Shown here: positions 1 through 64,000 of the stretch, in pieces
How the letters are laid out: each line of letters begins with the position of its first letter
How positions within the stretch are numbered: position 1 is the stretch's first letter
The notes under the pieces: model-generated
Told to the model about the DNA's origin: nothing
What the model saw: only the letters and a program-made list of their open reading frames with translations
The model's database searches: none
Assembly (NCBI RefSeq): GCF_001294535.1
Contig: NZ_LGIC01000077.1
Location: 1-64,000, forward strand
Length of the DNA stretch: 64,000 nt
DNA from: Cypionkella psychrotolerans
GTDB taxonomy: Bacteria; Pseudomonadota; Alphaproteobacteria; Rhodobacterales; Rhodobacteraceae
Reading direction: 5' to 3'
Position numbers and translations under genes: made by a program

Positions 1-491
1 GTATGGCCATGGATCTGAACGACTTCAATTTCGATGCCTATCTTGCGAATGACCGCACCCTGTCGGACCCCGAGGTGATTCCTGTCGAGGCGGGCGGGCG
101 CATCCGGCTGCGGGTGGTCAATGCAGCGGCGGCAACGGCGTTCTGGATCGACACTGGCGCAGCCCCGGCGCGGCTGGTCGCGGTGGATGGTCACGCGATC
201 GTGCCGCTGCCCGGTACCAGGTTTGGCATGGCCATGGCGCAGCGGCTGGATATCGAGATTGATCTGCCGGGGGCGGGCGCTTTCCCGGTGTTGGCCCTGC
301 GCGAAGGCGCTCGCGAACAGACCGGCATCATTCTTGCCAGCAGTGGTGCCGAAGTGAAGCGGATCGCGGGCATGGCCGAGGCAGAGGCGCCCGCCTTTGA
401 TACCGACATGGCGCAAGAGCTGCGGCTGCAAGCGGCCAACCCGTTGGCCGCGCGTAAAGTGGATCGGACGCAGATGATCAAAAGGCGATGA
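1..491 (+). pseudogene. Multicopper oxidase fragment (cut at both ends)
   Basis: The reading frame enters from the left window edge and encodes about 162 residues resembling the second cupredoxin domain of CopA/SufI-type multicopper oxidases, with ANDRTLSDPE, RLRVVNAAAATAF and a VDGH stretch. Complete enzymes of this family need a third domain carrying the HCHxxxH copper ligands, and that domain is absent. The match stops after RTQMI near position 478, and the last residues (KRR) are read from the tail of the oppositely oriented MFS fragment. The protein cannot be a working oxidase. I infer a deletion that joined two convergent neighbours. Whether the left part is complete cannot be seen. Confidence 0.7.
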
Positions 492-753
492 CTCCCGCCC
501 GGATCAGGTCGAGGGTCACCAGAAACGCGCGCCGCGGCAAGCGTTCCGCGAAGGCCGCCGCCACGGGGGCCAGCGTCACATAGGCCACCATCTTGATCGC
601 AAGTGCCGTTCCCAAGACTGCGCCCGCGTTGTCACCTGCGAGTTGCCAAGCGAGAAGGCCAAGCGCCACTGTGGCAAGCCCAGTCCCGATCAGCGCCACG
701 AGTTGGGCTGCGAACAGGTGGCGAAAGGTCGGGTTGCGCAGGGTGTTCAGCAT
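478..753 (-). pseudogene. MFS transporter N-terminal fragment
   Basis: Ninety-one residues match the start of a major-facilitator transporter: a short cytoplasmic start, two to three hydrophobic helices and the loop after helix 2 with ERLPRRAFL. The family normally has about 400 residues and 12 helices, so roughly three quarters are lost. Coding sequence stops after GVIAF, where the multicopper-oxidase fragment begins on the other strand. The ATG lies one base after the stop of the DUF156 regulator gene, so the two were cotranscribed. In this arrangement the transporter would normally be a metal exporter controlled by the regulator; that is inference from neighbourhood. Confidence 0.7.
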
Positions 754-754
754 C

Positions 755-1012
755 CTATAGCAGCTTCGTCAGCGATTTGATCTCGGCCAGGTCATGTGCT
801 CCACTGGCCGTGACGCAGTGGTCAATATGGTCATGTATCAGCGCCCGCTTTGCCTCCGCCACCGCGCGTTCGACGGCGTGGAGTTGCGTGGCCAGATCGA
901 CGCAGAGACGCCCTTCCTCGATCATGCAGATGACGCGGCGCAGGTGCCCCTCGGCACGCTTCAGCCGGGTGACGATGGCGGGGTGGCTTGCATGAAGATG
1001 TGAGTCTGACAT
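755..1012 (-). CDS. CsoR/RcnR/FrmR-family (DUF156) metal- or formaldehyde-sensing repressor
   Basis: An 85-residue all-helical protein of the DUF156 repressor family. The family signature RLKRAEGHLRRV (basic DNA-contacting helix) is followed by Cys37 in the RLCVDLATQL segment and by His62 in the DHIDH segment, the positions that hold the sensing ligands in CsoR, RcnR and FrmR. The His-rich N terminus (His5, His7, His10) resembles RcnR-type Ni/Co sensors more than Cu sensors, but the effector cannot be fixed from sequence. The ATG is preceded by a 17-bp G/C-tract palindrome typical of this family's operators. The gene is followed immediately by the truncated MFS gene, so its natural target is broken. 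Confidence 0.85.
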   Translation of the reverse strand: MSDSHLHASHPAIVTRLKRAEGHLRRVICMIEEGRLCVDLATQLHAVERAVAEAKRALIHDHIDHCVTASGAHDLAEIKSLTKLL

Positions 1013-1023
1013 ATTGCGAAGAT

Positions 1024-1040
1024 ATCCCCCCAGGGGGGAT
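1024..1040. promoter_or_regulatory. G/C-tract operator for the DUF156 repressor
   Basis: Six C, one A and six G flanked by AT on both sides form a perfect 17-bp dyad around the central base at 1032. CsoR/RcnR/FrmR proteins are known to bind such C- and G-tract palindromes. It lies 11 bp before the ATG of the repressor gene and 25 bp before the preferred start of the divergent hydroxylase gene, so it could control both directions. Confidence 0.75.
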
Positions 1041-1065
1041 GAGGCAAGTCAGGAGCAGAAACGCC

Positions 1066-2076
1066 GTGTTACAAAGCATCCTTAGTGCCGAGCCGACGAT
1101 CCGTCTTGTAGTCTTTCTAGGTGTGCTTGCGGCTATGGCACTATGGGAAGTGGCGGCGCCTAGGCGGCGACGGGAGATTCCGCGTGTGATCCGGTGGGCC
1201 AACAATCTTGCGCTTGTTATTGTCGATACCGTCATCCTGCGACTAACATTTCCGATCCTTGCGGTAGGACTTGCCATCATGGCCGAAGCGCGTGGCTGGG
1301 GACTACTCAACAATATCGACGCTCCGCTTTGGTTCGCTGTGGTCGTGTCAATGCTTCTCCTCGATTTTGCGATCTATCTACAGCACATCATGTTCCATGC
1401 GGTCCCCGGGCTTTGGCGCCTGCACCGGATGCATCATGCGGACCTCGATTTTGACGCGACCACGGGCCTTCGGTTTCACCCAGCTGAAATTCTGATCTCG
1501 ATGGGCATCAAGCTTGTCGTTGTCGCCGGCCTTGGCCCGCCTGCCATTGCTGTGTTGTTGTTCGAAGTGATCTTGAACGCGACTGCACTTTTCAATCATG
1601 CGAACATCGACTTACCACGTCGCGTCGACCGAGTGTTGCGTTGGATATTGGTCACGCCCGACATGCACCGCGTCCACCATTCCGTCGACCCGCGCGAAAC
1701 GAATTCGAACTACGGCTTCAATCTGCCTTGGTGGGACCGGTTGCTTGGTACCTATATCGCGCAACCCGCCAAAGGCCATGAGGGGATGGAAATCGGGATA
1801 GAGCAGTTCCGCACGACCCGAGACCTTTGGCTGGACCGATTGCTTATTCAGCCAGTCATTGGTCCAGCGTCAGGACACGCATGTCGCGTTGTCATTAATT
1901 ACGGGAGTCCTCGCGTTGAAAGGCTTTTTGCCGTTATTGTTGACTTAAATTGTGGGAGTCAGCCTCGTCCTGCCCTATCCGACCTGCCCTGTTCTTGGTT
2001 AGAATCCGTTGCGCCTTGCGATCGGCGATGCGGCGCACAGCTGCCAACAAGTGCGGTTCTTTGCTATAGGCCTTGA
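1066..2076 (+). CDS. Fatty acid hydroxylase / sterol desaturase superfamily membrane protein, 3' end replaced by transposon
   Basis: Membrane di-iron hydroxylase. It shows the histidine clusters of the superfamily in order: HIMFH, HRMHH, FNH and HRVHH, followed by the usual NSNYGFNLPWWD segment, with hydrophobic helices between. I prefer the GTG at 1066 because AGGAG at 1051-1055 lies ten bases upstream; an earlier TTG at 988 would place the repressor operator inside the coding region. Native coding ends at about 1881, where the tni transposon begins; the last 65 codons are antisense to tniQ. Related proteins end close to this point, so the catalytic core is whole and the product may still work. 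Substrate unknown. Confidence 0.75.
   Translation: MLQSILSAEPTIRLVVFLGVLAAMALWEVAAPRRRREIPRVIRWANNLALVIVDTVILRLTFPILAVGLAIMAEARGWGLLNNIDAPLWFAVVVSMLLLDFAIYLQHIMFHAVPGLWRLHRMHHADLDFDATTGLRFHPAEILISMGIKLVVVAGLGPPAIAVLLFEVILNATALFNHANIDLPRRVDRVLRWILVTPDMHRVHHSVDPRETNSNYGFNLPWWDRLLGTYIAQPAKGHEGMEIGIEQFRTTRDLWLDRLLIQPVIGPASGHACRVVINYGSPRVERLFAVIVDLNCGSQPRPALSDLPCSWLESVAPCDRRCGAQLPTSAVLCYRP
1882..1909 (+). repeat. Left terminal inverted repeat of the tni transposon
   Basis: Starts TGTCGCGTTG and pairs with the reverse complement of 5402-5429. The first 17 bases match except for one T/A difference, and the GAGTC block at the inner end also matches. It directly follows the last native codons of the hydroxylase gene. 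Confidence 0.85.
1889..1960 (+). repeat. Left-end transposase binding repeats (two copies)
   Basis: Two 21-bp copies of a motif close to TTGaCnTTAA followed by GGGAGTC lie at 1889-1909 and 1940-1960. The inner copy overlaps the last codons of tniQ. In TnsB/TniA elements such repeats are the transposase binding sites; the left end has fewer than the right. Confidence 0.7.
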
Positions 2077-2764
2077 GCAGGGAGGCCTTGGCGTAGCCGT
2101 CTGCTTCGGCCATGATCCGGGCTGCTTTGAGGAGCGGCTTCTTCTGGACCGCGCAGATTGCCACGAGGCACGCGATCCGGATTTCCGGGTTGAAGTCCTG
2201 AACGGCCGCAAGGGGCTGGCCGCGAAATCTTGTGACCGCCACGGCAAAAGCGACACCGCGCATGGCGCGATGAATTTTGCGCGCAATATTGTCCTTTATT
2301 GCCCCTTCGAGCAGTCGGGCGCCGATGCGAGCGCGGCGAAGAATCTTCGTTGACGGTTTGACCATGTCCGGCCTTGGTATGGTCGGTACGAGCTGGGCGC
2401 CGCACATCAAACAATCGAAGACCCAAGCGCGCCGCCAATGTTTGAGAGCAAGACCGTGTACGGAACAGACGGGACACGTCTGGAAGGGGAATTGCGCGGT
2501 CAATGCGGCCTCTAGCGGCGTTGCCGGGGTTATTGTCAGCGACTGCACAAGTTCGAAATCGGTCCGCGCTACGGTGGCAATTCTGAGGGCCGCAGAATCC
2601 TCGATCCCGAAGTCAAGCACGTCAATATAGCGGCCGTCGATACCGACATGTGCCAAAAGGTCAACCAAATCACAGTGGTTGAAGTTTGCAAGCCTCGACA
2701 GCCAGCCTGACAGGAGTTCATCCGCGACAGGGATAACAACTTTTGGCAAAGGCCGTCGCGTCAA
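1934..2764 (-). CDS. tniQ: TniQ/TnsD-family target-selection protein
   Basis: A 276-residue protein with the N-terminal TniQ signature (ELLSGWLSRLA) and a zinc finger made of the CPVC and CLMCG pairs between about residues 98 and 126. TniQ proteins link target choice to the TniA-TniB transposition machinery. The start is TTG, whose last two bases form the first two of the upstream tniB TGA stop, so the two are translationally coupled. Its 3' end contains one of the transposase binding repeats, a space-saving overlap. Length is within the usual range for short TniQ proteins, much below TnsD. Confidence 0.85.
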   Translation of the reverse strand: MTRRPLPKVVIPVADELLSGWLSRLANFNHCDLVDLLAHVGIDGRYIDVLDFGIEDSAALRIATVARTDFELVQSLTITPATPLEAALTAQFPFQTCPVCSVHGLALKHWRRAWVFDCLMCGAQLVPTIPRPDMVKPSTKILRRARIGARLLEGAIKDNIARKIHRAMRGVAFAVAVTRFRGQPLAAVQDFNPEIRIACLVAICAVQKKPLLKAARIMAEADGYAKASLLKAYSKEPHLLAAVRRIADRKAQRILTKNRAGRIGQDEADSHNLSQQ

Positions 2765-3639
2765 ACCCCGGCCTGTTCAAGTCGCCGTTGCACAGGTGCG
2801 TAGCGCGACCAGAGGGGTGACCAATTCGCAACTGCATCATCGGTAATGCATTCCTCGCCGGAGCGGATCGCATCGATGGCAAGGTCCTTGACCAAGGAGA
2901 AAACCCGCGACGTGATCCCGCCCGTCAAAGCGAGAATTTGCCGGAGGGATTTGACCTTTAGATTGGACTTCTTCTCAAGCGGCATGGCGGCGATAAGGGT
3001 CTGAATCATATTCGAAAACTCGGAATCGTCGCGCCAATTTGGCAAGTGGTGTTCGTCGAGCCGTCGCGCGAGTTGCACATCACCGCGAATGGCATCTACC
3101 GCCTCACTGACCCCGAAGCAGACCAACGAAACCTCCAGTTCATTGCTGAGATATCGCAAGACATTGAGGAAGCGCCGCTGTTCGCGATGTGTGCCAGCAA
3201 GAAGGTTGTGGACTTCATCAATCATGATCATGCGCAGGCCAAGGTCGCGCAGCAGGGCAATGACACGAACTTCTAGGGAAGCGACATTCTGAGACCTGAC
3301 AGCAATCGCTGTGGCCGGTGCACCAACCGCTGCAAGGATATGAAGATAAAACCGGCGCTCGTCCGGGGCCGGTGGCGCCTGCAAAAGCAAAAGCGGCGTA
3401 TGGGTTACACCTGCCATGGGGTCATATTCTGGCGCATACCTGCGCGAAAGATTGCGTGCGATCATCGTCTTGCCGATGCCTGAAGCGCCATGGACCAAAA
3501 GGCCGGGCATCCTGGTTTGTCGCGGCGCCTCAATCAGGCTCTGCAGCCTGTCCAGAACTTGCTCAGCACGTGGAAATCCAATCCAGATGTCCGATTGGAT
3601 CAGAGATATGCGATCATCTTGGCCAACCCCGTCCGCCAT
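2761..3639 (-). CDS. tniB: TniB/TnsC-family AAA+ ATPase
   Basis: AAA+ regulator of transposition that couples TniA to the target complex. Walker A is visible as HGASGIGKT and Walker B as MIMIDEVHNLL, followed by a sensor-like segment (VSLVCFGVSEA). I place the start at the ATG at 3639, four bases after the tniA stop and behind a GAGAGGTGG ribosome-binding site; a longer frame reaching 3732 would overlap tniA heavily. Translation ends in an overlap with the tniQ start. Together with tniA and tniQ it forms the minimal transposition operon. Confidence 0.9.
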   Translation of the reverse strand: MADGVGQDDRISLIQSDIWIGFPRAEQVLDRLQSLIEAPRQTRMPGLLVHGASGIGKTMIARNLSRRYAPEYDPMAGVTHTPLLLLQAPPAPDERRFYLHILAAVGAPATAIAVRSQNVASLEVRVIALLRDLGLRMIMIDEVHNLLAGTHREQRRFLNVLRYLSNELEVSLVCFGVSEAVDAIRGDVQLARRLDEHHLPNWRDDSEFSNMIQTLIAAMPLEKKSNLKVKSLRQILALTGGITSRVFSLVKDLAIDAIRSGEECITDDAVANWSPLWSRYAPVQRRLEQAGV

Positions 3640-3643
3640 CACT

Positions 3644-5305
3644 TCACCACCTCTCGACCTTGTATAGTGGGCGCGATGTATCACCGGTGTCGACAGCGCG
3701 CAGCCCCTCTGACCGGCTTTCGGCCTGATCAACTGTCTTCAATACTTCACGGCGTTCGCGCGATCGCCTTTCGGTCTTGGTCAGCGCCTGACTCTCATCG
3801 GCGATCTTTCTTTGCAGGTGGATAAGCTCGGCAAGGATAGCCTCGTCGAAATCTTCCTTTCCTTGTGCCAGCCGATATTGACGCGCTTCGCGGTATTCCC
3901 ACAGCGACATTGGCGGCATCTCAAGGTTGCGGTAGCGCGCCTCAACGCTGCGTCCGGCTTCAAGTTCTACCCAGACCGAGGAGAGGTCGCGGGGATCGTA
4001 GCGTACGACAACTGTGCTATCCTTACGGCCAATGTGCCCGACCAAGGTATCCGACCAGTAGCGGATCTTGAAAAGATGGATCCCATCGCGCCGGATTTGA
4101 CGGCGTTCGCTAGGCAAAAAGCTGACGCGAAACGCGTCCATGTCGAACGGGATGTCACTGGCCATCTCGCCCGAGAGGGCTTCCCATTTTGACACTGGTG
4201 TACACCCGAGGCTCGAATGGATGCTGTTGTTGTATCGGCAGATTTCCAGCGCGAACCAAACGTCGAACTCCGCCAGAGTCATGGCGGCTTTGCCTTCTGA
4301 GTCATAGTTGCCCTTGGCTGCCACGGTCGATTGGGTCGTTCCGGGCAGCAGATGAACTGCCCCCATCATCGTGCCGATCAAGCGCTCAATATGGCCGCCA
4401 GAATGAGGGCTGCCCGGCGGACGGAAAGTAAGCTCAATCCCCCATTCAGCGCAGGCCGCTTGAAAGACGCCGGATCGAAAGTCGCTTCCATTGTCCACAT
4501 GGATACGGTGGGGTTTGCCCTGCGCAGGCCACGGCGCCTTCGTCCCAAGTTCTGCCAATAGACCTGCCTTAGGCGCCACCGCCCTTGTGAGGCAGAGCGC
4601 AATTGAAAGGCGCGATGGCGCATCGAGGCTGACGTGATATCCTGTGATCATCCGCGTCGCGATGTCGATCGCCAGCGTTACCCAAGGCCTGCCGATTGCT
4701 TTGCGCTCGAAACTATCCACGAGGATGACATCGGCAGGTGTGTGGTCGATCTGCACGACCTGGAGCGGAAGTTCCGCACTATTGGCCCCCGTTACAGCAG
4801 CGAACTTTTGCCTCGCGGCTTTGGCCCCGGATCGCGCCCGCAGGACTTCGCGCGCATCCATCGCATCAAGCCGTCGCTGGATAGTTCGACGGGCGGGTGG
4901 CGACAGTCCTCCGACCTTACAAGCAATTCGAATTTCCGCGACCACGCGTGCCAAGCTTGCCCGTTCGCACTTCAAATAATACAGCCGAAGATGTTCTTCG
5001 ATAAGTGTTTCGACCGTTGCATTTACCTGCGACATTCCTTTCGGTCGACCGCGCTGTCCGGGCGCAAGGGAACTCGCACGACCCTCGCCATCCAAAAATT
5101 TCCGAAGCAATCGCCAGACAGTGGTCGAACTAACACCCAACTCCCAAGCAGCATCTTTAACAGCAGCCGACTTCGAGCATTTTCCTTGCGTGACCGAGGC
5201 CTGCAAACTGCGCAAGACTGCGGCGCGGCGAGACCGTTCCGCGCTTTCGACCTGACCGAGGTCCGGCTCTGGGTCTGCGAGGGCCTTCACCAAGAAAACA
5301 CACAT
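3644..5305 (-). CDS. tniA: TniA/TnsB-family DDE transposase (Mu transposase C-terminal domain)
   Basis: A 553-residue transposase of the TniA/TnsB/MuA type. An N-terminal helix-turn-helix (about residues 46-70, GVSSTTVWRLLRKF) precedes an RNase-H-fold core with Asp187 (QIDHTPAD), Asp271 (HVDNGSDF) and Glu307 (GGHIERLIG), then a Mu-type C-terminal beta barrel and a coiled-coil-like tail rich in Glu, Lys and Arg that would contact TniB. No frameshift or stop interrupts it, so the element may be active. Its ATG sits just inside the array of right-end binding repeats, which suggests autoregulation. Confidence 0.92.
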   Translation of the reverse strand: MCVFLVKALADPEPDLGQVESAERSRRAAVLRSLQASVTQGKCSKSAAVKDAAWELGVSSTTVWRLLRKFLDGEGRASSLAPGQRGRPKGMSQVNATVETLIEEHLRLYYLKCERASLARVVAEIRIACKVGGLSPPARRTIQRRLDAMDAREVLRARSGAKAARQKFAAVTGANSAELPLQVVQIDHTPADVILVDSFERKAIGRPWVTLAIDIATRMITGYHVSLDAPSRLSIALCLTRAVAPKAGLLAELGTKAPWPAQGKPHRIHVDNGSDFRSGVFQAACAEWGIELTFRPPGSPHSGGHIERLIGTMMGAVHLLPGTTQSTVAAKGNYDSEGKAAMTLAEFDVWFALEICRYNNSIHSSLGCTPVSKWEALSGEMASDIPFDMDAFRVSFLPSERRQIRRDGIHLFKIRYWSDTLVGHIGRKDSTVVVRYDPRDLSSVWVELEAGRSVEARYRNLEMPPMSLWEYREARQYRLAQGKEDFDEAILAELIHLQRKIADESQALTKTERRSRERREVLKTVDQAESRSEGLRAVDTGDTSRPLYKVERW

Positions 5306-5311
5306 CCACCT

Positions 5312-5422
5312 TATGCCAGAATTAACGACAAAACTCTCATGTTAAGGGTCAAGCTGGCACAATAAGGGTCAAAGGCCAAGGATTGATTTTGCTGGATTGT
5401 TGACTCTCACCGTTAATGTCAA
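5312..5422 (-). repeat. Right-end transposase binding repeats (four copies)
   Basis: On the minus strand four related motifs beginning TTGaC or TTGTC occur at 5402-5422, 5354-5372, 5333-5352 and 5312-5331. The inner three follow one another with a 21-bp period, two DNA turns, and the innermost ends 6 bp before the tniA start codon. The crowding suggests that TniA bound here would also cover its own promoter. Confidence 0.65.
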
Positions 5423-5429
5423 CGCGACA
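5402..5429 (-). repeat. Right terminal inverted repeat of the tni transposon
   Basis: Read on the minus strand it begins TGTCGCGTTGACATTAAC, matching the left end. The base after 5429 starts DNA unrelated to the hydroxylase gene. Confidence 0.85.
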
Positions 5430-5486
5430 CTGGCGCACATCTAGGAGCAGTGGCGCCTCAGTCTTGGCCGCTATCGCGGCCCCGGA

Positions 5487-5840
5487 ATGGCCGAAGAGTT
5501 AAAAGAAGTTGGCGTCGACGTTTGCCACCGGAGAGTCGTGCAATTGAGGCACGACTTTGGGATCGTCGTTGAACGAACACGCAAATTGCTCGCGCATACC
5601 TTGCGTGAAATCGGCCGCATCGAGCGCACACTCTTCATCATCGAATGGCTACTTGATGCCGACATGCAGCGCCGGGCCCAGATTGGCCTAATCAAGGGCG
5701 AGGCCCATCACGCCGTGAAAAACGCTCTATGCATCGGACGTCAGAGTGAAATCCGTGGCCAGACCGTCAAAGGCCACCACTACCGAATGGCCGGGTTGAA
5801 CCTGCTCGCCGCCATCATCATTTACTGGGTTTCATTTTTC
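5487..5840 (+). pseudogene. Tn3-family transposase C-terminal relic
   Basis: About 115 residues resemble the C-terminal part of Tn3-family TnpA: LREIGRIERTLFIIEWL, a GEAHHAVKNAL segment and the terminal YRMAGLNLLAAIIIYW. The catalytic DDE residues lie upstream and are missing, and the end runs into unrelated sequence after about 5840. The piece begins about 55 bp outside the right end of the tni transposon. The remaining DNA from 5430 to 5486 and 5841 to 5931 shows nothing I can identify. Confidence 0.75.
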
Positions 5841-5931
5841 AGCTCTCTGCTTCGTTTGGCAGGAGCCCGTTTGCCCCGGCCAGACCATACTGAAGCGAGA
5901 AGCACTGGCTGCCAGCGTGTGCCCAATCCTG

Positions 5932-6291
5932 TCAATTCGTTCGGGCTGACCGTGCTACCACGATCATCTCGACCCGCATCCCTTTGCGGGCAAGGGCAAC
6001 ACCGCCGGTCGCACGGGCGGGCGGGTTGTCGCGGTCAACCCAGGCATCCCACACTGCGTTCATGCCGACAAAATCGGCCATGTCGGCCAGCCAGACCTGA
6101 ACCGAGGCAATGTCGGCCTTCGTGCCACCAAGTTGCGCAAGCACCGCGTCGATATTGGCGAGGACTTGCTGGGTCTGTACCGTGATATCGGCGGTCAGAT
6201 CATCGGGGACTTGGCCCGCCAGAAAGACAATATCCCCGAGGGTGACCGCCTCACTCATGCGTGGGCCGGGGCTGAGGCGGGTCATGGTCAT
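5932..6291 (-). CDS. ridA: RidA (YjgF/YER057c/UK114) family enamine/imine deaminase
   Basis: Small RidA-family protein that hydrolyses reactive enamine or imine intermediates to keto acids and ammonia. The fold signature is present: GDIVFLAGQVP near the N terminus, a central QVWLADM strand and PPARATGGVAL with the conserved Arg that binds carboxylates. I choose the ATG at 6291 because AAGGA lies seven bases upstream; a GTG at 6321 would overlap the upstream gene. It is the last gene of the nine-gene leftward operon, where it could clear imines formed by the Ldh-family reductase step or by amine oxidation. That link is inference. Confidence 0.88.
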   Translation of the reverse strand: MTMTRLSPGPRMSEAVTLGDIVFLAGQVPDDLTADITVQTQQVLANIDAVLAQLGGTKADIASVQVWLADMADFVGMNAVWDAWVDRDNPPARATGGVALARKGMRVEMIVVARSARTN

Positions 6292-6307
6292 AACAGGTCC
6301 TTGGCTA

Positions 6308-7018
6308 TCAGTCGTTGTCACTGGTTGCGGCCCCTGCGCCGCGCCGCGAAGCGTCGGAAGCGGGAACCGTCGTGCGCAGGGCGAGGGTGTTCAGTTTCTC
6401 AAGCGTCGCGGCTGAGAGTGGCGCAGTTGTTCGGCCCGTAGCTTCACACTGTGGTCCATCGGAAGCAGGCGAAAGGGTCAGCGTTGTCACCTCGACGCGC
6501 GACAGCGCTGTCATGCCGGTGGCGTCCATATCACCGCCGGTCGGGATCACCAACGAACCGCCGGGCCATGTCAGCGCCAGAGGCTTGGCGCAGACCTTCG
6601 CGGCACGGGCCAGAAAGGGCACCAGCAGAATGGGCTGGTGGGCAGCCACGATAGTGATGGGCGCAGACCACGGGCCGGCCGCCAGCGCCGCGTGATCATC
6701 GAGTGTCGCACCCAGCAGGATAGGCGACAGCGTCGCGTCTGCGGTCGCCGTCCAATGTCGGTCACGCACCAGAATGGCACCTGACGCCCAATGTTGCAGA
6801 TGGTCCAGCAAGGCCCCGGCTCCATCTATGCCCGATGCGGCCAGCCAGCCAGCGGCGAAACCAGCTTCTTCGGCTAGTCCCCAAGACATCCCTGCCCCGC
6901 GTGCGGCCTTCAGACATAGCGTCTCGATTTCATTGCGCGACAGCAATGTGGGGGTTGCGGCATGCGGCAGATAGGAGGTGGCTGAAGATGTTGGATCATG
7001 GGCTTCGGCCATTGTCAT
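6308..7018 (-). CDS. DUF3726 family protein
   Basis: Uncharacterised protein of about 236 residues matching the DUF3726 pattern: LLSRNEIETLCLKAARGAG followed by a WGLAEEAGFAA segment near the N terminus. No membrane helix, signal peptide or known catalytic motif is visible. The ATG at 7018 overlaps the stop of the 560-residue gene upstream (ATGA), so both are translationally coupled. Its place between an unrecognised protein and RidA, in an operon with a betaine-type transporter, suggests a role in catabolism of the imported compound, but no reaction can be assigned. Confidence 0.7.
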   Translation of the reverse strand: MTMAEAHDPTSSATSYLPHAATPTLLSRNEIETLCLKAARGAGMSWGLAEEAGFAAGWLAASGIDGAGALLDHLQHWASGAILVRDRHWTATADATLSPILLGATLDDHAALAAGPWSAPITIVAAHQPILLVPFLARAAKVCAKPLALTWPGGSLVIPTGGDMDATGMTALSRVEVTTLTLSPASDGPQCEATGRTTAPLSAATLEKLNTLALRTTVPASDASRRGAGAATSDND

Positions 7019-8697
7019 GGCGCGGCCCTGGGATTGAAGTCTTCGGGGTAGGGCATGTCCTGAAACAAGCTGATGCGCACCCATTTGTCCGAACGCGGGT
7101 CAAAGCGGCTGGCACCAAAGAACGCCAGTTTGCAGCGCATCAGGTCAATCGGCAGCATATCGGCCGCGATCAGATTGTCGCGCACCTCGGCAAAGGGTCT
7201 GCGCGCCATGATCTGCACCCGGCGCAGCGCAAAGCGGTGTTCGGGGTGCTGCATCAGGAATGCGGCGACAGATCCGGCACCGTCCAGCCCGTCAATCCTG
7301 GTGTTCAAGGCTTGCACCAACCGTGCGATGCACAGCGGCTGTTCCAGATCGGCGCCGGGTTCCTCGTGGCGTTCCCCTAGCCGGGGCTCCAGCTTTTCTT
7401 CCGACACATACCAGAACCGCGCCGTATTTGCCGGATCAGTAAAGTCGATGGCCAAGGCCCAGCCGTAATCTTGCTGTAAGCTGCGGCGCAGGGCGGCAAT
7501 GGTCATGGCGCCGTCAATCCGCTGGCTTTGAACCTCATCGGCGGACATGCATTCGCCAAGACCGTCGATCAGATCGCCATGCGGTTCCAGCAGCAGCGCC
7601 AGCAGCGCCTCTTGTCCTTCAAGGCTCAGCGTAGCCTCGCCCCACAGCCACAGGGTGTTCCAAGGGTGGGTACCAGCCTCGGGCCAGCCCTTCAGACGTG
7701 CCGCGATGCGGTCCAGATCGGCGTGCAGATCGGCTAGTTTGGCAATCTGGATCGGGTGGGAGGAATGCCAAAGTTCTGCATTCGCGGTGAAACTCTGGAG
7801 CGCCATATGCAGCGCCGTCACATCCCGCGCGGGGGCAAAAGGCTGCGCGCGCACACGCGCAAGGGCCTCTTCACGGGCCATCATCCAGTTGTTCAACAAA
7901 ACCGGGTGGCGCACCAGAAACGGTGCCATGCCAAGCCCGGTTGAATTCCCCACGCCAAGCGCGCGTCGCGTTGCAGGGTCCAGCCGCGCCGCCCGCGCGC
8001 CACCTTTGACGGCAGCCAGATGTTCGACCAGATCGGCGCAAAAGGCGCGGATGTGCCAGACGGTCAGCATTTCAACCTGGAACGGCGCGCTGACCTCGTC
8101 GCGGTCGGCAATCACATCGCGGTCGGCGGCACCGAACTTGCCCGCACCGTAAACGGCCGTGGTGCGCATCAGGTAGCCGACCGAGGCAATCTCTGCCGGA
8201 TCGGGCTGTTTGCCTTGTGACAACTGGTCGACCACATGTCCAAACAAGCGCACCGACCGATTGGCGCGCGAAAGCGCCAACTCGTGCGGCGTGATCCGTC
8301 CGGCCTCTTGCAGCGGCACATTGGCAGCCAGGCGGTCCAGATCGGCCTCGGACGGGTCGCCGTCAAACATCGCAAAGGTGGCGTCCCAGGCGGTGGCGAT
8401 CACGCGGTCAGATCGCATGTCGTCGGGCAAATCATGAGCAAAGGCCACGAGGCTGTAAGTGCGCACCGGGCCAATCGCGCGGTAGACAGCACGCCCCACG
8501 CCCTTGGCGTCGATCTGCCAGACCGGGCGGTCAAAGCGCCAGTTTTCCGCCTGCATCCGCCGCAGCATCTGACGCAAGAATGACAGGCGGGTCGGATGCG
8601 CCGATCCCATCCGCGCCAAACGCATCACCTGATCGGGCGTCCGGCGAAAGGCGGCGACATCGGACGCTGCCCCACATTCTACAGCTGAACCCGTCAT
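7015..8697 (-). CDS. Uncharacterised 560-residue protein in the betaine-transport operon
   Basis: I do not recognise this family. The product is soluble-looking, rich in Ala, Arg, Leu and Asp, without signal peptide, transmembrane helix, nucleotide-binding loop or metal-binding cluster. The N-terminal third contains many paired Arg and Trp residues (ENWRFDRPVWQID), and a central block has GVGNSTGLGMAPFLV followed by HPVLLNNWMMARE, a well-ordered segment that looks conserved. It overlaps by 4 bp both the upstream dipeptidase stop and the downstream DUF3726 start, which ties it firmly to the operon. It is the best candidate in this operon for a new enzyme. Confidence 0.75.
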   Translation of the reverse strand: MTGSAVECGAASDVAAFRRTPDQVMRLARMGSAHPTRLSFLRQMLRRMQAENWRFDRPVWQIDAKGVGRAVYRAIGPVRTYSLVAFAHDLPDDMRSDRVIATAWDATFAMFDGDPSEADLDRLAANVPLQEAGRITPHELALSRANRSVRLFGHVVDQLSQGKQPDPAEIASVGYLMRTTAVYGAGKFGAADRDVIADRDEVSAPFQVEMLTVWHIRAFCADLVEHLAAVKGGARAARLDPATRRALGVGNSTGLGMAPFLVRHPVLLNNWMMAREEALARVRAQPFAPARDVTALHMALQSFTANAELWHSSHPIQIAKLADLHADLDRIAARLKGWPEAGTHPWNTLWLWGEATLSLEGQEALLALLLEPHGDLIDGLGECMSADEVQSQRIDGAMTIAALRRSLQQDYGWALAIDFTDPANTARFWYVSEEKLEPRLGERHEEPGADLEQPLCIARLVQALNTRIDGLDGAGSVAAFLMQHPEHRFALRRVQIMARRPFAEVRDNLIAADMLPIDLMRCKLAFFGASRFDPRSDKWVRISLFQDMPYPEDFNPRAAP

Positions 8698-9704
8698 TGC
8701 GCTGCCCTTTGCGATTGCAGAACTTCGGTTTGGCCCGTGAAACTGGCATCAAAGAACCGCAGCCAGTTGCCGCCCATAACAGCAGTCACATCCTCGGCGC
8801 TGAAGCCCACGCGCCGCAACCCCTCTGATATATTGCCAAAATCGCGATTGTCACGAAACCAGTCTGGCATCGCGGGGAAACCTGCGGCATCAGCACTGCC
8901 TTCACCGAAATCGACAGATTTCGTCCAACGCCCGCTGCGCATCCATTCGACGACGGAATCTGGCTGATCCTGACACAGATCGCTGCCAATGCCGATGTGT
9001 GTGACGCCCATCACATCAGCAGTCCGCGCGACGGCGCTGCAGAAATCATCCAGCGCACAGGCGCTGCCACCGTGCAGGTGGTGCGGATACAGCGAAAACC
9101 CCAGCATCCCGCCACTTTCCGCCAAAGCCTGCAACACGCGCGGCGATTTGTTGCGCCGCGCCGGGTGCCAGGTTGCGGGATTGGCGTGGGTGATCGCAAT
9201 CGGTCGGGTGGAGTGGGCAATGGCGTCAAGGGTCGATCGTTCGGCAGAATGGCTCATGTCCACCACCAGGCCGACGCGGTTCATCTCGGCCACAACTTCG
9301 CGTCCCATGCGGGTCAGGCCGGTATCGGTCGCCTCATAGCACCCGGTCGCCAGCAAGGATTGGTTGTTGTAGGTCAGTTGCATGAACCGCAGGCCAAGAC
9401 GGTGCAGCACCTCAACCAGCCCGATGTCATCCTCGATGCAACTGGGGTTTTGCGCGCCCAAGAATATCGCGGTGCGCCCAGTGTCGCGGGCGGTTTGCAC
9501 ATCAGCGGCAGTGAACCCTTGGAAGATCAGATCGGGGAATTGTTCAAACCAGCGGTTCCAGCGGCTGATGTTCAACACGGTTTCGCGAAACGTCTCGTGA
9601 TAAGTGATGGTCACATGCACCGCATCGACACCGCCTGCGCGCAACTGGCGAAAGATGCGTTCAGACCAGTTGGCGTATTGCAGCCCGTCGATCAGAAATG
9701 TCAC
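8694..9704 (-). CDS. Membrane-dipeptidase-family (peptidase M19) hydrolase
   Basis: A 336-residue M19 (renal dipeptidase) family protein, an amidohydrolase-fold zinc enzyme that cleaves dipeptides, often with a C-terminal D-residue or unusual amide. Visible family motifs are VVDMSHSAERSTLD, ITHANPATW and IGIGSDLCQD, which carry metal and substrate ligands, and the terminal VMGGNWLRFF. No signal peptide is present, so it acts in the cytoplasm. The start codon is GTG and overlaps the aldehyde dehydrogenase stop. Related M19 genes sit in choline/betaine catabolic clusters of Pseudomonas, which agrees with the betaine-type transporter here. Confidence 0.85.
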   Translation of the reverse strand: MTFLIDGLQYANWSERIFRQLRAGGVDAVHVTITYHETFRETVLNISRWNRWFEQFPDLIFQGFTAADVQTARDTGRTAIFLGAQNPSCIEDDIGLVEVLHRLGLRFMQLTYNNQSLLATGCYEATDTGLTRMGREVVAEMNRVGLVVDMSHSAERSTLDAIAHSTRPIAITHANPATWHPARRNKSPRVLQALAESGGMLGFSLYPHHLHGGSACALDDFCSAVARTADVMGVTHIGIGSDLCQDQPDSVVEWMRSGRWTKSVDFGEGSADAAGFPAMPDWFRDNRDFGNISEGLRRVGFSAEDVTAVMGGNWLRFFDASFTGQTEVLQSQRAAQ

Positions 9705-11149
9705 TCTGGCACCCCCACGGCGGTGTAAGCAGTTTTCACGGTTGTATAGAATTCTGCCGCATAGCGCCCCTGCTCGCGCGGTCCATGAGAAGAGGCGCCG
9801 CGTCCGCCGAACGGCACGTGATAATCGGTGCCCGCGGTTGGCAGGTTCACCATCACGCAGCCAGCCTTGGCATTGGCGCGGAAATGGTTGGCGCGTGCGA
9901 GGGAGCGGGTCATGATGCCAGCAGTCAAACCAAAGGGCGTGTCATTGGCCAGCGCCAGCGCTTCGGCATAGCTGCCAGCGATCTGGATGCAGGTGATCGG
10001 GCCGAACATCTCTTCGCGGTTGATCGCCATGTCATTGCGGGTGTTGGCGAAAATCGCCGGGGCCATGAAGTATCCGTCGGTCGCCCGGTCCAGCCGCGTC
10101 CCGCCGCACAGCAGCTCGGCACCCTCGGCGCGTCCGGTTTCGATATAGCGCAGGTTAGAGGTTAACTGGCTTTCGCTGACAACCGGGCCAATCTGGGTCC
10201 CATCCTCCAAGGCGTGCCCGACCTTCAGCGCCTTTGTTGCTGCCGTCAGTTTTGCGGTAAAGGCGTCCATGATTTTTTCATGCACGATCAGCCTGGACGC
10301 CGCCGTGCATTTCTGCCCGGTGCCGCCAAAGGCCGCGTTGCAGGCATGGGTCGCCGCCAGATCCAGATCGGCGTCATCCATGATCAGCATCGGGTTCTTT
10401 GACCCCATCTCCATCTGCAATTTCGGCATATGGCCGATAGACGCGGTGGCAATCTGGCGACCCACCGGAACCGAGCCGGTAAAGCTGATCGCATCGACGG
10501 CATCCGCCGCGACCAAGCGGTTGCCGACTGCGGCCCCCGGTCCCATCACCAGATTGAACGTCCCGGGCGGCATGTCGGCACGCGCGATGATCTCGGCCAA
10601 AGCCACGGCCGAGGCGGGCGTCAGGTTGGCAGGCTTCCAGACCACGGCATTGCCATAGGCGAGCGCGGGGGCGATCTTCCACGCCGGAGTCGCGATGGGA
10701 AAGTTCCACGGCGAGATGACAGCCACAACCCCAACGGGTTCGCGGCGCACTTCGATATCAATGCCAGGCCTTGTCGATTGCGCCTGATCACCTTGCAGGC
10801 GCAGGGCCTCGGCAGCAAACCATGTGAAGAACTGCCCGGCGCGGTACACCTCGCCCTTGCCCTCGGCGGCGGGCTTGCCCTCTTCGCGCGCCAAAAGTGA
10901 GCCTATTTCGTCCGCGCGCGCCATCAATTCCGTGCCGATCGACATCAGCACGTCGTGGCGCTTCTGGATGCCTGCAGCCCACCAAAGAGGCTGTGCCGTC
11001 CTGGCAGCCTCCAGTGCCAGATCCAACTGCCCCGCATCGGCCTGGGCATAGCGCCCGATCAGATCAGAGGTATCCGACGGATTGCGGCTTTCCACGGTGG
11101 CCTCGCCCGCCAGCCAGTCGCCTGCAATGTAGTTTCTAGTTTCTGACAT
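9701..11149 (-). CDS. Aldehyde dehydrogenase, close to alpha-ketoglutaric semialdehyde dehydrogenases
   Basis: NAD(P)-dependent aldehyde dehydrogenase of 482 residues. Motifs in order are ISPWNFP, FTGSVPVGR of the nucleotide site, EMGSKNP with the general-base Glu, GGTGQKCTAASR with the catalytic Cys, and EEMFGPI. The MGSKNP and GQKCTA variants are typical of the alpha-ketoglutaric semialdehyde dehydrogenase branch, used in hydroxyproline and pentose breakdown, but the substrate here is not proven. Its stop overlaps the dipeptidase GTG, and 22 bp separate it from proV. It would oxidise the aldehyde formed while degrading the imported amine. Confidence 0.85.
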   Translation of the reverse strand: MSETRNYIAGDWLAGEATVESRNPSDTSDLIGRYAQADAGQLDLALEAARTAQPLWWAAGIQKRHDVLMSIGTELMARADEIGSLLAREEGKPAAEGKGEVYRAGQFFTWFAAEALRLQGDQAQSTRPGIDIEVRREPVGVVAVISPWNFPIATPAWKIAPALAYGNAVVWKPANLTPASAVALAEIIARADMPPGTFNLVMGPGAAVGNRLVAADAVDAISFTGSVPVGRQIATASIGHMPKLQMEMGSKNPMLIMDDADLDLAATHACNAAFGGTGQKCTAASRLIVHEKIMDAFTAKLTAATKALKVGHALEDGTQIGPVVSESQLTSNLRYIETGRAEGAELLCGGTRLDRATDGYFMAPAIFANTRNDMAINREEMFGPITCIQIAGSYAEALALANDTPFGLTAGIMTRSLARANHFRANAKAGCVMVNLPTAGTDYHVPFGGRGASSHGPREQGRYAAEFYTTVKTAYTAVGVPE

Positions 11150-11171
11150 AGTCCATGTTCCGCTTCTTGAT

Positions 11172-12191
11172 TTACCGCTGCGCCAGCGCAGAGAATACCG
11201 ATTTCATCGTCAACCCACCCGCGATGCTGCCATCGGCGCGCGTCACGTTGATCGCACCTTCCGCTAAGGCCAGCGCACTATAGGCAGCTTCCAGCGGCGC
11301 GTCGGCGCTGACGCTGCCCACACCCGCCACCGCCGGATCGGCCAGTGACCCACAGTTAACAATCCGCGCGCGGTTCACGTCGCGTACGAACCGTTCCACA
11401 TAGTCATCGGCGGGGTTCAGCAGAATCTCTGGCCCAGTACCGATCTGGCGCAATTCGCCGTCTTTCAGGATGGCGATATGATCGCCCAGCAACAGGGCCT
11501 CGTCCAGATCATGGGTGATAAAGACGATGGTCTTGTGCAGGCGGGCCTGAATTTCCTTAAGCTGCATCTGCATGTCGTGCCGGATCAGCGGATCCAGCGC
11601 CGAAAACGCCTCGTCCATCAGCAGAATATCTGCATCGGTGGCAAGTGCGCGGGCAAGGCCGACCCGCTGCTGCATGCCGCCCGACAACTGACCGGGATAG
11701 CGGGACTCGAACCCCGCCAGCCCAACCAGCGTAATCTGTTCTTCCGCGCGGCGGCTGGCCTCGGGTTTTGCCACACCATCTACAAGCAAGCCGTACATCA
11801 CGTTTTCCAGCACAGTCTTGTGCGGCAAAAGTGCAAAGCGCTGAAACACCATCGAGATTTTGCGGCGGCGGAATTGGCGCAGATCGGCGGCGTTCAGCGC
11901 CAGGATATCTTGCCCATCCACCAGAATGCGGCCATCCGTCGGCTCGATCAGGCGGTTGAAATGCCGGATCAGGGTAGATTTGCCTGATCCAGACAGACCC
12001 ATGATCACAAACGTCTCGCCGCGCCGGATGGACAGGCTGATGTTGTTCAGCCCCAGAATATGCCCGGTTTGGGCCAGAAGGTCGGCCTTGCCCATCCCTG
12101 CGCGCACCTTGGCGAGCGCGGCCTTGGGGTCTTTGCCAAAGATTTTGCAGACGCCGTCAACCTTGATCTTGATATCGTCGCTCATAATCAT
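11172..12191 (-). CDS. proV: Glycine betaine/proline-type ABC transporter ATPase
   Basis: ATP-binding subunit of a ProU/OpuA-type importer. Walker A GLSGSGKST, signature LSGGMQQRVGLARALA, Walker B ILLMDEAFSALDP and the switch histidine in ITHDLDEA are all intact. The N-terminal extension before the core (KIFGKDPKAAL) is typical of ProV/OpuAA. The C-terminal 70 residues form only a reduced, CBS-like tail that ends with GGLTMKSVFSALA. The first ATG overlaps the proW stop; a second ATG two codons later sits better behind GGGGGA. Works with ProW and ProX below. Confidence 0.9.
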   Translation of the reverse strand: MIMSDDIKIKVDGVCKIFGKDPKAALAKVRAGMGKADLLAQTGHILGLNNISLSIRRGETFVIMGLSGSGKSTLIRHFNRLIEPTDGRILVDGQDILALNAADLRQFRRRKISMVFQRFALLPHKTVLENVMYGLLVDGVAKPEASRRAEEQITLVGLAGFESRYPGQLSGGMQQRVGLARALATDADILLMDEAFSALDPLIRHDMQMQLKEIQARLHKTIVFITHDLDEALLLGDHIAILKDGELRQIGTGPEILLNPADDYVERFVRDVNRARIVNCGSLADPAVAGVGSVSADAPLEAAYSALALAEGAINVTRADGSIAGGLTMKSVFSALAQR

Positions 12192-13060
12192 TCCCCCAGT
12201 TTCAGGGATTTCTGCATGCGTTTTCCGAAGGACTGCATAATCCGGTCAAAAATGATCGCGAGGAACACGATGCCAAGTCCCGCCAGCAGACCCCGGCTGA
12301 CCTCCAGCCGCTGGATGCCTTGCAGCACCTGATAGCCCAATCCCCCCGCGCCAATCATCGAGGCGATCACCACCATCGATAGCGCCATCATCGTGGTCTG
12401 GTTGATGCCCGCCATGATGGTCGGCAAGGCGAGCGGGATTTGCACTGAGAACAGCACCTGCATCGGTGCGGCGCCAAAAGATTCCACCGCTTCGACGGTT
12501 TCGGCATCAACCTGACGGATGCCAAGGTTGGTCAGGCGGATCACCGGCGGCACTGCGAAAACGATTGTGGCCAGCAGGGCCGGAATTTTGCCAGGACCGA
12601 ACAGCATCACGAAAGGGATCAGATAAACGAAGATCGGCAGCGTCTGCATAATGTCCAGAACCGGCAAGGTCACCGATTGCATTGTTTTGGACCGCGACAT
12701 CGCAATGCCGATCGGCAGGCCAATCAGAATGGCCAAGAGCGTGGAGATCAGCATTAACGCGATGGTCGCCATAGCCGCCTCCCACACGCCGAGAACGCCA
12801 AGACCAAAGGTAAGCACCGCCACCAGCACCACGGTTTTCCAGCTGCGTGAGGACATCCAAGCCAGCCCCGCCAACGCCACCAGGATCACCCACCACGGCA
12901 GAGCCAGCAGCCCTTTTTCCAGACCGTTCAGCAGCTTGAGCACCGGAAGGAAAATCGCTTCCAGGGTACGGCCATAGGTGCCGACAATCTGGTTGAACGC
13001 ATCGTCAATGACCCGGCTGATGGATTTCAGGTCAAACAGGTCGGGAAAGTTTTGGTCCAT
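12188..13060 (-). CDS. proW: Glycine betaine/proline-type ABC transporter permease
   Basis: Inner-membrane permease with about seven hydrophobic helices. The EAA-type coupling loop appears as EAVESFGAAPMQVLFSVQIP, and a GLPIGIAMSRS segment plus MQTLPIFVYLIP are typical of ProW. The N-terminal region contains a long amphipathic stretch (ISRVIDDAFNQIVGTYG) as in other ProW proteins. Its stop overlaps the proV start, and it follows proX after a gap holding a strong hairpin. Confidence 0.9.
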   Translation of the reverse strand: MDQNFPDLFDLKSISRVIDDAFNQIVGTYGRTLEAIFLPVLKLLNGLEKGLLALPWWVILVALAGLAWMSSRSWKTVVLVAVLTFGLGVLGVWEAAMATIALMLISTLLAILIGLPIGIAMSRSKTMQSVTLPVLDIMQTLPIFVYLIPFVMLFGPGKIPALLATIVFAVPPVIRLTNLGIRQVDAETVEAVESFGAAPMQVLFSVQIPLALPTIMAGINQTTMMALSMVVIASMIGAGGLGYQVLQGIQRLEVSRGLLAGLGIVFLAIIFDRIMQSFGKRMQKSLKLGE

Positions 13061-13089
13061 GGCTGGCCTTTGAAGTGAAGGGTCAAGGG

Positions 13090-13113
13090 GCGGGCGGCGT
13101 CGAGGCCGCCCGC
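13090..13113 (-). promoter_or_regulatory. Intercistronic stem-loop downstream of proX
   Basis: A perfect 9-bp stem (GCGGGCGGC / GCCGCCCGC) with a six-base loop lies between the proX stop and proW start. There is no T run. Such hairpins between a binding-protein gene and its permease gene often protect the upstream mRNA and keep the binding protein in excess. Confidence 0.6.
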
Positions 13114-13126
13114 ATTCAGCAGAGGA

Positions 13127-14134
13127 TCAAAGTGAGGCGCGGACTTTGGCGGCCACCTCGGCGGGGACCCAAGTGGTCCAGATCGGCTCGTAGTTCTTGA
13201 GGAAATAGACCGCGACATCTTCGGGGGTGGCTTTGTTGTCGTCGCCCCAGGCCAGAACTTCGCTGATCTTGTCGTTGGGAACCTGCATCTTGGACAGGAA
13301 CGTCGCCACATCGGGGGCCGTCGTCTTGATATCGGGGGTCACTGCCACCGCGATCTGGCCTTTGGCCCAGCCGGTCACCTGTGGATCGGCGCAATTGGAA
13401 TCAACAAGACAGGCGTATTTCACAGGGTCAGATTCGGGCATCCCCAGACGCACCATGTGATATTTGCCGATCACATCCGACGGCCCCCAGTAATAGCCGA
13501 CGAAAGCCTCATGCTGGCTGACCGCACGGGCGATCGCGGCTTTGAGGTTTTCGCCCGAGCCTGACGAGAACAGATCGAACGTCTCAGCGAGACCCAATGC
13601 CTTGAACAGATTGGCCCCGGTGATCTCGCTGCTCCAACCCGGAGGGCTGGCATAAAGACGGCCCTTGTCTGGGGTGTCTGCGGTGGCAAAAATCTTCCAG
13701 TTGGCCTTCAGGTCTTCGATGGTTTTCAGCTCTGGATGTTCGGTCAGAACATAATCGGGAACCCACCAGCCTTCTTCGCCGCCGCTGGCAAAAATATCCC
13801 CCGCTTTGTAAAATGCGCCTTTGGTCTGCGCTTCGTCCCAGATCGTCTGGACGGATGACACCCACAGTTCGGGCGCGATGTTCGGCTGACCACGGTTCAG
13901 CATCGACGTCGCGGTCGGCACGGTATCACCCGGCACCAGTTGTGCATCGCAGCCATATCCGGCCTGCAAGACATGTTGGGCGATATGAGCCAGCGAGGCG
14001 GCCGACAGCCAGGTCATTTCGGCAATCGTCACGGTTTCAGCAGTGCCGCAATCGGCCGCCTGTGCTGTCGTGGTACCCCCAAAGGCAAAGGTAGCCAATG
14101 CGGCCACCCCAAAGATCTTGTGCAGTCCGTTCAT
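13127..14134 (-). CDS. proX: Glycine betaine/choline-type ABC substrate-binding protein
   Basis: Periplasmic binding protein of the OpuAC/ProX family. The ATG at 14134 is preceded by GGAGG eight bases upstream and opens a classic signal peptide ending near TTTAQAADC. Several Trp and Tyr residues suited to an aromatic cage for a quaternary ammonium group are visible: EMTWLSAA, EGWWVPDYV and GYYWGPSD. First gene of the transporter trio. The ligand is probably betaine-like (glycine betaine, proline betaine, choline or carnitine); an exact ligand cannot be read from sequence. Two Cys pairs may form disulfides in the periplasm. Confidence 0.88.
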   Translation of the reverse strand: MNGLHKIFGVAALATFAFGGTTTAQAADCGTAETVTIAEMTWLSAASLAHIAQHVLQAGYGCDAQLVPGDTVPTATSMLNRGQPNIAPELWVSSVQTIWDEAQTKGAFYKAGDIFASGGEEGWWVPDYVLTEHPELKTIEDLKANWKIFATADTPDKGRLYASPPGWSSEITGANLFKALGLAETFDLFSSGSGENLKAAIARAVSQHEAFVGYYWGPSDVIGKYHMVRLGMPESDPVKYACLVDSNCADPQVTGWAKGQIAVAVTPDIKTTAPDVATFLSKMQVPNDKISEVLAWGDDNKATPEDVAVYFLKNYEPIWTTWVPAEVAAKVRASL

Positions 14135-14248
14135 CGAAAACCTCCGGTTGGAAAACTGGCCCATGTCGGGCCTTATCCCAGCAAAATGTGCGCCTAAATG
14201 AATTCAGTCAAACGAGTTATTTTTGATTTGAGTTCAGAAGTATTGAAG

Positions 14249-15241
14249 TTACGCGATAAGCTTCGCCATCAACGCGTCATCAACCGAAACGCCCTGATCA
14301 GCGGTCATTGCCCGAGCGGCCCTACGGCGCGATCCGGGCAGTCGAGTGCCGTCTTGTGCCAGGACGGCAGCGATCAGTTCCGCGATCCTTTCGCTGAAAC
14401 CGTCGGCATAGGCAACGGGATCAAAGGCTATAAAACACTGGCCGGTGCCGGGTGGTCCCCCCGCAGGCCCGGAGAAGGGGCTGGCCGTGCGGCTGGAATT
14501 GGCCCCGGCCATGGCCGAGGCAAGCACCTCGACCATCAGCCCGATTCCAAAGCCCTTGTAACCGCCGGATGGCATCATCGATCCTTTCAGCGCATCCTCG
14601 GCAGATGTCGTAGGCTGCCCCTGCGCATCCAACGCCCAGCCTTCGGGCAACGCCTCGCCCCGCCGGGCGCGCATCATGACCTCGGACTTCGCAACCACAC
14701 TGGCCGATTGGTCAATCGACAGCGCAACACCGCCCTGCCCATCTGGCACCGCCAAGGAAAAGGGGTTGGTGCCTATCACCGGAACAGACCCACCGATTGG
14801 CGCAATCGACGCGGGCGCATGTGTCATGCACAGCCCGATCAACCCCGCCTCGGCCAGCCGTTCGGCATGATGGCCCAGCACCCCGCAGTTATAGGATCGA
14901 GAGATGGTCATGGTCGCCACCCCCTCGCTTTGCGCCGCCAATGTCAGTGCCTGCCAACCTGCATCAATGGCGGGATGGGCAAACCCGTTGGCCGCATCAA
15001 CCACAACAGCAGCCCGGCGCGGCTGCGTCACCAGCGGAACCGCAGCCCCCAGAACCTTGCCGCAGCGCAGGTGTTCCATGTAGATCGGTAGATACATCAG
15101 CCCGTGGCTGCGAATGCCGTCCCGCTCCGCCGCCCGAATCGACCGCGCCACCGACTGGGCTGCAAGGTCCGATGCCCCTGCCGCGACCAGACGGCGAAAA
15201 GACAGGTCCTCGACTTCGGCAAGGCTGAGCTGTTGCGGCAT
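14249..15241 (-). CDS. Ldh-family (malate/L-lactate dehydrogenase type) oxidoreductase
   Basis: NAD(P)H-dependent reductase of the Ldh/Mdh type II fold, the family that contains delta-1-pyrroline-2-carboxylate reductases (DpkA), ureidoglycolate dehydrogenase and sulfolactate dehydrogenase. The catalytic RDGIRSHGL motif with Arg and His is present near residue 45, and the nucleotide region has PIGGSVPVIGTNPFS. About 330 residues, complete. It is the first gene of the leftward catabolic operon and is transcribed divergently from the LysR gene, so it is likely the directly regulated promoter-proximal gene. With RidA and the aldehyde dehydrogenase, imino-acid reduction is a reasonable but unproven role. 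Confidence 0.82.
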   Translation of the reverse strand: MPQQLSLAEVEDLSFRRLVAAGASDLAAQSVARSIRAAERDGIRSHGLMYLPIYMEHLRCGKVLGAAVPLVTQPRRAAVVVDAANGFAHPAIDAGWQALTLAAQSEGVATMTISRSYNCGVLGHHAERLAEAGLIGLCMTHAPASIAPIGGSVPVIGTNPFSLAVPDGQGGVALSIDQSASVVAKSEVMMRARRGEALPEGWALDAQGQPTTSAEDALKGSMMPSGGYKGFGIGLMVEVLASAMAGANSSRTASPFSGPAGGPPGTGQCFIAFDPVAYADGFSERIAELIAAVLAQDGTRLPGSRRRAARAMTADQGVSVDDALMAKLIA

Positions 15242-15311
15242 GGGTGCTGTCTCCTTATGTCACCCCGCAGACTGAACCCTGTTGCCACCTGTCAGGCAAA
15301 TGACTAATTCT

Positions 15312-15344
15312 GATATCTGGTTCAATTTTTCTGAAATGGATATC
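15312..15344. promoter_or_regulatory. LysR-type operator dyad
   Basis: GATATC at 15312-15317 and at 15339-15344, and TTCA at 15321-15324 with TGAA at 15332-15335, are all symmetric about position 15328. The inner pair gives the T-N11-A spacing expected for LysR-type regulators. The dyad ends one base before the LysR ATG, so bound protein would block its own gene and could activate the divergent Ldh-led operon. Confidence 0.7.
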
Positions 15345-15345
15345 G

Positions 15346-16245
15346 ATGATCCGCCTTGATGCATTGCGCGCGCTGGTGGCCGTGGCCGAACACGGCAATA
15401 TCAAAGATGCAGCCGAGCAATTACACCGCACGACATCCGCCCTGTCGATGACCCTGAAACAGATCGAGGATCGTCTGGGCGGCCCCTTGTTTGAGGCCGA
15501 CCGCAAACAGACGCTTACCGAGCTTGGCCTGTTGGTGCGCGACACGGGGGGTATCCTGCTGCGGGACTATGACCGCGCGATGGAGGCAATTGCCGCCCAT
15601 GCCGGGGCATTTTCCGGGCGGCTTCGGCTGGCCTCTGTGCCATCGGTTGCGGTGACGTTGCTGCCGCAAGCTCTGAGAGAGTTTCTGCAAACGCGGCCCG
15701 ATGTCGATGTGGAATTGGTGGATACCGACAGCACGGATGTCTGGCACATGGTAGAAAGTGGGCAGGTCGATATGGGTTTTGCCAGCGCCCCCAGCGAAAG
15801 CCTGCACCTGCGCTTTGATGCGCTGTTCCGCGAGCCATTCCGGCTGATCTGCCATTCGGCCTCTGTCATGGCGACCAAACCGGAACCGATTGAATGGCGT
15901 GATCTGGAAGATACCAACCTGATCATGAACGAGGCGCTGCGTGCCGTGCCCCAGCAAAACTTCAAGCACTTGACCGAGCGGTCACATCTGTCCGTGCGCA
16001 ACGTCAGTTCGCTTGTAGCGATGGTCGTGGCGGATATGGGCGTCACTTTGCTCCCCAATCTTGCGACGCTCAACCTGCCAGCAGACGTCGCCTGCCGCGC
16101 GCTCGCCGATGCAAGCTGCTGCAGAACCGTTGGCATCATCCAGCGGCCGGACAAAGTAGTCAGCCCTTTGGCAAAAGCCTTTCAAGCCACCTTCGCTCTT
16201 TCTGTCCGCAAACAGGGCAAAGTGGCGATGCTTGATGTGACCTGA
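15346..16245 (+). CDS. LysR-family transcriptional regulator
   Basis: A 299-residue LysR regulator with an N-terminal winged helix-turn-helix (residues 1-60, including AEHGNIKDAAEQL followed by TTSALSMTLKQIE) and a C-terminal periplasmic-binding-like effector domain beginning around residue 90 (GRLRLASVPSVA). It is divergent from the nine-gene operon led by the Ldh-family gene, the usual LysR arrangement, with a symmetric operator in the shared 104-bp gap. It probably senses the imported compound or a breakdown product. It ends five bases from the convergent DMT transporter gene. Confidence 0.92.
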   Translation: MIRLDALRALVAVAEHGNIKDAAEQLHRTTSALSMTLKQIEDRLGGPLFEADRKQTLTELGLLVRDTGGILLRDYDRAMEAIAAHAGAFSGRLRLASVPSVAVTLLPQALREFLQTRPDVDVELVDTDSTDVWHMVESGQVDMGFASAPSESLHLRFDALFREPFRLICHSASVMATKPEPIEWRDLEDTNLIMNEALRAVPQQNFKHLTERSHLSVRNVSSLVAMVVADMGVTLLPNLATLNLPADVACRALADASCCRTVGIIQRPDKVVSPLAKAFQATFALSVRKQGKVAMLDVT

Positions 16246-16250
16246 CCGCT

Positions 16251-17144
16251 TTACCCTGCAGGCGTCCCGACCCTTGGCGTTGGCGCTCCAACGCGCCGGG
16301 CGTCACGCGCCATGATCGTGATCACCAGCCCTGAAAGAACAAGTGCTGCACCGAACAGGAACGATGGCGTCAAAGTCTCATCGAAGAACACTACACCGTT
16401 GAACATCCCGACCAAGGGCATGAGCAAGGCAAAAGGGGCGACCTGATCCATTCGGTTTCGTTCGAGCAGGCCATACCATATCAGATAGGCCACCACAAAA
16501 GAGCCGACACCAAGGAATACTACTCCAAACCACTCATAGGCTGACCCGGTCATCAACCGGCCAAGATGATCATCCTCGACCAGCAGCGACGCGGCTAAAA
16601 GCTGTGGCACAGCCAGCAACGACATTGCGCCGATCAACTGACGGATGGAGTCGCGAGATCGGAGGCGGATCAGCGCTTGCCCCAGTCCCCAGCTTGCTGT
16701 CCCCGCTAAAATGCAGATTAGCCCCAGATAGGCTTCACCCGGTTTAGGCATGCCCACAACCACAGCAATGCCCAGGATCGCCAGCGCCACCCCAGCCATG
16801 CGCAGCGGGTTCAGCCGCTCCAGTCCCAAAAGCCACGCAGCCAGAATGGCGGATGGCACCTGCGCCTGCACCACAAGATTGGCCAGCGAGGTATCGACCA
16901 AAGATACCCCGTAAAAGATCAGCGCACTTTGCAGGCCAAAGCCAAAGACCGAAATGATGATCAGCCACCGCAGCGGTGTCTTGATGCCGCTGCTGGGTCG
17001 AAACAGGATCACACCGGCTATCGCATACATCATTGCAGTGGTGAAAAGCGGCTGAAAATGCTGCAATCCGCCCTTTCGAAGGGAGTAGCCCGTGGCCCAA
17101 AGGATCGGTGGCAGCAAGGCAAGAAACAGGTCACGTCTTCGCAT
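16251..17144 (-). CDS. EamA/DMT-superfamily permease
   Basis: A 297-residue membrane protein with ten predicted hydrophobic helices arranged as two EamA repeats, for example PPILWATGYSLRKGGL near the N terminus and a second repeat beginning around residue 150. Such proteins export amino acids, metabolites or small drugs. The C terminus is basic and cytoplasmic. It is convergent with the LysR gene and has no close partner on its own strand, so the substrate is unknown. Confidence 0.88.
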   Translation of the reverse strand: MRRRDLFLALLPPILWATGYSLRKGGLQHFQPLFTTAMMYAIAGVILFRPSSGIKTPLRWLIIISVFGFGLQSALIFYGVSLVDTSLANLVVQAQVPSAILAAWLLGLERLNPLRMAGVALAILGIAVVVGMPKPGEAYLGLICILAGTASWGLGQALIRLRSRDSIRQLIGAMSLLAVPQLLAASLLVEDDHLGRLMTGSAYEWFGVVFLGVGSFVVAYLIWYGLLERNRMDQVAPFALLMPLVGMFNGVVFFDETLTPSFLFGAALVLSGLVITIMARDARRVGAPTPRVGTPAG

Positions 17145-17323
17145 TTTCGAATGTCATTCCCGTTGGGGTTCGACCCTCGATATCGCAGATTTACTAGTCA
17201 GCCTGATCGAATAGCGACAGGCAGAAGATCGCAGGTCGTATATTTCGCGATGCTATTCATCTCCGATAATCTTTAGAGATCATGAAGGATGCTCGCGGTT
17301 TCCGGCAGCCGTGTCAGGCTTGC

Positions 17324-17681
17324 CTAAATCCGGTCTCGCCAGCGTGGCCCCCGCGCAAGTGCGGCCCGATAGGCGTCACGCAGGTCATCGGGCCTGTCTT
17401 GGGAGAAGACGTTGATCAAGAACGCTGCTTGACCACGATCCTTGCGCGGCTTGCCTTTTTCAGACCCACCGCGGCGGCGATCCGCAACGATCAACCTGTG
17501 TATCGCGAACTTCTCGGGGCGCGGTATTTGGACCTGTACCCCTGACCGATACAAGGGCTAGCGCCGGGATCGGCTCGGCAATAAGGAAATTCAGGTAGTT
17601 GAGCCCACGCGCGCTGACGCCGAGCGCGGGCAGAGGTTTGACCGTTTTTTCACCAAAGGCTGGCGTCAGAAATTCGACCAC
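17324..17681 (-). pseudogene. GSU2403-like nucleotidyltransferase-fold protein, C-terminal relic with frameshift
   Basis: Two adjacent minus-strand frames together read as the end of a nucleotidyltransferase-fold protein of the GSU2403 type: VEFLTPAFGEK, then LNYLNFLIAEPIPALAL, then after a one-base shift near 17551 YRSGVQVQIPRPEKFAIHRL with IVADRRRGG and the closing ARGPRWRDRI. Removing one G restores a continuous match. The N-terminal two thirds are missing. The surrounding 17145-17882 holds nothing else I can identify. Confidence 0.6.
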
Positions 17682-17882
17682 TTACCGCCACAAACAGAAA
17701 TCGCCCCGCGTGACCATCATGTTCTGTCCGCTCCCGAGCAGTGCTAGCATGGAGAATTTTGCGGTGAATTGCAAATGCCCAGCGGAACGATGACGGGTAA
17801 ACAATCGCTGTGGCCTTTCAGAGGCAACAGGCTATGCTGGGTGCGCTGTCGATTTGAGGCAGTGCTGAAAAGGATGAAGATC

Positions 17883-18014
17883 ATGGCCAAAGGCATGACC
17901 AAACGACGACGTGACGACAAAAAACCCAAGAAGGAAGTAGTGAAAGTGATCGCAGCTGCGCCAAGCCTGAAGAACGCAGTGGCGGTAAGCACCCCTAAAA
18001 CCAAGACCAAGTAA
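17883..18014 (+). CDS. Small basic protein of unknown function
   Basis: A 43-residue Lys/Arg-rich protein starting MAKGMTKRRRDDKKPKKE and ending in a Thr/Lys tail. The ATG follows AAAAGGATGAAG at a good distance, and a strong hairpin lies seven bases after the stop, so this looks like a real short transcript. Similar Lys-rich short proteins with a KKPKKE core occur in other alphaproteobacteria; I know of no function. Nucleic-acid binding is plausible from charge alone. Confidence 0.6.
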   Translation: MAKGMTKRRRDDKKPKKEVVKVIAAAPSLKNAVAVSTPKTKTK

Positions 18015-18020
18015 GACCAC

Positions 18021-18047
18021 AGGTCGGCGGCCCCTCCGGGCCGACCT
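18021..18047 (+). terminator. Hairpin terminator after the small basic protein gene
   Basis: AGGTCGG pairs with CCGACCT, and inside it CCC pairs with GGG around a CTCC loop, with a three-base bulge. There is no strong T run, so termination may be weak or need Rho. Confidence 0.6.
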
Positions 18048-18771
18048 GATATGGTTCAACGTCGACCGGAGATGCTGCCGACCATGCCCGATCAGGTTGG
18101 TGCAAAGGCTAACAACGAGCAACGTTGGTTGCTCGAACTTATGATTTCCGCAGAAAATCTGTGAACTTTTTTGTGTACTTAGTTGGGGTTTTGCCAACTT
18201 CATTGGCACATAGAATTTGGGATCCATCCAACTATGTGGTTTTCGGCGCAGATACGGAATTATGCTTAAACGTTTTAAGGGCAGGCAACTCAACTGCGTT
18301 CGCGGTTCGACTCTAGTCCGCTTTCGGCGCGAAGGCATCGAGACATCCGGCGCAGAGTTGAACCAACATTCGTGATTTTGTCGACGTTTCAGCTCTAGTG
18401 AGCAAAGCACGGGGTTTCAATCATTCAACAAACGATAATTCAAGGTAGAGCACTCTTTATGACTTATGCACCCGCGAGGGAAATGGAAACCATCCCCATT
18501 TTTGCCTAATCCAATGAATGTGAAGGGCTGTCCTTCGAACGTATCAGGTCGGATCATGTGACGCTCGACTGAGATATTGTCAGATTTCAAGCTCTGCTAA
18601 ACCAACAGACTCTGTATCAGCATGGACAGGTCTGCAGCAGCGAGTCGCTCGCAGGCTGCGCTTGAAACCACTAAAGCAAACTGATTTAACCTAAACTTGG
18701 CGAGTAAACAGCTTTCCCTAGCAAGCCAGGTTGGTCGGCGCAAATCAAACAATCAGAGATCAGACGCGAAG
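18048..18771. other. Gene-poor stretch, nothing recognised
   Basis: About 720 bases lower in GC than the surroundings. Open frames here are short and show no family pattern. A segment near 18290 has a TTCGACTCT string that resembles a tRNA T-loop, but no acceptor stem or anticodon arm can be drawn. Confidence 0.5.
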
Positions 18772-19989
18772 ATGACTGGCATGACAACCGCGAAGGCGCC
18801 CCGTCCCAGAACCTATGTTTCCTTGCTCGTGGTCCTAGGCCTGACCCATCTTCTGAACGACATGATGCAATCCCTGATCCCCGCTTCTTACCCCGTGCTG
18901 AAACAGTCATACGCGCTGGACTTCGTGCAGATCGGTCTTATCACAATGACCTTCCAGATCGCCGGAGCCTTGCTGCAACCGGTGATTGGTATGGTGACGG
19001 ACCGGCACCCTGCGCCGTATTCCCCTGTCGTAGGCATGATGTTCACGCTTTCCGGGTTAGTTAGCCTCGGCTTTGCGACCAACTATCCAATGATCCTTGT
19101 CTCGGTTGCCCTAATCGGCATCGGCTCGTCGATCTTCCACCCTGAAGCGACGCGGATGGCGCGCTATGCGGCGGGTCGCAGGCAAGGATTTGCACAAGGA
19201 ATATTTCAGGTCGGCGGACAAGCCGGAGGATCGCTTGGACCCGTTTTCGCTGCACTGATCATTGTCCCTTGGGGGCAGCCAAGCCTGGCTTGGTTCGCCG
19301 TCGCAGCCTTACTGGCCATGGCGCTGCTGATCTGGATCGGCAGCAAGCAGCGTCTAATCAGCGCTGAATTCGTAGCGGCGCGCGAGGGGCACCGCAAGGC
19401 TACCGCCGGGGTTCCAGGTCATGCCCCTCGAACCATCGGCATTGGCCTTGTCGTCCTGACGTTGCTTATGTTCACCAAGAATGCCTATGGCGAAAGTTTC
19501 CGGTCCTTCTACACCTTCTATCTGATCGAGCGGTTCGGTCTTTCCATTTCCGCGTCGCAGCTGATGTTGTTCATCTTTCTCTTGGCCGCAGCAATCGGTG
19601 TGCTGATCGGCGGTATTGTCGGCGACAGGATCGGGCGCTACCGGATCATCTGGATTTCTGTCCTGGGCCCGCTGCCATTGACGCTTATTCTTCCTTATGC
19701 GGACCTCTTCTGGACAGGCGTGCTGACGGTCATGATCAACCTGGTGATGGCAAGCGCCTTCGCTTCGATCCTGATCTATGCGATGGAATTGCTACCCAAC
19801 AGGATCGGCCTGATTGGAGGCCTGTTCTACGGCCTCAACTTCGGGCTTGGTGGCATTGCGGCAGCACTTCTTGGCCTGCTGGCTGACAGCTTCGGCGTGG
19901 AAACGGTGTATCGGATTTGCTCTTTCCTGCCTCTTGCGGGGTTGCTTGCCTGGTTCCTGCCGCGACTCGACGAGGAACGACAGCAATGA
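18772..19989 (+). CDS. Fosmidomycin-resistance (Fsr)-like MFS transporter
   Basis: A 405-residue major-facilitator protein with twelve hydrophobic helices. The opening LGLTHLLNDMMQSLIPASYP is characteristic of Fsr-type exporters, and the loop GDRIGRYRIIW after the second half's helices fits the MFS motif. The frame extends upstream to a TTG at 18697, but the ATG at 18772 starts directly before a normal MFS N terminus. The stop overlaps the next gene's ATG (ATGA), so it is co-translated with the nitronate monooxygenase. Confidence 0.85.
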   Translation: MTGMTTAKAPRPRTYVSLLVVLGLTHLLNDMMQSLIPASYPVLKQSYALDFVQIGLITMTFQIAGALLQPVIGMVTDRHPAPYSPVVGMMFTLSGLVSLGFATNYPMILVSVALIGIGSSIFHPEATRMARYAAGRRQGFAQGIFQVGGQAGGSLGPVFAALIIVPWGQPSLAWFAVAALLAMALLIWIGSKQRLISAEFVAAREGHRKATAGVPGHAPRTIGIGLVVLTLLMFTKNAYGESFRSFYTFYLIERFGLSISASQLMLFIFLLAAAIGVLIGGIVGDRIGRYRIIWISVLGPLPLTLILPYADLFWTGVLTVMINLVMASAFASILIYAMELLPNRIGLIGGLFYGLNFGLGGIAAALLGLLADSFGVETVYRICSFLPLAGLLAWFLPRLDEERQQ

Positions 19990-21014
19990 ATGGCCGCGGC
20001 CTACACACTCCTGTCTGCGATCTTCTGGGCTGCAACCTGCCAATCCTGCTTGCGGGCATGGGCGGCGTGGCTCGGTCCGAACTAGTGGCGGCGGTTGCGC
20101 AGGCGGGGGGCTACGGCATCCTTGGCATGGTGCGGGAAACACCTGCGTTCATCGCACAGGAAATTGACACAGTGCGGGCCCGCACTGACCGACCCTTCGC
20201 GGTGAACCTGATCCCTGCCGCCACCGATCCTGGCCTGCTGGACGCCGAACTTGGCACCTGCCTTGACCGCGCCGTGCCCGCGATGTGCTTTTTCTGGGAC
20301 GTGGTGCCGTCGGCCGTGAAGCGGGCCAAGGCTGCGGGCTGTCTGGTGCTGCATCAGGTTGGATCGCTGACCGCAGCGCTGGCCGCCGAGGCGGCAGGCG
20401 CGGATGTGCTGATCGTGCAGGGGGTCGAAGCGGGGGGCCATGTACATGGTAAGGCATCAGCCCTGGTCCTTGTTGAACAGGTGGTGCGCCATACCGGACT
20501 GCCGGTGATCGCATCGGGCGGATTTGCCACCGGGGCCAGCCTGATTGCGGCGCTGGCGCTCGGGGCCCAAGGTATCCACTGCGGCACCGCCTTTCTGGCT
20601 ACGGTCGAATCCTTTGCCCATGACGATCACAAGGCCCGCGTCTTAGCAGCCATGGCCGAAGATACCGTTCATACCGACATCTATGCGCTGAACTGGCCAC
20701 CCAACACGCCGGTCCGGGTGATCCGCAATTCGGTGATTGACGGCCTTGGTCCCAACCTGATGGGAAATCGACCCGATCTCTTGCCGCGCGAGGTGATTGC
20801 CGATGAAGAGGGTCGTCCGCTACTCAAATACAGCACCGACTCCCCGTTGCGCACGACAACTGGAGATCTTGAGGCAATGGCGATCTATGCCGGGCAAAGC
20901 GCCGCGCTGATCAACACGCTGCCAACGGCGGCCGGGCGGATTGACGCGATCATGGGCGAGGCGCAGATAGCGCTTGCCCGCCTTGCGACCCTGACAGCCG
21001 GAGGGCGCGCATGA
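19986..21014 (+). CDS. Nitronate monooxygenase (2-nitropropane dioxygenase family)
   Basis: FMN-dependent TIM-barrel enzyme that oxidises alkyl nitronates such as propionate 3-nitronate. The family signature GVEAGGHVHG and the flavin-phosphate strand IASGGFATG are intact, and the N terminus (CNLPILLAGMGGVAR) is typical. The ATG overlaps the MFS stop and the gene's own stop overlaps the next ATG, giving a three-gene operon with the MFS and cyclo-ligase genes. About 342 residues, complete. Confidence 0.88.
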   Translation: MNGRGLHTPVCDLLGCNLPILLAGMGGVARSELVAAVAQAGGYGILGMVRETPAFIAQEIDTVRARTDRPFAVNLIPAATDPGLLDAELGTCLDRAVPAMCFFWDVVPSAVKRAKAAGCLVLHQVGSLTAALAAEAAGADVLIVQGVEAGGHVHGKASALVLVEQVVRHTGLPVIASGGFATGASLIAALALGAQGIHCGTAFLATVESFAHDDHKARVLAAMAEDTVHTDIYALNWPPNTPVRVIRNSVIDGLGPNLMGNRPDLLPREVIADEEGRPLLKYSTDSPLRTTTGDLEAMAIYAGQSAALINTLPTAAGRIDAIMGEAQIALARLATLTAGGRA

Positions 21015-21718
21015 CCGCAGATGAAGACGAACCGAAGGGCTACGCCTCGCCCCCGTGCCTCGCGCCTGAGATTGACCCGACATATTTCGACCCTCTCGCC
21101 GTTAACTCCACGCAGGCCCTCGATGTCGCGCGCTGGCGAAAGGCCGCGCGCGCGCGGCTGCTGGCCGATCGTGCCGCACTTTCGGTCTCTGTGCGTCAGG
21201 ACGCCGTCGAACGGATTGCCCCGCATCTGGAGGCAGTGATTGCTGCCCGGTTTGGGCAAATGCGAGGGCTGACGGTATCGGCTTGGTGGCCGATCAAGGC
21301 CGAGCTGAACCTGCGGCACTGGCTGACCGATCTTGTCGCACGGGGTGTGACCGTAGCGCTGCCGGTCGTGCTGATCCCCGGCACGCCGCTGGTGTTCCGG
21401 CCCTGGACGCCAGATTGCAAGATGGTGCAGGGGTTCTGGAAGATCCCGGTTCCGGCCGATGGTCCAGAGGTGGTGCCCGACGTAGCCCTTGCTCCGGTCG
21501 TAGGCTGGGATGCGGCGGGCTTCCGGCTGGGCTACGGTGGCGGCTATTTCGACCGCACGCTTGCCGCCCTTGACCCCCCCGCCTTTGCCATAGGTGTGGG
21601 ACTGTATGCAGCGCAGGTTCCCACGATTTTTCCCCAGCCGCATGACATCGTCATGGACATGATCGTGACCGAAACCGGCCCGCAGGTCGGCCCGAAAGGG
21701 GCCATCAGCCCCCGCTGA
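21011..21718 (+). CDS. 5-formyltetrahydrofolate cyclo-ligase
   Basis: Converts 5-formyl-THF to 5,10-methenyl-THF with ATP. The family hallmarks are present: RKAARARLLADR in the N-terminal ATP-binding region and the C-terminal LGYGGGYFDRTLA motif that binds substrate and metal. At 235 residues it is about 30-40 longer than typical because of an acidic N-terminal extension. The start overlaps the upstream stop. The last 14 bp overlap the convergent TSUP permease gene. Confidence 0.9.
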   Translation: MTADEDEPKGYASPPCLAPEIDPTYFDPLAVNSTQALDVARWRKAARARLLADRAALSVSVRQDAVERIAPHLEAVIAARFGQMRGLTVSAWWPIKAELNLRHWLTDLVARGVTVALPVVLIPGTPLVFRPWTPDCKMVQGFWKIPVPADGPEVVPDVALAPVVGWDAAGFRLGYGGGYFDRTLAALDPPAFAIGVGLYAAQVPTIFPQPHDIVMDMIVTETGPQVGPKGAISPR

Positions 21719-22457
21719 CCAGCCGCCAGAAGAACACCGCGCTCATGGTGAACCCGACGGTTGCGATTACGCCCTGGACCACGATTTTCGGCAAAGCCCG
21801 TGCCAGTGGGGCCCCGGCATAGCCCCCCACCGTGGCCGCGATCATCATCACCACGGCCTGCGGCCAGGCAACCAGACCCGCCGCAGCAAAGACCGCCACC
21901 GAAATCGCCGACAACAGAAAGCTGAGGCCCGATTTCAGGGCGTTCATGCCGTTAAGATCGGTCATCCCCCACAGCGCGAACAGCGCCAGCAGCACGATCC
22001 CCAACCCGCCGTTGAAATAGCCGCCGTAAACCGCAACCAAGAACAGACCCAACGCCCCCTCAGGAGCCATTGTGCGGGACTTTCCAGCTGCCCATCGGCG
22101 GAGCCTGTCGCCGAATAGAAAGGCGAAGGTGGCGCCCAACAGCAAGAACGGGACCACTACCGCAAAAGCCTCATTCGACGATACCAGCAGCAGACCAGAT
22201 CCAACCAGTCCACCGGTCAAGGTGATCGCTGCGAGGCGGTAAAGCCGCTTGCGATCAAAAGCCTGCAATTCCGCGCGAAAACCCATCACGCCACCAAAGT
22301 AGCCCGGAAAGACCGCGACAGTGCTGGTCGCATTTGCCATCACCGGAGGAAGGCCGATGAACACCAGTGCGGGGAACGTCAGAAAGGTGCCCCCGCCCGC
22401 AACTGTATTCAGAATACCAGCCCCAAAGGCAGCAGCAGTCAATATCAACGTTTCCAT
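21705..22457 (-). CDS. TSUP (TauE/SafE) family sulfite/sulfonate exporter-like permease
   Basis: A 250-residue membrane protein with about eight helices and the TSUP pattern GAGILNTVAGGGTFLTFPAL, followed by NATSTVAVFPG. I start it at the ATG at 22457, giving the standard length; a frame reaching 22601 adds a non-membrane leader. Family members export sulfite, sulfoacetate or similar anions. Its tail overlaps the convergent cyclo-ligase gene. Confidence 0.88.
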   Translation of the reverse strand: METLILTAAAFGAGILNTVAGGGTFLTFPALVFIGLPPVMANATSTVAVFPGYFGGVMGFRAELQAFDRKRLYRLAAITLTGGLVGSGLLLVSSNEAFAVVVPFLLLGATFAFLFGDRLRRWAAGKSRTMAPEGALGLFLVAVYGGYFNGGLGIVLLALFALWGMTDLNGMNALKSGLSFLLSAISVAVFAAAGLVAWPQAVVMMIAATVGGYAGAPLARALPKIVVQGVIATVGFTMSAVFFWRLVSGG

Positions 22458-22509
22458 TGTGTTCTTCTTTCTCCAATTTCGCCGCTCAGTTTGCAACCTG
22501 TCCGCCTTG

Positions 22510-22962
22510 TCAGGCCGCAGGCTCGACATCAACGACCACAATGGACAGGATTGCGCCGCCTTCGCACAAAAGCGGCGCGCGTTGTCCGATCCGCATGCCA
22601 ATTAGCGTCGCACCCAAAAGCGAAGGCACCGCAATAACGCGTTGGAGCTGATCACCATGCTTTTCTTTATGAACAAGCAATCCGCTCTGGACCGAACCCC
22701 CGTTAACCGAATAGGAAACGCGACACCCACTCGTGACAATGTCTTGCTCAACTGGCGTTGTAATCGTTTCGATGTTCGCAATCTTGTTGTGCAGAACATA
22801 AGCCAGCAACGTCCAAAATGGTGCCTTTTCTCGCTCGCAGGCCTCCAGATGGCGTTGAAGCTGCTCATGGTCGGTATCCGGTAGCACAGACCGAGATCGG
22901 CGCCGAAGCACACTCTTGAGCGCAGGGAAGACTTCGGTTCGAGTATGAAGCTTGATAGCCAT
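22510..22962 (-). CDS. Rnk/GreA-GreB C-terminal-domain protein
   Basis: A 150-residue protein with an N-terminal helical region (REKAPFWTLLAYVLHNKIAN) and a C-terminal FKBP-like domain shared by GreA, GreB and Rnk, seen in VSYSVNGGSVQSG, then HKEKHGDQLQRVIAVPSLLG and IGMRIGQRAPL. Rnk-type proteins bind RNA polymerase through this domain. The ATG at 22962 has GGAGAG upstream. The upstream leader contains a nested hairpin at 23016-23060, which might affect its expression. Paralog choice (Rnk versus Gre-like) is uncertain. Confidence 0.78.
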   Translation of the reverse strand: MAIKLHTRTEVFPALKSVLRRRSRSVLPDTDHEQLQRHLEACEREKAPFWTLLAYVLHNKIANIETITTPVEQDIVTSGCRVSYSVNGGSVQSGLLVHKEKHGDQLQRVIAVPSLLGATLIGMRIGQRAPLLCEGGAILSIVVVDVEPAA

Positions 22963-23015
22963 TATGTCTCTCCTGACGGCGCGCCGTCTCATGCGTTTTA
23001 AAAAATGCAATGAGG

Positions 23016-23060
23016 CCCCGAGAGGTTCAACAGGCGCACAAGCGCCTAGACCGCTCGGGG
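23016..23060. promoter_or_regulatory. Nested stem-loop upstream of the Rnk-like gene
   Basis: An outer 7-bp stem (CCCCGAG / CTCGGGG) encloses a perfect 6-bp stem (AGGCGC / GCGCCT) with an ACAA loop. It lies 54 bp before the ATG of the minus-strand Rnk-like gene, inside its likely leader. No T run follows directly in either direction, so a terminator is unlikely; a folded 5' leader or small RNA is possible. Confidence 0.5.
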
Positions 23061-23351
23061 AACAGGGCGGTGCAGCAATAGAAACCGGAAATGGTTTTCG
23101 TAGCTTACCATGCAGGGAAGCTAGGAACACAGGGCGGACAAGTCAATTGGCGCCCGGCACGCGAAGGTGCGACGCGTCAGACTTGTGACACAAAGCTGAT
23201 GCTCTCGGCGCTTTCGTGCCGATTGCGGCCAGCCGCGTGTCATGGCCGGGTTGCAAGCGAGTACATGCTGGGCCATCTTAAGCGCATGACGATGTTCAGC
23301 TTCCATATGAGAGCCCTGCGTTTCGTAGGTATCCTTCTGAACCGCCGGTAG

Positions 23352-23398
23352 CCCCGGGCGGGTCAGGCTATAATGCCTGACTGCGCCACGGGGTTTTT
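23352..23398 (+). terminator. Strong intrinsic terminator without an assigned gene
   Basis: A long stem (CCCCG, GGCG and GTCAGGC on the 5' arm pairing with GCCTGAC, CGCC and CGGGG) with a TATAAT loop is followed at once by TTTTT. This is the best rho-independent terminator in the window. No convincing protein gene ends before it on the plus strand, so it may close a small RNA or a very short coding transcript starting between about 23060 and 23300. Confidence 0.8.
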
Positions 23399-23522
23399 CA
23401 GACCAAACATTTCTCAATGCGCCCAAACAGATAGCAGCATTCGTACTGCGCCGAATCGCAGAAATGCGACGTGCAGCGTCTTGAGATGTCTGGATTCATC
23501 GGTTTCAAGATAGGAAAAAAAC

Positions 23523-23822
23523 ATGTCTATCAGTATCAAACACCAGATGCCTAGCGCGACCGTAGTGCGCAGTGCCGGGATGAAAAAAGGCGCCGGCTTT
23601 CGGCTGTGGTGGCAGAGCGTTATCAGAAGTTGGCAACGGCGAAAGATGATCGCCGTACTTTCCGCGCTGGATGATCGTATCCTTCAGGATATCGGGATGC
23701 ACCGGGGTGAGATTGAGCGCGTCGTTGACGGGTTCGATGACCGTGAACTGCGGATGACCCCTGTCGCACCGGAGTCGAAGCCCATTGATCTTGTCTATGC
23801 AGAGTTCAGACGGGCGGCGTGA
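23523..23822 (+). CDS. DUF1127 (YjiS-like) small protein
   Basis: A 99-residue protein whose middle carries the DUF1127 core: a Trp-rich basic helix (FRLWWQSVIRSWQRRKM) followed by LDDRILQDIGMHRGEIE. DUF1127 proteins of Rhodobacter and relatives are short, Arg-rich and linked to stress responses and RNA metabolism. The ATG follows an AGGAAAA site. The C-terminal extension of about 25 residues after the core is longer than usual. It lies 125 bp downstream of the strong terminator. Confidence 0.85.
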   Translation: MSISIKHQMPSATVVRSAGMKKGAGFRLWWQSVIRSWQRRKMIAVLSALDDRILQDIGMHRGEIERVVDGFDDRELRMTPVAPESKPIDLVYAEFRRAA

Positions 23823-23915
23823 CCGACCTGTCTTGCTGCTGGCTTGGCGCCATTCGGAAAGATTGGCGCGAAGCAACCGGGCAATTACATTTTTGCGATT
23901 AGATGGAGACGTCAC

Positions 23916-24185
23916 ATGCTGCGCAGCACCGATTTGGAAAATCTGTTCCCACATTTTTTCGGCCCGGCCCAGACCGAGATCGCGCGATGGGAGGATGACG
24001 GAGGCAGTCGCATTGGCGGCGGCTCTTTCCGGTCTACTTCGCATTTCAACCTGATCGATATCGGACGGGCCTCTTGCACTTGCGCAGATGCAGACGGGAT
24101 CTATATGGCTCTGACTGTCGCAGTGGTCTGTACTGCGGCCTCGGACTCGGAGATGCTTGCGCCATTCGGGGACGGCTCAAAATAG
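23916..24185 (+). CDS. Hypothetical protein, 89 residues
   Basis: An open frame starting MLRSTDLENLFPHFFGPAQ, behind GGAG at a good distance. It contains a short acidic stretch and a Cys-rich middle, with no recognised family. A hairpin at 24221-24247 shortly after the stop fits a separate transcript. Could be real, but conservation is unknown. Confidence 0.4.
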   Translation: MLRSTDLENLFPHFFGPAQTEIARWEDDGGSRIGGGSFRSTSHFNLIDIGRASCTCADADGIYMALTVAVVCTAASDSEMLAPFGDGSK

Positions 24186-24220
24186 CTTCAGCCCGAAACG
24201 CATATTGGCGCTTGATTTGC

Positions 24221-24247
24221 GTTGATCGCTTCTAAGATGCGATCAAC
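24221..24247 (+). terminator. Possible terminator hairpin
   Basis: A perfect 9-bp stem (GTTGATCGC / GCGATCAAC) with a nine-base loop is followed by the T-rich TCGCTTTGTTTT. Position fits the end of the 89-residue frame. The DNA from 24248 to 24499 contains no other feature I can support. Confidence 0.5.
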
Positions 24248-24499
24248 TCGCTTTGTTTTGCTCAACCGCTTTGAGTGGCCTTCGGCAGAGCAGCTACCAC
24301 AGACATGGTCATTGGCTCTGATGGCTTCTGTATACAGGCTTTAGGAATTTTCATCGTGTCGATCATGTTTCGGATTTTTCTGCAAAAATTGCCGCTTTCC
24401 CGGGGTGGTATAGGCTTACGAATGCCGCGCTACCGCTCCGGGTCCTCCATCTCAATCCAACCCTTTAGAACAGATGACAATTTCGTCTGAGGAGGAATT

Positions 24500-25178
<679 letters not shown>

Positions 25179-25191
25179 CCGCCACAGATCG

Positions 25192-26748
25192 CTAAATAAG
25201 CTGATACTTCACGCTTCGCGCCAGCCAACAGCCCAGTATCACTCCACTTATGTCCTTATTGCCATCCCGCTGGATTGTCAGAGTCCAATCACCAGGCGCA
25301 GGCGCATCCATCGAACGGCGCGTAGCAACGGTCCACACATCGGGGCCAGCGGGTGCCATGCGCTCCATCCGTCCTCTGCCCAACATGCCGCTAAACTGCG
25401 CGTAAACGCCGCCACCACGCGCCACAATCTCCATTGAGGCATCCAATTCGGCCGAGTGGTATTTACCGGCAATCTCTGCGGCGTTGGCGCAGTCCAACAA
25501 AGCCAGAGGCACAAGCATGGCGTAGCTGTTGTCCTTTACTCGCGTGAGGGTCACACCGTCTTTTCCGCGTGACAGCACCACACCGGGTGCTCTCAAGGTG
25601 TCGTCCGCTGCCAAAGTTAGCCGTTCAGCGCCCCCGGCATGATAAAGATCGGCATAATCGCGGCCGCTTTGCAGACGGGTCAAAAGCCCGTTTGGGCCGA
25701 TCCACTGTCCATCCCAACCATCCGGCAACGCGGTGGCCTCTGGAATCTTATGTCCCATGGCGGCCCGCACTAAAGATTCCGCCGCACCATGCGCGTCTGC
25801 TTCGTGATTGAACATCACCACCACCGACAATCGCGCCGCCCGCGCATTCGTGCGGTGAGCACGAAAGCCCCGCAGCGCCCCGCCATGTCCGACGCAGTCC
25901 AATCCGGCGATCCTATCATGCGCGAGTCCATAACCATAAGAAGCTGGTTTGCCATCAGAAAACTGGGGTGGTTCTGACGCGCGCCGGTAAAGGCTGGCGG
26001 CGTCATCGCGTGTCGCATCAATCCATGCTTCATAGGCCAGCATATCCGACAGCGAGGATGAAATGCCCGCATCGCCGACCCAATAAATCGCATTCTCGGC
26101 CGGAAAAAACCCGGTCGCATCGCTGCCCTCATAGCCGACCACACCGTCTTCTGGGATACTGGTATCGGCCGTCAGCACGGTGGTCTTCATGTGCGCCGGA
26201 CCCCAAACATGCAACTTGTAAAGCTGCTCAAGCTCTTGGCCTGTTTGCGCTTCAATGATCTCTGACACGATACGAAAGTTACAATTACAGTAGGAATACT
26301 GCGTGCCTGGCGGAAAATGCCCCGTCTTCATCCGCGCGATCAATGGCAAGGCATCTTCGCGGCGAAACGGCTGTTCGGCAAAGGCGCCTTGCAAGACCGT
26401 GAGCGCCCAGTAATCGCGCAGACCTGATTGATTGTCGCAAAGTTGTTGCACCGTCGGCAGTTGCCCCATGAATTGCGGCAAAAACGCCGCTACCTGACTG
26501 TCGAAATCTGACGGCTTTTCCAGCGCGGCCAACAGCACCTGACAGGTGAACTGCTTTGTGATTGAGCAAATCGGCAACCTTGTGTCCGCGGTCATAGGTT
26601 GCGCAGTATCGACATTGGCATAGCCCCAGGCACGGGTGGCAATCACCTTGCCATCCAGCATAACGCCAGCCACGCCCCCAGGTCCAGGATACCGCTTAGG
26701 CAACGCATCAAGGGTCGCAGTTACCGCATCGAGGTCGATCTTTGTCAT
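25192..26748 (-). CDS. dap: D-stereospecific aminopeptidase (DAP), serine beta-lactamase/PBP fold
   Basis: A 518-residue class-C beta-lactamase-type hydrolase matching DAP of Brucella/Ochrobactrum, which removes N-terminal D-residues such as D-Ala from peptides and amides. Active-site triads fall at the DAP positions: Ser62-x-x-Lys65 (SITK), Tyr153-x-Asn155 (YCN) and His288-x-Gly (HGG). After the catalytic domain (about 1-330) come two beta-barrel domains with the final WTLTIQRDGNKDISG. No signal peptide, so it acts on imported peptides in the cytoplasm. It is the last gene of the Dpp-type transport operon on this strand. Confidence 0.85.
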   Translation of the reverse strand: MTKIDLDAVTATLDALPKRYPGPGGVAGVMLDGKVIATRAWGYANVDTAQPMTADTRLPICSITKQFTCQVLLAALEKPSDFDSQVAAFLPQFMGQLPTVQQLCDNQSGLRDYWALTVLQGAFAEQPFRREDALPLIARMKTGHFPPGTQYSYCNCNFRIVSEIIEAQTGQELEQLYKLHVWGPAHMKTTVLTADTSIPEDGVVGYEGSDATGFFPAENAIYWVGDAGISSSLSDMLAYEAWIDATRDDAASLYRRASEPPQFSDGKPASYGYGLAHDRIAGLDCVGHGGALRGFRAHRTNARAARLSVVVMFNHEADAHGAAESLVRAAMGHKIPEATALPDGWDGQWIGPNGLLTRLQSGRDYADLYHAGGAERLTLAADDTLRAPGVVLSRGKDGVTLTRVKDNSYAMLVPLALLDCANAAEIAGKYHSAELDASMEIVARGGGVYAQFSGMLGRGRMERMAPAGPDVWTVATRRSMDAPAPGDWTLTIQRDGNKDISGVILGCWLARSVKYQLI

Positions 26749-26810
26749 GTCGGATTACCTATTTGGAAATTGAAAATGCGGCGACCCCAACACAGGTCGC
26801 CGCCACAGGC

Positions 26811-28325
26811 TCAGTAGTTTTTTGTGGTTTGTTCCAGCCAGAACCGGCCCAACGGATTCTGGCCGAAATTTTCAACCCCCTTACGGGTGACGCTGATGAA
26901 CGGGCTGTAATAAAGGTCAATCCAATGCACATCGGATTTGGCCTGTTTCTGGATCTCGGCATATAGTACTGCACGTTTGGTTGGGTCCATTTCCAACCGT
27001 GCGGCCGCCACCATGTCCTTAACTACATCGTTTTTGTAGTTGGTCATGTAGTTGTTGTTGACGTCGTGACCCAAAACGAAGGTGGTCTTTTGGTCAGGGT
27101 CCAAAATGTCATTGGTCCAGTAATTGACGCCCATATCATAATCACCGCTGATCAACATGTCCCAAGTCTGGCTCGGATCGACCTTTTGCAGCGTCACAGT
27201 GATGCCCACAGCCGCGAGTTGCTGCTGCACCAAAATCGCAATCTGCTCGGCGGTTTGGTCACCAGCATCGACCAGATATGTAAGCGACAAAGGCCCGACA
27301 TTCGCCTCTGCCAGCAGCGCCTTGGCCTTCTCGGGATCGAACCCACGCGCGCCATTGTCGTCACTGTGATACAGCGCGCCTTTAGGGATATAGGAATTTG
27401 CAATCTCACCGAGATTAAAGGTCACGGCCTCAACGATGGCCTTCTTGTCAATCGCATAATCAATCGCCTCGCGAACCTTTGCGTTATCGAGGCCGGGGTG
27501 ACTGTGATTCAAAAGCAAATGGTCCTCGCGGGTGGAGGGATCCGCCACGACACTGAGGTTTGCATCCATCTTCAACTCGTCAACCCGCGAGAACGGAACA
27601 TAGATAGCGGCGTCCAACTCGCCCGCCTGCACGGCCAGCATTCGGGTGTTATCATCGGGGATTGAGCGCCATTCCACCCCATCAAGACTAACCTTGTCAG
27701 CATCCCAATAGTTTGGATTTTTCTTTAGGATCACTCGGTCACCGCGCCGCCATTCGTCAACCATAAAGGCGCCCGAACCAACCGGCATTTCTGCAAATGC
27801 CTCTTCGCCCATTGCCTCCATTGCGGCCTTCGACACAATCGACGCCCCTGGCATCGCCAGTGTTGACAAGAATGGCGCCGAAGGCCCGCTGAGTGTGATC
27901 ACCAGCGTGTTGGCGTCAGGCGTCTGCATGTCCTTGATGATTTTGTAGCTGTCCGACCACAGCGAAAGTTCGTTGTCGCGGATGCGGGTCAGGGAATAGG
28001 CAACATCGGCTGCCGTCAAATCTGTCCCGTCCGAGAATTTGGCAGGCCGCAGGAGAAACGTGTAGGTCAAGCCATCAGGCGAAATATCCCAGCTTTTGGC
28101 AATGCCAGGCACAAGTGCCTCGCCCTTATTATCAACCCGCACCAAAACATCAAAGACATTGGAAAGCACCCAGAAATCAATGTTCTGCGCTGTGGCGATG
28201 GGATCAAAGGTGGTGCCATCCTCGCGGCGGCCAATCGTCAGCACGCCCTGCGCTTCGGCGTAAGCAACCGCCGTTGTTGATAACGCAAGGCCCAAAAGCG
28301 CGGCCTTTGTCCAGTTTCTAATCAT
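26811..28325 (-). CDS. Dipeptide/oligopeptide ABC substrate-binding protein
   Basis: Family 5 solute-binding protein (SBP_bac_5) of 504 residues with a signal peptide cleaved near VAYAEA. Typical segments include the ATSYSLTRI-like DVAYSLTRIRDNE stretch, GSGAFMVDEW and the conserved REAIDYAIDKKAIVEA. It delivers peptides to the permease pair encoded upstream. Start overlaps the ATPase stop (ATGA). Located between the transporter ATPase and DAP, which suggests D-residue peptides as ligand. Confidence 0.9.
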   Translation of the reverse strand: MIRNWTKAALLGLALSTTAVAYAEAQGVLTIGRREDGTTFDPIATAQNIDFWVLSNVFDVLVRVDNKGEALVPGIAKSWDISPDGLTYTFLLRPAKFSDGTDLTAADVAYSLTRIRDNELSLWSDSYKIIKDMQTPDANTLVITLSGPSAPFLSTLAMPGASIVSKAAMEAMGEEAFAEMPVGSGAFMVDEWRRGDRVILKKNPNYWDADKVSLDGVEWRSIPDDNTRMLAVQAGELDAAIYVPFSRVDELKMDANLSVVADPSTREDHLLLNHSHPGLDNAKVREAIDYAIDKKAIVEAVTFNLGEIANSYIPKGALYHSDDNGARGFDPEKAKALLAEANVGPLSLTYLVDAGDQTAEQIAILVQQQLAAVGITVTLQKVDPSQTWDMLISGDYDMGVNYWTNDILDPDQKTTFVLGHDVNNNYMTNYKNDVVKDMVAAARLEMDPTKRAVLYAEIQKQAKSDVHWIDLYYSPFISVTRKGVENFGQNPLGRFWLEQTTKNY

Positions 28326-29977
28326 AGTGTAAGCTCCGGTTGGTTAAGGGCAGGGGTGCCGCCGTTGATGGGGCGATCTGGGTCTATATCGGGGATCGCC
28401 GCAATCAAGGCGGCGGTATAGGCAGTTTTCGGATGATCAAAGACCTGTTGCGACGTGCCATCTTCGACAACCTCACCGTAGTGCATCACCACCACCCGTT
28501 CGCAAAGATTGCGCACAATCGCCAAATCATGCGCGATAAAGATCAGCGTTAGCCCACTGTGGGCCGTCAGTTGGCGAAACAGATCTACGATTTGGGCCTG
28601 AATCGTCACGTCCAGTGCCGCCACACATTCATCTGCGATGATGACGCGCGGATTGACTGCCAGCGCGCGCGCAATCCCTGCACGTTGACATTGCCCACCT
28701 GACAGGCTGCGCGGCCGACGGGTGGCGAAGCTTCGATCCAGCCCAACCATCTCCAACAGTTCGGCAACGCGCGGTTGAATTTTGGCTTCCGGAGTCTCGC
28801 CTTGGCTGCGCAGCACCTCTGCCAGCGTCTCACCCACGGTCATGCGCGGGTTGAGCGAGTTGAAAGGATCTTGAAACACCATCGCGGCGTCAGAGCGTAA
28901 ACGCCGCAAAGTTGCAGTCCGATCTTGCGTCAAATCCAGGCCATCAAAGACAACTTTCCCTGATGAAATCGGCGTTAACCCCAACATTGCGCGGGCCAGT
29001 GTGCTTTTGCCAGAGCCGGATTCGCCCACTATCCCCACTGTTTCTCCCGGCCAGATGCGCAAGGAAACCGCCTTAACCGCCCTCAATTCTTTTCCCTTGC
29101 GCAACAAACCGCCGCCTTGGGCAAAGCGCACCTCCAGATCGCGCAGCTCAAACACAGGTTGATGCGCGCGGTCCGGCGGCAGGTGTTCACCCGCAGTTGT
29201 CACCGACGGGTGCGCGGCAATCAGCGCTTGGGTATAGGGATGCTGAGGTGCGGCCAGCAATGCGCGTTTTTCGCCCTGCTCTACCACGTGGCCATCGCGC
29301 ATCACCGCGATACGGTCACAGGTCTGGGCCACCACGCCCAGGTCATGGGTGATCAATACGATCGACAAGCCGCGGCTGTCACGCAGATCCATGAGCAGTC
29401 GCAGAATTTGGGCCTGAATGGTCACGTCTAACGCCGTGGTCGGCTCATCCGCGATCAGAATTTCTGGGTCACAAGCTAGCGCCACCGCGATCATCGCCCG
29501 TTGTCTCATCCCGCCCGAGAACTGATGCGCATGACTGTCATAGGCTCGTTCTGGATCGGGAAACCCCACCTGCGTCAGCAGACCAATTGCCTCGGCCTTG
29601 GCTGCCGCAACGCCTAGACCCTTGTGGTGGATCAGCCCCTCACTGATTTGCCCACCAATCCGCATGACTGGATCCAGATGACTGGTCGGGTTCTGAAAAA
29701 TCATCCCAATCCGCCGACCGCGCACCGTTTGCATCTGCGCCAGATCTAAAACCTGTCCCTCGATCATCACTGAGCCATGCGTGACTTGCAATTGGCGTGA
29801 CGGCAGCAACCCCATCACCGCGCGGCAGAGCAAACTCTTGCCCGAACCACTTTCGCCCACCAGCCCCAAAATCTCGCCCTTGTTCAGCGAAACTGAAATA
29901 TCATCCAGCAAAATCCGCGCCTCATCGTCCCCCCGGAAGACCACCGACAGGCCATCAATCTGCAGATGCGGGATCAT
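28322..29977 (-). CDS. Peptide ABC transporter ATPase, DppD-DppF fusion
   Basis: A 551-residue protein with two complete ABC ATPase domains in one chain. Each has Walker A (GESGSGKS twice), signature (FSGGMRQRAMIAVALA and LSGGQCQRAGIARALA) and Walker B ([12 protein letters not shown] and VIIADECVAALD). The second Walker B has Cys in place of Pro, which is mild. Dpp systems usually use two separate proteins; fused forms are known. Starts in overlap with the permease stop and ends in overlap with the binding-protein start. Confidence 0.92.
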   Translation of the reverse strand: MIPHLQIDGLSVVFRGDDEARILLDDISVSLNKGEILGLVGESGSGKSLLCRAVMGLLPSRQLQVTHGSVMIEGQVLDLAQMQTVRGRRIGMIFQNPTSHLDPVMRIGGQISEGLIHHKGLGVAAAKAEAIGLLTQVGFPDPERAYDSHAHQFSGGMRQRAMIAVALACDPEILIADEPTTALDVTIQAQILRLLMDLRDSRGLSIVLITHDLGVVAQTCDRIAVMRDGHVVEQGEKRALLAAPQHPYTQALIAAHPSVTTAGEHLPPDRAHQPVFELRDLEVRFAQGGGLLRKGKELRAVKAVSLRIWPGETVGIVGESGSGKSTLARAMLGLTPISSGKVVFDGLDLTQDRTATLRRLRSDAAMVFQDPFNSLNPRMTVGETLAEVLRSQGETPEAKIQPRVAELLEMVGLDRSFATRRPRSLSGGQCQRAGIARALAVNPRVIIADECVAALDVTIQAQIVDLFRQLTAHSGLTLIFIAHDLAIVRNLCERVVVMHYGEVVEDGTSQQVFDHPKTAYTAALIAAIPDIDPDRPINGGTPALNQPELTL

Positions 29978-30825
29978 TCACGCACCCCCATGAGGTCGGC
30001 AAGTGCATCCCCCGTCAATGAAAAGCCAAAGGCCAAAACTACAATGGCAAGGCCCGGAAACAACGTGATCCACCACGCTTGCGTCATAAATCCCTGCGCC
30101 TCCGCGACCATCACCCCCCACTCGGCCAGCGGCGGTTGCACGCCCAAGCCAAGATAGCTGATGGACGCACCGCTCAGCAGAACCAGCACGGCATCCGACA
30201 TGACAAAGACCAGCGACCCAGCCAGCGCATTCGGCAAAAGATGGCGAAACATGATCCTTGTGCGCGAAAACCCAAGGCTTGCTGCCGCCACGGCAAAATC
30301 CTGTGTCTTTAGAACCAAAATTTGCGCGCGTATCAGCCGTGCATAGCTGACCCATCCCACCAGTGCCATCGCGATGTAGAAACTGCTGAGGCCCGGTCCC
30401 AGAATAGAGATGATCGACAACATCAACACCAGAAATGGAAAGGCCAAAACCACATCAATGATCCGCATAAACATCACATCGACCCAGCCACCAAAAAAAC
30501 CCGCCAAGGTGCCGACGACCGTGCCGATCAGGAACGGAAATACGACACCGATCACCGCCATCTGCAAGTCGATCCGCGCGCCCCAGACCACCCGCGACAG
30601 CACATCACGGCCAAAGTTGTCAGTGCCAAACGGATGCGCCGGCGACGGCGCCATCAAGCGGGCAGTGCCATCTTGAAAGATCGGATCATAGGGTGCGGCA
30701 TAGGGTGCCATAAACGCAAGGATCACAAAAGCCGCAAGGATGCCCACGCCCGCCACGAGCATTCTGCGCCGCCCAAACCGCGCGCCCCACCGCCGCACGA
30801 AGACAGTATTTGCTGGCACACTCAA
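29974..30825 (-). CDS. Peptide ABC transporter permease (DppC type)
   Basis: Binding-protein-dependent permease of 283 residues with about six helices, the N-terminal OppC extension and the PLGTDNFGRDV-like segment (HPFGTDNFGRDVLSRVVWG). The coupling loop appears as AAASLGFSRTRIMFRHLLPN. The start is TTG overlapping the upstream stop, with a GTG two codons later as an alternative. Confidence 0.9.
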   Translation of the reverse strand: MSVPANTVFVRRWGARFGRRRMLVAGVGILAAFVILAFMAPYAAPYDPIFQDGTARLMAPSPAHPFGTDNFGRDVLSRVVWGARIDLQMAVIGVVFPFLIGTVVGTLAGFFGGWVDVMFMRIIDVVLAFPFLVLMLSIISILGPGLSSFYIAMALVGWVSYARLIRAQILVLKTQDFAVAAASLGFSRTRIMFRHLLPNALAGSLVFVMSDAVLVLLSGASISYLGLGVQPPLAEWGVMVAEAQGFMTQAWWITLFPGLAIVVLAFGFSLTGDALADLMGVRE

Positions 30826-31760
30826 AGCTCAATCCTTGGGTCCAGCGCCACTGTGATGATATCAGCGACAAAATTGATCAACACTGTGGCGACGGCGAAT
30901 GTAAGCGCCACGCCTTGCACCACCATATAATCGCGACTGAAAATCCCACGCACCATAAGCTGGCCCAAACCTGGAAGCGCGAAGACGCTTTCCACCACCA
31001 CGGTGCCGCCAATCAACCAGCCGATGTTAATCGCCAAAAGGTTAATCGTGGGCACCAACGCATTGGGCACCACATGCCGCCAAAACACAATGTTTTCGGA
31101 CATGCCTCGCGCCCGCGCGGCTGTGGCGATATCAGATTGCAGCCCTGCTACCATTCCCGCACGTAACGAGCGCGTCAGAACTGCCGACAGCGACAGCGCA
31201 ATAGTCAACCCCGGCAACACCAGATGCGTCAGCTTATCGAACAACGTCTCGCCGTAACCCGACACTGGCAACCAATCCAGCTTGACGGAAAACAGGATGA
31301 TCAGCATCGCCCCCAACCAAAACGACGGAAACCCTATGCCTGCCGTGGACAGCACACGCACAGTATGATCGGCGACTGTGCCCTGCCGCCGCGCCGAAAT
31401 CGCTGCAAAAGGCACCGCGATCAGCAGCGCCAGCACAACACCCGCCAGCACCAATGCGAGGGTCGGCTCCACCCGCGTTGCGATCAACCGCAGCACGTCA
31501 ATCTTATAGAGCGTTGATTTGCCCATCTCGCCCGCGCCAAGATTCTTTAAAAAGTACAAATATTGCGTCCACATCGGTTCGTCCAAGCCATACTGGGCAC
31601 GGATATTGGCGATCGCAGTGGGCGTCGCCCGTGTGCCCAGCAATATTCGCGCAGGATCGCCTGGGATTAGTCGAACCAGCACAAAAGTCACCACTGAGAT
31701 TCCAAACAAAACCGGCAGAAACTGCAGCGGCCGGAACAAGACAAAGCGATAGCGGTGCAT
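30822..31760 (-). CDS. Peptide ABC transporter permease (DppB type)
   Basis: First gene of the leftward importer operon. The protein has six helices, a start typical for DppB (FRPLQFLPVLFGISVVTFVL) and IPGDPARILLG, plus the coupling loop ARARGMSENIVFWRHVVPNA. I start it at the ATG at 31760; an upstream frame to 31802 adds non-conserved residues. The promoter should lie in the gap 31761-32048, where I see no clear operator. Confidence 0.9.
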   Translation of the reverse strand: MHRYRFVLFRPLQFLPVLFGISVVTFVLVRLIPGDPARILLGTRATPTAIANIRAQYGLDEPMWTQYLYFLKNLGAGEMGKSTLYKIDVLRLIATRVEPTLALVLAGVVLALLIAVPFAAISARRQGTVADHTVRVLSTAGIGFPSFWLGAMLIILFSVKLDWLPVSGYGETLFDKLTHLVLPGLTIALSLSAVLTRSLRAGMVAGLQSDIATAARARGMSENIVFWRHVVPNALVPTINLLAINIGWLIGGTVVVESVFALPGLGQLMVRGIFSRDYMVVQGVALTFAVATVLINFVADIITVALDPRIEL

Positions 31761-32048
31761 GGTCCTCGACCCTTCTGGCCATAAATGTTTGCAAAAAAGC
31801 AAACTCTCTCTGCGCTACACTATTCAAGCCAGTGAGTTTCCAGCAAGTGTGACGTGCAGCATTTTAGCAACGTATCGGCATTCCCCCTTGCAGGACCGGC
31901 TCAGTTGACAAAAAGCCGATCAACGATCTACCTGTTCCATCCCGGCACATTGCATCGACCCTCGCCGTCTGCCACTGTTCATCGCAAGGTCTGCGCTTCG
32001 TGATCTGATCGCCGGGTTGCATTCTGATGCCAACGGGGTGCAGGCGGC

Positions 32049-32995
32049 ATGATGATCTCACTGCACAAGAACGCGACCACGACGCCGGGCATCCGTCAGC
32101 GGCTGTCTGGGAGCGATGAACCTGCATCGGTCCTGGCGCTGCGCTATGGGGTTAGCGAGGAGACTGCGCGCAAGTGGAAGCGGCGCGACAGCGTTCAGGA
32201 CCTGTCCGCCACTCCGCACACTCTCCAAACGACCCTGACGCCCGCCCAGGAGGCCGTGGTTGTCGAATTGCGCCGCCTGCTGCTGCTGCCGCTCGACGAT
32301 CTTCTGGCGGTAACACGGGAGTTTCTGAACCCTGATGTGTCGCGGTCTGGCCTGGATCGCTGCTTGCGGCGGCACGGCGTGAGCAATCTCAAGGAGTTGT
32401 TGCCCAAGACCAGCCCCGAGCCGCGCAAAAGCTTCAAGACCTATGAGCCCGGCTTTCTGCATGTCGATGTGAAATATCTGCCGCAGATGGCGGACGAAAC
32501 CACCCGGCGCTATCTGTTCGTGGCCATCGACAGGGCGACACGCTGGGTGTTCGTGCGCATCCTGCCCGCCAAGACCGCAGCCAATGCCCGCCGGTTCCTA
32601 CGCGATTTGCACCGGTCCTGCCCGAATAAGATCGCCAAGATATTGACGATAACGGAAAAGAGTTCACCGATCGGCTCTTTGCTTCCCGGGCACGCGCCGC
32701 CTCGGGGGAGCATGAGTTCGACCAGCTCTGCGCCGAGCTTGGTATCGAACCTCGGCTGACCCCGCCGAAATCGCCCCAGACCAACGGCATGGTCGAACGC
32801 TTCAACGGACGCATCGCCGATGCGCTAAAAACCAACCGCTTCGACAGTGCCCTCGACCTGAGCAGACCTCATGCGATACGTCGCACTCTACAACACCCAG
32901 TTGCCGCAGTCAGTCCTTGGGATCCGAACGCCGATGCAGGCCATGAAGGACTGGCACAAGTCCTACCCCCACGACTTCGTAAATCACCGGGTAAC
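32049..32995 (+). pseudogene. IS481-family transposase, two frameshifts
   Basis: The N-terminal helix-turn-helix (ALRYGVSEETARKWKRRDS) and the DDE core are spread over three frame segments: frame 1 to about 32650 with the first Asp in FLHVDVKYLPQ, then a one-base loss before DNGKEFTDRLF (second Asp) and SPQTNGMVERFNGR (Glu), then a second shift near 32865 before RYVALYNTQLPQSVLG. Both shifts are needed for a full match. The 3' end abuts the C terminus of the DUF1611 relic. I could not define the terminal repeats. Confidence 0.85.
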
Positions 32996-33012
32996 CTTCC
33001 GGGACGCGACAG

Positions 33013-33912
33013 CTACCCGCCGTCGAAACGCACTGGATAGCAAGCAGGCAGATCCTGGGCACCTGCGGCTTCGGCCAATATAGTACGCGCCTGATCTTCG
33101 GATTGGCGGGCCGTATTGATGCAGATCCCCATGCAACGAATCGTAGGCGAGACCTTGCGGCCAAGGAGCGTCGCCGGCTCGATAATTTCGGCGATGCTGC
33201 TGGCTTGGGGGCCCGGAAAACCCAACAGATCCGTTCTGCCCGCTTCATGCCAGACCACAAAGGTACCAGGCTGAACACCGTGCAACAATCCCCGTGAGAC
33301 ACCGGCATAGGCTGGATGGACCAGCGATCATTGGTCTCCAACGATGTCCCAATGGTCGTCGCTGGCGGATGGGGTCAGCGCTTTAACTGCGCCGGCAAGG
33401 AAGTGTGATACAATGACATCAACGACGATCCCGTGGCCGTCAATCAGCACACCGGTTTGACCTGTGGCGCGGAAGGTCGCAGGAATGCCGCGCCTGACCA
33501 GCTCGCGATGAATAGGGAGGGCTGAATACTTCTTGCCCACTGCACAATCCGTGCCCACCAACAACACCCGATGACCAGATCTTGGAAGACCTGTTGCCAC
33601 GGGGAACGAGCCATCGAAAAATCGCACGTCATGCAGATTTTATCCGGTGCCGTTGGCCACATCGGCCAATTCGGAAAGGCTGCGCAGCGGCACATGCAAT
33701 CCCGACGCGACGTCCAGCCCTTCCTCCATCGCCTCTGCAGTTCGCGCCACCCAATGTGCGGGAATTTGCCCGCCCTGAGGCGATGTGCCGATCCCCAACG
33801 TCTTTGCCCCTGATGCTGCAGCCTTTTTGAGGTCCATATCCGGCAGGCCCAGATCTGCGGTAAAGCCCGGCTTTCGCAACTGTGCAAGGCAGCGTTCAGG
33901 CCCCAGAAAGCT
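33013..33912 (-). pseudogene. DUF1611 (DgcN-like) protein relic with two nonsense codons
   Basis: A single continuous frame shows the DUF1611 fold: FTADLGLPDMDLKKA, a PAHWVARTAEAMEEGLDVASG stretch in two parts, GHRVLLVGTDCAVGKKYSAL (P-loop-like), FRATGQTGVLI and GLLHGVQPGTFVVWHEAGRT. It is interrupted by TAA at 33640 and TGA at 33328. About 45 N-terminal residues are missing and the tail runs into the IS481 relic. Intact DgcN works with DgcA in D-amino-acid or peptide metabolism, so this is a lost part of the D-amino-acid theme of the region. Confidence 0.8.
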
Positions 33913-33994
33913 AGGCCTGCTAGGGTTTGGTCATTTCTGCCATGGCTGTGTCGCCCAAATAGAGCAGATAGGCGGCGCGAATGGGGCTACCACC

Positions 33995-34154
33995 GCGGAG
34001 TCGCGTCGAAACCAAAATGCACTGCGTGAAACTGCTGGGCCAGCACCTCATGGCGCGGGACTTCGACCGTCAGGTGGCGGAGTTCCAGGTTCGTGTTGCC
34101 GTGCTGAACGGCTACACCACGCTCGGCATCCCAGTCACAAAGGTCGTGGGATAA
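33995..34154 (+). pseudogene. IS5-family transposase C-terminal relic
   Basis: About 50 residues ending KLLGQHLMARDFDRQVAEFQ, VRVAVLNGYTTLGIP and VTKVVG, the usual C terminus of an IS5-type transposase, with stop at 34152-34154. Nothing else of the element remains. The rest of 33913-34203 shows no gene. Confidence 0.65.
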
Positions 34155-34475
34155 GTCTGTCTGGAGATAGGGGAAGTCCGGCCGTCAACCGATTTGTGCA
34201 TGTATGGATGCCCCCGTTCGTGCAAGTGGTTTTTTGAACGGCGTGAGCGCGTGATCGGGTGCGGTCATGTATCAGGCCTCATGTTGCGGCGATTGACACA
34301 GCCGCGGGCCGGTATGACGATGCGCGGATCAGAAGCAGATCAACAGACCGAGCTCGTTAGCTCCAGCACAAATACTGCTTTCTCTGACCCGGACCTTGTC
34401 GATCCTTTGCCCTTACTGTTCAGTGACCTACTCACACTCCCGACGTGCCGGGGCGGAATGGAAAGCGCAGTGCGC

Positions 34476-35240
34476 CTATACCATTGTCGCCGCCGGGTTC
34501 CGGTAATCTTCTTGTTTCGTCATCATAGCCCAAAGGCCACAGGCCATTTTGTTGGCAAGTGCAATCGCTACGACCATGCGAGGCTTTCGAGCCCGCATGC
34601 GCGTCAGCCAGCCATTGTTCGGGGTGCCAAACCGCTCGACTGCCTGCAGAACGGCCATGGCGCCCGAGACCAAGAGCGTGCGGATGTCACGCTGCCCCAT
34701 CTTCGACGTCTTGCCCATCCGGGCTTTACCGCCCGTCGAGTGCTGTTTTGGCACAAGCCCAAGCCAGGCCGCAAAGTCGCGCCGGCGCCGGAAGGTCGCC
34801 AGATCAGGTGCGAATGTCTCGATCGCAAGCGCCGTGATCGGTCTCACGCCCGGCATGGTTTGGAACCGCCTCGCCACATCGGCCTCTTTGGCAGCAGCCC
34901 TCATCTTCTGGTCAAGCTCCGCAGCCCTGGCATTCAGCCCTTCAATCTGTGCCAGATACATCTGACCCAGGTCCCGGACACCCCCAGGAAAAGCGGTGTT
35001 GCTGTCTTCAATCGCATCAGCCAAGCGCTTGAGCTGAGCTGTCCCCGTCGCCGCTACCAATCCGTGCTCAGCCAAGTGCCCGCGCAGAGCATTGATCAAC
35101 TGTGTGCGCTGGCCGACGAACATCTGCCGCGTGCGAAATAGCATGGCGCGCGCCTGTTGGTCTTCCGTCTTCACCGCGACAAACCGCATGGTCGGGCGCA
35201 ACGCCGCTTCGACAATGGCCTCAGCGTCCGCGGCGTCATT
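34476..35240 (-). pseudogene. IS110-family transposase B, C-terminal part
   Basis: About 255 residues from NDAADAEAIVEAALR to the stop, containing the DEDD domain's last two Asp, a coiled-coil middle, and the C-terminal transposase domain with MPGVRPITALAIETFAP and DFAAWLGLVPKQHSTGGK. The first Asp and the Glu of the DEDD site were on the part separated by element A. Related but clearly distinct from the A transposase. Confidence 0.85.
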
Positions 35241-35245
35241 CTTCT

Positions 35246-35519
35246 CTGGTTGCCGCCCTTGGTGCAAGTCGCTTTTGACCTGTCGTGGTTGGTGATCGAA
35301 TGCGTTCTTCTCTCAGGCCTTTTGGATTGCGGCCGTTCAAGAAGCCGCTGGCCAGGATGGTGATCTGCGGATCAGGTCCATATCTTCTGCAAGAGCTTTT
35401 CGGCTCAAGAATGACGTCTGGTTTTCCCGATCCAGATCTTTTCGATCATTGCGCCCATTCAGGTCATCGACTTCTCACACCTCCTTCACCGACACTAGCT
35501 CACATGGGGTTTGTAACCC
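35246..35519 (-). ncRNA. Candidate bridge/seek RNA region of IS110 element A
   Basis: The 274 bp between the transposase stop and the element end contain no gene, yet align in blocks with the equivalent region of element B (34204-34475), for example the TGCAAGT block near the end and a CTGCGGATCAGG-like block near 35375. IS1111-group elements are known to encode their target-guiding RNA in this 3' non-coding region. A small GGGTT/AACCC hairpin lies next to the stop codon. No RNA ends can be given from sequence. Confidence 0.45.
35248..35259 (+). repeat. Subterminal inverted repeat of IS110 element A (tnp-distal end)
   Basis: GGTTGCCGCCCT, exact reverse complement of 36615-36626. Confidence 0.8.
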
Positions 35520-36548
35520 TCATGCAGAAACCGCTCGCGCCGGATCTCGATAGTCTTCGTGCTTTGTCATCATTGCCCAGATTGCCCGTGCCATCTTGTT
35601 GGCCAGCGCGATGGCGACCAGCATGAGGGGCGTTCGATGGAGTAGGCGTGCCAGCCATGAGTCCTGATGGATCGACTTTCGGGCCAACACTGTCAGACGC
35701 GACATGGCACCGATGATCAGCAGATATCTGATGTCAGTCTGGCCGGCTTTCGAGATGCGTCCCAAGCGTTCCTTCCCGCCAGAGGAGTATTGGCGCGGCA
35801 CGAGGCCGAGCCAGGCCGCAAAGTCTCGCCCGCGCTTGAAGCTGTCCATAGGTGGAGCAAAGCTGCTGATGGCCAACGCGGTCTGTGGCCCCACGCCAGG
35901 CATCGTCTGCAGTCGACGCGCTGTATCATTTGCCCCGGCAAAAGACCGGGCTTTTGTCGTTTTCGCTTCGATCCGCGCTGTCTGCTCAGATATCTGTTCA
36001 AGCAAATCATGGCACTCCTCGCGCATCAGCGCCGGCAGATCGCTGGCAGGATCTGCGAGGACAGCTTCGATCCGCCTGAGGTGCGCGATACCTTTCGGAA
36101 AGACATGACCAAATTCATATAGCACCGAACGCAGAGCGTTCACGAGTTCGGTGCGCTGATGAAGAAGCCGTTCGCGTGCGCGGAAAAGCACCGCACAGGC
36201 TTGCTGATCTTCCGACTTCGGCTCGACAAAACGCATCTCGGGACGCTGTGCAGCCACGACGATCGCCTCGGCGTCAGCAGCATCGTTTTTCTGCCGCTTC
36301 ACGAAAGGTCGGACATATTGCGGCGCGATCAACCGGACCTCGTGGCCAAGCTTGACCATCTCGCGCGCCCAGTAGCTCGCGCTGCCACAGGCCTCCAGCA
36401 CCACGACGGCAGGTTCGTGCTTCGCCATGAAATCCCGAAATTGGACCCGCGTCACCTTCTTGCGAAACTTCAAGTGCCCGGCCATGCTGGCCACATGAAG
36501 CTGGAAGACGCTCTTTGCCAGATCCACACCGATCATTGTATCCTTCAT
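35520..36548 (-). CDS. IS110-family transposase/recombinase A, intact
   Basis: A 342-residue RuvC-like DEDD recombinase. The catalytic residues are Asp9 (IGVDLAK), Glu52 (VVLEACGSA), Asp89 and Asp92 (QKNDAADAEA). The C-terminal domain has MPGVGPQTALAISSFAP and AWLGLVPRQYSSGGK, with the conserved serine. I start at the ATG at 36548; a longer frame to 36584 lies in the element end. No stop or frameshift, so it may be active. Confidence 0.92.
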   Translation of the reverse strand: MKDTMIGVDLAKSVFQLHVASMAGHLKFRKKVTRVQFRDFMAKHEPAVVVLEACGSASYWAREMVKLGHEVRLIAPQYVRPFVKRQKNDAADAEAIVVAAQRPEMRFVEPKSEDQQACAVLFRARERLLHQRTELVNALRSVLYEFGHVFPKGIAHLRRIEAVLADPASDLPALMREECHDLLEQISEQTARIEAKTTKARSFAGANDTARRLQTMPGVGPQTALAISSFAPPMDSFKRGRDFAAWLGLVPRQYSSGGKERLGRISKAGQTDIRYLLIIGAMSRLTVLARKSIHQDSWLARLLHRTPLMLVAIALANKMARAIWAMMTKHEDYRDPARAVSA

Positions 36549-36614
36549 TTGCCGTCCTCTCCTTTGCGTGGCGTTGAACACCACAACCTTGGCACATTGC
36601 GATGCCGTCTGGGG

Positions 36615-36626
36615 AGGGCGGCAACC
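36615..36626 (-). repeat. Subterminal inverted repeat of IS110 element A (tnp-proximal end)
   Basis: AGGGCGGCAACC, exact partner of 35248-35259, located 7 bp inside the element end. Confidence 0.8.
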
Positions 36627-36881
36627 ATCCCATCTTCTGACGCTTGACGAATGGCTTCACGTAGACCGGCGGGATCAAGCGCACGGAATGGCCAAGCTTC
36701 TCGAGTTCGCGCCATCAACAGAGCCCTTCGCATCTCTACTCAGACTTGACACACATTATGCCCAAAATGTCGTCACTATTCACCAATAATTATGCATTTT
36801 CACAAAAATGCCAAACACTTTCGTCTGCGCCGTCCGTCAGACTACTGACAACACTCCCTTGAAAAGAAGAAGGAAACTTTC

Positions 36882-37961
36882 ATGTCTTTCAGCAAAGTCG
36901 CGGTCCTAGGTCTTGGCAAGGTCGGTCATCTAGCTGCCGAACTTTTGGCGAATGCCGGCTTTCAGGTGACGGGTATCGACGCCCGCCCGATCACAGCCCC
37001 CTTTACCACCAAAACGGTTGATTTGGCCAATAAAGCCGACCTTGCCGCTATTTTGAAAGGGCAAGACGCCGTGCTATCCTGCCTGCCGTTTCATTTGAAC
37101 ATCGGGGTTTCAAGTATCGCACATGGGCTTGGGCTGCATTACTTCGATTTGACCGAAGACGTGCCTACCACACGGCATATCCAAGAATTAAGCAAAACCT
37201 CCAAGGGTTTGATGGCGCCACAATGCGGCCTTGCGCCGGGGTTTGTCGGCATTGTTGCGGCAGATCTTGCCAACCAGTTTGAAAAACTCCGCTCGATCCG
37301 ACTGCGCGTTGGCGCTCTGCCGCAAAACCCCACAGGGCATTTGGGCTATGCGTTCAACTGGTCGCCTGAAGGTGTGGTCAACGAGTATCTCAACGATTGC
37401 GAGGTCATTGAAGAAGGTGTTCTAAAATCTGTTTCCGCAATGGAATGGCTGGAGACAATCTACGTCGATGGCATGGGGCTTGAGGCTTTTACCACATCGG
37501 GCGGCCTTGGCACGATGTGCGAAACCTACGCCGACCGGATTGAAAACCTTGATTATAAAACCATGCGGTATCCGGGCCATATGAAGTTGATGAATTTCTT
37601 CTTTCACGAACTTCTGATGCGCGAAAACCGCGCTGAGGCTGGGCGGATTCTGACCAATGCTAAGCCGCCGGTTGACGATGATGTAGTCTATGTCCACGTT
37701 GCCGCCGAAGGCTGGACTGATGGGTCGCTTCGCCGCAAGGAATTTGTGCGTGCCTATTATCCGTTGGAAATTGCGGGAAAAAGCCGCACCGCGATTGCTT
37801 GGACAACATCGGCGTCGGTGGTGGCGGTGATCGAGATGGTCAGGGCTGGCGCCTTGCCGCAGCAGGGCTTTCTTAAACAGGAAGAAATCCCGTTTGCGCC
37901 GTATCTGGCCACCGAAACCGGCAATTACTACAACATAGGGCACAAAAGACGCCACGCATAG
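36882..37961 (+). CDS. Saccharopine-dehydrogenase-family NAD(P)-binding oxidoreductase
   Basis: A 359-residue protein with an N-terminal Rossmann fold (KVAVLGLGKVGHLAAELLAN) and a C-terminal saccharopine dehydrogenase domain (APQCGLAPGFVGIVAADLA, then GHMKLMNFF). This family includes L-lysine 6-dehydrogenase, saccharopine reductase and carboxynorspermidine synthase; the length and GLAPGF motif resemble lysine dehydrogenase-like members. The ATG follows an AAGAAGGAAA site. It stands alone between IS elements and relics, so its pathway is unclear; a role in amino-acid turnover fits the region. Confidence 0.8.
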   Translation: MSFSKVAVLGLGKVGHLAAELLANAGFQVTGIDARPITAPFTTKTVDLANKADLAAILKGQDAVLSCLPFHLNIGVSSIAHGLGLHYFDLTEDVPTTRHIQELSKTSKGLMAPQCGLAPGFVGIVAADLANQFEKLRSIRLRVGALPQNPTGHLGYAFNWSPEGVVNEYLNDCEVIEEGVLKSVSAMEWLETIYVDGMGLEAFTTSGGLGTMCETYADRIENLDYKTMRYPGHMKLMNFFFHELLMRENRAEAGRILTNAKPPVDDDVVYVHVAAEGWTDGSLRRKEFVRAYYPLEIAGKSRTAIAWTTSASVVAVIEMVRAGALPQQGFLKQEEIPFAPYLATETGNYYNIGHKRRHA

Positions 37962-38018
37962 GCGGTTCAAGGGTTTTGCGGTCGATCGGAAAGTTAAGCA
38001 GGACGGCAAGCGTGAAGG

Positions 38019-38208
38019 AGCCGATGATCCGCTGCTACGAGTAAATCCGCCTGTAGCCAGAACCCGATCACAGCATTGAAACCCGCGGCTTTAGGGCAGC
38101 GAGGAGATGAGCCGCTTCTTCTTCATCCGCAACGCCATCGATCTAGGGTTTGCGCTGGAACCCATCCGCGACATGACGCTTTTGTCGCGTTCGCCCGCTC
38201 AATCGTGA
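38019..38208 (+). pseudogene. MerR-family regulator N-terminal relic
   Basis: The pattern of a MerR DNA-binding domain is still visible: MIRCYE, then interrupted codons, then SRFFFIRNAIDLGFALEPIR. Several stops and shifts break it and the effector domain is gone. Confidence 0.5.
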
Positions 38209-38589
38209 GCAGCAGCAGACTAGATCGCCAAGGTACCAGAACTAGGGTCAGGTTTCGGTAGCGGGGACGTCTCAGGCAAGCGATTTTTGACATAGACATC
38301 CGACTGCCTGATTGCGGATTTGATCACAGTTTCTTTCTGAGCCGTACTACTTATTGCTGCTGTCTTCGCCTAAGATCACCCTGGGTGCATGCTTCGGTCC
38401 GTGGTCAGCGCGATGGCTGCGAACATGATGCTGGTTCAAATGCTGTTCCGATGTGCCCATCTCATAGGCGTGCTCAATGTTGGTCCGAAACAGTCCGGGG
38501 CACGACATCATTGGAACCACGTCCCTAGAGGACCTCGAAGGCCTGGAGTCAGGCTGGCGACGGCAGGGAACGCAATTGTTTAGACCGCA

Positions 38590-38905
38590 TGAGCCACGGC
38601 AGTGGCTGATCGGAAGTCTGTGTAATCAACCAACATCCGGTGCAGGATCACCCCGATACGCCGGGCTAGCGCGATCATGGCGCGCTTACCACCACGACGA
38701 TGGGCTACCTACGCTGCCCATGTTCTCAGCCACGTCGAACGCCCGCGCTGCAACATCACGGCCGCAGCCCGACACAGCGCGCGACGGAGGTTGACATCAC
38801 CTACTTTGGTAGTGCCGCCGGAGACATCGCGTTCGCCCGACTGGTTGCGCGAGGACATCATGCCGACCCACGGGCCAACATTCTTGGAAGATGTAACGAG
38901 ACGAG
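38590..38905 (-). pseudogene. IS110-family transposase C-terminal relic (different lineage)
   Basis: Minus-strand reading gives QSGERDVSGGTTKVGDVNLR, then RALCRAAAVMLQRGRSTWLR, then KRAMIALARRIGVILHRM, the C-terminal part of another IS110-type transposase. At least one stop interrupts it. It is not a copy of elements A or B. The flanking 38209-38589 and 38906-38963 hold nothing I can identify. Confidence 0.65.
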
Positions 38906-38963
38906 GCTGAAACCGACTTGATGTGCATTTCTCAAGCCCTGACGCCTTTTGAAATTAACCGTT

Positions 38964-40266
38964 TCAGGTTGGACTAAAAGCTTGATAGGCTGTTAGGAAG
39001 ATCTGGTTCTCGGCAGGGTTGCCCAATGTCATATGTGGGTATTTTGCACGCAATCCCTCAAATTGCCGTTGCGCCTGTTGCAGAGCCGCAGTCATGTCCA
39101 TCCCAGCGACTTGGCCTAAATACATTGACAATCTGCCATCGACAAAAGCCACGCGCGTGACCCGACCGCTGGCGTCCAGAACAAGCATTCGGATCGGTAC
39201 ATCAGGGCATCGGCAATATCAAAAACGGCGATATCGGCCATTGCTCCAACCGCGATCCGCCCCAGATCGGGCCTGCGCAGCGCCGCTGCAGATGCTCGGG
39301 TGCAGTTTCGGTCTGGGTATCGTCTGCAATTCGGGCCATCGTTACGCCATGATCGACGTAACGCTGCAGGTCAGTATCGGTCGCGACTGTGGCATGAGGG
39401 GCGATCAGTTGATCGGACAATGCGCCAAATCCGGCCAGCCATTTTGGCGCAGTGGTGTCGTGAAGGGCGGCCACCGTATCGCGCTCCATTTCGCCTTGCG
39501 CAATACGCAGGCGGACCGGAACATCCAGACCACGCGCGGTATCCATGATGACGACAAGCAGAGCCATGGCGCAGGTTTTCACGAGGTCAGGGGCCAGCAT
39601 GCCTTGGATCAGCCCGTCATGTCGGCCTGCTTGATCCTGCACAAATTTGGTGGCCTCCTCCAACCCGGTAAAACCGCGCGCCTCGTCAAAGCGGGGCTCT
39701 ATCTTGCCCGGTGCGGTCAAACCATGCCCCCTGACCGATAGGTCGGACCAAGCCAGGCGCGCAAGCCAAGCTGCCCCGCCGCATCCGCCGCCGCCACGAA
39801 CTCGGCCGGTGTTTCTCCCCAAGCGCGGTAAAACAACGAAGCGACAAGCATAGCCGAGGTGGCGCCGTTGCAGAGGAGCTGGGCAAAGCTATAGCGTTTT
39901 TGAAAGGCCAGTTCTTCGGGTAAATACATCTCATAGGGGCCGCTCGCTATCGACGTAGGATTGCGGCCAAACCCTGCCCTTTGCCCAACCCGGACCGCAG
40001 AAAACACCCAATGTCGTGGTATCAAGGTCTGACAACGCATCCAGATCAATGAAGCTCGGTTATATCAACACATCCCTCAGATCGAGCCGCCGTGCCACTT
40101 CGCCTTCAAACCGCGGGCCAACATAGAGGATACGGTCATGCTCGATCACCACTTCGCCGTTTTCCAAAAACCGGTGAACGCCACTTTGATTGGTCACAAT
40201 CCAACAAGCGGATAGCGCGGTGCGGCCGGATGGGCGCAGGCCAAGCGTCAAATTGGCAAGCGTCAT
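38964..40266 (-). pseudogene. Amidohydrolase-family protein, multiply broken
   Basis: The gene starts well: GAGGGA upstream of the ATG at 40266 and an amidohydrolase-type N terminus (LENGEVVIEHDRILYVGPRFEG). It then breaks near 40060 where the expected IDLDALSDLDTTTLG is read in another frame, continues through SGPYEMYLPEELAFQKRYSF and LRAWLGPTYRSG, breaks again near 39720, and ends with LVLDASGRVTRVAFVDG. At least three frame changes are needed. Divergent from the PuuD-like gene, so probably once part of the same peptide/amide regulon. Confidence 0.75.
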
Positions 40267-40392
40267 TATGTCCCTCTTAATCTGCGTTCCCGAAAATTTG
40301 ACAGCCCCGCCTTGTGGCGTCAATCCAGCAGCCATGTTGACCCAGAAAATCGCCTCAGCTAGCACTTAGGAACATGGCTTTGGAGGGGAGAA

Positions 40393-41136
40393 ATGGTTCC
40401 GTTGATTGGCGTCACAAGTTATGGTCGGTTGGAAAAAACAGTCATAAACCCGCCGGATACTGCGCATTATCTAGTTGCCGCAACCTATGTAGATGCCGTG
40501 CGTTACGCAGGCGGTGCGCCAATTGTTCTACCGGGGGAAGAGCCACATTTGGCACGTTGGCTAGATGTGTTGGACGGGATTGTGTTTTCGGGTGGCTGCG
40601 ATTTGGACCCCACGCTTTTTGGCGGCAACGCGCAGCACCCCGCCCTGGACGGTGCCCACGCCGATCGTGATCGTGCCGACCTTGCACTTGCCCATGCCGT
40701 GATCGCGCGGGGCCTGCCTGCCCTGTTCATTTGTCGCGGGATTCAGGTCTTGAACGTAGCCTTGGGCGGCACTTTGCATGAACACATCGACGATCCGAAC
40801 GCCCTGCACCAAACTCCAAAGGGCGCTGCTGCTTTTTGGGCGCGCGAACGGGTAGAAATTGCCAAAGGCACCGCCCTGTCAACGCTGCTGGGGCGAAAGG
40901 ACATGACGGTTTCCTCTTCGCATCACCAAGCTATCGCGACATTGGCGCCCGCCTTGCGCATTGCCGCCACGGCGAGCGATGGGGTGATTGAGGCTGTCGA
41001 GTTGGACGGCCATCCTTTCCTTTTGGGCGTCCAGTGGCACCCCGAGGTAGACATGGCGAAGGATCCGATCCAACGATCCCTGTTTGACGGGTTTATCGCC
41101 GCTGCATCCGCCCACGCTGACAGGAAAAGCCAATGA
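40393..41136 (+). CDS. Gamma-glutamyl-GABA hydrolase-like class I amidotransferase (PuuD/GGH family)
   Basis: A 247-residue peptidase C26 family hydrolase that cleaves gamma-glutamyl amides. The catalytic Cys114 lies in LFICRGIQVLN, and the His-Glu pair is in VQWHPEVD. The oxyanion region reads FSGGCDLDP, as in PuuD. GGAGGGGAG precedes the ATG. Its stop overlaps the start of the proline iminopeptidase gene, forming a three-gene operon of amide hydrolases. Confidence 0.88.
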   Translation: MVPLIGVTSYGRLEKTVINPPDTAHYLVAATYVDAVRYAGGAPIVLPGEEPHLARWLDVLDGIVFSGGCDLDPTLFGGNAQHPALDGAHADRDRADLALAHAVIARGLPALFICRGIQVLNVALGGTLHEHIDDPNALHQTPKGAAAFWARERVEIAKGTALSTLLGRKDMTVSSSHHQAIATLAPALRIAATASDGVIEAVELDGHPFLLGVQWHPEVDMAKDPIQRSLFDGFIAAASAHADRKSQ

Positions 41137-42086
41137 CCCTCCACCCTCTTTACCCGCCGATTGAAACCTATGCGACGGGGATAATCGATGTCGGCGATGG
41201 CGACATGGTTCGGTATGAGGCTTGCGGTACCAAAAGCGCGACCCCAGCCGTGGTGCTGCATGGCGGGCCGAGCGGCAGTATGACCGCAACCCAACGACGG
41301 TTCTTTGACCCTGCCCGCTACGGCGTTTTTTTGTTTGATCAACGCGGTTGCGGCGGCTCCACTCGCCACGCGGGCCTCACGGCGAATATAACTTGGCATC
41401 TGGTGGCCGATATTGAACGCCTGCGCAACTTGTGCGGGGGCGAAAAATGGGTGGTGTTTGGCGGCTCGTGGGGGTCCACGCTTGCGCTGGCCTATGTGCA
41501 GAGCTATCCCGACCGGATGTCAGCGCTCATCTTGCGCGGCATCTACACCTTGACCAAAGCCGAACTTGCGTGGATTTACCAGCACGGAGTGTTGCAGATG
41601 TTTCCCGACAAATGGGCCGCGTATCAGGCCACCATTCCTGCCGAGGAACACGACGACATGATCGCGGCCTATCACCACCGTTTGACGCGCGGCGACTTGG
41701 CAGCACAGCAAACGGCAGCGCTGGCATGGACCCGGTGGGAGGCTGGCACCGTCACCCTGCTGTCTGACCCCGCGCTGAGCAGTGAACTTGCTGGCCCTGC
41801 CCTTGCATTGGCTTTTGCGCGGCTGGAAAATCACTATTTCACCTATGATTGCTGGCTTAAAGAAGGGCAGATGATCGCCAATGCCCATTTGATGCAGGGC
41901 ATTCCCGGCGTCATTGTGCATGGGCGATATGACATGCCCTGCCTGGCGCACTATGCCTATGATTTGCACCGCGCATGCCTCGAGGCGAATTTGCCCCTGA
42001 TCGAAGGGGCGAGCCATTCGGCAACCGAACCCTTCATTCTTGACGCGTTGATAGCGGCAAGTGACCAATTTGTGGGAATAAAATGA
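41133..42086 (+). CDS. pip: Proline iminopeptidase (alpha/beta hydrolase, peptidase S33)
   Basis: A 317-residue S33 hydrolase that releases N-terminal proline. The nucleophile Ser112 is in FGGSWGSTLALA, the oxyanion segment is VLHGGPSGS, the Asp is in VHGRYDMPC and the His in EGASHSATE. The WxxWE segment of the cap that binds the free N terminus reads ALAWTRWEAG. Overlaps both neighbours by 4 bp. The HGGPG motif has Ser in place of the last Gly, a small deviation. Confidence 0.9.
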   Translation: MTLHPLYPPIETYATGIIDVGDGDMVRYEACGTKSATPAVVLHGGPSGSMTATQRRFFDPARYGVFLFDQRGCGGSTRHAGLTANITWHLVADIERLRNLCGGEKWVVFGGSWGSTLALAYVQSYPDRMSALILRGIYTLTKAELAWIYQHGVLQMFPDKWAAYQATIPAEEHDDMIAAYHHRLTRGDLAAQQTAALAWTRWEAGTVTLLSDPALSSELAGPALALAFARLENHYFTYDCWLKEGQMIANAHLMQGIPGVIVHGRYDMPCLAHYAYDLHRACLEANLPLIEGASHSATEPFILDALIAASDQFVGIK

Positions 42087-43543
42087 CCCAAAGCTATGAC
42101 CTGATTTTGCACGATGTCACCTTATATGACGGCACTGGCGGGCCCGCGCGCGTGGCAAGCGTAGCGGTTGCAAAAGGGCGGATCGCACTTATCGCCGACA
42201 GCCTCTCAGCCCCCGCGCTTTCTGAGGTGGACGGCACCGGACTTTCCCTGTCGCCGGGGTTTATCGACGTTCACACCCACGACGATCGCGCGGTATTGGC
42301 GACCGATATGGCGGCGAAACTAACCCAAGGTGTGACGACCGTGGTAGTCGGCAATTGCGGTATCTCGCTTGGCCCTTTGCCGGGGCAACGCGCCGTTGTG
42401 CCACCGTTGGACCTGATCGCCCGCGGGCCGGGCGATTTGTTCGCCCGCTTTGGCGATTATCTGCAAGCTGTCACCGATGCCGGCCCTGCAGTTAATATGG
42501 TGGCCCTGGTCGGCCATTCCACCCTTCGCTTAGCCTGCATGGACAGACTTGACCGCGCCGCCACTACAAATGAAGCGCATGCCATGCGTGGACTGCTAGA
42601 CCAAGCGCTGAACGACGGCGCCATTGGTCTGTCAACCGGGCTATATTATCAACCCGCCCACGCCGCATCACTGGCGGAACTGCTGACCGTGGCCGAGCCC
42701 CTTGCTCGATATAACGGCCTGTACACCACTCACCTGCGGGATGAGGCGGACGGTGTTCTGGACGCGATGGAAGAAGCGTTTGAAATTGGGAGGGGGGTGG
42801 ATGTGCCCGTGGTGTTGTCACATCACAAAGTTACCGACGAACGCAATCGGGGCCGAACAGCGATCACACTGCCAGTCATTGCGGCGCGCGCGGCAGAGCA
42901 ACCTGTGACGCTGGACGTCTATCCCTATAACGCGTCCTCCACCGTGCTGGAGGCGAAACGCGCCACCGAAGTTGAGCGGATCATCATCACCTGGTCCAAG
43001 GCGCGGCCCGATTTGGCCGGACGCGAATTGGCCGACATCGCCGCGGAAATGGGCTGTAGCCGCCCCGAGGCGGTGGCCCGTTTGCAACCCGCTGGTGCCG
43101 TCTATTTTTCGATGGCCGAAGAAGACGTGCGCCGCGTGTTGCAGTTCCCGTTGACGATGGTCGGGTCAGACGGTCTGCCACATGATGTGCGCCCGCACCC
43201 CCGCCTTTGGGGCACCTTCCCACGCGTCTTGGGCCACTATGTCCGTGAGGTCGGCTTGTTCGGTTTGGCAGAGGCATTGCGCCGCATGACCACCCTGCCC
43301 GCTGCCCGGTTTGGTCTGAACGGTCGTGGCGTGCTGCGAGAAGGGGCCTGTGCCGATCTGGTGTTGTTTGATCCAAAAACCATCGCGGACGTCGCTGATT
43401 TCGCGGCGCCGACCCAACCTTCGGCGGGCATTCGTTCCGTCTGGGTCAATGGTCAAGAGGCCTGCCGCGACGGCGTCGTCACGGGCGCGCGCGCGGGCCG
43501 TGTGTTGCGGAATAGTGATCTTGCGCCAAAGGATTTTAGCTAA
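42083..43543 (+). CDS. N-acyl-D-amino-acid deacylase (D-aminoacylase)
   Basis: A 486-residue amidohydrolase that removes acyl groups from D-amino acids. The zinc-binding HTHDD (His64, His66) follows SPGFIDV, the metal-bridging Cys is in VVVGNCGISLGPLPG, and the STGLYYQPA, HLRDE and SHHK segments are as in D-aminoacylases. The DGLPHDVRPHPRLWGTFPR stretch is also a hallmark. Third gene of the operon; its last 8 bp overlap the convergent unknown gene. This is one of the strongest indications that D-amino-acid derivatives are used here. Confidence 0.9.
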   Translation: MTQSYDLILHDVTLYDGTGGPARVASVAVAKGRIALIADSLSAPALSEVDGTGLSLSPGFIDVHTHDDRAVLATDMAAKLTQGVTTVVVGNCGISLGPLPGQRAVVPPLDLIARGPGDLFARFGDYLQAVTDAGPAVNMVALVGHSTLRLACMDRLDRAATTNEAHAMRGLLDQALNDGAIGLSTGLYYQPAHAASLAELLTVAEPLARYNGLYTTHLRDEADGVLDAMEEAFEIGRGVDVPVVLSHHKVTDERNRGRTAITLPVIAARAAEQPVTLDVYPYNASSTVLEAKRATEVERIIITWSKARPDLAGRELADIAAEMGCSRPEAVARLQPAGAVYFSMAEEDVRRVLQFPLTMVGSDGLPHDVRPHPRLWGTFPRVLGHYVREVGLFGLAEALRRMTTLPAARFGLNGRGVLREGACADLVLFDPKTIADVADFAAPTQPSAGIRSVWVNGQEACRDGVVTGARAGRVLRNSDLAPKDFS

Positions 43544-44168
43544 ACACCGCCATGCCTGCGCGTGCCACCTTTTCGGCAAGCCCCTGCTGCGGTTGGATGG
43601 AATTGTGCAGCACCGCTAGCCCCCAGCTCGGCCCCTGCAACATTGCTTGCCCGCGGTCCATGCGTCGCATAACCCGCACGGTTTCACGTAGTGCAAGCGC
43701 ATCATGTGACACCGCAATCAATCCCGCGTCCACCTCTGGGCTGGGGTCGATCACCTGTGCCAATGCCAGATCCGGGGCTTTCCCCGCCTCCAGCAAACGT
43801 AGCGCCGCGATGTTAAGTGGCACACCGTCCTCGCCTGCATGATCTGGCCGACGATGCCCCGTGACCAGCCCGCTCTGACCAACCGCCAAGTACTGCGATA
43901 GGGGCACCGCACGGTCTGGCCCGGAGGTGATGACGCCCGCAACCTGCGCCTGTGCCATAAGGCCCAACACCCCGTTTTCAACCCATTCGGAGCGAATGCA
44001 TTGCAAACCGCCGCGCTGGCATTCAAGCGTAAGCGGCCCCCCTGACAGAATTGCAGCAAAAACCGCAAAGCCCCCCACTTCACCGGCAGACTGTCGTTCT
44101 ACCTCTGCCCAAGCTGCCAAAACGGCGGCCCCTGCACTGGGGCCGTAGGCGCCAATCCCAATCGTCAT
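43536..44168 (-). CDS. Uncharacterised protein, possibly DUF6963/DUF1028-like
   Basis: A 210-residue protein beginning MTIGIGAYGPSAGAAVLAAW, an N terminus reminiscent of uncharacterised proteins encoded beside amidohydrolases (DUF6963-like); some features recall the DUF1028 group. I am not sure of the family. No signal peptide or membrane helix. The segment QRGGLQCIRSEWVENGVLGL and a repeated Gly-rich loop near SGPDRAVPLSQY suggest a compact enzyme fold. Convergent with D-aminoacylase and divergent from the amidohydrolase that leads the second transporter operon. Confidence 0.6.
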   Translation of the reverse strand: MTIGIGAYGPSAGAAVLAAWAEVERQSAGEVGGFAVFAAILSGGPLTLECQRGGLQCIRSEWVENGVLGLMAQAQVAGVITSGPDRAVPLSQYLAVGQSGLVTGHRRPDHAGEDGVPLNIAALRLLEAGKAPDLALAQVIDPSPEVDAGLIAVSHDALALRETVRVMRRMDRGQAMLQGPSWGLAVLHNSIQPQQGLAEKVARAGMAVFS

Positions 44169-44315
44169 TGCGGCACCCTACTGCGGTAAAAGTGCACATT
44201 CGGCTGAAAACGGAACCGCGATGAGAAACAACACTCCATCAGAATTTTCTCTTTGATTTTTAGGAATTAGCAACGCAGTATCATAAAAATTCTCCCCGTC
44301 CAAGGAAGCTTAGGA

Positions 44316-45935
44316 ATGTCCAACCCGCCAGTTTGTGCTGATACAATTTTGTATAATGGATCTATATGGCGCGGCTTTGATGATGGGGTTTGCACCGCTT
44401 TGGCCATCTGGCAAGGCCGTATTCTCGCGAACGGAACCGATGCCGAAATGTTGGCGCTGCGCGGGCCTCTGACCAAGGTAATCGACCTTCAGGGTCGCTT
44501 TGCCACGCCTGGGCTGAATGACAACCACCTGCATCTGATGCCGCTTGGCATCTCCATGGGCTGGGTAGATGCCAGCCCTGGTGCCGCCCCAACCTTGGCC
44601 GCATTGCAAGTCGCGTTGCGCGAGCGGGCGGCGACCCAACCAAAAGGCAGCTGGGTGATTGCGCGCGGCTATGACCAAGTGAAGCTGGACATCGGACGCC
44701 ACCCTGACCGCAATGAATTAGACGCCGCATGCCCCGACCATCCGGTTGTGCTGATCCGGGCGTGTGGCCATGTGACGCTGGGCAATTCGCTTGCACTGGA
44801 TATGGCCGGGGTCACATTTGACACGCCAGTACCGTCGGGCGGGGTGATTGAAAAGATCAATGGCCGCCTCACAGGGCTTTTTGCTGAAAACGCCCAAGGT
44901 TTGCTACGCAGTGCAGCGCCGCCGCCGTCTGTCGAAGATTTGATCGCTGCGGCAGAGCGCGCGGGGAACTACCTGCTAAGCCAAGGCATCACATCTTGCA
45001 TGGATGCGGCCGTGGGCATGATCACCGGGTTTTCAGAAATTCATGCATATCATCTGGCCTTGCGTGATGGCCGCTTGCCCGTTCGCGTCTGGCAGGTGCT
45101 GCTGGGTGACCCCGGAAAATCCATCGTGCAAGAGTGTTTTGACGCAGGGCTTGTGTCGGGCGTTGGCTGCGACATGCTGCGGGTTGGCGCGGTCAAAATC
45201 TTCCTCGATGGCTCGGCTGGTGGGCGGACTGCCTGGATGAAAGTGCCCTATCCGGGTGAGGATGCAACGATTGGCGTTCAGATCCTTGAAACCGAGGTGC
45301 TTGAAAAACTGGTGACCGATTATCACGCCATGGGCTACCGTTTGGCCTGCCATGCCATTGGAGATGCCGCGATTGAACAACTGATCACCGCCTATGAAAC
45401 GGTTCAGTTGCCGCAGCGCAACCACAGGATTGAACACTGCGGCTTTTCCGATGCCACCCAGCACAAGCGCATGAAGGCGGCGGGTATTTTGCCCGTGCCG
45501 CAGCAAGTGTTTGTCCATGATTTCGGCAACAGCTATATCGTAGTGCTGGGTGAGGAGCGCGCGCGGTCTAGCTATCCGATGCGCACATGGACGGATATGG
45601 GGTTTAAGCCATCTACAGGCAGTGATGCGCCGGTGTGCAAGCCTGATCCATGGCCAAACCTGCACAATATGGTGACGCGCGAAACCTGGAACGGCACGGT
45701 GATGGACGCAGGCCAACGCCTGACCATGTCCGAGGCCTTGCGCGCCTATACCGAATACAGCGCCCATTCGCAGGAGGCGGACGGGGTGAAGGGGCGGCTC
45801 GTGCCAGGCCAATTGGCGGATATCGCAGTATTTTCGCGCGACCTGCTGACAGCCTCCCCAAACGAGGTTTTGCAGGACACGCATTGTACAATGACCCTGC
45901 TTGGCGGCAAGATTGTCTATCAAGCCGCAAGCTGA
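44316..45935 (+). CDS. YtcJ-like metal-dependent amidohydrolase
   Basis: A 539-residue member of the amidohydrolase_3 branch (YtcJ/LAF3 type). The metal-binding NDNHLHLMPLG, GSAGGRTAWMK with the region of the carboxylated-Lys position, the CHAIGDAAIEQ histidine motif, EHCGF and GSDAPVCKPDPW are all visible in the order usual for this group. The ATG follows AGGAAGCTTAGGA. It heads the rightward operon of a complete Dpp-type importer, so it probably hydrolyses the imported amide or N-acyl compound in the cytoplasm. Confidence 0.88.
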   Translation: MSNPPVCADTILYNGSIWRGFDDGVCTALAIWQGRILANGTDAEMLALRGPLTKVIDLQGRFATPGLNDNHLHLMPLGISMGWVDASPGAAPTLAALQVALRERAATQPKGSWVIARGYDQVKLDIGRHPDRNELDAACPDHPVVLIRACGHVTLGNSLALDMAGVTFDTPVPSGGVIEKINGRLTGLFAENAQGLLRSAAPPPSVEDLIAAAERAGNYLLSQGITSCMDAAVGMITGFSEIHAYHLALRDGRLPVRVWQVLLGDPGKSIVQECFDAGLVSGVGCDMLRVGAVKIFLDGSAGGRTAWMKVPYPGEDATIGVQILETEVLEKLVTDYHAMGYRLACHAIGDAAIEQLITAYETVQLPQRNHRIEHCGFSDATQHKRMKAAGILPVPQQVFVHDFGNSYIVVLGEERARSSYPMRTWTDMGFKPSTGSDAPVCKPDPWPNLHNMVTRETWNGTVMDAGQRLTMSEALRAYTEYSAHSQEADGVKGRLVPGQLADIAVFSRDLLTASPNEVLQDTHCTMTLLGGKIVYQAAS

Positions 45936-45979
45936 CCAAGCGACCGAAAAATCGGATATAACTGGGAGGTATACAACCG

Positions 45980-47578
45980 ATGCTGAAAACCCTGAGACTT
46001 AGCGCATTGCTGCTGGCGGCGACGTCCGTCATGGCGCTGGCGCAAGACGTGACCCCGCAATCCGGTGGCACGCTGAACTTTGTGGCGCCCTACGGTTCGA
46101 GCTTTGGGACGATGGACATCCACTCTTCACCATCCACCCAAGACGAATTCCCGGCAAAGGCCATTCATCGCAGCCTTTATCAGTGGAATTCCACCGATGG
46201 TAAGCCAGAGCTGGAGCTGGCAACCGAGGTGAAGGCATCCGAAGATCGCATGACATACACCTTCTCCTTGCGCCAAGGCGTCACATTCCACGATGGCAGA
46301 CCCTTCACCGCCGATGACTTGATCTATTCCTATGAACGCATCGCCAAACCGTCAAACGCCTTTCCGGGTGCGCGGTATTTCCAAGATGTCGCAGGCATTG
46401 AAGAGTATAAAAGCGGCGCCGCTGAGCATATTTCTGGCCTGAAAAAGATTGACGATAACACGCTGGAAATAACATATACGGTGCCAACCAACCCGGGCTA
46501 CTCCCTGATGAACACCAACGCCGCAATTTACCCGGCAGGCGCAGGTGAAGACCCAACCTTCATCCAGCACCCAATCGGCCTTGGTCCGTTCAAGTTTGTT
46601 GAGAACATCCCCGGTTCCAAGGTCGTTGTCGAGAAATTCGACAAGTTCTACAAAGAAGGCCAGCCTTACCTTGACAAGATCAACGTGGTTTTGCTGGGGG
46701 ATGCCTCTGCCCGTGATGTAGCGTTCCGCAACAAGGAAATTGACACATCAATCCTTGGGCCAACCCAATATGTTGCCTACCAAGCCGATCCTGAACTGTC
46801 GAAAGGCATCTTGGAAGTGGCTGAGGTTTACACACGCCACGTTGGCTTTGACACCAAGAAACCACCCTTCGACAAAAAGGAAGTCCGCGAAGCTTTTGCT
46901 CATGCCATCAACACCGATCTCATCATCGATAAGTTGGTCAAGAACAAGGCTTACCGCGCGACGGGCTGGCTGCCGATCTCTTCTCCGTCATATGATCCTG
47001 CTGCTGTTCCCGTGACTTACGATGTAGAACTGGCCAAAAAGTTGCTGGCAGATGCGGGCTATCCTGATGGGATCGACGTAGCGATTACAGCCACGCAAAA
47101 CGAAAGCTGGGGCCTGACCATCGTCGAGGCGATTATCCCCATGTTGAAAGACGCGGGCATTCGGGCGACGGCCGTTCCTGTTGAGGCCTCGGTGCTGGCG
47201 GAAGTGGTCCCAAAGGGAGACTTCCAAGCGTTCATGTGGTCCAACCTGTCAGGGCCGGATGATTACGAAGTGCTGAAATGCTTCTATTCCAAAACCCCGC
47301 AAAGCGTCTGCAACTATGAAAATTTCAGCAACTCCGAATTCGACAAACTGTTTGAAGCGGCTGGCAAAGAAGCAGACCAAACCAAAAAGAACGACCTGAT
47401 GCGTCAGGCCAATAACATCCTTCAAGCTGAAGCACCAAGCTGGTTCTTCAACTATAACAAGGCGGTCATGGCCTATCAGCCTTGGGTCCACGGTCTGCAA
47501 GCCAATGCGACCGAACTCGCTATCCAGAACTATGAAGATATCTGGATCGACGACACCGCACCTGACTCGCGCAAGTGA
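45980..47578 (+). CDS. Dipeptide/oligopeptide ABC substrate-binding protein
   Basis: Family 5 solute-binding protein of 532 residues with a signal peptide ending near MALAQD. GGTLNFVAPYG opens the mature protein and HDGRPFTADDLIYSYERI is the classic family motif. GGGAGG lies 13 bases before the ATG. A strong hairpin follows the stop, which fits high expression of the binding protein relative to the permeases. Ligand class is unknown. Confidence 0.92.
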   Translation: MLKTLRLSALLLAATSVMALAQDVTPQSGGTLNFVAPYGSSFGTMDIHSSPSTQDEFPAKAIHRSLYQWNSTDGKPELELATEVKASEDRMTYTFSLRQGVTFHDGRPFTADDLIYSYERIAKPSNAFPGARYFQDVAGIEEYKSGAAEHISGLKKIDDNTLEITYTVPTNPGYSLMNTNAAIYPAGAGEDPTFIQHPIGLGPFKFVENIPGSKVVVEKFDKFYKEGQPYLDKINVVLLGDASARDVAFRNKEIDTSILGPTQYVAYQADPELSKGILEVAEVYTRHVGFDTKKPPFDKKEVREAFAHAINTDLIIDKLVKNKAYRATGWLPISSPSYDPAAVPVTYDVELAKKLLADAGYPDGIDVAITATQNESWGLTIVEAIIPMLKDAGIRATAVPVEASVLAEVVPKGDFQAFMWSNLSGPDDYEVLKCFYSKTPQSVCNYENFSNSEFDKLFEAAGKEADQTKKNDLMRQANNILQAEAPSWFFNYNKAVMAYQPWVHGLQANATELAIQNYEDIWIDDTAPDSRK

Positions 47579-47596
47579 GCCTTGCAGTAACCAAAA

Positions 47597-47625
47597 CTCT
47601 GCGGCCCTCTCTCAGGGCCGCAGAG
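47597..47625 (+). promoter_or_regulatory. Intercistronic hairpin after the binding-protein gene
   Basis: A perfect 12-bp stem (CTCTGCGGCCCT / AGGGCCGCAGAG) with a CTCTC loop and no T run. It would stabilise the binding-protein mRNA or attenuate readthrough to the permease genes. Confidence 0.75.
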
Positions 47626-47643
47626 CCCAAGAAGGGTTAAGCG

Positions 47644-48579
47644 ATGCTCCGTTTCACCATGCGGCGTTTGTTGCAAATGATCCCGACGATCATCGCAGTG
47701 GCGCTGCTCATCTTTGTGATCTTCAGTGTCGTTCCAGGCAGCTTTGCGTCCAGCCTGATGGCCGACGGCAAAACCGCATCCGACCCAGAGCTGTTGGCGC
47801 GTCTGAACGAACAGTTCGGGCTGGATAAGCCGGTCTACATCCGGGCTTGGGAATACCTGTCAGGACTTGCACATTTCGACCTTGGGACTTCATTCCGCAC
47901 CCGCGAACCTGTCCTGGACGTGATTAACGACCGGATCTGGGCCTCGTTGAAACTGTCGATTGCGGCAATGGTCTTCGCCATCGTGATCGGTGTTCCGCTT
48001 GGCTTCATCGCGGCACTTCGCCCCGGAAGCGTGCTGGATTCCATCACCATGATTGGCGCGGTGTCTGGCCTGTCGATGCCACAATTCTGGCTAGGCCTTT
48101 TGCTGATGTATTTCTTTGCTTTGGTCTTAGGGTGGCTTCCAAGCTTTGGCTACGGGGGCGGCGATCTGAAATATCTGATCCTGCCAGCGATTACCCTTGG
48201 TGTCACGCCGCTGGCCCTATTAGCCCGCACAACCCGCGCGGGTGTTCTGGAAATCACGAATGAGGATTTTATCCGCACCGCCCATTCTAAGGGAATGAGC
48301 AATTCGCGCGTGATCCGTTGGCATCTGATGCGCAATGTAATGGTTTTAGTTGTCACTACCATCGGCCTTCAATTCGGCTCGATGATGGGACAAGCGGTGG
48401 TGATTGAGAAACTCTTTTCATGGCCCGGCATTGGGTCACTGCTGATAGATTCCGTCTCCATCCGCGATATTCCTGTAGTGCAAGGGACCATTTTGGTGAT
48501 CGTGCTGTGGTTCCTGCTTATCAACACCTTTGTCGATATCATCTATGCCGCAATTGACCCACGGATCAAACAAACATGA
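47644..48579 (+). CDS. Peptide ABC transporter permease (DppB type)
   Basis: A 311-residue permease with six helices. The N terminus MLRFTMRRLLQMIPTIIAVA, the FGLDKPVYIRAWEYLSGLAHFDLG-like loop (seen as LNEQFGLDKPVYIRAW and LAHFDLGTSF) and the EAA-type loop AHSKGMSNSRVIRWHLMRN identify DppB. Its stop overlaps the next start. Part of the second importer operon. Confidence 0.92.
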   Translation: MLRFTMRRLLQMIPTIIAVALLIFVIFSVVPGSFASSLMADGKTASDPELLARLNEQFGLDKPVYIRAWEYLSGLAHFDLGTSFRTREPVLDVINDRIWASLKLSIAAMVFAIVIGVPLGFIAALRPGSVLDSITMIGAVSGLSMPQFWLGLLLMYFFALVLGWLPSFGYGGGDLKYLILPAITLGVTPLALLARTTRAGVLEITNEDFIRTAHSKGMSNSRVIRWHLMRNVMVLVVTTIGLQFGSMMGQAVVIEKLFSWPGIGSLLIDSVSIRDIPVVQGTILVIVLWFLLINTFVDIIYAAIDPRIKQT

Positions 48580-49397
48580 GACGATTTAACCTGAACCTTT
48601 GGCTGGGTGGTGTCTTGACCCTTTTGGTCATCACAGGTGCGGTGTTTGCTGGATATTTGACCTCGCTAGATCCGGTGTTTGATGCCAATCTTATGCATGC
48701 CGAAGAGGCGCCAAATGGACAGTTTTGGTTTGGCACCGATGAACAGGGCCGCGATGTTTACACCCGCGTGTTATACGGCGCCCAGATCTCTCTAACAGTA
48801 GGGATCGTCAGCCAGATTATCAATTCCATCATCGGCCTATCGCTGGGCATTTCCGCCGCCTATTGGGGGGGGTGGTGGGATGATTTTGTCAATGGTCTGA
48901 CCAACGTTATGCTGGCAATCCCCTCGCTCATCTTCGCGCTTGCCATCATGGCGGTCCTTGGGCCGGGCCTTCCCAGCTTGCTGATTGCTCTGGGACTCAC
49001 AAACTGGTCTTGGACCTGCCGCATAGCACGATCCTCGACCCTATCGCTTAAGGGGCAAGGCTATGTGCAGGCCGCCCAGACGCTAGGATACAGCGACATC
49101 CGCATCATGGCCACACAGCTTTTGCCCAATATGGTGGGTCCAATCCTTGTCATTTCCACACTTGGGATCGGGTCAGCAGTGCTGGCTGAGGCGGCGCTGT
49201 CCTTCCTTGGCCTTGGCATCCGCCCGCCCTTCCCCAGCTGGGGCAGCATGTTGACCGGCGCACGAGAATTGATCGTAGTAGCTCCCTGGGCCGCAGTTTT
49301 TCCGGGCCTTGCGATCTTTATAACCGTGTTGGGCTTTAACCTCTTGGGTGATGGATTGCGTGACTATCTCGACCCCCACATGCGGACCCGCCAATGA
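48576..49397 (+). CDS. Peptide ABC transporter permease (DppC type)
   Basis: A 273-residue permease. [20 protein letters not shown] is the DppC signature after the first helix, and the coupling loop reads [19 protein letters not shown]. Overlaps both neighbours by 4 bp. Confidence 0.92.
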
Positions 49398-50329
49398 CCG
49401 ACACCCCCCTGCTAGAGCTGAAGAACCTGCACGTCGGCATCCCGAAACGCGACGGGTATCTGGACATCGTCAAAGACGTCAGCTTTTCCATCATGCCCGG
49501 TGAGGCGTTCGGGTTGGTCGGAGAAAGTGGTTCGGGCAAAAGCCTGACCGCGCTCTCACTGATCCGGCTGTTAAAAAAGCCGCTTAAGGTGTCCAAAGGG
49601 CAGATCCTATTCAAAGGCCGCGACCTGCAAACCCTGTCTGACCGCGAGATGCGGGGCCTGCGCGGTGAGCGGATTGCGATGATTTTCCAAGAACCGATGA
49701 CCGCGCTGAACCCGTTGAAAACCGTGGGCCGTCAGATTGCCGAAATGTTCGTTCTGCACCGGGGCATGGGCTGGGCAGAGGCGGGGCGCAAGGCCGTCGA
49801 TGCGCTGGCCTCGGTCAAGGTGCCAGCCCCCGAAGAGCGCGTGCTTGCTTACCCGCATCAGATGTCGGGCGGGATGCGTCAGCGGGTGATGATTGCGATT
49901 GCGCTGGCCTGTGACCCTGACCTTTTGATCGCGGATGAACCGACAACTGCACTGGATGTGACCGTGCAAGATGAGGTGTTAAAGCTGATCGGCGAACTTT
50001 GCGCCGCGCGCGGGACCGCCGTTTTAATGATTTCACATGATTTAGGGGTGATAGCCAATATGTGCCAACGCGTCGGCGTGATGTATTCGGGGCGGCTGGT
50101 TGAAGAACGCGATACCTATGATCTGTTTGCCGCACCGCGACACCCCTACACCAAGGGTTTGCTCGGCGCCCTGCCCAGGCTTGGCACTCGCCATGGCGCG
50201 GCAGGACGGCAGCGTTTGGTTGATATTGACGGGCTGATAAAAGACCGCGAAGCCTTGCTGCAAGAGTTTTGCTTTCAACCCCGCAATACCATACGCGACC
50301 CGCGCTTGCGGGCGGACGGTGCCGCATGA
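49394..50329 (+). CDS. Peptide ABC transporter ATPase (DppD type)
   Basis: A 311-residue ATPase with Walker A (GESGSGKS), signature ([16 protein letters not shown]), Walker B ([13 protein letters not shown]) and the switch His (ISHDLGV). The C-terminal tail is shorter than usual and keeps only a weak oligopeptide C-terminal domain ([17 protein letters not shown]). Unlike the first Dpp-type system in this window, the two ATPases here are separate. Confidence 0.92.
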
Positions 50330-51279
50330 CCGTGCCCTTGTTGGAAATCCGCGACTTGCATGTCCAGTTTCCGGTGGGAGGCTCTCTGCTGGGCCACAAC
50401 AAACGCCTATTGCGGGCAGTGAACGGGGTAAACCTGTCACTGGCGCAGGGTGAATGCTTGTCGATCGTGGGCGAATCCGGTTGCGGCAAGTCGACGACGG
50501 CATTGGCGGTGATGGGTCTGCAAGCGCCAACCTCGGGCGATATTCTGGTCGATGGAAAAACCATCATCGGCGATGCGACCCTTAGCCGGATGGACCGCGC
50601 CCGCATTGCACAGATGGTATTCCAAGACCCCTATGCCTCTCTCAATCCACGTCAAACCGTCCATCAATCCCTGTCAGCGCCCTTGCGCCTGCACGGTGCG
50701 TCAAAATCCGAAGCAAATGACCGGATCGCAGATATCTTGAAGAAGGTTGGGCTTTTGCCCGAACACGCAGCCCGTTATGCGCATGAATTTTCTGGCGGTC
50801 AACGCCAACGCATCGGTATCGCCCGTGCATTGATCCTTGATCCGCGTATTTTGATGTTGGACGAACCCGTGTCGGCGCTAGATGTGTCGGTTCGGGCACA
50901 AATCATCAACTTACTTTTGGATTTACAAGAGGATCTGTCGCTGTCCTTTGTGATGATCAGCCATGATCTGGGTGTGGTTGAACATATGAGCGACCGAGTC
51001 GCCGTGATGTATTTCGGCCAAATTGTAGAGGTAGGGCGTTGGGATGCGATCTTTGCCAATCCAACCCATCCTTATACCCGCAAGCTGATTGCCACGATCC
51101 CGGATCCTGACACCATTTTGCATCCGCACCGAAATCGCGCGACGGCGGCGGCCCCGCCGCCCCCTGCAGGGTTTTACTTCCATCCCGAAACCACAGATCG
51201 CCCTGATGTTTATGCCGCCGCGACCCCCTCCGACTTGATAGAGGTGGCGCCGGACCATTTTGTCCGCTGTGCGACATAA
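50326..51279 (+). CDS. Peptide ABC transporter ATPase (DppF type)
   Basis: Second ATPase of the importer. Walker A is GESGCGKST, signature FSGGQRQRIGIARALI, Walker B ILMLDEPVSALDVS. I start at the ATG at 50326, overlapping the preceding stop; an earlier frame reaches 50269 inside the dppD-like gene. The C-terminal region lacks the usual four-Cys iron-sulfur-like cluster of many DppF proteins and ends in VAPDHFVRC. A bidirectional-looking hairpin follows. Confidence 0.9.
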   Translation: MTVPLLEIRDLHVQFPVGGSLLGHNKRLLRAVNGVNLSLAQGECLSIVGESGCGKSTTALAVMGLQAPTSGDILVDGKTIIGDATLSRMDRARIAQMVFQDPYASLNPRQTVHQSLSAPLRLHGASKSEANDRIADILKKVGLLPEHAARYAHEFSGGQRQRIGIARALILDPRILMLDEPVSALDVSVRAQIINLLLDLQEDLSLSFVMISHDLGVVEHMSDRVAVMYFGQIVEVGRWDAIFANPTHPYTRKLIATIPDPDTILHPHRNRATAAAPPPPAGFYFHPETTDRPDVYAAATPSDLIEVAPDHFVRCAT

Positions 51280-51287
51280 GACGTTTC

Positions 51288-51317
51288 GCGCTTGACCTGA
51301 GCCATCAGATCAAGCGC
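51288..51317 (+). terminator. Terminator between convergent operons
   Basis: GCGCTTGA pairs with TCAAGCGC, and inside it CTGA pairs with TCAG around a four-base loop. GCTGTTTT follows on the plus strand. It lies between the end of the importer operon and the convergent M55 peptidase gene and may serve both. Confidence 0.7.
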
Positions 51318-51332
51318 GCTGTTTTCGATCCT

Positions 51333-52157
51333 TCATTGTGTCAAGAACCGCAAAGCCCGCTGGATTTCAAAGATCGTGTCTCCCTTGAACCCAACTGCCC
51401 TTGGGCTGTTAAGGTAGGCACCCGGGTAAAACGAAGAGCGCCAAGCATCGCTGGGGGTCACAAATTCCAAGGAGATCTCGAATGGCCCGCCTGCCGCAGG
51501 GGTTCGGTGCGAGGAAGCCGTCTTCAAGGCTTTCTCAACGCCGTCGCGGATCGCCTGACGCGCCCGCGCTGGTGAAATCGAAAGCGAAGCGCGCCCGAAG
51601 CCTTCCAGTGTCGCCACAGTGTGAATACCGGGCACGAGTGCCACGGCATGCCTGCACATTTCTGCGTCGCCGGATAGGAAGACAGAAGACACGGTATGAC
51701 GCGCGGCAGTCAGTGAGTTCATAGTGAATTCTGACGCAACCTCGCCGTTCAGGATCAGGCGCGAAATCCTCAGGTTTGTGCTATGGGCCAAAGGATTAGC
51801 CTGGAACACCGCCTTAGAATGATAGTCCGTGTAGATCGCAGCGGCAAAACTGGGATCAATGCCAAACATCATGGCATCCGGGTGGCCCGACCATCCGCGC
51901 ATGATCTTAACATTTTCGGGCAGCCGATTAAGGGCGAGGTTTTGACCGCTATCATGCGCATCTTTGATCACCACTTCGGTGGCACCTGCGGCAAGCGCTC
52001 CCTCGCAGGCGGCCAGAACCTCGCCCGTCATCAGATCGCGAAATTCTTCGTAATCGGCATGGCTGCGTTCGGCTTCATCCCAATGGGCGATGCCGGCGGT
52101 GCCTTCGATGTCAGTTGATATAAAGATTTCAACGCGTCGTTGCCATTGCCCAGTCAA
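51333..52157 (-). CDS. D-aminopeptidase, peptidase M55 (DppA family)
   Basis: A 274-residue M55 zinc peptidase; Bacillus DppA cleaves D-Ala-D-Ala and D-Ala-Gly-Gly. Family landmarks are IFISTDIEGTAGI at the start, VVIKDAHDSGQN, IMRGWSGHPDAM, and the YHSKA and EFTMNS segments that hold metal ligands and fold residues. No ATG fits the start; the TTG at 52157, overlapping the P1 peptidase gene by 29 bp, is most likely. Coupled to the P1 peptidase in one leftward operon. Confidence 0.88.
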   Translation of the reverse strand: MTGQWQRRVEIFISTDIEGTAGIAHWDEAERSHADYEEFRDLMTGEVLAACEGALAAGATEVVIKDAHDSGQNLALNRLPENVKIMRGWSGHPDAMMFGIDPSFAAAIYTDYHSKAVFQANPLAHSTNLRISRLILNGEVASEFTMNSLTAARHTVSSVFLSGDAEMCRHAVALVPGIHTVATLEGFGRASLSISPARARQAIRDGVEKALKTASSHRTPAAGGPFEISLEFVTPSDAWRSSFYPGAYLNSPRAVGFKGDTIFEIQRALRFLTQ

Positions 52158-53184
52158 TCAGTGATGGAAATTTTAGATCCGCGCGCCCCTGGCCTGCACG
52201 GCCTTGGGTCGTTCGGGCCGCGCAAAGCGCGTTCAGAACCGCCTCTTGGGTTGCCTCGGCCGCCGCCCGAAAAGGCAGATCGATCAGATCATCATTGAGG
52301 CGCTGGACGCTGTCAAATGCGCCGCTTGGCGAATGCGCAATCGGGTCTGCCGTGGTAAAGGCCAATGCGATATCACCTGAACCATGCCCCCAAAAAGCCC
52401 CAAGCCGCGCAAGTCCCGCCCCACCTCGCCGCGCAACACGTTGCAACTGGAGATCAGCAAGCGGCAGATTGGTGGCCAGAATGACGATGACCGATCCCCT
52501 TTCTTGCAGATTTGTGCTCTTTGGGTTCGGTCTGCGCCCGTCGGGCAGTATCAGGTCGCCAGATCGGCCAAAGTTCGCCAAAACCAATGCGCCAAGCGTA
52601 AACTCTTGCCCTGCAATCTCAAGACGCCGAGAGGCGCTGCCAATGCCCGCCTTGAACCCGAAAGCGGTCATTCCAGTGCCGGCACCGACCGAGCCTTGCG
52701 GCATAGGCCCCTCGTTTGCCCCATTCAATGCCACCCAAGCATCAGATGGCTGCACCGCCAAGGCCTGTATGTCGTTGATAGCGCCGTCATTACACTCAAA
52801 CACTAACGGATTGACGGTTGATGCCTGCCGCCCGATATCCGGGTTAGCCATGATCGCGCGACGGATCAGCGCGTCGCTGCAAGCCGCGACGCCAAAGGTA
52901 TTGGTCAGCAAAATCGGCGTTTCTATCGTGCCGAGTTCTTCGACCTGCATAAGCCCAACAGATTTTCCAAAACCGTTGATAACACTGACGCCCGCGCGCA
53001 CCTTCTGCCGGAACATATCACCACGATGCGGAATGATTGCGGTCACCCCCGTGGCAATCCCGCCGCCTGTCAGCGTCTGATGTCCGACCCTCAGGCCTGC
53101 CACGTCGGTGATGGAATTCAGCGGACCGGGCGAAAGAGCGTTCATGCCGTCTGCCCAAAGGCCCAAGGATCTCGCATCTGTCAA
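52129..53184 (-). CDS. P1-family (DmpA-type) aminopeptidase, autoprocessing N-terminal nucleophile hydrolase
   Basis: A 351-residue DmpA-type L-aminopeptidase/D-esterase. NSITDVAGLRVGH, the ECNDGAINDI motif, GSVGAGTGM and the cleavage site at Gly230-Ser231 (RGSVIVILATNLPL) are all intact; self-cleavage there frees Ser231 as nucleophile. DmpA enzymes release D-Ala, L-Ala or beta-peptide residues. The start is uncertain: TTG at 53184 with AGGA upstream, or ATG at 53145. Operon with the M55 gene, 98 bp from the large fusion gene upstream. Confidence 0.88.
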   Translation of the reverse strand: MTDARSLGLWADGMNALSPGPLNSITDVAGLRVGHQTLTGGGIATGVTAIIPHRGDMFRQKVRAGVSVINGFGKSVGLMQVEELGTIETPILLTNTFGVAACSDALIRRAIMANPDIGRQASTVNPLVFECNDGAINDIQALAVQPSDAWVALNGANEGPMPQGSVGAGTGMTAFGFKAGIGSASRRLEIAGQEFTLGALVLANFGRSGDLILPDGRRPNPKSTNLQERGSVIVILATNLPLADLQLQRVARRGGAGLARLGAFWGHGSGDIALAFTTADPIAHSPSGAFDSVQRLNDDLIDLPFRAAAEATQEAVLNALCAARTTQGRAGQGRADLKFPSLIDWAMATTR

Positions 53185-53282
53185 ATTGGCATCCTGTTAT
53201 CTATCTTCCTACCCAAGTTCGGGCAGACACGCTCAAACTTGGAGTTCTTGGCTGGGAGGTGCAACTTGAATGTTAGTGGTGC

Positions 53283-56200
53283 TTAAGCAAATAGAGCCTG
53301 TTTAACGCCAGCGTCTCTGAAACCGTCCACTTCGCGCAGTATCTGCTCAAGCACTGTCAGGATCATCTCGACACCCGCGCCATCAATCGTCAGTGGTGGA
53401 CGGATTTTGAGGATGTTGTCAAATGGCCCTTCGCATCCAATCAAAATACGATGCTCGCGCATGCGGTTTTTGACGTAGTCGGCAATCTGGGATCCGGGAG
53501 CGCGGGTCTTCGGATCCTCGACCAAATCAACACCGATGAAAAGGCCATACCCTCGGACATCGCCAATCACCTCATGCCGGCGTTGCAGGTCTCTTAGGCC
53601 GTTCAGCAGGTTGGCACCCATAAGGCGGGCATTTTCCATTAGCCCTTCATCATCCACGATATCCAGCACCTCTTTGCCCATCCGGCAAGACAGGGTGGAG
53701 CCGCCAAACGTAGAAAAGTATTCCGGCCCGTGTGCAAAGGCATCGGCAATAGCATGGGTGGTGACAACAACGCCCAGTGGATGCCCGTTGCCGATGGGTT
53801 TGCCCAATACTACGATGTCGGGCAGCACCTCTTGTTGTTCGAAACCAAAGTAGTAGTCACCCAACCGGCCCAAACCAGTTTGCACCTCGTCCGCAATGCA
53901 AACGCCGCCGGCGGCACGAATGCGCCGGTAAACACCTGCAAGGTAGCCCTTTGGCGGAATGATCTGCCCACCAACACTGGGAAATGTCTCGGCGATGAAC
54001 CCGGCAAGCTTTCCGCCCCGCTTGACAATCGCGTCCAGTGCCGGATCAACCATTGTCGCAAACTTTTCCGCTCGATCAGGGTCATCCCGCCGAAAGCTAC
54101 CGCGATAGTCGTCGGCCACTTCGACCAGTTGCACCCAGTCGGGTTGACCAACGCCGCCTTTGGCATTGAATTTGTAGGCCGATATGTCAATCGCGCCGGT
54201 CGTATTTCCGTGATAGCCGTGATCGGGCGTGATAATGTCTTTACCGCCCGATTTGGCGCGCGCGAGCCGAAGGGCAAGCTCGTTCGCCTCGGAACCAGAA
54301 TTGACAAAGAAACAAACCGAAAGCCCGTCCGGCATTTTCGAGATGATTTTCTCGGCAAAGGCCGATTGTGCCGGATGCAGGTATCGGGTGTTAGAGTTCA
54401 TTCGCCTCAGCTGATCTGCCGCCACCGCCTGAATGCGCGGGTGGGCATGGCCGACATGGGGGACGTTGTTATAGGCGTCCAGATACGGGCGGCCCCATTC
54501 ATCGAACAAATGGTGCTGCCAGCCGCGCAAAAGCATGACGGGGTCAGCATAGCTGAGCTTGAGGTTGCGCCCGAAAAGCTCTTGCCGCTTGGCCAGAATT
54601 TGCTTTTTGTCGATCGGTTGATAGGCCACCTTGTCGTCGGACAGGTTCATCAAAGCCGCAGGATTGGGGCAGATCGCCCCCCACAGACCCATCTCGTCTG
54701 GGTCCGCGACCCCCGGCCAGTCCTGACCCATGCCATCCGTGGTAAGGGCAAGCTGGAAATGGACATGCGGCGCCCAACCGCCCGACTGGGTCACATCGCC
54801 AAGACGGGCAAATGCCTCGCCCTTGGCAAGCGGTTGGCCGATCCGCAGCTTTTGACAGACCTCGGGGTTCAGATGGCCATAGAGCGAGAAGAACGCGTCA
54901 CCGCTCGGCGTTTCGTGCCGCAAGATGACAACGCCGCCGTAATCAAGATGGTCCGGCCGGTTTTCCACAACATGCACGGTGGCATCCATTGGGGCGTAAA
55001 GCACGGTTTGTGCGGGACCAAAGGCGTCGATGGCCAGATGCACGGTCCGCCGGTTTGATGCTTTCCACGGCCCGCGCCGGAAGGCGGACGCGGTATAGAT
55101 CAGGCGCGGCTCGTTATAGTAGCCTAGCCAGATACGGCCGTTGTCTTCAAACTCTTGCCCGATCAAGGCGGCCTCGGCCAATGGCAAATCAAACGGGTTC
55201 CGCGGGCTAGTCGAGTTTTCAACCGAAAGCGACCCCATCGGAGCAGCGGTCAAATCCGCACCCATGATGGGCGCAAAACGGCCGCGGTTTTTGTCGAGCC
55301 AGTCCAGGATCCTCGGAGCAGCGTCGGTGACAGGAAGCCCGCAGACTGCGCGTAGGCGCTTGGCAACCAAACCCGGATTGACCAGACCAGATTCAAGAAA
55401 CGCCCATGCCGGTGCTTGTGAGATGGTTACATAGGGATCATCCGGCTTGGCCAAAGCCATTTCGGTCGAATTCACCACGCTGACAGCAAGGCGCATGCGC
55501 AACAGAGGCCAGATCATATCGACCTCTGCAGCCGTCAGGGGATAGGCGGCATGATAGCCCGCAACAACATTCTCCAACGCTTGTTCCGGCGAAGAATGCC
55601 CAAGCACAATATAGGCACACGTGATTGCAAGATCGCAGATCCGCGGGCTGGCGCACATATCCCCCAGATCTAAGATGCCCGAGACATGCGGGGCCGTCGT
55701 CAAAGAGCCGTCAACAAGGAGATTGTAATCATTTACGTCATTGTGGATCGCGATTTGAGGCAGGCTTTGCAGATCCGACAAGATGGCACGAAAATCCGCA
55801 AGAATACCCCTCAGCAGATCATGACGTTTTGCATCAGCGACAAGGTGAAGTTTGTGCGCGATCCAATCGGCTTGGGTGAGGTTCCACTTGAAATCTCGTG
55901 ACAGGGCCGGATGCTTGAAATTCGTCAATGCCAGTCCCATCGCGCCGACAGAATGGCCAATATTTGCCAACAATGCTGGGCTATGGGGCAGAAACTTCGC
56001 GTATGTGCGCCCTTTGACTCTCTCTAAAAGCCAGACATGACGGGCAATGCCACTTTCATCAGGCACGGCCGTAAAAAGTGCGCCAGCGCGGGTTCTTACG
56101 ACACGCGGAACGGTGACATTGGGCGCATTCATCGCGATGTGATCAAACGCTCGGCATTGTAGGTCGATGAAGTCGGCTTCGCAGCCTTGGCGCATGACTT

Positions 56201-56321
56201 TAAGCACAAAATCGTGCGTGCCGGTTGCAAGGAAGTTGAGATCAAACTCACCATCAAGTGGGCTGAGTTGGGCCGTTATTCCCCAAACTTCTTGCAAAAC
56301 GCTCTGCCAATTTGCCGTCAT
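53283..56321 (-). CDS. Three-domain fusion: APH/hydroxylysine-kinase-like, M23 peptidase-like, class III aminotransferase/phospholyase-like
   Basis: A protein of about 1012 residues (ATG at 56321 behind GAGGG). Residues ~1-330 are an aminoglycoside-phosphotransferase fold with IHNDVNDYNLL (catalytic Asp ~195) and GILDLGD, as in hydroxylysine kinase. Residues ~395-555 are M23/LytM-like with HLAID (His ~428, Asp ~432) and HVHF (His ~519 and ~521), so all zinc ligands are present. Residues ~590-1012 are a PLP class III enzyme with IADEVQTG and Lys ~841 in VVLGKPIGNG, the branch that contains hydroxylysine and ethanolamine phosphate phospholyases. Kinase plus phospholyase would phosphorylate and then eliminate an amino alcohol; the role of M23 is unknown. 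No signal peptide. Confidence 0.85.
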   Translation of the reverse strand: MTANWQSVLQEVWGITAQLSPLDGEFDLNFLATGTHDFVLKVMRQGCEADFIDLQCRAFDHIAMNAPNVTVPRVVRTRAGALFTAVPDESGIARHVWLLERVKGRTYAKFLPHSPALLANIGHSVGAMGLALTNFKHPALSRDFKWNLTQADWIAHKLHLVADAKRHDLLRGILADFRAILSDLQSLPQIAIHNDVNDYNLLVDGSLTTAPHVSGILDLGDMCASPRICDLAITCAYIVLGHSSPEQALENVVAGYHAAYPLTAAEVDMIWPLLRMRLAVSVVNSTEMALAKPDDPYVTISQAPAWAFLESGLVNPGLVAKRLRAVCGLPVTDAAPRILDWLDKNRGRFAPIMGADLTAAPMGSLSVENSTSPRNPFDLPLAEAALIGQEFEDNGRIWLGYYNEPRLIYTASAFRRGPWKASNRRTVHLAIDAFGPAQTVLYAPMDATVHVVENRPDHLDYGGVVILRHETPSGDAFFSLYGHLNPEVCQKLRIGQPLAKGEAFARLGDVTQSGGWAPHVHFQLALTTDGMGQDWPGVADPDEMGLWGAICPNPAALMNLSDDKVAYQPIDKKQILAKRQELFGRNLKLSYADPVMLLRGWQHHLFDEWGRPYLDAYNNVPHVGHAHPRIQAVAADQLRRMNSNTRYLHPAQSAFAEKIISKMPDGLSVCFFVNSGSEANELALRLARAKSGGKDIITPDHGYHGNTTGAIDISAYKFNAKGGVGQPDWVQLVEVADDYRGSFRRDDPDRAEKFATMVDPALDAIVKRGGKLAGFIAETFPSVGGQIIPPKGYLAGVYRRIRAAGGVCIADEVQTGLGRLGDYYFGFEQQEVLPDIVVLGKPIGNGHPLGVVVTTHAIADAFAHGPEYFSTFGGSTLSCRMGKEVLDIVDDEGLMENARLMGANLLNGLRDLQRRHEVIGDVRGYGLFIGVDLVEDPKTRAPGSQIADYVKNRMREHRILIGCEGPFDNILKIRPPLTIDGAGVEMILTVLEQILREVDGFRDAGVKQALFA

Positions 56322-56849
56322 TTCAACCCTCAATTATTGTCCCCACCTGTCTATAAATTTCCATTATCCAAGAAAATTTGTTAATTTGCAGGCAAAACTG
56401 ACCCGTGGATTTCCATCGAGAACTGACCCACCTGAGGGTTATGGTCCGGGCTTCAGGCCTCGGTCAAGACTTGTATATTTCGATTGCGGGCGTGTTGCCC
56501 TTTATCAGCCCGCTTTGGCTCTGTCGCAAACTTTTGAGTATCCCGACGGTCAGCTGATGTTACTGAATACGTCGAGAGAAAAAAGCGCGCGGTTTGAGCA
56601 CAATGGTAATTGATTTCAGAGGCGTACACCATCCGAAACCGGTGATCTTGTTTGCTGTGTTTTGCAGAGTACCCCAAAACGTGGGGCAGTCACGCTGCCA
56701 CCTTGATTTCTCTGTCTGATTTCATGCCGGGGTACCATTGCTGGAATTTTGTGCGCAGCGTACCGTCGAGTGTGCGCGTACGGGTTTGCAGCATGAGGTG
56801 GGCACCCACCTTTGACCATAGCATTAAGGTTACACTGCTTCACCAACAG
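56322..56849. other. Intergenic region with mobile-element debris
   Basis: Contains the promoter side of the fusion gene (AT-rich 56330-56400). The string AACTGACCC occurs twice, about 30 bp apart near 56400-56440, resembling repeats at IS ends. On the minus strand near 56780-56695 a tail reading TLDGTLRTKFQQWYPGMKSD looks like the C terminus of an unidentified protein. No intact gene. Confidence 0.4.
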
Positions 56850-57441
56850 CCCAAAGGCAGCGACAAGATCTACGCCCTTCATGAGCTGCAGGCTGACTGC
56901 ATATCAAAGGGCGAAGCGCGGGTGCGGTATGAATTCTGCTGCAAGGTCAGCATTGCCGCCACGCCGGACGAGGGCTTCGTGGTCGGCATGCGCAGCTTTT
57001 CTGGCAATCCCTATGACGGCATACGTTGGCCCCGGCGCTGGGACAGGTGGAAATCCTGACTAACCACAGGCCCGACCTTGCCTTGGTTGACCGTGGTTAT
57101 CGTGGTCATGGCGTGGACAAAACTCGCGTGCTCATCAGCGGAACCAGACGCGGACTGACGCCCAAGCTTGTCGCTGATCTCCGCCGCCGCAGCGCCATCA
57201 AGCCTGAGAAAGGGCACATGAAATCCGATGGCCGCCTTGCACGTTGCCCCCTGAAAGGCACCATCGGCCCCTCTCGGGCATGCCAAGCATGCCCTGCCGG
57301 GAAAAGGACGCCCTCTTTGCGGTGCTGTGCGGTTGCGGCCAGAACATCCGAAAGATCCTCGCCCACTTCACGGCACTTTTGTCCCTCATCATTGCGGGCA
57401 TATTGCCCGCCTACAGACCACACCAGACCAATCGCTATTAG
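56850..57441 (+). pseudogene. IS5-family transposase relic, frameshifted
   Basis: Frame 1 carries KIYALHELQADCISKGEARV and SIAATPDEGFVVGMRSFSG, frame 2 continues with DLALVDRGYRGHGVDKTRVL and RRRSAIKPEKGHMKSDGR, and frame 3 ends with ALFAVLCGCGQNIRKILAHF before a stop at about 57441. The pieces follow one another with two frame changes. The first Asp-containing segment is damaged or absent. Related to IS5-type elements common in Rhodobacterales. Confidence 0.8.
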
Positions 57442-57562
57442 ACGTTGGCAGCATGACGCGTCGTTCAGGATCGACCATGGTAGTGTAGAAGCCGCTTGAA
57501 GATCGGTGGCGCCTGGTGGTAGATTCCAGCGGCGAAGCAAGGCTCTTAAGGAAACGAAAATC

Positions 57563-58408
57563 ATGCGGGAACGGCGCTTGGTCCAATGCGATGTGTTTAG
57601 CGAAATTCCATTGAAGGGCAACGGCTTGGCGGTGGTTGTTGAGGGCACTGGCCTTGATGATCAGGTCATGCAAGATTTTGCCGCCTGGACCAATCTTTCG
57701 GAAACCACGTATCTGTTGCCGCCCACCCACCCTGACGCCGATTACAAGTTACGCATCTTCACCCCAATGCGGGAGCTGGCCTTTGCCGGGCATCCAACGC
57801 TGGGCAGTTGTGCGGCCTGGCTTCATGCGGGCGGTGTGCCAAAACGTGGCGGGCTGGTGGTTCAGGAATGTAACATCGGCAATGTCACCATCGACAACCG
57901 TGGTCCCTTGCCCGGATTTGTCGCCCCGCCCACACGGATCAACCCAATGCCCGCCGACCTGCAGGCACAGGTGCTAGCCGCGCTTGGGATCGCGCCGGAA
58001 ATGCTGAAAAGCGCCGTCATTCTGGACAATGGCTCGCTCTGGCATCTGTTGGAACTGGACGAGGCGGCAGCAGTTCTGGCGGTTTCTGCGGCAAAGGTGG
58101 CGACGCTGCCGGGGCTTGGCATCGGTCTGCTGGCCGCCAGCCCAGCCAATGCCGCCAGTCAGTTTGACATCCGCATGTTATCCGAACGCACCCCGGGCTT
58201 TGAAGACCCGATCACCGGATCGCTGAATGCGGCCGTGGGAATGTGGCTGCTGTCGCATGGGCGGCTCGCTCAACCCACCATCATCGCGCAGGGCGTCAAG
58301 GTGGCCCGGATCGGGCAGGTACATCTGCTGCCCGGCGCGCAAGGCTCCGGGCAGGTTCTGGTGGCGGGCCGCACCCATATCCTGATTGACGGCAAGGTGC
58401 GGCTGTAA
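57563..58408 (+). CDS. PhzF-family isomerase/epimerase-like protein
   Basis: A 281-residue PhzF-like protein with two similar halves. The conserved acidic residue Glu47 occurs in NLSETTYLLPP; RIFTPMRELAFAGHPTLGS and EDPITGSLNAAVGMWL are the two hallmark loops. The ATG at 57563 follows AAGGAAA. Most PhzF homologues have unknown substrates. Convergent with the SDR gene, so outside the leftward operon, but close enough to share its function. Confidence 0.88.
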   Translation: MRERRLVQCDVFSEIPLKGNGLAVVVEGTGLDDQVMQDFAAWTNLSETTYLLPPTHPDADYKLRIFTPMRELAFAGHPTLGSCAAWLHAGGVPKRGGLVVQECNIGNVTIDNRGPLPGFVAPPTRINPMPADLQAQVLAALGIAPEMLKSAVILDNGSLWHLLELDEAAAVLAVSAAKVATLPGLGIGLLAASPANAASQFDIRMLSERTPGFEDPITGSLNAAVGMWLLSHGRLAQPTIIAQGVKVARIGQVHLLPGAQGSGQVLVAGRTHILIDGKVRL

Positions 58409-58420
58409 CGCCCCCCGCGA

Positions 58421-59191
58421 TCAGATGGACCGGATCGCACCGCCATCCACCCGCAAACGGCTGCCGGTGACATAGGACGCCTGATCGGACGTCAGAAATA
58501 CCACCATCGCGGCGAATTCCTCGGGACTGCCATAGCGCCCGGCGGGGATCACTGCAGCGGAGGCCTTTTGCACTGCCTCAACCGTGCTGTCTGTGCGCTT
58601 GGCCGCGGCGGCGTCCAGTTCCGCCACGCGGGTTGTCTGGATGCGCCCGGGCATCACGATGTTCACGGTGACCCCTTCGGCGGCGACCTCGGCGGCCAGC
58701 GTCTTGGACCAGCCGACCACCGCCGCCCGAATGCCGTTGGACAGGGCAAGATTAGGGATCGGCTGTTCCACACCCGACGAGGCGATGGTGATGACGCGCC
58801 CCCATTTGCGGCTGCGCATTCCGGGCAACACTTGCGCCGTCAGATGGAACAGATTGGCGGCCATCGCCTCGAACTGCGCCAACCATTCGCCGCGCCGCGC
58901 CGTGGCGGCCGCCCCCGGCGCTGGCCCGCCGGAGTTGTTGACAAGGATATCCACCCCGCCCCGGTCAAGAACCGCAGCGATCAGCGCCTCAACCGAGGCG
59001 AGGTCAGACAAATCGGCGGAGAGCGCCGTCAGCCCCGGTGCCTCCCCGGCCCACTCCTGAATGGTCTTGGCATTGCGGGAAACGGCGATCACTTCGACGC
59101 CTTCGGCCAGCAACCCTTCAGCCACCGCGCGGCCAAGGCCACGGCTTGCCCCCATCACTAACGCGCGCTTGCCGGCAATCTTCAAATCCAT
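58421..59191 (-). CDS. Short-chain dehydrogenase/reductase lacking the YxxxK motif
   Basis: A 256-residue SDR with the nucleotide motif GASRGLGRAVAEGL, NNSGGPAPG in place of NNAG, and a C-terminal YVTGSRLRVDGG. The usual catalytic Tyr-x-x-x-Lys is not found; the region reads LALSNGIRAAVVGWSK, with Arg where Lys is expected. Such SDRs form a real subgroup, so this is not damage. Last gene of the leftward operon; its ATG overlaps the stop of the DapA-like gene. Confidence 0.85.
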   Translation of the reverse strand: MDLKIAGKRALVMGASRGLGRAVAEGLLAEGVEVIAVSRNAKTIQEWAGEAPGLTALSADLSDLASVEALIAAVLDRGGVDILVNNSGGPAPGAAATARRGEWLAQFEAMAANLFHLTAQVLPGMRSRKWGRVITIASSGVEQPIPNLALSNGIRAAVVGWSKTLAAEVAAEGVTVNIVMPGRIQTTRVAELDAAAAKRTDSTVEAVQKASAAVIPAGRYGSPEEFAAMVVFLTSDQASYVTGSRLRVDGGAIRSI

Positions 59192-60114
59192 CAGTTCAGT
59201 TCCTTCAGACGATGTTCCTGCCGCCGGATCAAACGTTCGATCTCGGCGATGGTGGCGGCGTTCAGCGCGCCTCCGGGGCGACGCAGCGCGCCGCTTGCGA
59301 TGACGCCGCGCCGTGCCATGGTGTATTTACGCACTGCAAGCCCGATGCCCGGCTGCTGTTCATAGCGGGCAAGCGGCAGATAGGCGTCAAACAGATCCTG
59401 CGCGCGGTCTGCCTCCCCGGCCTGCATGTGGCGCACCACATCGACCATCATTTCGGGATAAGCAAAGCCGGTCATCGCCCCATCGGCCCCCCGGCTCATT
59501 TCTTCGGGCAGGAACATGCCGCCGTTGCCGCACAAGATTGAGATGCGGCGGTTCAGGGATCCCTCGGCCCGCAGCGCTGTTATCTTGTCCAGCCCCGGCC
59601 AGTCCTCATGCTTTAGACAAACGCAGCTTGGCAATTCGTTCACAATGCGCCGGATCACCGGAACCGACATCTGCACATTCGTCACCAAAGGGAAATCCTG
59701 CAACACGAACGGCGCATCGCCGATGAAGCCTGCCGCCTGCATGTAATAGGTGACGATCTGGTCATCGGTGCGCAAGGCCGAGGGTGGTGCGATCATCACC
59801 CCCGCCGCGCCATCGGCCATGACCGTGTCTGTCAAGGCGGCCATCTGCGCAAAGCCGGGGGCCGACACGCCGACCACCACCGGAACCCGGCCCGCCACCC
59901 GCGCCAGAATGCGGCGGACGATGGTTTGCGACTCCTCGATGGTCAGCTTTTGCGCCTCACCCATCATGCCCAGCACAGTCAACCCCGTTGCCCCTGCTGA
60001 CAGGTAGAAATCCACCATCCGGTCGGTGCTTTCAAGATCAATCGCGCCATCGGCATGGAATGGGGTCACAGCAATGACATAGACGCCCTGCGCGGTTTCG
60101 TTAATTAAGGTCAC
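59191..60114 (-). CDS. DapA/NAL-superfamily class I aldolase-like protein
   Basis: A 307-residue TIM-barrel lyase of the dihydrodipicolinate synthase/N-acetylneuraminate lyase superfamily. The Schiff-base Lys168 is in CVCLKHED, and GMMGEAQKLT corresponds to the GTTGE substrate loop. The usual YNxP is replaced by QDFP, so the catalytic Tyr is Gln here, and dihydrodipicolinate synthase activity is unlikely. Starts with GTG behind AAAAGGAT. The operon context suggests a keto-acid aldolase or decarboxylase step. Confidence 0.85.
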   Translation of the reverse strand: MTLINETAQGVYVIAVTPFHADGAIDLESTDRMVDFYLSAGATGLTVLGMMGEAQKLTIEESQTIVRRILARVAGRVPVVVGVSAPGFAQMAALTDTVMADGAAGVMIAPPSALRTDDQIVTYYMQAAGFIGDAPFVLQDFPLVTNVQMSVPVIRRIVNELPSCVCLKHEDWPGLDKITALRAEGSLNRRISILCGNGGMFLPEEMSRGADGAMTGFAYPEMMVDVVRHMQAGEADRAQDLFDAYLPLARYEQQPGIGLAVRKYTMARRGVIASGALRRPGGALNAATIAEIERLIRRQEHRLKELN

Positions 60115-60119
60115 AGGGA

Positions 60120-60794
60120 TTATCCTTTTGTCGTGTGATAGGCGCGGGCAAGGGCGACGCGCCCAATGGCCATGGCGGCGGCAGCCTCGCAGGGTTCGAC
60201 CACGGGGCGACTAAGGGCTTCGGATAGATCGGCGCGGTAGCTGGTCATGCCCGCACAACCAAGGATCAGAACCTCGGCCCCATGGGCATCGCGCAACTGC
60301 GTGCCAATGCTGCGCAACCGGTCAAACGTGCGGTTGCGGTCTGTCAAGTCGGCGACACCGAGTTCTAGCGGCAAATCGGCGGCGAGGCGGTCCATCACTC
60401 CCATCGCGCCCAGCATCCGCATGTGACGCGGCACGGACCGCGACAGGATCGACAGGATGCCGAACCGTTGGCCGATCGTCATCGCTGTCAGAATGGCGCT
60501 TTCAGCAATGCCCAGCACCGGATGGCTGCTTTGTTCGCGCAAGGCGGCAAGGCCGGGGTCGGAAAAGCACGCGGTGACAAAGGCCGAAGCCCCCGACTCC
60601 AATGCCGCCGCACGCGCCAGAAGCGGCGTCACCACGCCATCGACATGGGCCTGCGTCTCGATCCCCCTTGGGCCTTCGTCAAGCTGGATCGCCGCAATCG
60701 GCACCGGGCTTGCGGCGCGCAACGGCTCCATCGCGCGGTCGATGCCGTCGGTGACAACTCGGCTGGAGTTCGGGTTGATGATGTAGATGGTCAT
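60120..60794 (-). CDS. Asp/Glu/hydantoin racemase family protein
   Basis: A 224-residue cofactor-independent racemase with the two catalytic cysteines at Cys76 (FVTACFSDPG) and Cys180 (LILGCAGM), positions matching hydantoin racemase. The N terminus MTIYIINPNSS is typical. I start at the ATG at 60794, directly after the amidohydrolase stop. Hydantoin, aspartate or glutamate derivatives are possible substrates; next to an amidohydrolase, hydantoin-like rings are attractive but unproven. Confidence 0.88.
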   Translation of the reverse strand: MTIYIINPNSSRVVTDGIDRAMEPLRAASPVPIAAIQLDEGPRGIETQAHVDGVVTPLLARAAALESGASAFVTACFSDPGLAALREQSSHPVLGIAESAILTAMTIGQRFGILSILSRSVPRHMRMLGAMGVMDRLAADLPLELGVADLTDRNRTFDRLRSIGTQLRDAHGAEVLILGCAGMTSYRADLSEALSRPVVEPCEAAAAMAIGRVALARAYHTTKG

Positions 60795-60810
60795 GTGCGC
60801 CCTTTCCTTT

Positions 60811-62250
60811 TCACGTCGCGCCTGCCGGATAGCGGGTCCGGCCCCAGAATCCCGCTGGTATCCCCAGCATGTCTTGCGCGCCGATCCGGTCAATCATCCG
60901 TTCGGCCTCCCGTTGGGCATCGGCCAGCACGGCCGCCTCATCCGTGTGAACTGCTCTGCCCTTCTGGAGCAACACTTTGCCGCCAATCAGCACGGTGTCC
61001 ACATCATTGCCATTGGCAAAGTAGATCACCCGGAAGGGCTCCATGTTGACCGGGTGCAGATGCGGGCGCTGCATGTCGATCAGGATAAGATCCGCCGCCT
61101 TGCCCGGCTCAAGCGAGCCGATGCGGTCCTCCATCCCCAAGGCCTTGGCTGCATCAATCGTCACCATTTCCAGCGCCTTGCCAGGCGGCAGCACGAGCGG
61201 ATCGCGGAAGTGGCGGCGGTGATAGTGCATGGCCTGCTGCATATGGCGGAACATATCGCCCGAACGATCCGGCGCCGTGGCGTCAGAGCCGATCGCCACA
61301 ACGGCCCCCGCCTCCATCAATTCGATTGCCGGACAACGCCCCAGAATGGAGGCGATGGCCGAAGGGTTGTGCGCAATGCGCGTTTGGGTTTCAGCACAGA
61401 GCAGGATTTCGTCGTCATGCAGCCCAATGCAATGCGACAACAGCGCATCCGGGCCAAGCAGCCCAAGGCCCTGCGCCCGCCGCACCGATCCGCGGGCGTG
61501 GCCGTCTTGCGTAAACACCACACCCCGCTCACGCGAGAGGGCGCGTACCGCCTGCGCCTGACGGCAGGCATCCTCATAGTCGGTGGCGGGCATGGAGGCT
61601 TCATGCTCATCCCGCAGAACCGGATAGAGCATGGCGATTTCAAGCGTCTGCACGCCATGCCAGCGATCCAGAAGCACCATGCAGGTTTGCATCTGACGCT
61701 CAAAGCTGACGGGATAGGGCGCGGTGCCGTCGGCGGCGGCATACAGGCGCGGATGCGGTGCGCGGGTCGGGCCGATGGCCACCACCGACCGCGTGCCGAC
61801 CTGGGCCACCCCTTCGCAATGGGCAGAGCCATACGCGGGGTCGTCGGTGCGCATGATCGTGTCACCGCCGCCCAACAGTGACACCCCGCAGGTCACACCA
61901 AAGCGCAAACGTTCCAGCGCAGCCAGCCGTGCCTCGGCATACCAGAATTCGGGCGGTGAGGCGGTGGTGTAAACCGCGCCGCACATCTCTTCCCAATGGT
62001 TCGCTTGCTCCATCCCCATGGTTTTGATCAACCCATGCCCTGCATGGGCATGCACGTCAATCAGACCCGGCAACATCACTTTGCCAGACGCATTGATCAC
62101 TTCCGCGGCTGAGTGGTCGCGCTCCACCTCATGCTTCGGACCGATGGCAATGATTTTTCCCCCCGCTATGGCCACAGAGCCGTCGCGGATCACCCGGCGG
62201 GCCGGGTCCATCGTGATTAGGGTTGCCCCCGAGATCAGAAGATCAGCCAT
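60811..62250 (-). CDS. Amidohydrolase of the AtzB/TrzN/SsnA-like deaminase group
   Basis: A 479-residue metal-dependent hydrolase. MLPGLIDVHAHAGHG provides His67 and His69; LSHCIGLHDDEI, a later HNPSA and AIGSDATAPDRSGD match the metal- and substrate-binding stations of the triazine/guanine-deaminase branch. Substrates of this group are amidino, ring-amino or cyclic amide compounds. Overlaps the binding-protein gene by 8 bp, so both belong to one operon. Confidence 0.88.
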   Translation of the reverse strand: MADLLISGATLITMDPARRVIRDGSVAIAGGKIIAIGPKHEVERDHSAAEVINASGKVMLPGLIDVHAHAGHGLIKTMGMEQANHWEEMCGAVYTTASPPEFWYAEARLAALERLRFGVTCGVSLLGGGDTIMRTDDPAYGSAHCEGVAQVGTRSVVAIGPTRAPHPRLYAAADGTAPYPVSFERQMQTCMVLLDRWHGVQTLEIAMLYPVLRDEHEASMPATDYEDACRQAQAVRALSRERGVVFTQDGHARGSVRRAQGLGLLGPDALLSHCIGLHDDEILLCAETQTRIAHNPSAIASILGRCPAIELMEAGAVVAIGSDATAPDRSGDMFRHMQQAMHYHRRHFRDPLVLPPGKALEMVTIDAAKALGMEDRIGSLEPGKAADLILIDMQRPHLHPVNMEPFRVIYFANGNDVDTVLIGGKVLLQKGRAVHTDEAAVLADAQREAERMIDRIGAQDMLGIPAGFWGRTRYPAGAT

Positions 62251-63667
62251 GTGTCACCTGCGGCAGTTGGGTTACGTCCAACACGGCATCCGTGCCCAGC
62301 ACAAAATTGGGATGTTGCCCGGCAAGCCCAGTCACACGCACCGGATTGTAAAGGGTCAGCCATGCCGGATCGACCTGCATGACGGCATAGGCCTGCGCAT
62401 AGATCGCCGCCCGCACCGCAGGGTCAACGCAAGCGCGGCCCTGATCTATCAACGCCTCCAGTTGCGGGTTGTGATAGCCCTCCCACCACGACCCTTTCAC
62501 CCGCGCATCCAGCTTTTCAACCAGAACCCGGTAGGTGGAAAGTGGGCTGGAATCGAACACCGCCAGATCCCGGATTTCCTTGCGGCGGACCATATGCGCG
62601 TAGGCTTCGCGGTCCTCATGATAGGTTACGTCCAACGTGACCCCGATCAACGCCAACTGCGCGGCCAGCGCCGCCGTCAGCCGCACCGCCTCATCCGGCA
62701 GACGGGTCGGGCAAGACACACCCAACATCAGCCCCTCCGCAAACCCGGCCTCGGCCATCAGGGCTTTGGCCAAATCCAGATTGGGCAGCGGGGCAGGATC
62801 GCGGCCAGCGCCGAAATGCACCGGGCTGATAAAGCCATAAAGCGGGGTCGCTCCCCCCCCCATCACATCTTGGACAAGCGCGTCACGGTCCAGCGCCAGA
62901 TCCAACGCGCGGCGCAGGCGGCTGTCGGTCAACGGGCCTCTCGCCGCATTCATCAGGAAGATGATAGCCACCGGGTTCAGCGTTTCAACGCGCGTCACAC
63001 GAGGCCCGAGATCCACCCCATAGGGCAGATTGGTGGCCACCTGCGCCACGCCCACCCGCACCGCATCGGCCCGTGCCCCGGCATCGGGCATAGCTTGAAA
63101 TATCAGATCCGGTGCCGCTGATCCGCTCGCCGCTGCAGTCAGGTGAACCCGGCCGGGACTAGCCCCTGCCACTCGATAAACCCCGGTTCCCGCCATCGCA
63201 GCCAGATCGCCCGCATCCATGCGCGCCAGAGTGTCCGGCGACAGGATGAAGCCTTGCACCAGCACATCCAGCAAATCCGCCATCGGTTCGGCAAGCCGGA
63301 TGCAAAGCTGCCGCCCCTGCATCTGAATATCCGCAGCGCCCAGATACTGACGCCATACCGCAGGTGCCCCCAGGGTATAGCCTTTGTCCTCCCGCGCCAT
63401 GCGCTGCAACGATTGCGCCACCGCTGCCGCATCGCAGGGCGTGCCATCCTGAAACACCGCGCCTTCGCGCAAGGTGAATTCCCAGACGCAGGCATCCGCA
63501 CTCAGCGTCCAGCTTTCGGCAAGCTGCGGGGCAAAGTACTGACCGACACGCCGCACCAGCGTTTCGGCCACCGCCGATAGGATCGCCAGATCATCCGCAG
63601 CATCAGTGCAATCATGCGGGTCGACCAAATCGGCCCGGCGCTGCAGAATCGTGATAGGGGCGGTCAT
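62243..63667 (-). CDS. Family 5 solute-binding protein without signal peptide
   Basis: A 474-residue SBP_bac_5 protein with ESWTLSADACVWEFTLREGA, FQDGTPCDAAAVAQSL and LRRALDLALDRDALVQDV, so the fold is complete. The N terminus MTAPITILQRRADLVDPHD has no hydrophobic signal core and no lipobox, and the ATG overlaps the upstream ATPase stop, leaving little room for another start. Either it is exported by another route, acts inside the cell, or has lost its signal. Part of the third catabolic operon. Confidence 0.85.
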   Translation of the reverse strand: MTAPITILQRRADLVDPHDCTDAADDLAILSAVAETLVRRVGQYFAPQLAESWTLSADACVWEFTLREGAVFQDGTPCDAAAVAQSLQRMAREDKGYTLGAPAVWRQYLGAADIQMQGRQLCIRLAEPMADLLDVLVQGFILSPDTLARMDAGDLAAMAGTGVYRVAGASPGRVHLTAAASGSAAPDLIFQAMPDAGARADAVRVGVAQVATNLPYGVDLGPRVTRVETLNPVAIIFLMNAARGPLTDSRLRRALDLALDRDALVQDVMGGGATPLYGFISPVHFGAGRDPAPLPNLDLAKALMAEAGFAEGLMLGVSCPTRLPDEAVRLTAALAAQLALIGVTLDVTYHEDREAYAHMVRRKEIRDLAVFDSSPLSTYRVLVEKLDARVKGSWWEGYHNPQLEALIDQGRACVDPAVRAAIYAQAYAVMQVDPAWLTLYNPVRVTGLAGQHPNFVLGTDAVLDVTQLPQVTHG

Positions 63668-64000
63668 GGCATGTCCCTTTGCGGCTCGTCAGTCAGATGG
63701 CAGGCGACGGATTGGCCGTCGCCCATGTCGCGCAGCGCCGGGCGCTCCTGCGCGCACCGGTCCCAGGCATAGGGGCAGCGTGTGCGGAAACAGCAGCCGC
63801 TGGGCAGGGCCAATGCGCTCGGAACCTCGCCCTGCAATTCGATCTCGGGCCGGGAGCGGGTGGGGTTGATGCTGGGCGCCGCCGACAAAAGCGCACGGGT
63901 ATAGGGATGGCGCGGCATGGCAAACAGCCGGTCACGCGGTGCGGTTTCCACCAGAAAGCCCAGATACATCACCCCGATCCGGTCGGCGATGTGATGCACC
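63664..64000 (-). CDS. Peptide ABC transporter ATPase, C-terminal part (runs off the window)
   Basis: The final 111 residues of a DppD/OppF-type ATPase, from the switch-His region (HHIADRIGVMYLGFLVE) through PRHPYTRALLSAAPS to the oligopeptide C-terminal domain with CCFRTRCPYAWDRC. The four-Cys cluster is intact. The gene continues beyond the right edge, and upstream permease genes are expected there. Its stop overlaps the next gene's ATG. Confidence 0.9.
   Translation of the reverse strand, partial: VHHIADRIGVMYLGFLVETAPRDRLFAMPRHPYTRALLSAAPSINPTRSRPEIELQGEVPSALALPSGCCFRTRCPYAWDRCAQERPALRDMGDGQSVACHLTDEPQRDMP

Follow-up and report, generated by a model that had tools for sequence, protein, structure and literature searches.

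A candidate island for the import and breakdown of D-residue peptides in Cypionkella psychrotolerans

Why would a bacterium gather, within some 31 kb, hydrolases of D-amino-acid and unusual-amide families together with two Dpp-type importers? This question is raised by positions 25192-56321 of contig NZ_LGIC01000077.1 of Cypionkella psychrotolerans, lying in a stretch of 64,000 nucleotides that was analysed as a whole and is called here the window. Smaller arrangements of this kind are familiar. In Escherichia coli, ddpXABCDF encodes a Dpp-type importer along with a hydrolase that acts on D-residue dipeptides in the cytoplasm, and in Bacillus subtilis the DppA protein of dppABCDE is an M55 peptidase linked to a Dpp importer. 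The features of the island are as follows.

25192..26748, minus strand: DAP, an S12-type D-aminopeptidase (Pfam beta-lactamase and DAP_B, whole length)
26811..31802, minus strand: importer 1, with SBP (26811-28325), a fused two-domain ATPase in a single gene (28322-29977), permease C (29974-30825) and permease B (30822-31802), all on the minus strand
32-36.6 kb: transposase remains, between DAP with importer 1 and the group of YtcJ, importer 2 and S58-M55
33022-33600, minus strand: dgcN-like relic (DUF1611, PF07755 match) with one internal stop
36882..37961, plus strand: saccharopine-dehydrogenase-like gene, a possible companion
40393..41136, plus strand: C26 gamma-glutamyl-type hydrolase (C114; H216, E218)
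41133..42086, plus strand: prolyl aminopeptidase of family S33 (TIGR01249, 311 bits, above the cut-off of 259.75)
42083..43543, plus strand: D-aminoacylase/N-acyl-D-amino-acid deacylase (similarity to 1m7j and 3gip)
43536..44168, minus strand: DUF6963, short form, a predicted N-terminal-threonine (Ntn) amidohydrolase
44316..45935, plus strand: YtcJ-type amidohydrolase (Amidohydro_3, 367 bits)
45980..51279, plus strand: importer 2, with SBP, permease B, permease C, ATPase D and ATPase F
51333..52157, minus strand: M55 D-aminopeptidase (Pfam, 257 bits)
52129..53184, minus strand: S58 (DmpA/P1 family) peptidase (Pfam, 361 bits)
53283..56333, minus strand: kinase-M23-class III aminotransferase fusion (PRK06148), whose membership of the unit is uncertain

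Pfam and NCBIfam profiles and solved-structure relatives recovered every gene listed in a preliminary description of this DNA at the position given there, with open reading frames intact except for the dgcN relic. Both importers, which it had called complete, are indeed so (26811-31802, minus; 45980-51279, plus); the ATPases are two separate genes in importer 2 versus the single fused gene of importer 1. DUF6963, the kinase-M23-aminotransferase fusion, the saccharopine-dehydrogenase-like gene and the transposase remains lie in the same range and had been left unnamed. The absence of signal peptides from the hydrolases, also claimed, seems to hold by eye, since they lack the charged-then-hydrophobic leader of both SBPs, but crude N-terminal hydropathy fails to separate the two groups (1.65 for D-aminoacylase and 1.60 for DUF6963 versus 1.63 and 2.12 for the SBPs of importers 1 and 2). 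An M19 dipeptidase at 8694-9704 was not adopted as part of the island; its company, a betaine-type importer and an aldehyde dehydrogenase, fits another pathway.

DAP reaches 680 bits against the NCBIfam PRK13128 D-aminopeptidase profile (cut-off 443) and 459 bits against the solved structure 1ei5, and alignment to the latter yields the letters S62-x-x-K65, Y153-x-N155 and H288-G-G, which we take to be the SxxK, YxN and HxG active-site motifs. The D-aminoacylase matches the solved D-aminoacylase 1m7j over positions 5-477 of 486 (515 bits) and the N-acyl-D-glutamate deacylase 3gip with 418 bits. In the M55 protein, D16, E18, H68, H113, H125 and E143 are identical to DppA in the alignment to 1hi9, presumably as metal ligands and catalytic histidine. 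Its score against the NCBIfam DppA equivalog is 125 bits, below the cut-off of 430, and it is thus considered as an M55 enzyme and not filed as DppA. Its S58 partner meets the family profile and carries G230-S231 at the Gly-Ser site, presumably the DmpA-type self-cleavage site; beta-peptidyl aminopeptidases are found among its solved relatives.

A second S58-M55 pair of the same genome (contig C11) lies behind a class IV aminotransferase, which is homologous to D-amino-acid transaminases found beside S58-M55 elsewhere. Such an annotated transaminase adjoins S58-M55 at three plasmid loci (Rhizobium daejeonense, Ochrobactrum MT180101 and Shinella WSC3-e), the pair coming behind the transaminase gene in the first two. 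These two plasmid clusters have S58-M55 in an operon-like row, as in the island; they differ from it by their amino-acid ABC transporter, another importer class, and their stretches hold no annotated DAP, D-aminoacylase or DUF6963. The Ochrobactrum MT180101 plasmid also encodes, near LysR, the D-amino-acid transaminase and S58-M55, a protein 82% identical to the saccharopine-dehydrogenase-like one.

'PuuD-like' is adequate for the C26 enzyme insofar as PuuD is its top-scoring solved relative, but 136 bits against an equivalog cut-off of 266 restrict the assignment to the C26 family. The label 'YtcJ' is the naming of the preliminary description; the profile search itself gave Amidohydro_3. A role of the proline iminopeptidase as a conserved companion is unsupported, as it is a neighbour at none of the counted anchor loci; a 'proline iminopeptidase-family' protein of Shinella HZN7 has no BLAST match to that of the island at E 1e-10. 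The fusion protein was not adopted as a core member either. It is carried by 27 of 248 genomes (threshold E 1e-150), without DAP, S58 or M55 at the five loci fetched (L147-L151). Full-length relatives are seen beside Lrp-DAP-S58-M55 in Shinella zoogloeoides (39% identity) and about 4.6 kb from DAP in another genome (G283, locus L146; 36%).

DUF6963, convergent with the D-aminoacylase gene and overlapping it by 8 bases, deserves a closer look. It could be regarded as a truncated pseudogene (210 residues versus about 310), which is rejected because forms of 209-217 residues also occur in Oceaniglobus indicus, three Labrys and loci L119 and L122. A PDB sequence search gave nothing credible, the best hit (E 0.0008) covering 20 residues of chain SAKe6FR. 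The predicted models have a mean pLDDT of 95.6. For the short form, the top 20 of the 50 Foldseek matches listed are Ntn-class glutamine amidotransferases, nine of them with E <= 0.001, GlmS ranking first (E 3e-5, probability 1.00); for the long form, the first 40 of the matches listed are Ntn hydrolases. Among the PDB matches listed, all those with a probability above 0.5 are Ntn enzymes, and the fold relatives include the GlmS glutaminase, EgtC, isoaspartyl aminopeptidase and asparaginase. Thr2 is present in 75 of 75 aligned proteins (the island and 74 of 77 loci, L087, L113 and L120 being excluded), with start codons chosen by hand, from which the conservation of Met1 follows; that of A77, S82, G83, P84 and R86 is partly forced by the search pattern that fetched the 77 loci. 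The long-form alignment comprises 45 hand-picked long forms. DUF6963 resembles class II glutamine amidotransferases and EgtC in its predicted Ntn fold and in having a candidate nucleophile at residue 2, but this residue is Thr instead of what we take to be the nucleophilic Cys in those enzymes, and identity is 7-17% among the leading Foldseek matches listed.

The preliminary description would have counted absent co-occurrence against its reading; co-occurrence is in fact present. In the family sample, DAP_B is found in 10 of 248 genomes and M55 in 12 of 248, one of these 12 being below cut-off. With the C. psychrotolerans genome excluded, three genomes have both DAP and M55 against 0.4 expected (p 0.004), and two genomes of the class sample do so (p 0.004). 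S58 is present at one of the ten class-sample M55 loci fetched.

Importers were called by tblastn with permeases B and C of the island (E 1e-10). Homologs of both lie within 10 kb at 52 of 77 DUF6963 loci, 7 of 14 DAP loci and 8 of 20 M55 loci, compared with 4 of 40 random 20-kb stretches, which were drawn from contigs already in the analysis and not from whole genomes. The corresponding Fisher p values are 1e-9, 0.004 and 0.014, in tests that compare loci of different genomes and ignore shared ancestry. One random stretch contains an M55-S58 pair and one a DAP, the latter being among the four positives. For DAP, the count covers 11 of the 12 family places, the island being left aside, and, once the two of C. 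psychrotolerans itself are removed, 3 of the 5 in the class sample. The M55 set has 10 family loci (excluding the island, a below-cut-off match and a contig fragment, and taking the two M55 of G046 as one locus) and 10 class loci (excluding the own two, one fragment and one below cut-off). The permease pair is missing within 10 kb at 7 of 14 DAP loci (5/11 family, 2/3 class) and 12 of 20 M55 loci (4/10 family, 8/10 class), some of them truncated at contig ends. Locus L016 was counted as negative, yet importer pieces adjoin its DAP. Around DUF6963, a D-aminoacylase homolog occurs at 31 of the 77 loci, C26, YtcJ and M55 at one each and S58 at two; DAP is found in 3 of 12 DUF6963-bearing genomes searched, and is absent from Oceaniglobus indicus.

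Two or three smaller blocks, each conserved in its own right, make up the island, which is not one fixed unit. Gene order in other genomes suggests that these are DAP with importer 1; YtcJ with importer 2 and S58-M55, sometimes with DAP; and DUF6963 with D-aminoacylase, sometimes with C26. They recur in Rhizobiaceae, Brucellaceae and other Rhodobacterales. DAP with an orthologous importer 1 block is found at five other loci (L013, L014, L019, Rhodobacter CZR27 with 70-84% identity for the importer block, and pShin-11 of Shinella HZN7 with 65-79%). The importer 2 block has orthologs at L023, L115 and L130. DAP, S58 and M55 come together on two Shinella plasmids (plasmid DAP loci being 8 hand-selected of 185 matching records) and in Gemmobacter megaterium (G234), where DAP-S58-M55 adjoins YtcJ-importer 2. 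In Shinella WSC3-e (Rhizobiaceae), the order is DAP, D-amino-acid transaminase, S58, M55, LysR, YtcJ (63% identical) and importer 2. Oceaniglobus indicus has importer 2, YtcJ (78%), DUF6963, D-aminoacylase (83%) and, adjoining the latter, C26 (69%), plus S58 and M55 from other lineages (support for the S58 lineage split 100/99). Much of the island is repeated there around an S58 and an M55 that belong to lineages other than its own, an argument that the combination itself has been selected.

With a probability of roughly two in three, the island would serve to import peptides with D-residues, N-acyl groups or isopeptide links and to catabolise them in the cytoplasm, as an enlarged relative of the ddp and dpp operons; the recurring gene company supports this reading, already put forward in the preliminary description. 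The targets would be short peptides or fragments poorly handled by ordinary L-peptidases, with D-residues, N-acyl-D-residues, or gamma-glutamyl or isopeptide links. The two Dpp-type ABC importers, whose gene sets are complete, would bring such peptides into the cytoplasm. DAP, M55 and S58 would then trim N-terminal residues, as their families and active-site letters suggest, and the D-aminoacylase would strip N-acyl groups off D-residues. Side-chain and unusual amides may be cut by C26, by the YtcJ-type enzyme and by DUF6963, which is predicted to be an Ntn amidase that uses Thr2 as its nucleophile. The freed D-amino acids would probably pass to PLP enzymes, such as the class IV aminotransferase of contig C11; the kinase-aminotransferase fusion of the island might be another. 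The whole would have been assembled by joining separately conserved blocks.

Other readings have to be weighed. The genes could serve general peptide scavenging, broad di-/oligopeptide importers feeding assorted peptidases, the D-type families acting as general aminopeptidases or amidases without any D-specific route. The S58 family includes L-aminopeptidases, and C26 and S33 enzymes normally act on L substrates, which, like the broken dgcN of the island, also counts against the preferred reading. Dpp-type permeases are moreover common (the 4 of 40 random stretches above), and the transposase remains and dgcN relic suggest a plastic region accumulating genes. Scavenging nevertheless looks rather unlikely: DAP and M55, though carried by few genomes of the family, turn up repeatedly with each other and beside importers, D-amino-acid transaminases adjoin S58-M55 elsewhere, and the Oceaniglobus indicus assembly employs other S58 and M55 lineages.

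D-residues might also be incidental, the true target being isopeptide or gamma-glutamyl/beta-aspartyl compounds handled by C26, DUF6963 and S58, such as gamma-glutamyl amides or beta-amino-acid peptides. DUF6963 does resemble Ntn enzymes that cut side-chain amides, and the beta-peptidyl aminopeptidases among the relatives of S58 point the same way, but DAP, D-aminoacylase and the neighbouring D-amino-acid transaminases point to D-residues and C26 is no general neighbour of DUF6963 (the single locus in 77), which makes this quite improbable. That two or three unrelated catabolic operons became neighbours by chance in this genome seems hardly credible. The transposase remains do divide DAP and importer 1 from YtcJ, importer 2 and S58-M55, and in G051, G091 and G010 the fetched stretches hold DAP with importer 1 and without the other block; against this, Gemmobacter megaterium and Shinella WSC3-e have DAP with YtcJ, importer 2 and S58-M55, the two halves having been joined there independently of this window.

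Going further than a ddp/dpp-like catabolic island, a more tentative proposal, for which we would not give even odds, is that DUF6963 represents a new N-terminal-threonine amidase family for Dpp-imported peptides. In concert with N-acyl-D-amino-acid deacylases, it might cleave gamma-D-glutamyl, beta-aspartyl or comparable bonds, and form with DAP, S58, M55 and YtcJ an undescribed 'D-peptidome' catabolic route, assembled and exchanged on plasmids by alphaproteobacteria.

Compared with ddpXABCDF, the island shares the pairing of a Dpp-type importer with a (here predicted) cytoplasmic D-peptide hydrolase, but it has two importers, and DAP, M55, S58, D-aminoacylase and others replace DdpX; the VanX/DdpX family (Peptidase_M15) had zero matches in the 30 window ORFs scanned. 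An M55 D-aminopeptidase is linked to a Dpp importer in dppABCDE as well; that of the island differs in being paired with S58, convergent to the importer and far from the DppA cut-off. A partial parallel is the mlr-like locus of the microcystin degrader Blastomonas fulva (B5J99_03460 to 03490), where a gene named mlrB and an M55 enzyme given as mlrC accompany ABC ATPases and permeases whose relatives are partly annotated as dipeptide or D,D-dipeptide transporters (PMC9505733). It resembles the island by its M55 and dipeptide-type ABC genes, but S58, D-aminoacylase, DUF6963 and YtcJ are absent from the table passages of that paper (PMC9505733). Within the literature searched, a set outside which most subscription papers fall, no title or abstract opening describes this cluster and no paper names DUF6963.

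D-amino acids occur in peptidoglycan and non-ribosomal peptides (PMC12363236) and have been described as part of the recalcitrant dissolved organic matter of the ocean (PMC10845958, PMC12363236). Neither 'aminopeptidase' nor 'aminoacylase' nor 'transporter' appears in the main text of a survey of D-amino-acid genes, which therefore seems to give little room to the release of free D-amino acids from D-peptides (PMC12363236). A recurring import and hydrolysis unit would supply this step upstream of free D-amino acids, with concrete marker genes. There is practical interest, too, in aminopeptidases and aminoacylases specific for D-residues, and DUF6963, now that a nucleophile is predicted for it, can be put to the test as an enzyme family.

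Pfam and NCBIfam scans bore out the gene families named for this island in the preliminary description. Its genes, on a contig (C77) that is one of 93 in a 5.08 Mb genome, are present and, apart from the dgcN relic, complete, and are arranged as follows.

25192-31802, minus strand: importer 1 and the S12-type D-aminopeptidase (DAP), in the order permease B, permease C, fused ATPase, substrate-binding protein (SBP), DAP
40393-43543, plus strand: gamma-glutamyl-type hydrolase (C26), prolyl aminopeptidase and D-aminoacylase, with successive 4-base overlaps
43536-44168, minus strand: DUF6963
44316-51279, plus strand: YtcJ-type amidohydrolase and importer 2, convergent with the following row
51333-56333, minus strand: M55 D-aminopeptidase, DmpA/P1-family S58 and a kinase-M23-aminotransferase fusion, convergent with the preceding row

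The four importer 1 genes show successive 4-base overlaps, with 62 bases on to DAP. This half is parted from the remaining island by transposase remains and by the dgcN relic, which proved genuine (DUF1611 match at 33022-33600, minus strand, with a stop inside). DUF6963 is opposed to the C26–prolyl aminopeptidase–D-aminoacylase row and shares with the D-aminoacylase end an 8-base overlap, as it does in Oceaniglobus indicus. Between the saccharopine-dehydrogenase-like gene and C26, the stretch 39000-40270 (minus strand) is broken and looks by eye like a decayed amidohydrolase; a Pfam scan gave no match for the ORF at 39019-39741 (plus strand). Positions 38241-38888 match the Ochrobactrum sp. 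MT180101 plasmid (76% DNA identity), directly behind the plasmid's own saccharopine-dehydrogenase-like gene.

Comparison with solved structures strengthens the assignments. DAP aligns with the D-aminopeptidase 1ei5 over 1-516 (459 bits), D-aminoacylase with 1m7j (515 bits) and C26 with PuuD 6vtv (130 bits), while S58 matches 2drh and 1b65. M55 scores 81 bits against DppA 1hi9 and retains the letters at the positions that we take to be the metal site and catalytic His. All three solved relatives of the YtcJ-type enzyme carry the name "uncharacterised". By eye, the leader present on both SBPs is absent from the hydrolases, but hydropathy alone fails to separate the two groups.

Parts of the island recur as blocks elsewhere. 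Importer 1 and DAP are found together in three sampled genomes (G051, G091 and G010), in Rhodobacter sp. CZR27 (importer proteins 70-84% identical) and in Shinella HZN7 (65-79%). Gemmobacter megaterium (G234) and Shinella sp. WSC3-e both hold YtcJ, importer 2 and M55-S58-DAP, and so unite the two halves that transposase remains split in the window. In the Shinella locus (identities: DAP 55%, S58 67%, M55 64%, YtcJ 63%, importer 60-79%), a D-amino-acid transaminase separates DAP from S58; in G. megaterium, DUF6963 adjoins a D-aminoacylase about 130 kb off on the same contig. One O. indicus block (L115) contains importer 2 (69-94%), YtcJ (78%), DUF6963 (63%), D-aminoacylase (83%) and C26 (69%), together with S58 (46%) and M55 (45%). 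In the trees, this S58 and a Pseudorhodobacter copy form a clade of their own (support 100/99), and this M55 joins two lineages to which the window's M55 does not belong (98/100); the combination thus appears to have been assembled on more than one occasion. DAP was absent from O. indicus and from 8 of 11 other DUF6963-bearing genomes searched.

In the family sample, DAP_B occurs in 10 of 248 genomes, M55 in 12 (one below cut-off) and DUF6963 in 10; S58 is common (222/248), with 45 matches at 1.3e-96 or better. DAP and M55 are both present in four of these genomes (Fisher p 0.0004; three and p 0.004 with the own genome excluded), and in three of 240 in the class sample (p 0.0002; two and p 0.004). 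Five places in the family sample (contigs C77 and C11 of the own genome, G046, G101 and G234) and one in the class sample (G297) have M55 and a high-scoring S58 no more than about 100 bases apart. As regards importers, scored as homologs of both Dpp permeases (B and C) within 10 kb of the anchor gene, the link is strong for DUF6963 (52/77 loci) and fair for DAP (6/11 family, 1/3 class and 5/8 hand-picked plasmid loci); for M55 it is weak once one leaves the family (6/10 family, 2/10 class loci). Random 20-kb stretches gave 4/40. A second DAP gene of the same genome (contig C88, L021, 8698-10254; 79% identical to that in the window) has no Dpp-type permease pair within 10 kb. Outside the island, C77 58421-63667, on to about 69148 (L197), carries a further cluster with genes for an SDR, a DHDPS-like protein, an Asp/Glu/hydantoin racemase and a TRZ/ATZ-type amidohydrolase, plus a third importer of the Dpp type that has two SBPs; past the cluster lies a GntR regulator. 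An M19 dipeptidase (8694-9704) has an aldehyde dehydrogenase and a betaine-type importer nearby.

The 77 DUF6963 loci come from one scan of genome contigs. At 43 of them the gene lies at most 400 bases downstream of a same-strand Dpp ATPase, with permease B in the locus; a D-aminoacylase homolog stands within 1 kb at 22, and 67 have at least one of permease B and a D-aminoacylase homolog. The S58 stop is overlapped by the DUF6963 start codon in O. indicus, and S58 is likewise upstream in locus L122. The proteins mainly measure 209-217 or about 310 residues, and Thr2, E24, Q51, H105, R106, D147 and N189 are invariant in 75 of 75 aligned. The window protein is modelled with a mean pLDDT of 95.6 and a pTM of 0.93, its first strand beginning at residue 2. 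For both predicted forms, the confident PDB matches are N-terminal-nucleophile (Ntn) enzymes. The short form matches PurF and the glutaminase domain of GlmS (TM 0.57, E 3e-5, probability 1.00), and the long form GlmS, PurF, EgtC, isoaspartyl aminopeptidase, aspartylglucosaminidase and asparaginase. Normalised by query length, the TM-scores are moderate (short form 0.42-0.58, first 20 rows; long form 0.25-0.44, first 40). Neither a credible relative by sequence among solved structures nor, in the literature searched, a paper naming DUF6963 was found. From the predicted fold and the invariant Thr2, we infer an Ntn amidase with a Thr nucleophile.

A link with D-amino acids appears in Rhizobium daejeonense and Ochrobactrum MT180101, where a gene annotated as D-amino-acid transaminase, together with an amino-acid ABC transporter, precedes an S58-M55 pair. 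Contig C11 of the own genome has the same row, its Aminotran_4 protein being 91% identical to that of Ochrobactrum; its positions 227-6798 (L024), spanning LysR, transaminase, ABC transporter, S58 and M55, are 94.9% identical in DNA over 6585 bases to the conjugative Ochrobactrum plasmid CP061776.1, which looks like recent exchange between orders. About 2 kb from its transaminase, this plasmid encodes an 82% relative of the window saccharopine-dehydrogenase-like protein. In the window, the fusion may substitute for the transaminase: beside DAP-S58-M55, two Shinella plasmids have PLP enzymes that differ in class, one a D-amino-acid transaminase and the other a 39% relative of the fusion, and G283 encodes a full-length 36% relative about 4.6 kb from DAP. 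Five other fetched fusion loci (relatives 57-77% identical, tblastn) gave no support for such a role.

The pairing of a Dpp-type importer with a D-peptide hydrolase is a known arrangement (ddp, dpp). The island would most likely encode the following route: peptides would be imported, DAP, M55 and S58 would trim N-terminal residues, D-aminoacylase would perform N-deacylation, C26 and DUF6963 would cleave side-chain amides, and the D-amino acids would be transaminated. The genes, their completeness, families and active-site letters are established from sequence, the DUF6963 fold is a prediction, and cargo, reactions and the sequence of steps are inferred. Peptidoglycan fragments, lipopeptides and non-ribosomal peptides are possible cargoes. 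As far as the portion consulted describes it, the mlr-like locus of the microcystin degrader Blastomonas fulva, with mlrB, M55 and dipeptide-type ABC genes, is of similar design (PMC9505733). We regard as new the enlarged gene set, the apparent recurrence of its assembly, and the probable identity of DUF6963 as a new Ntn amidase.
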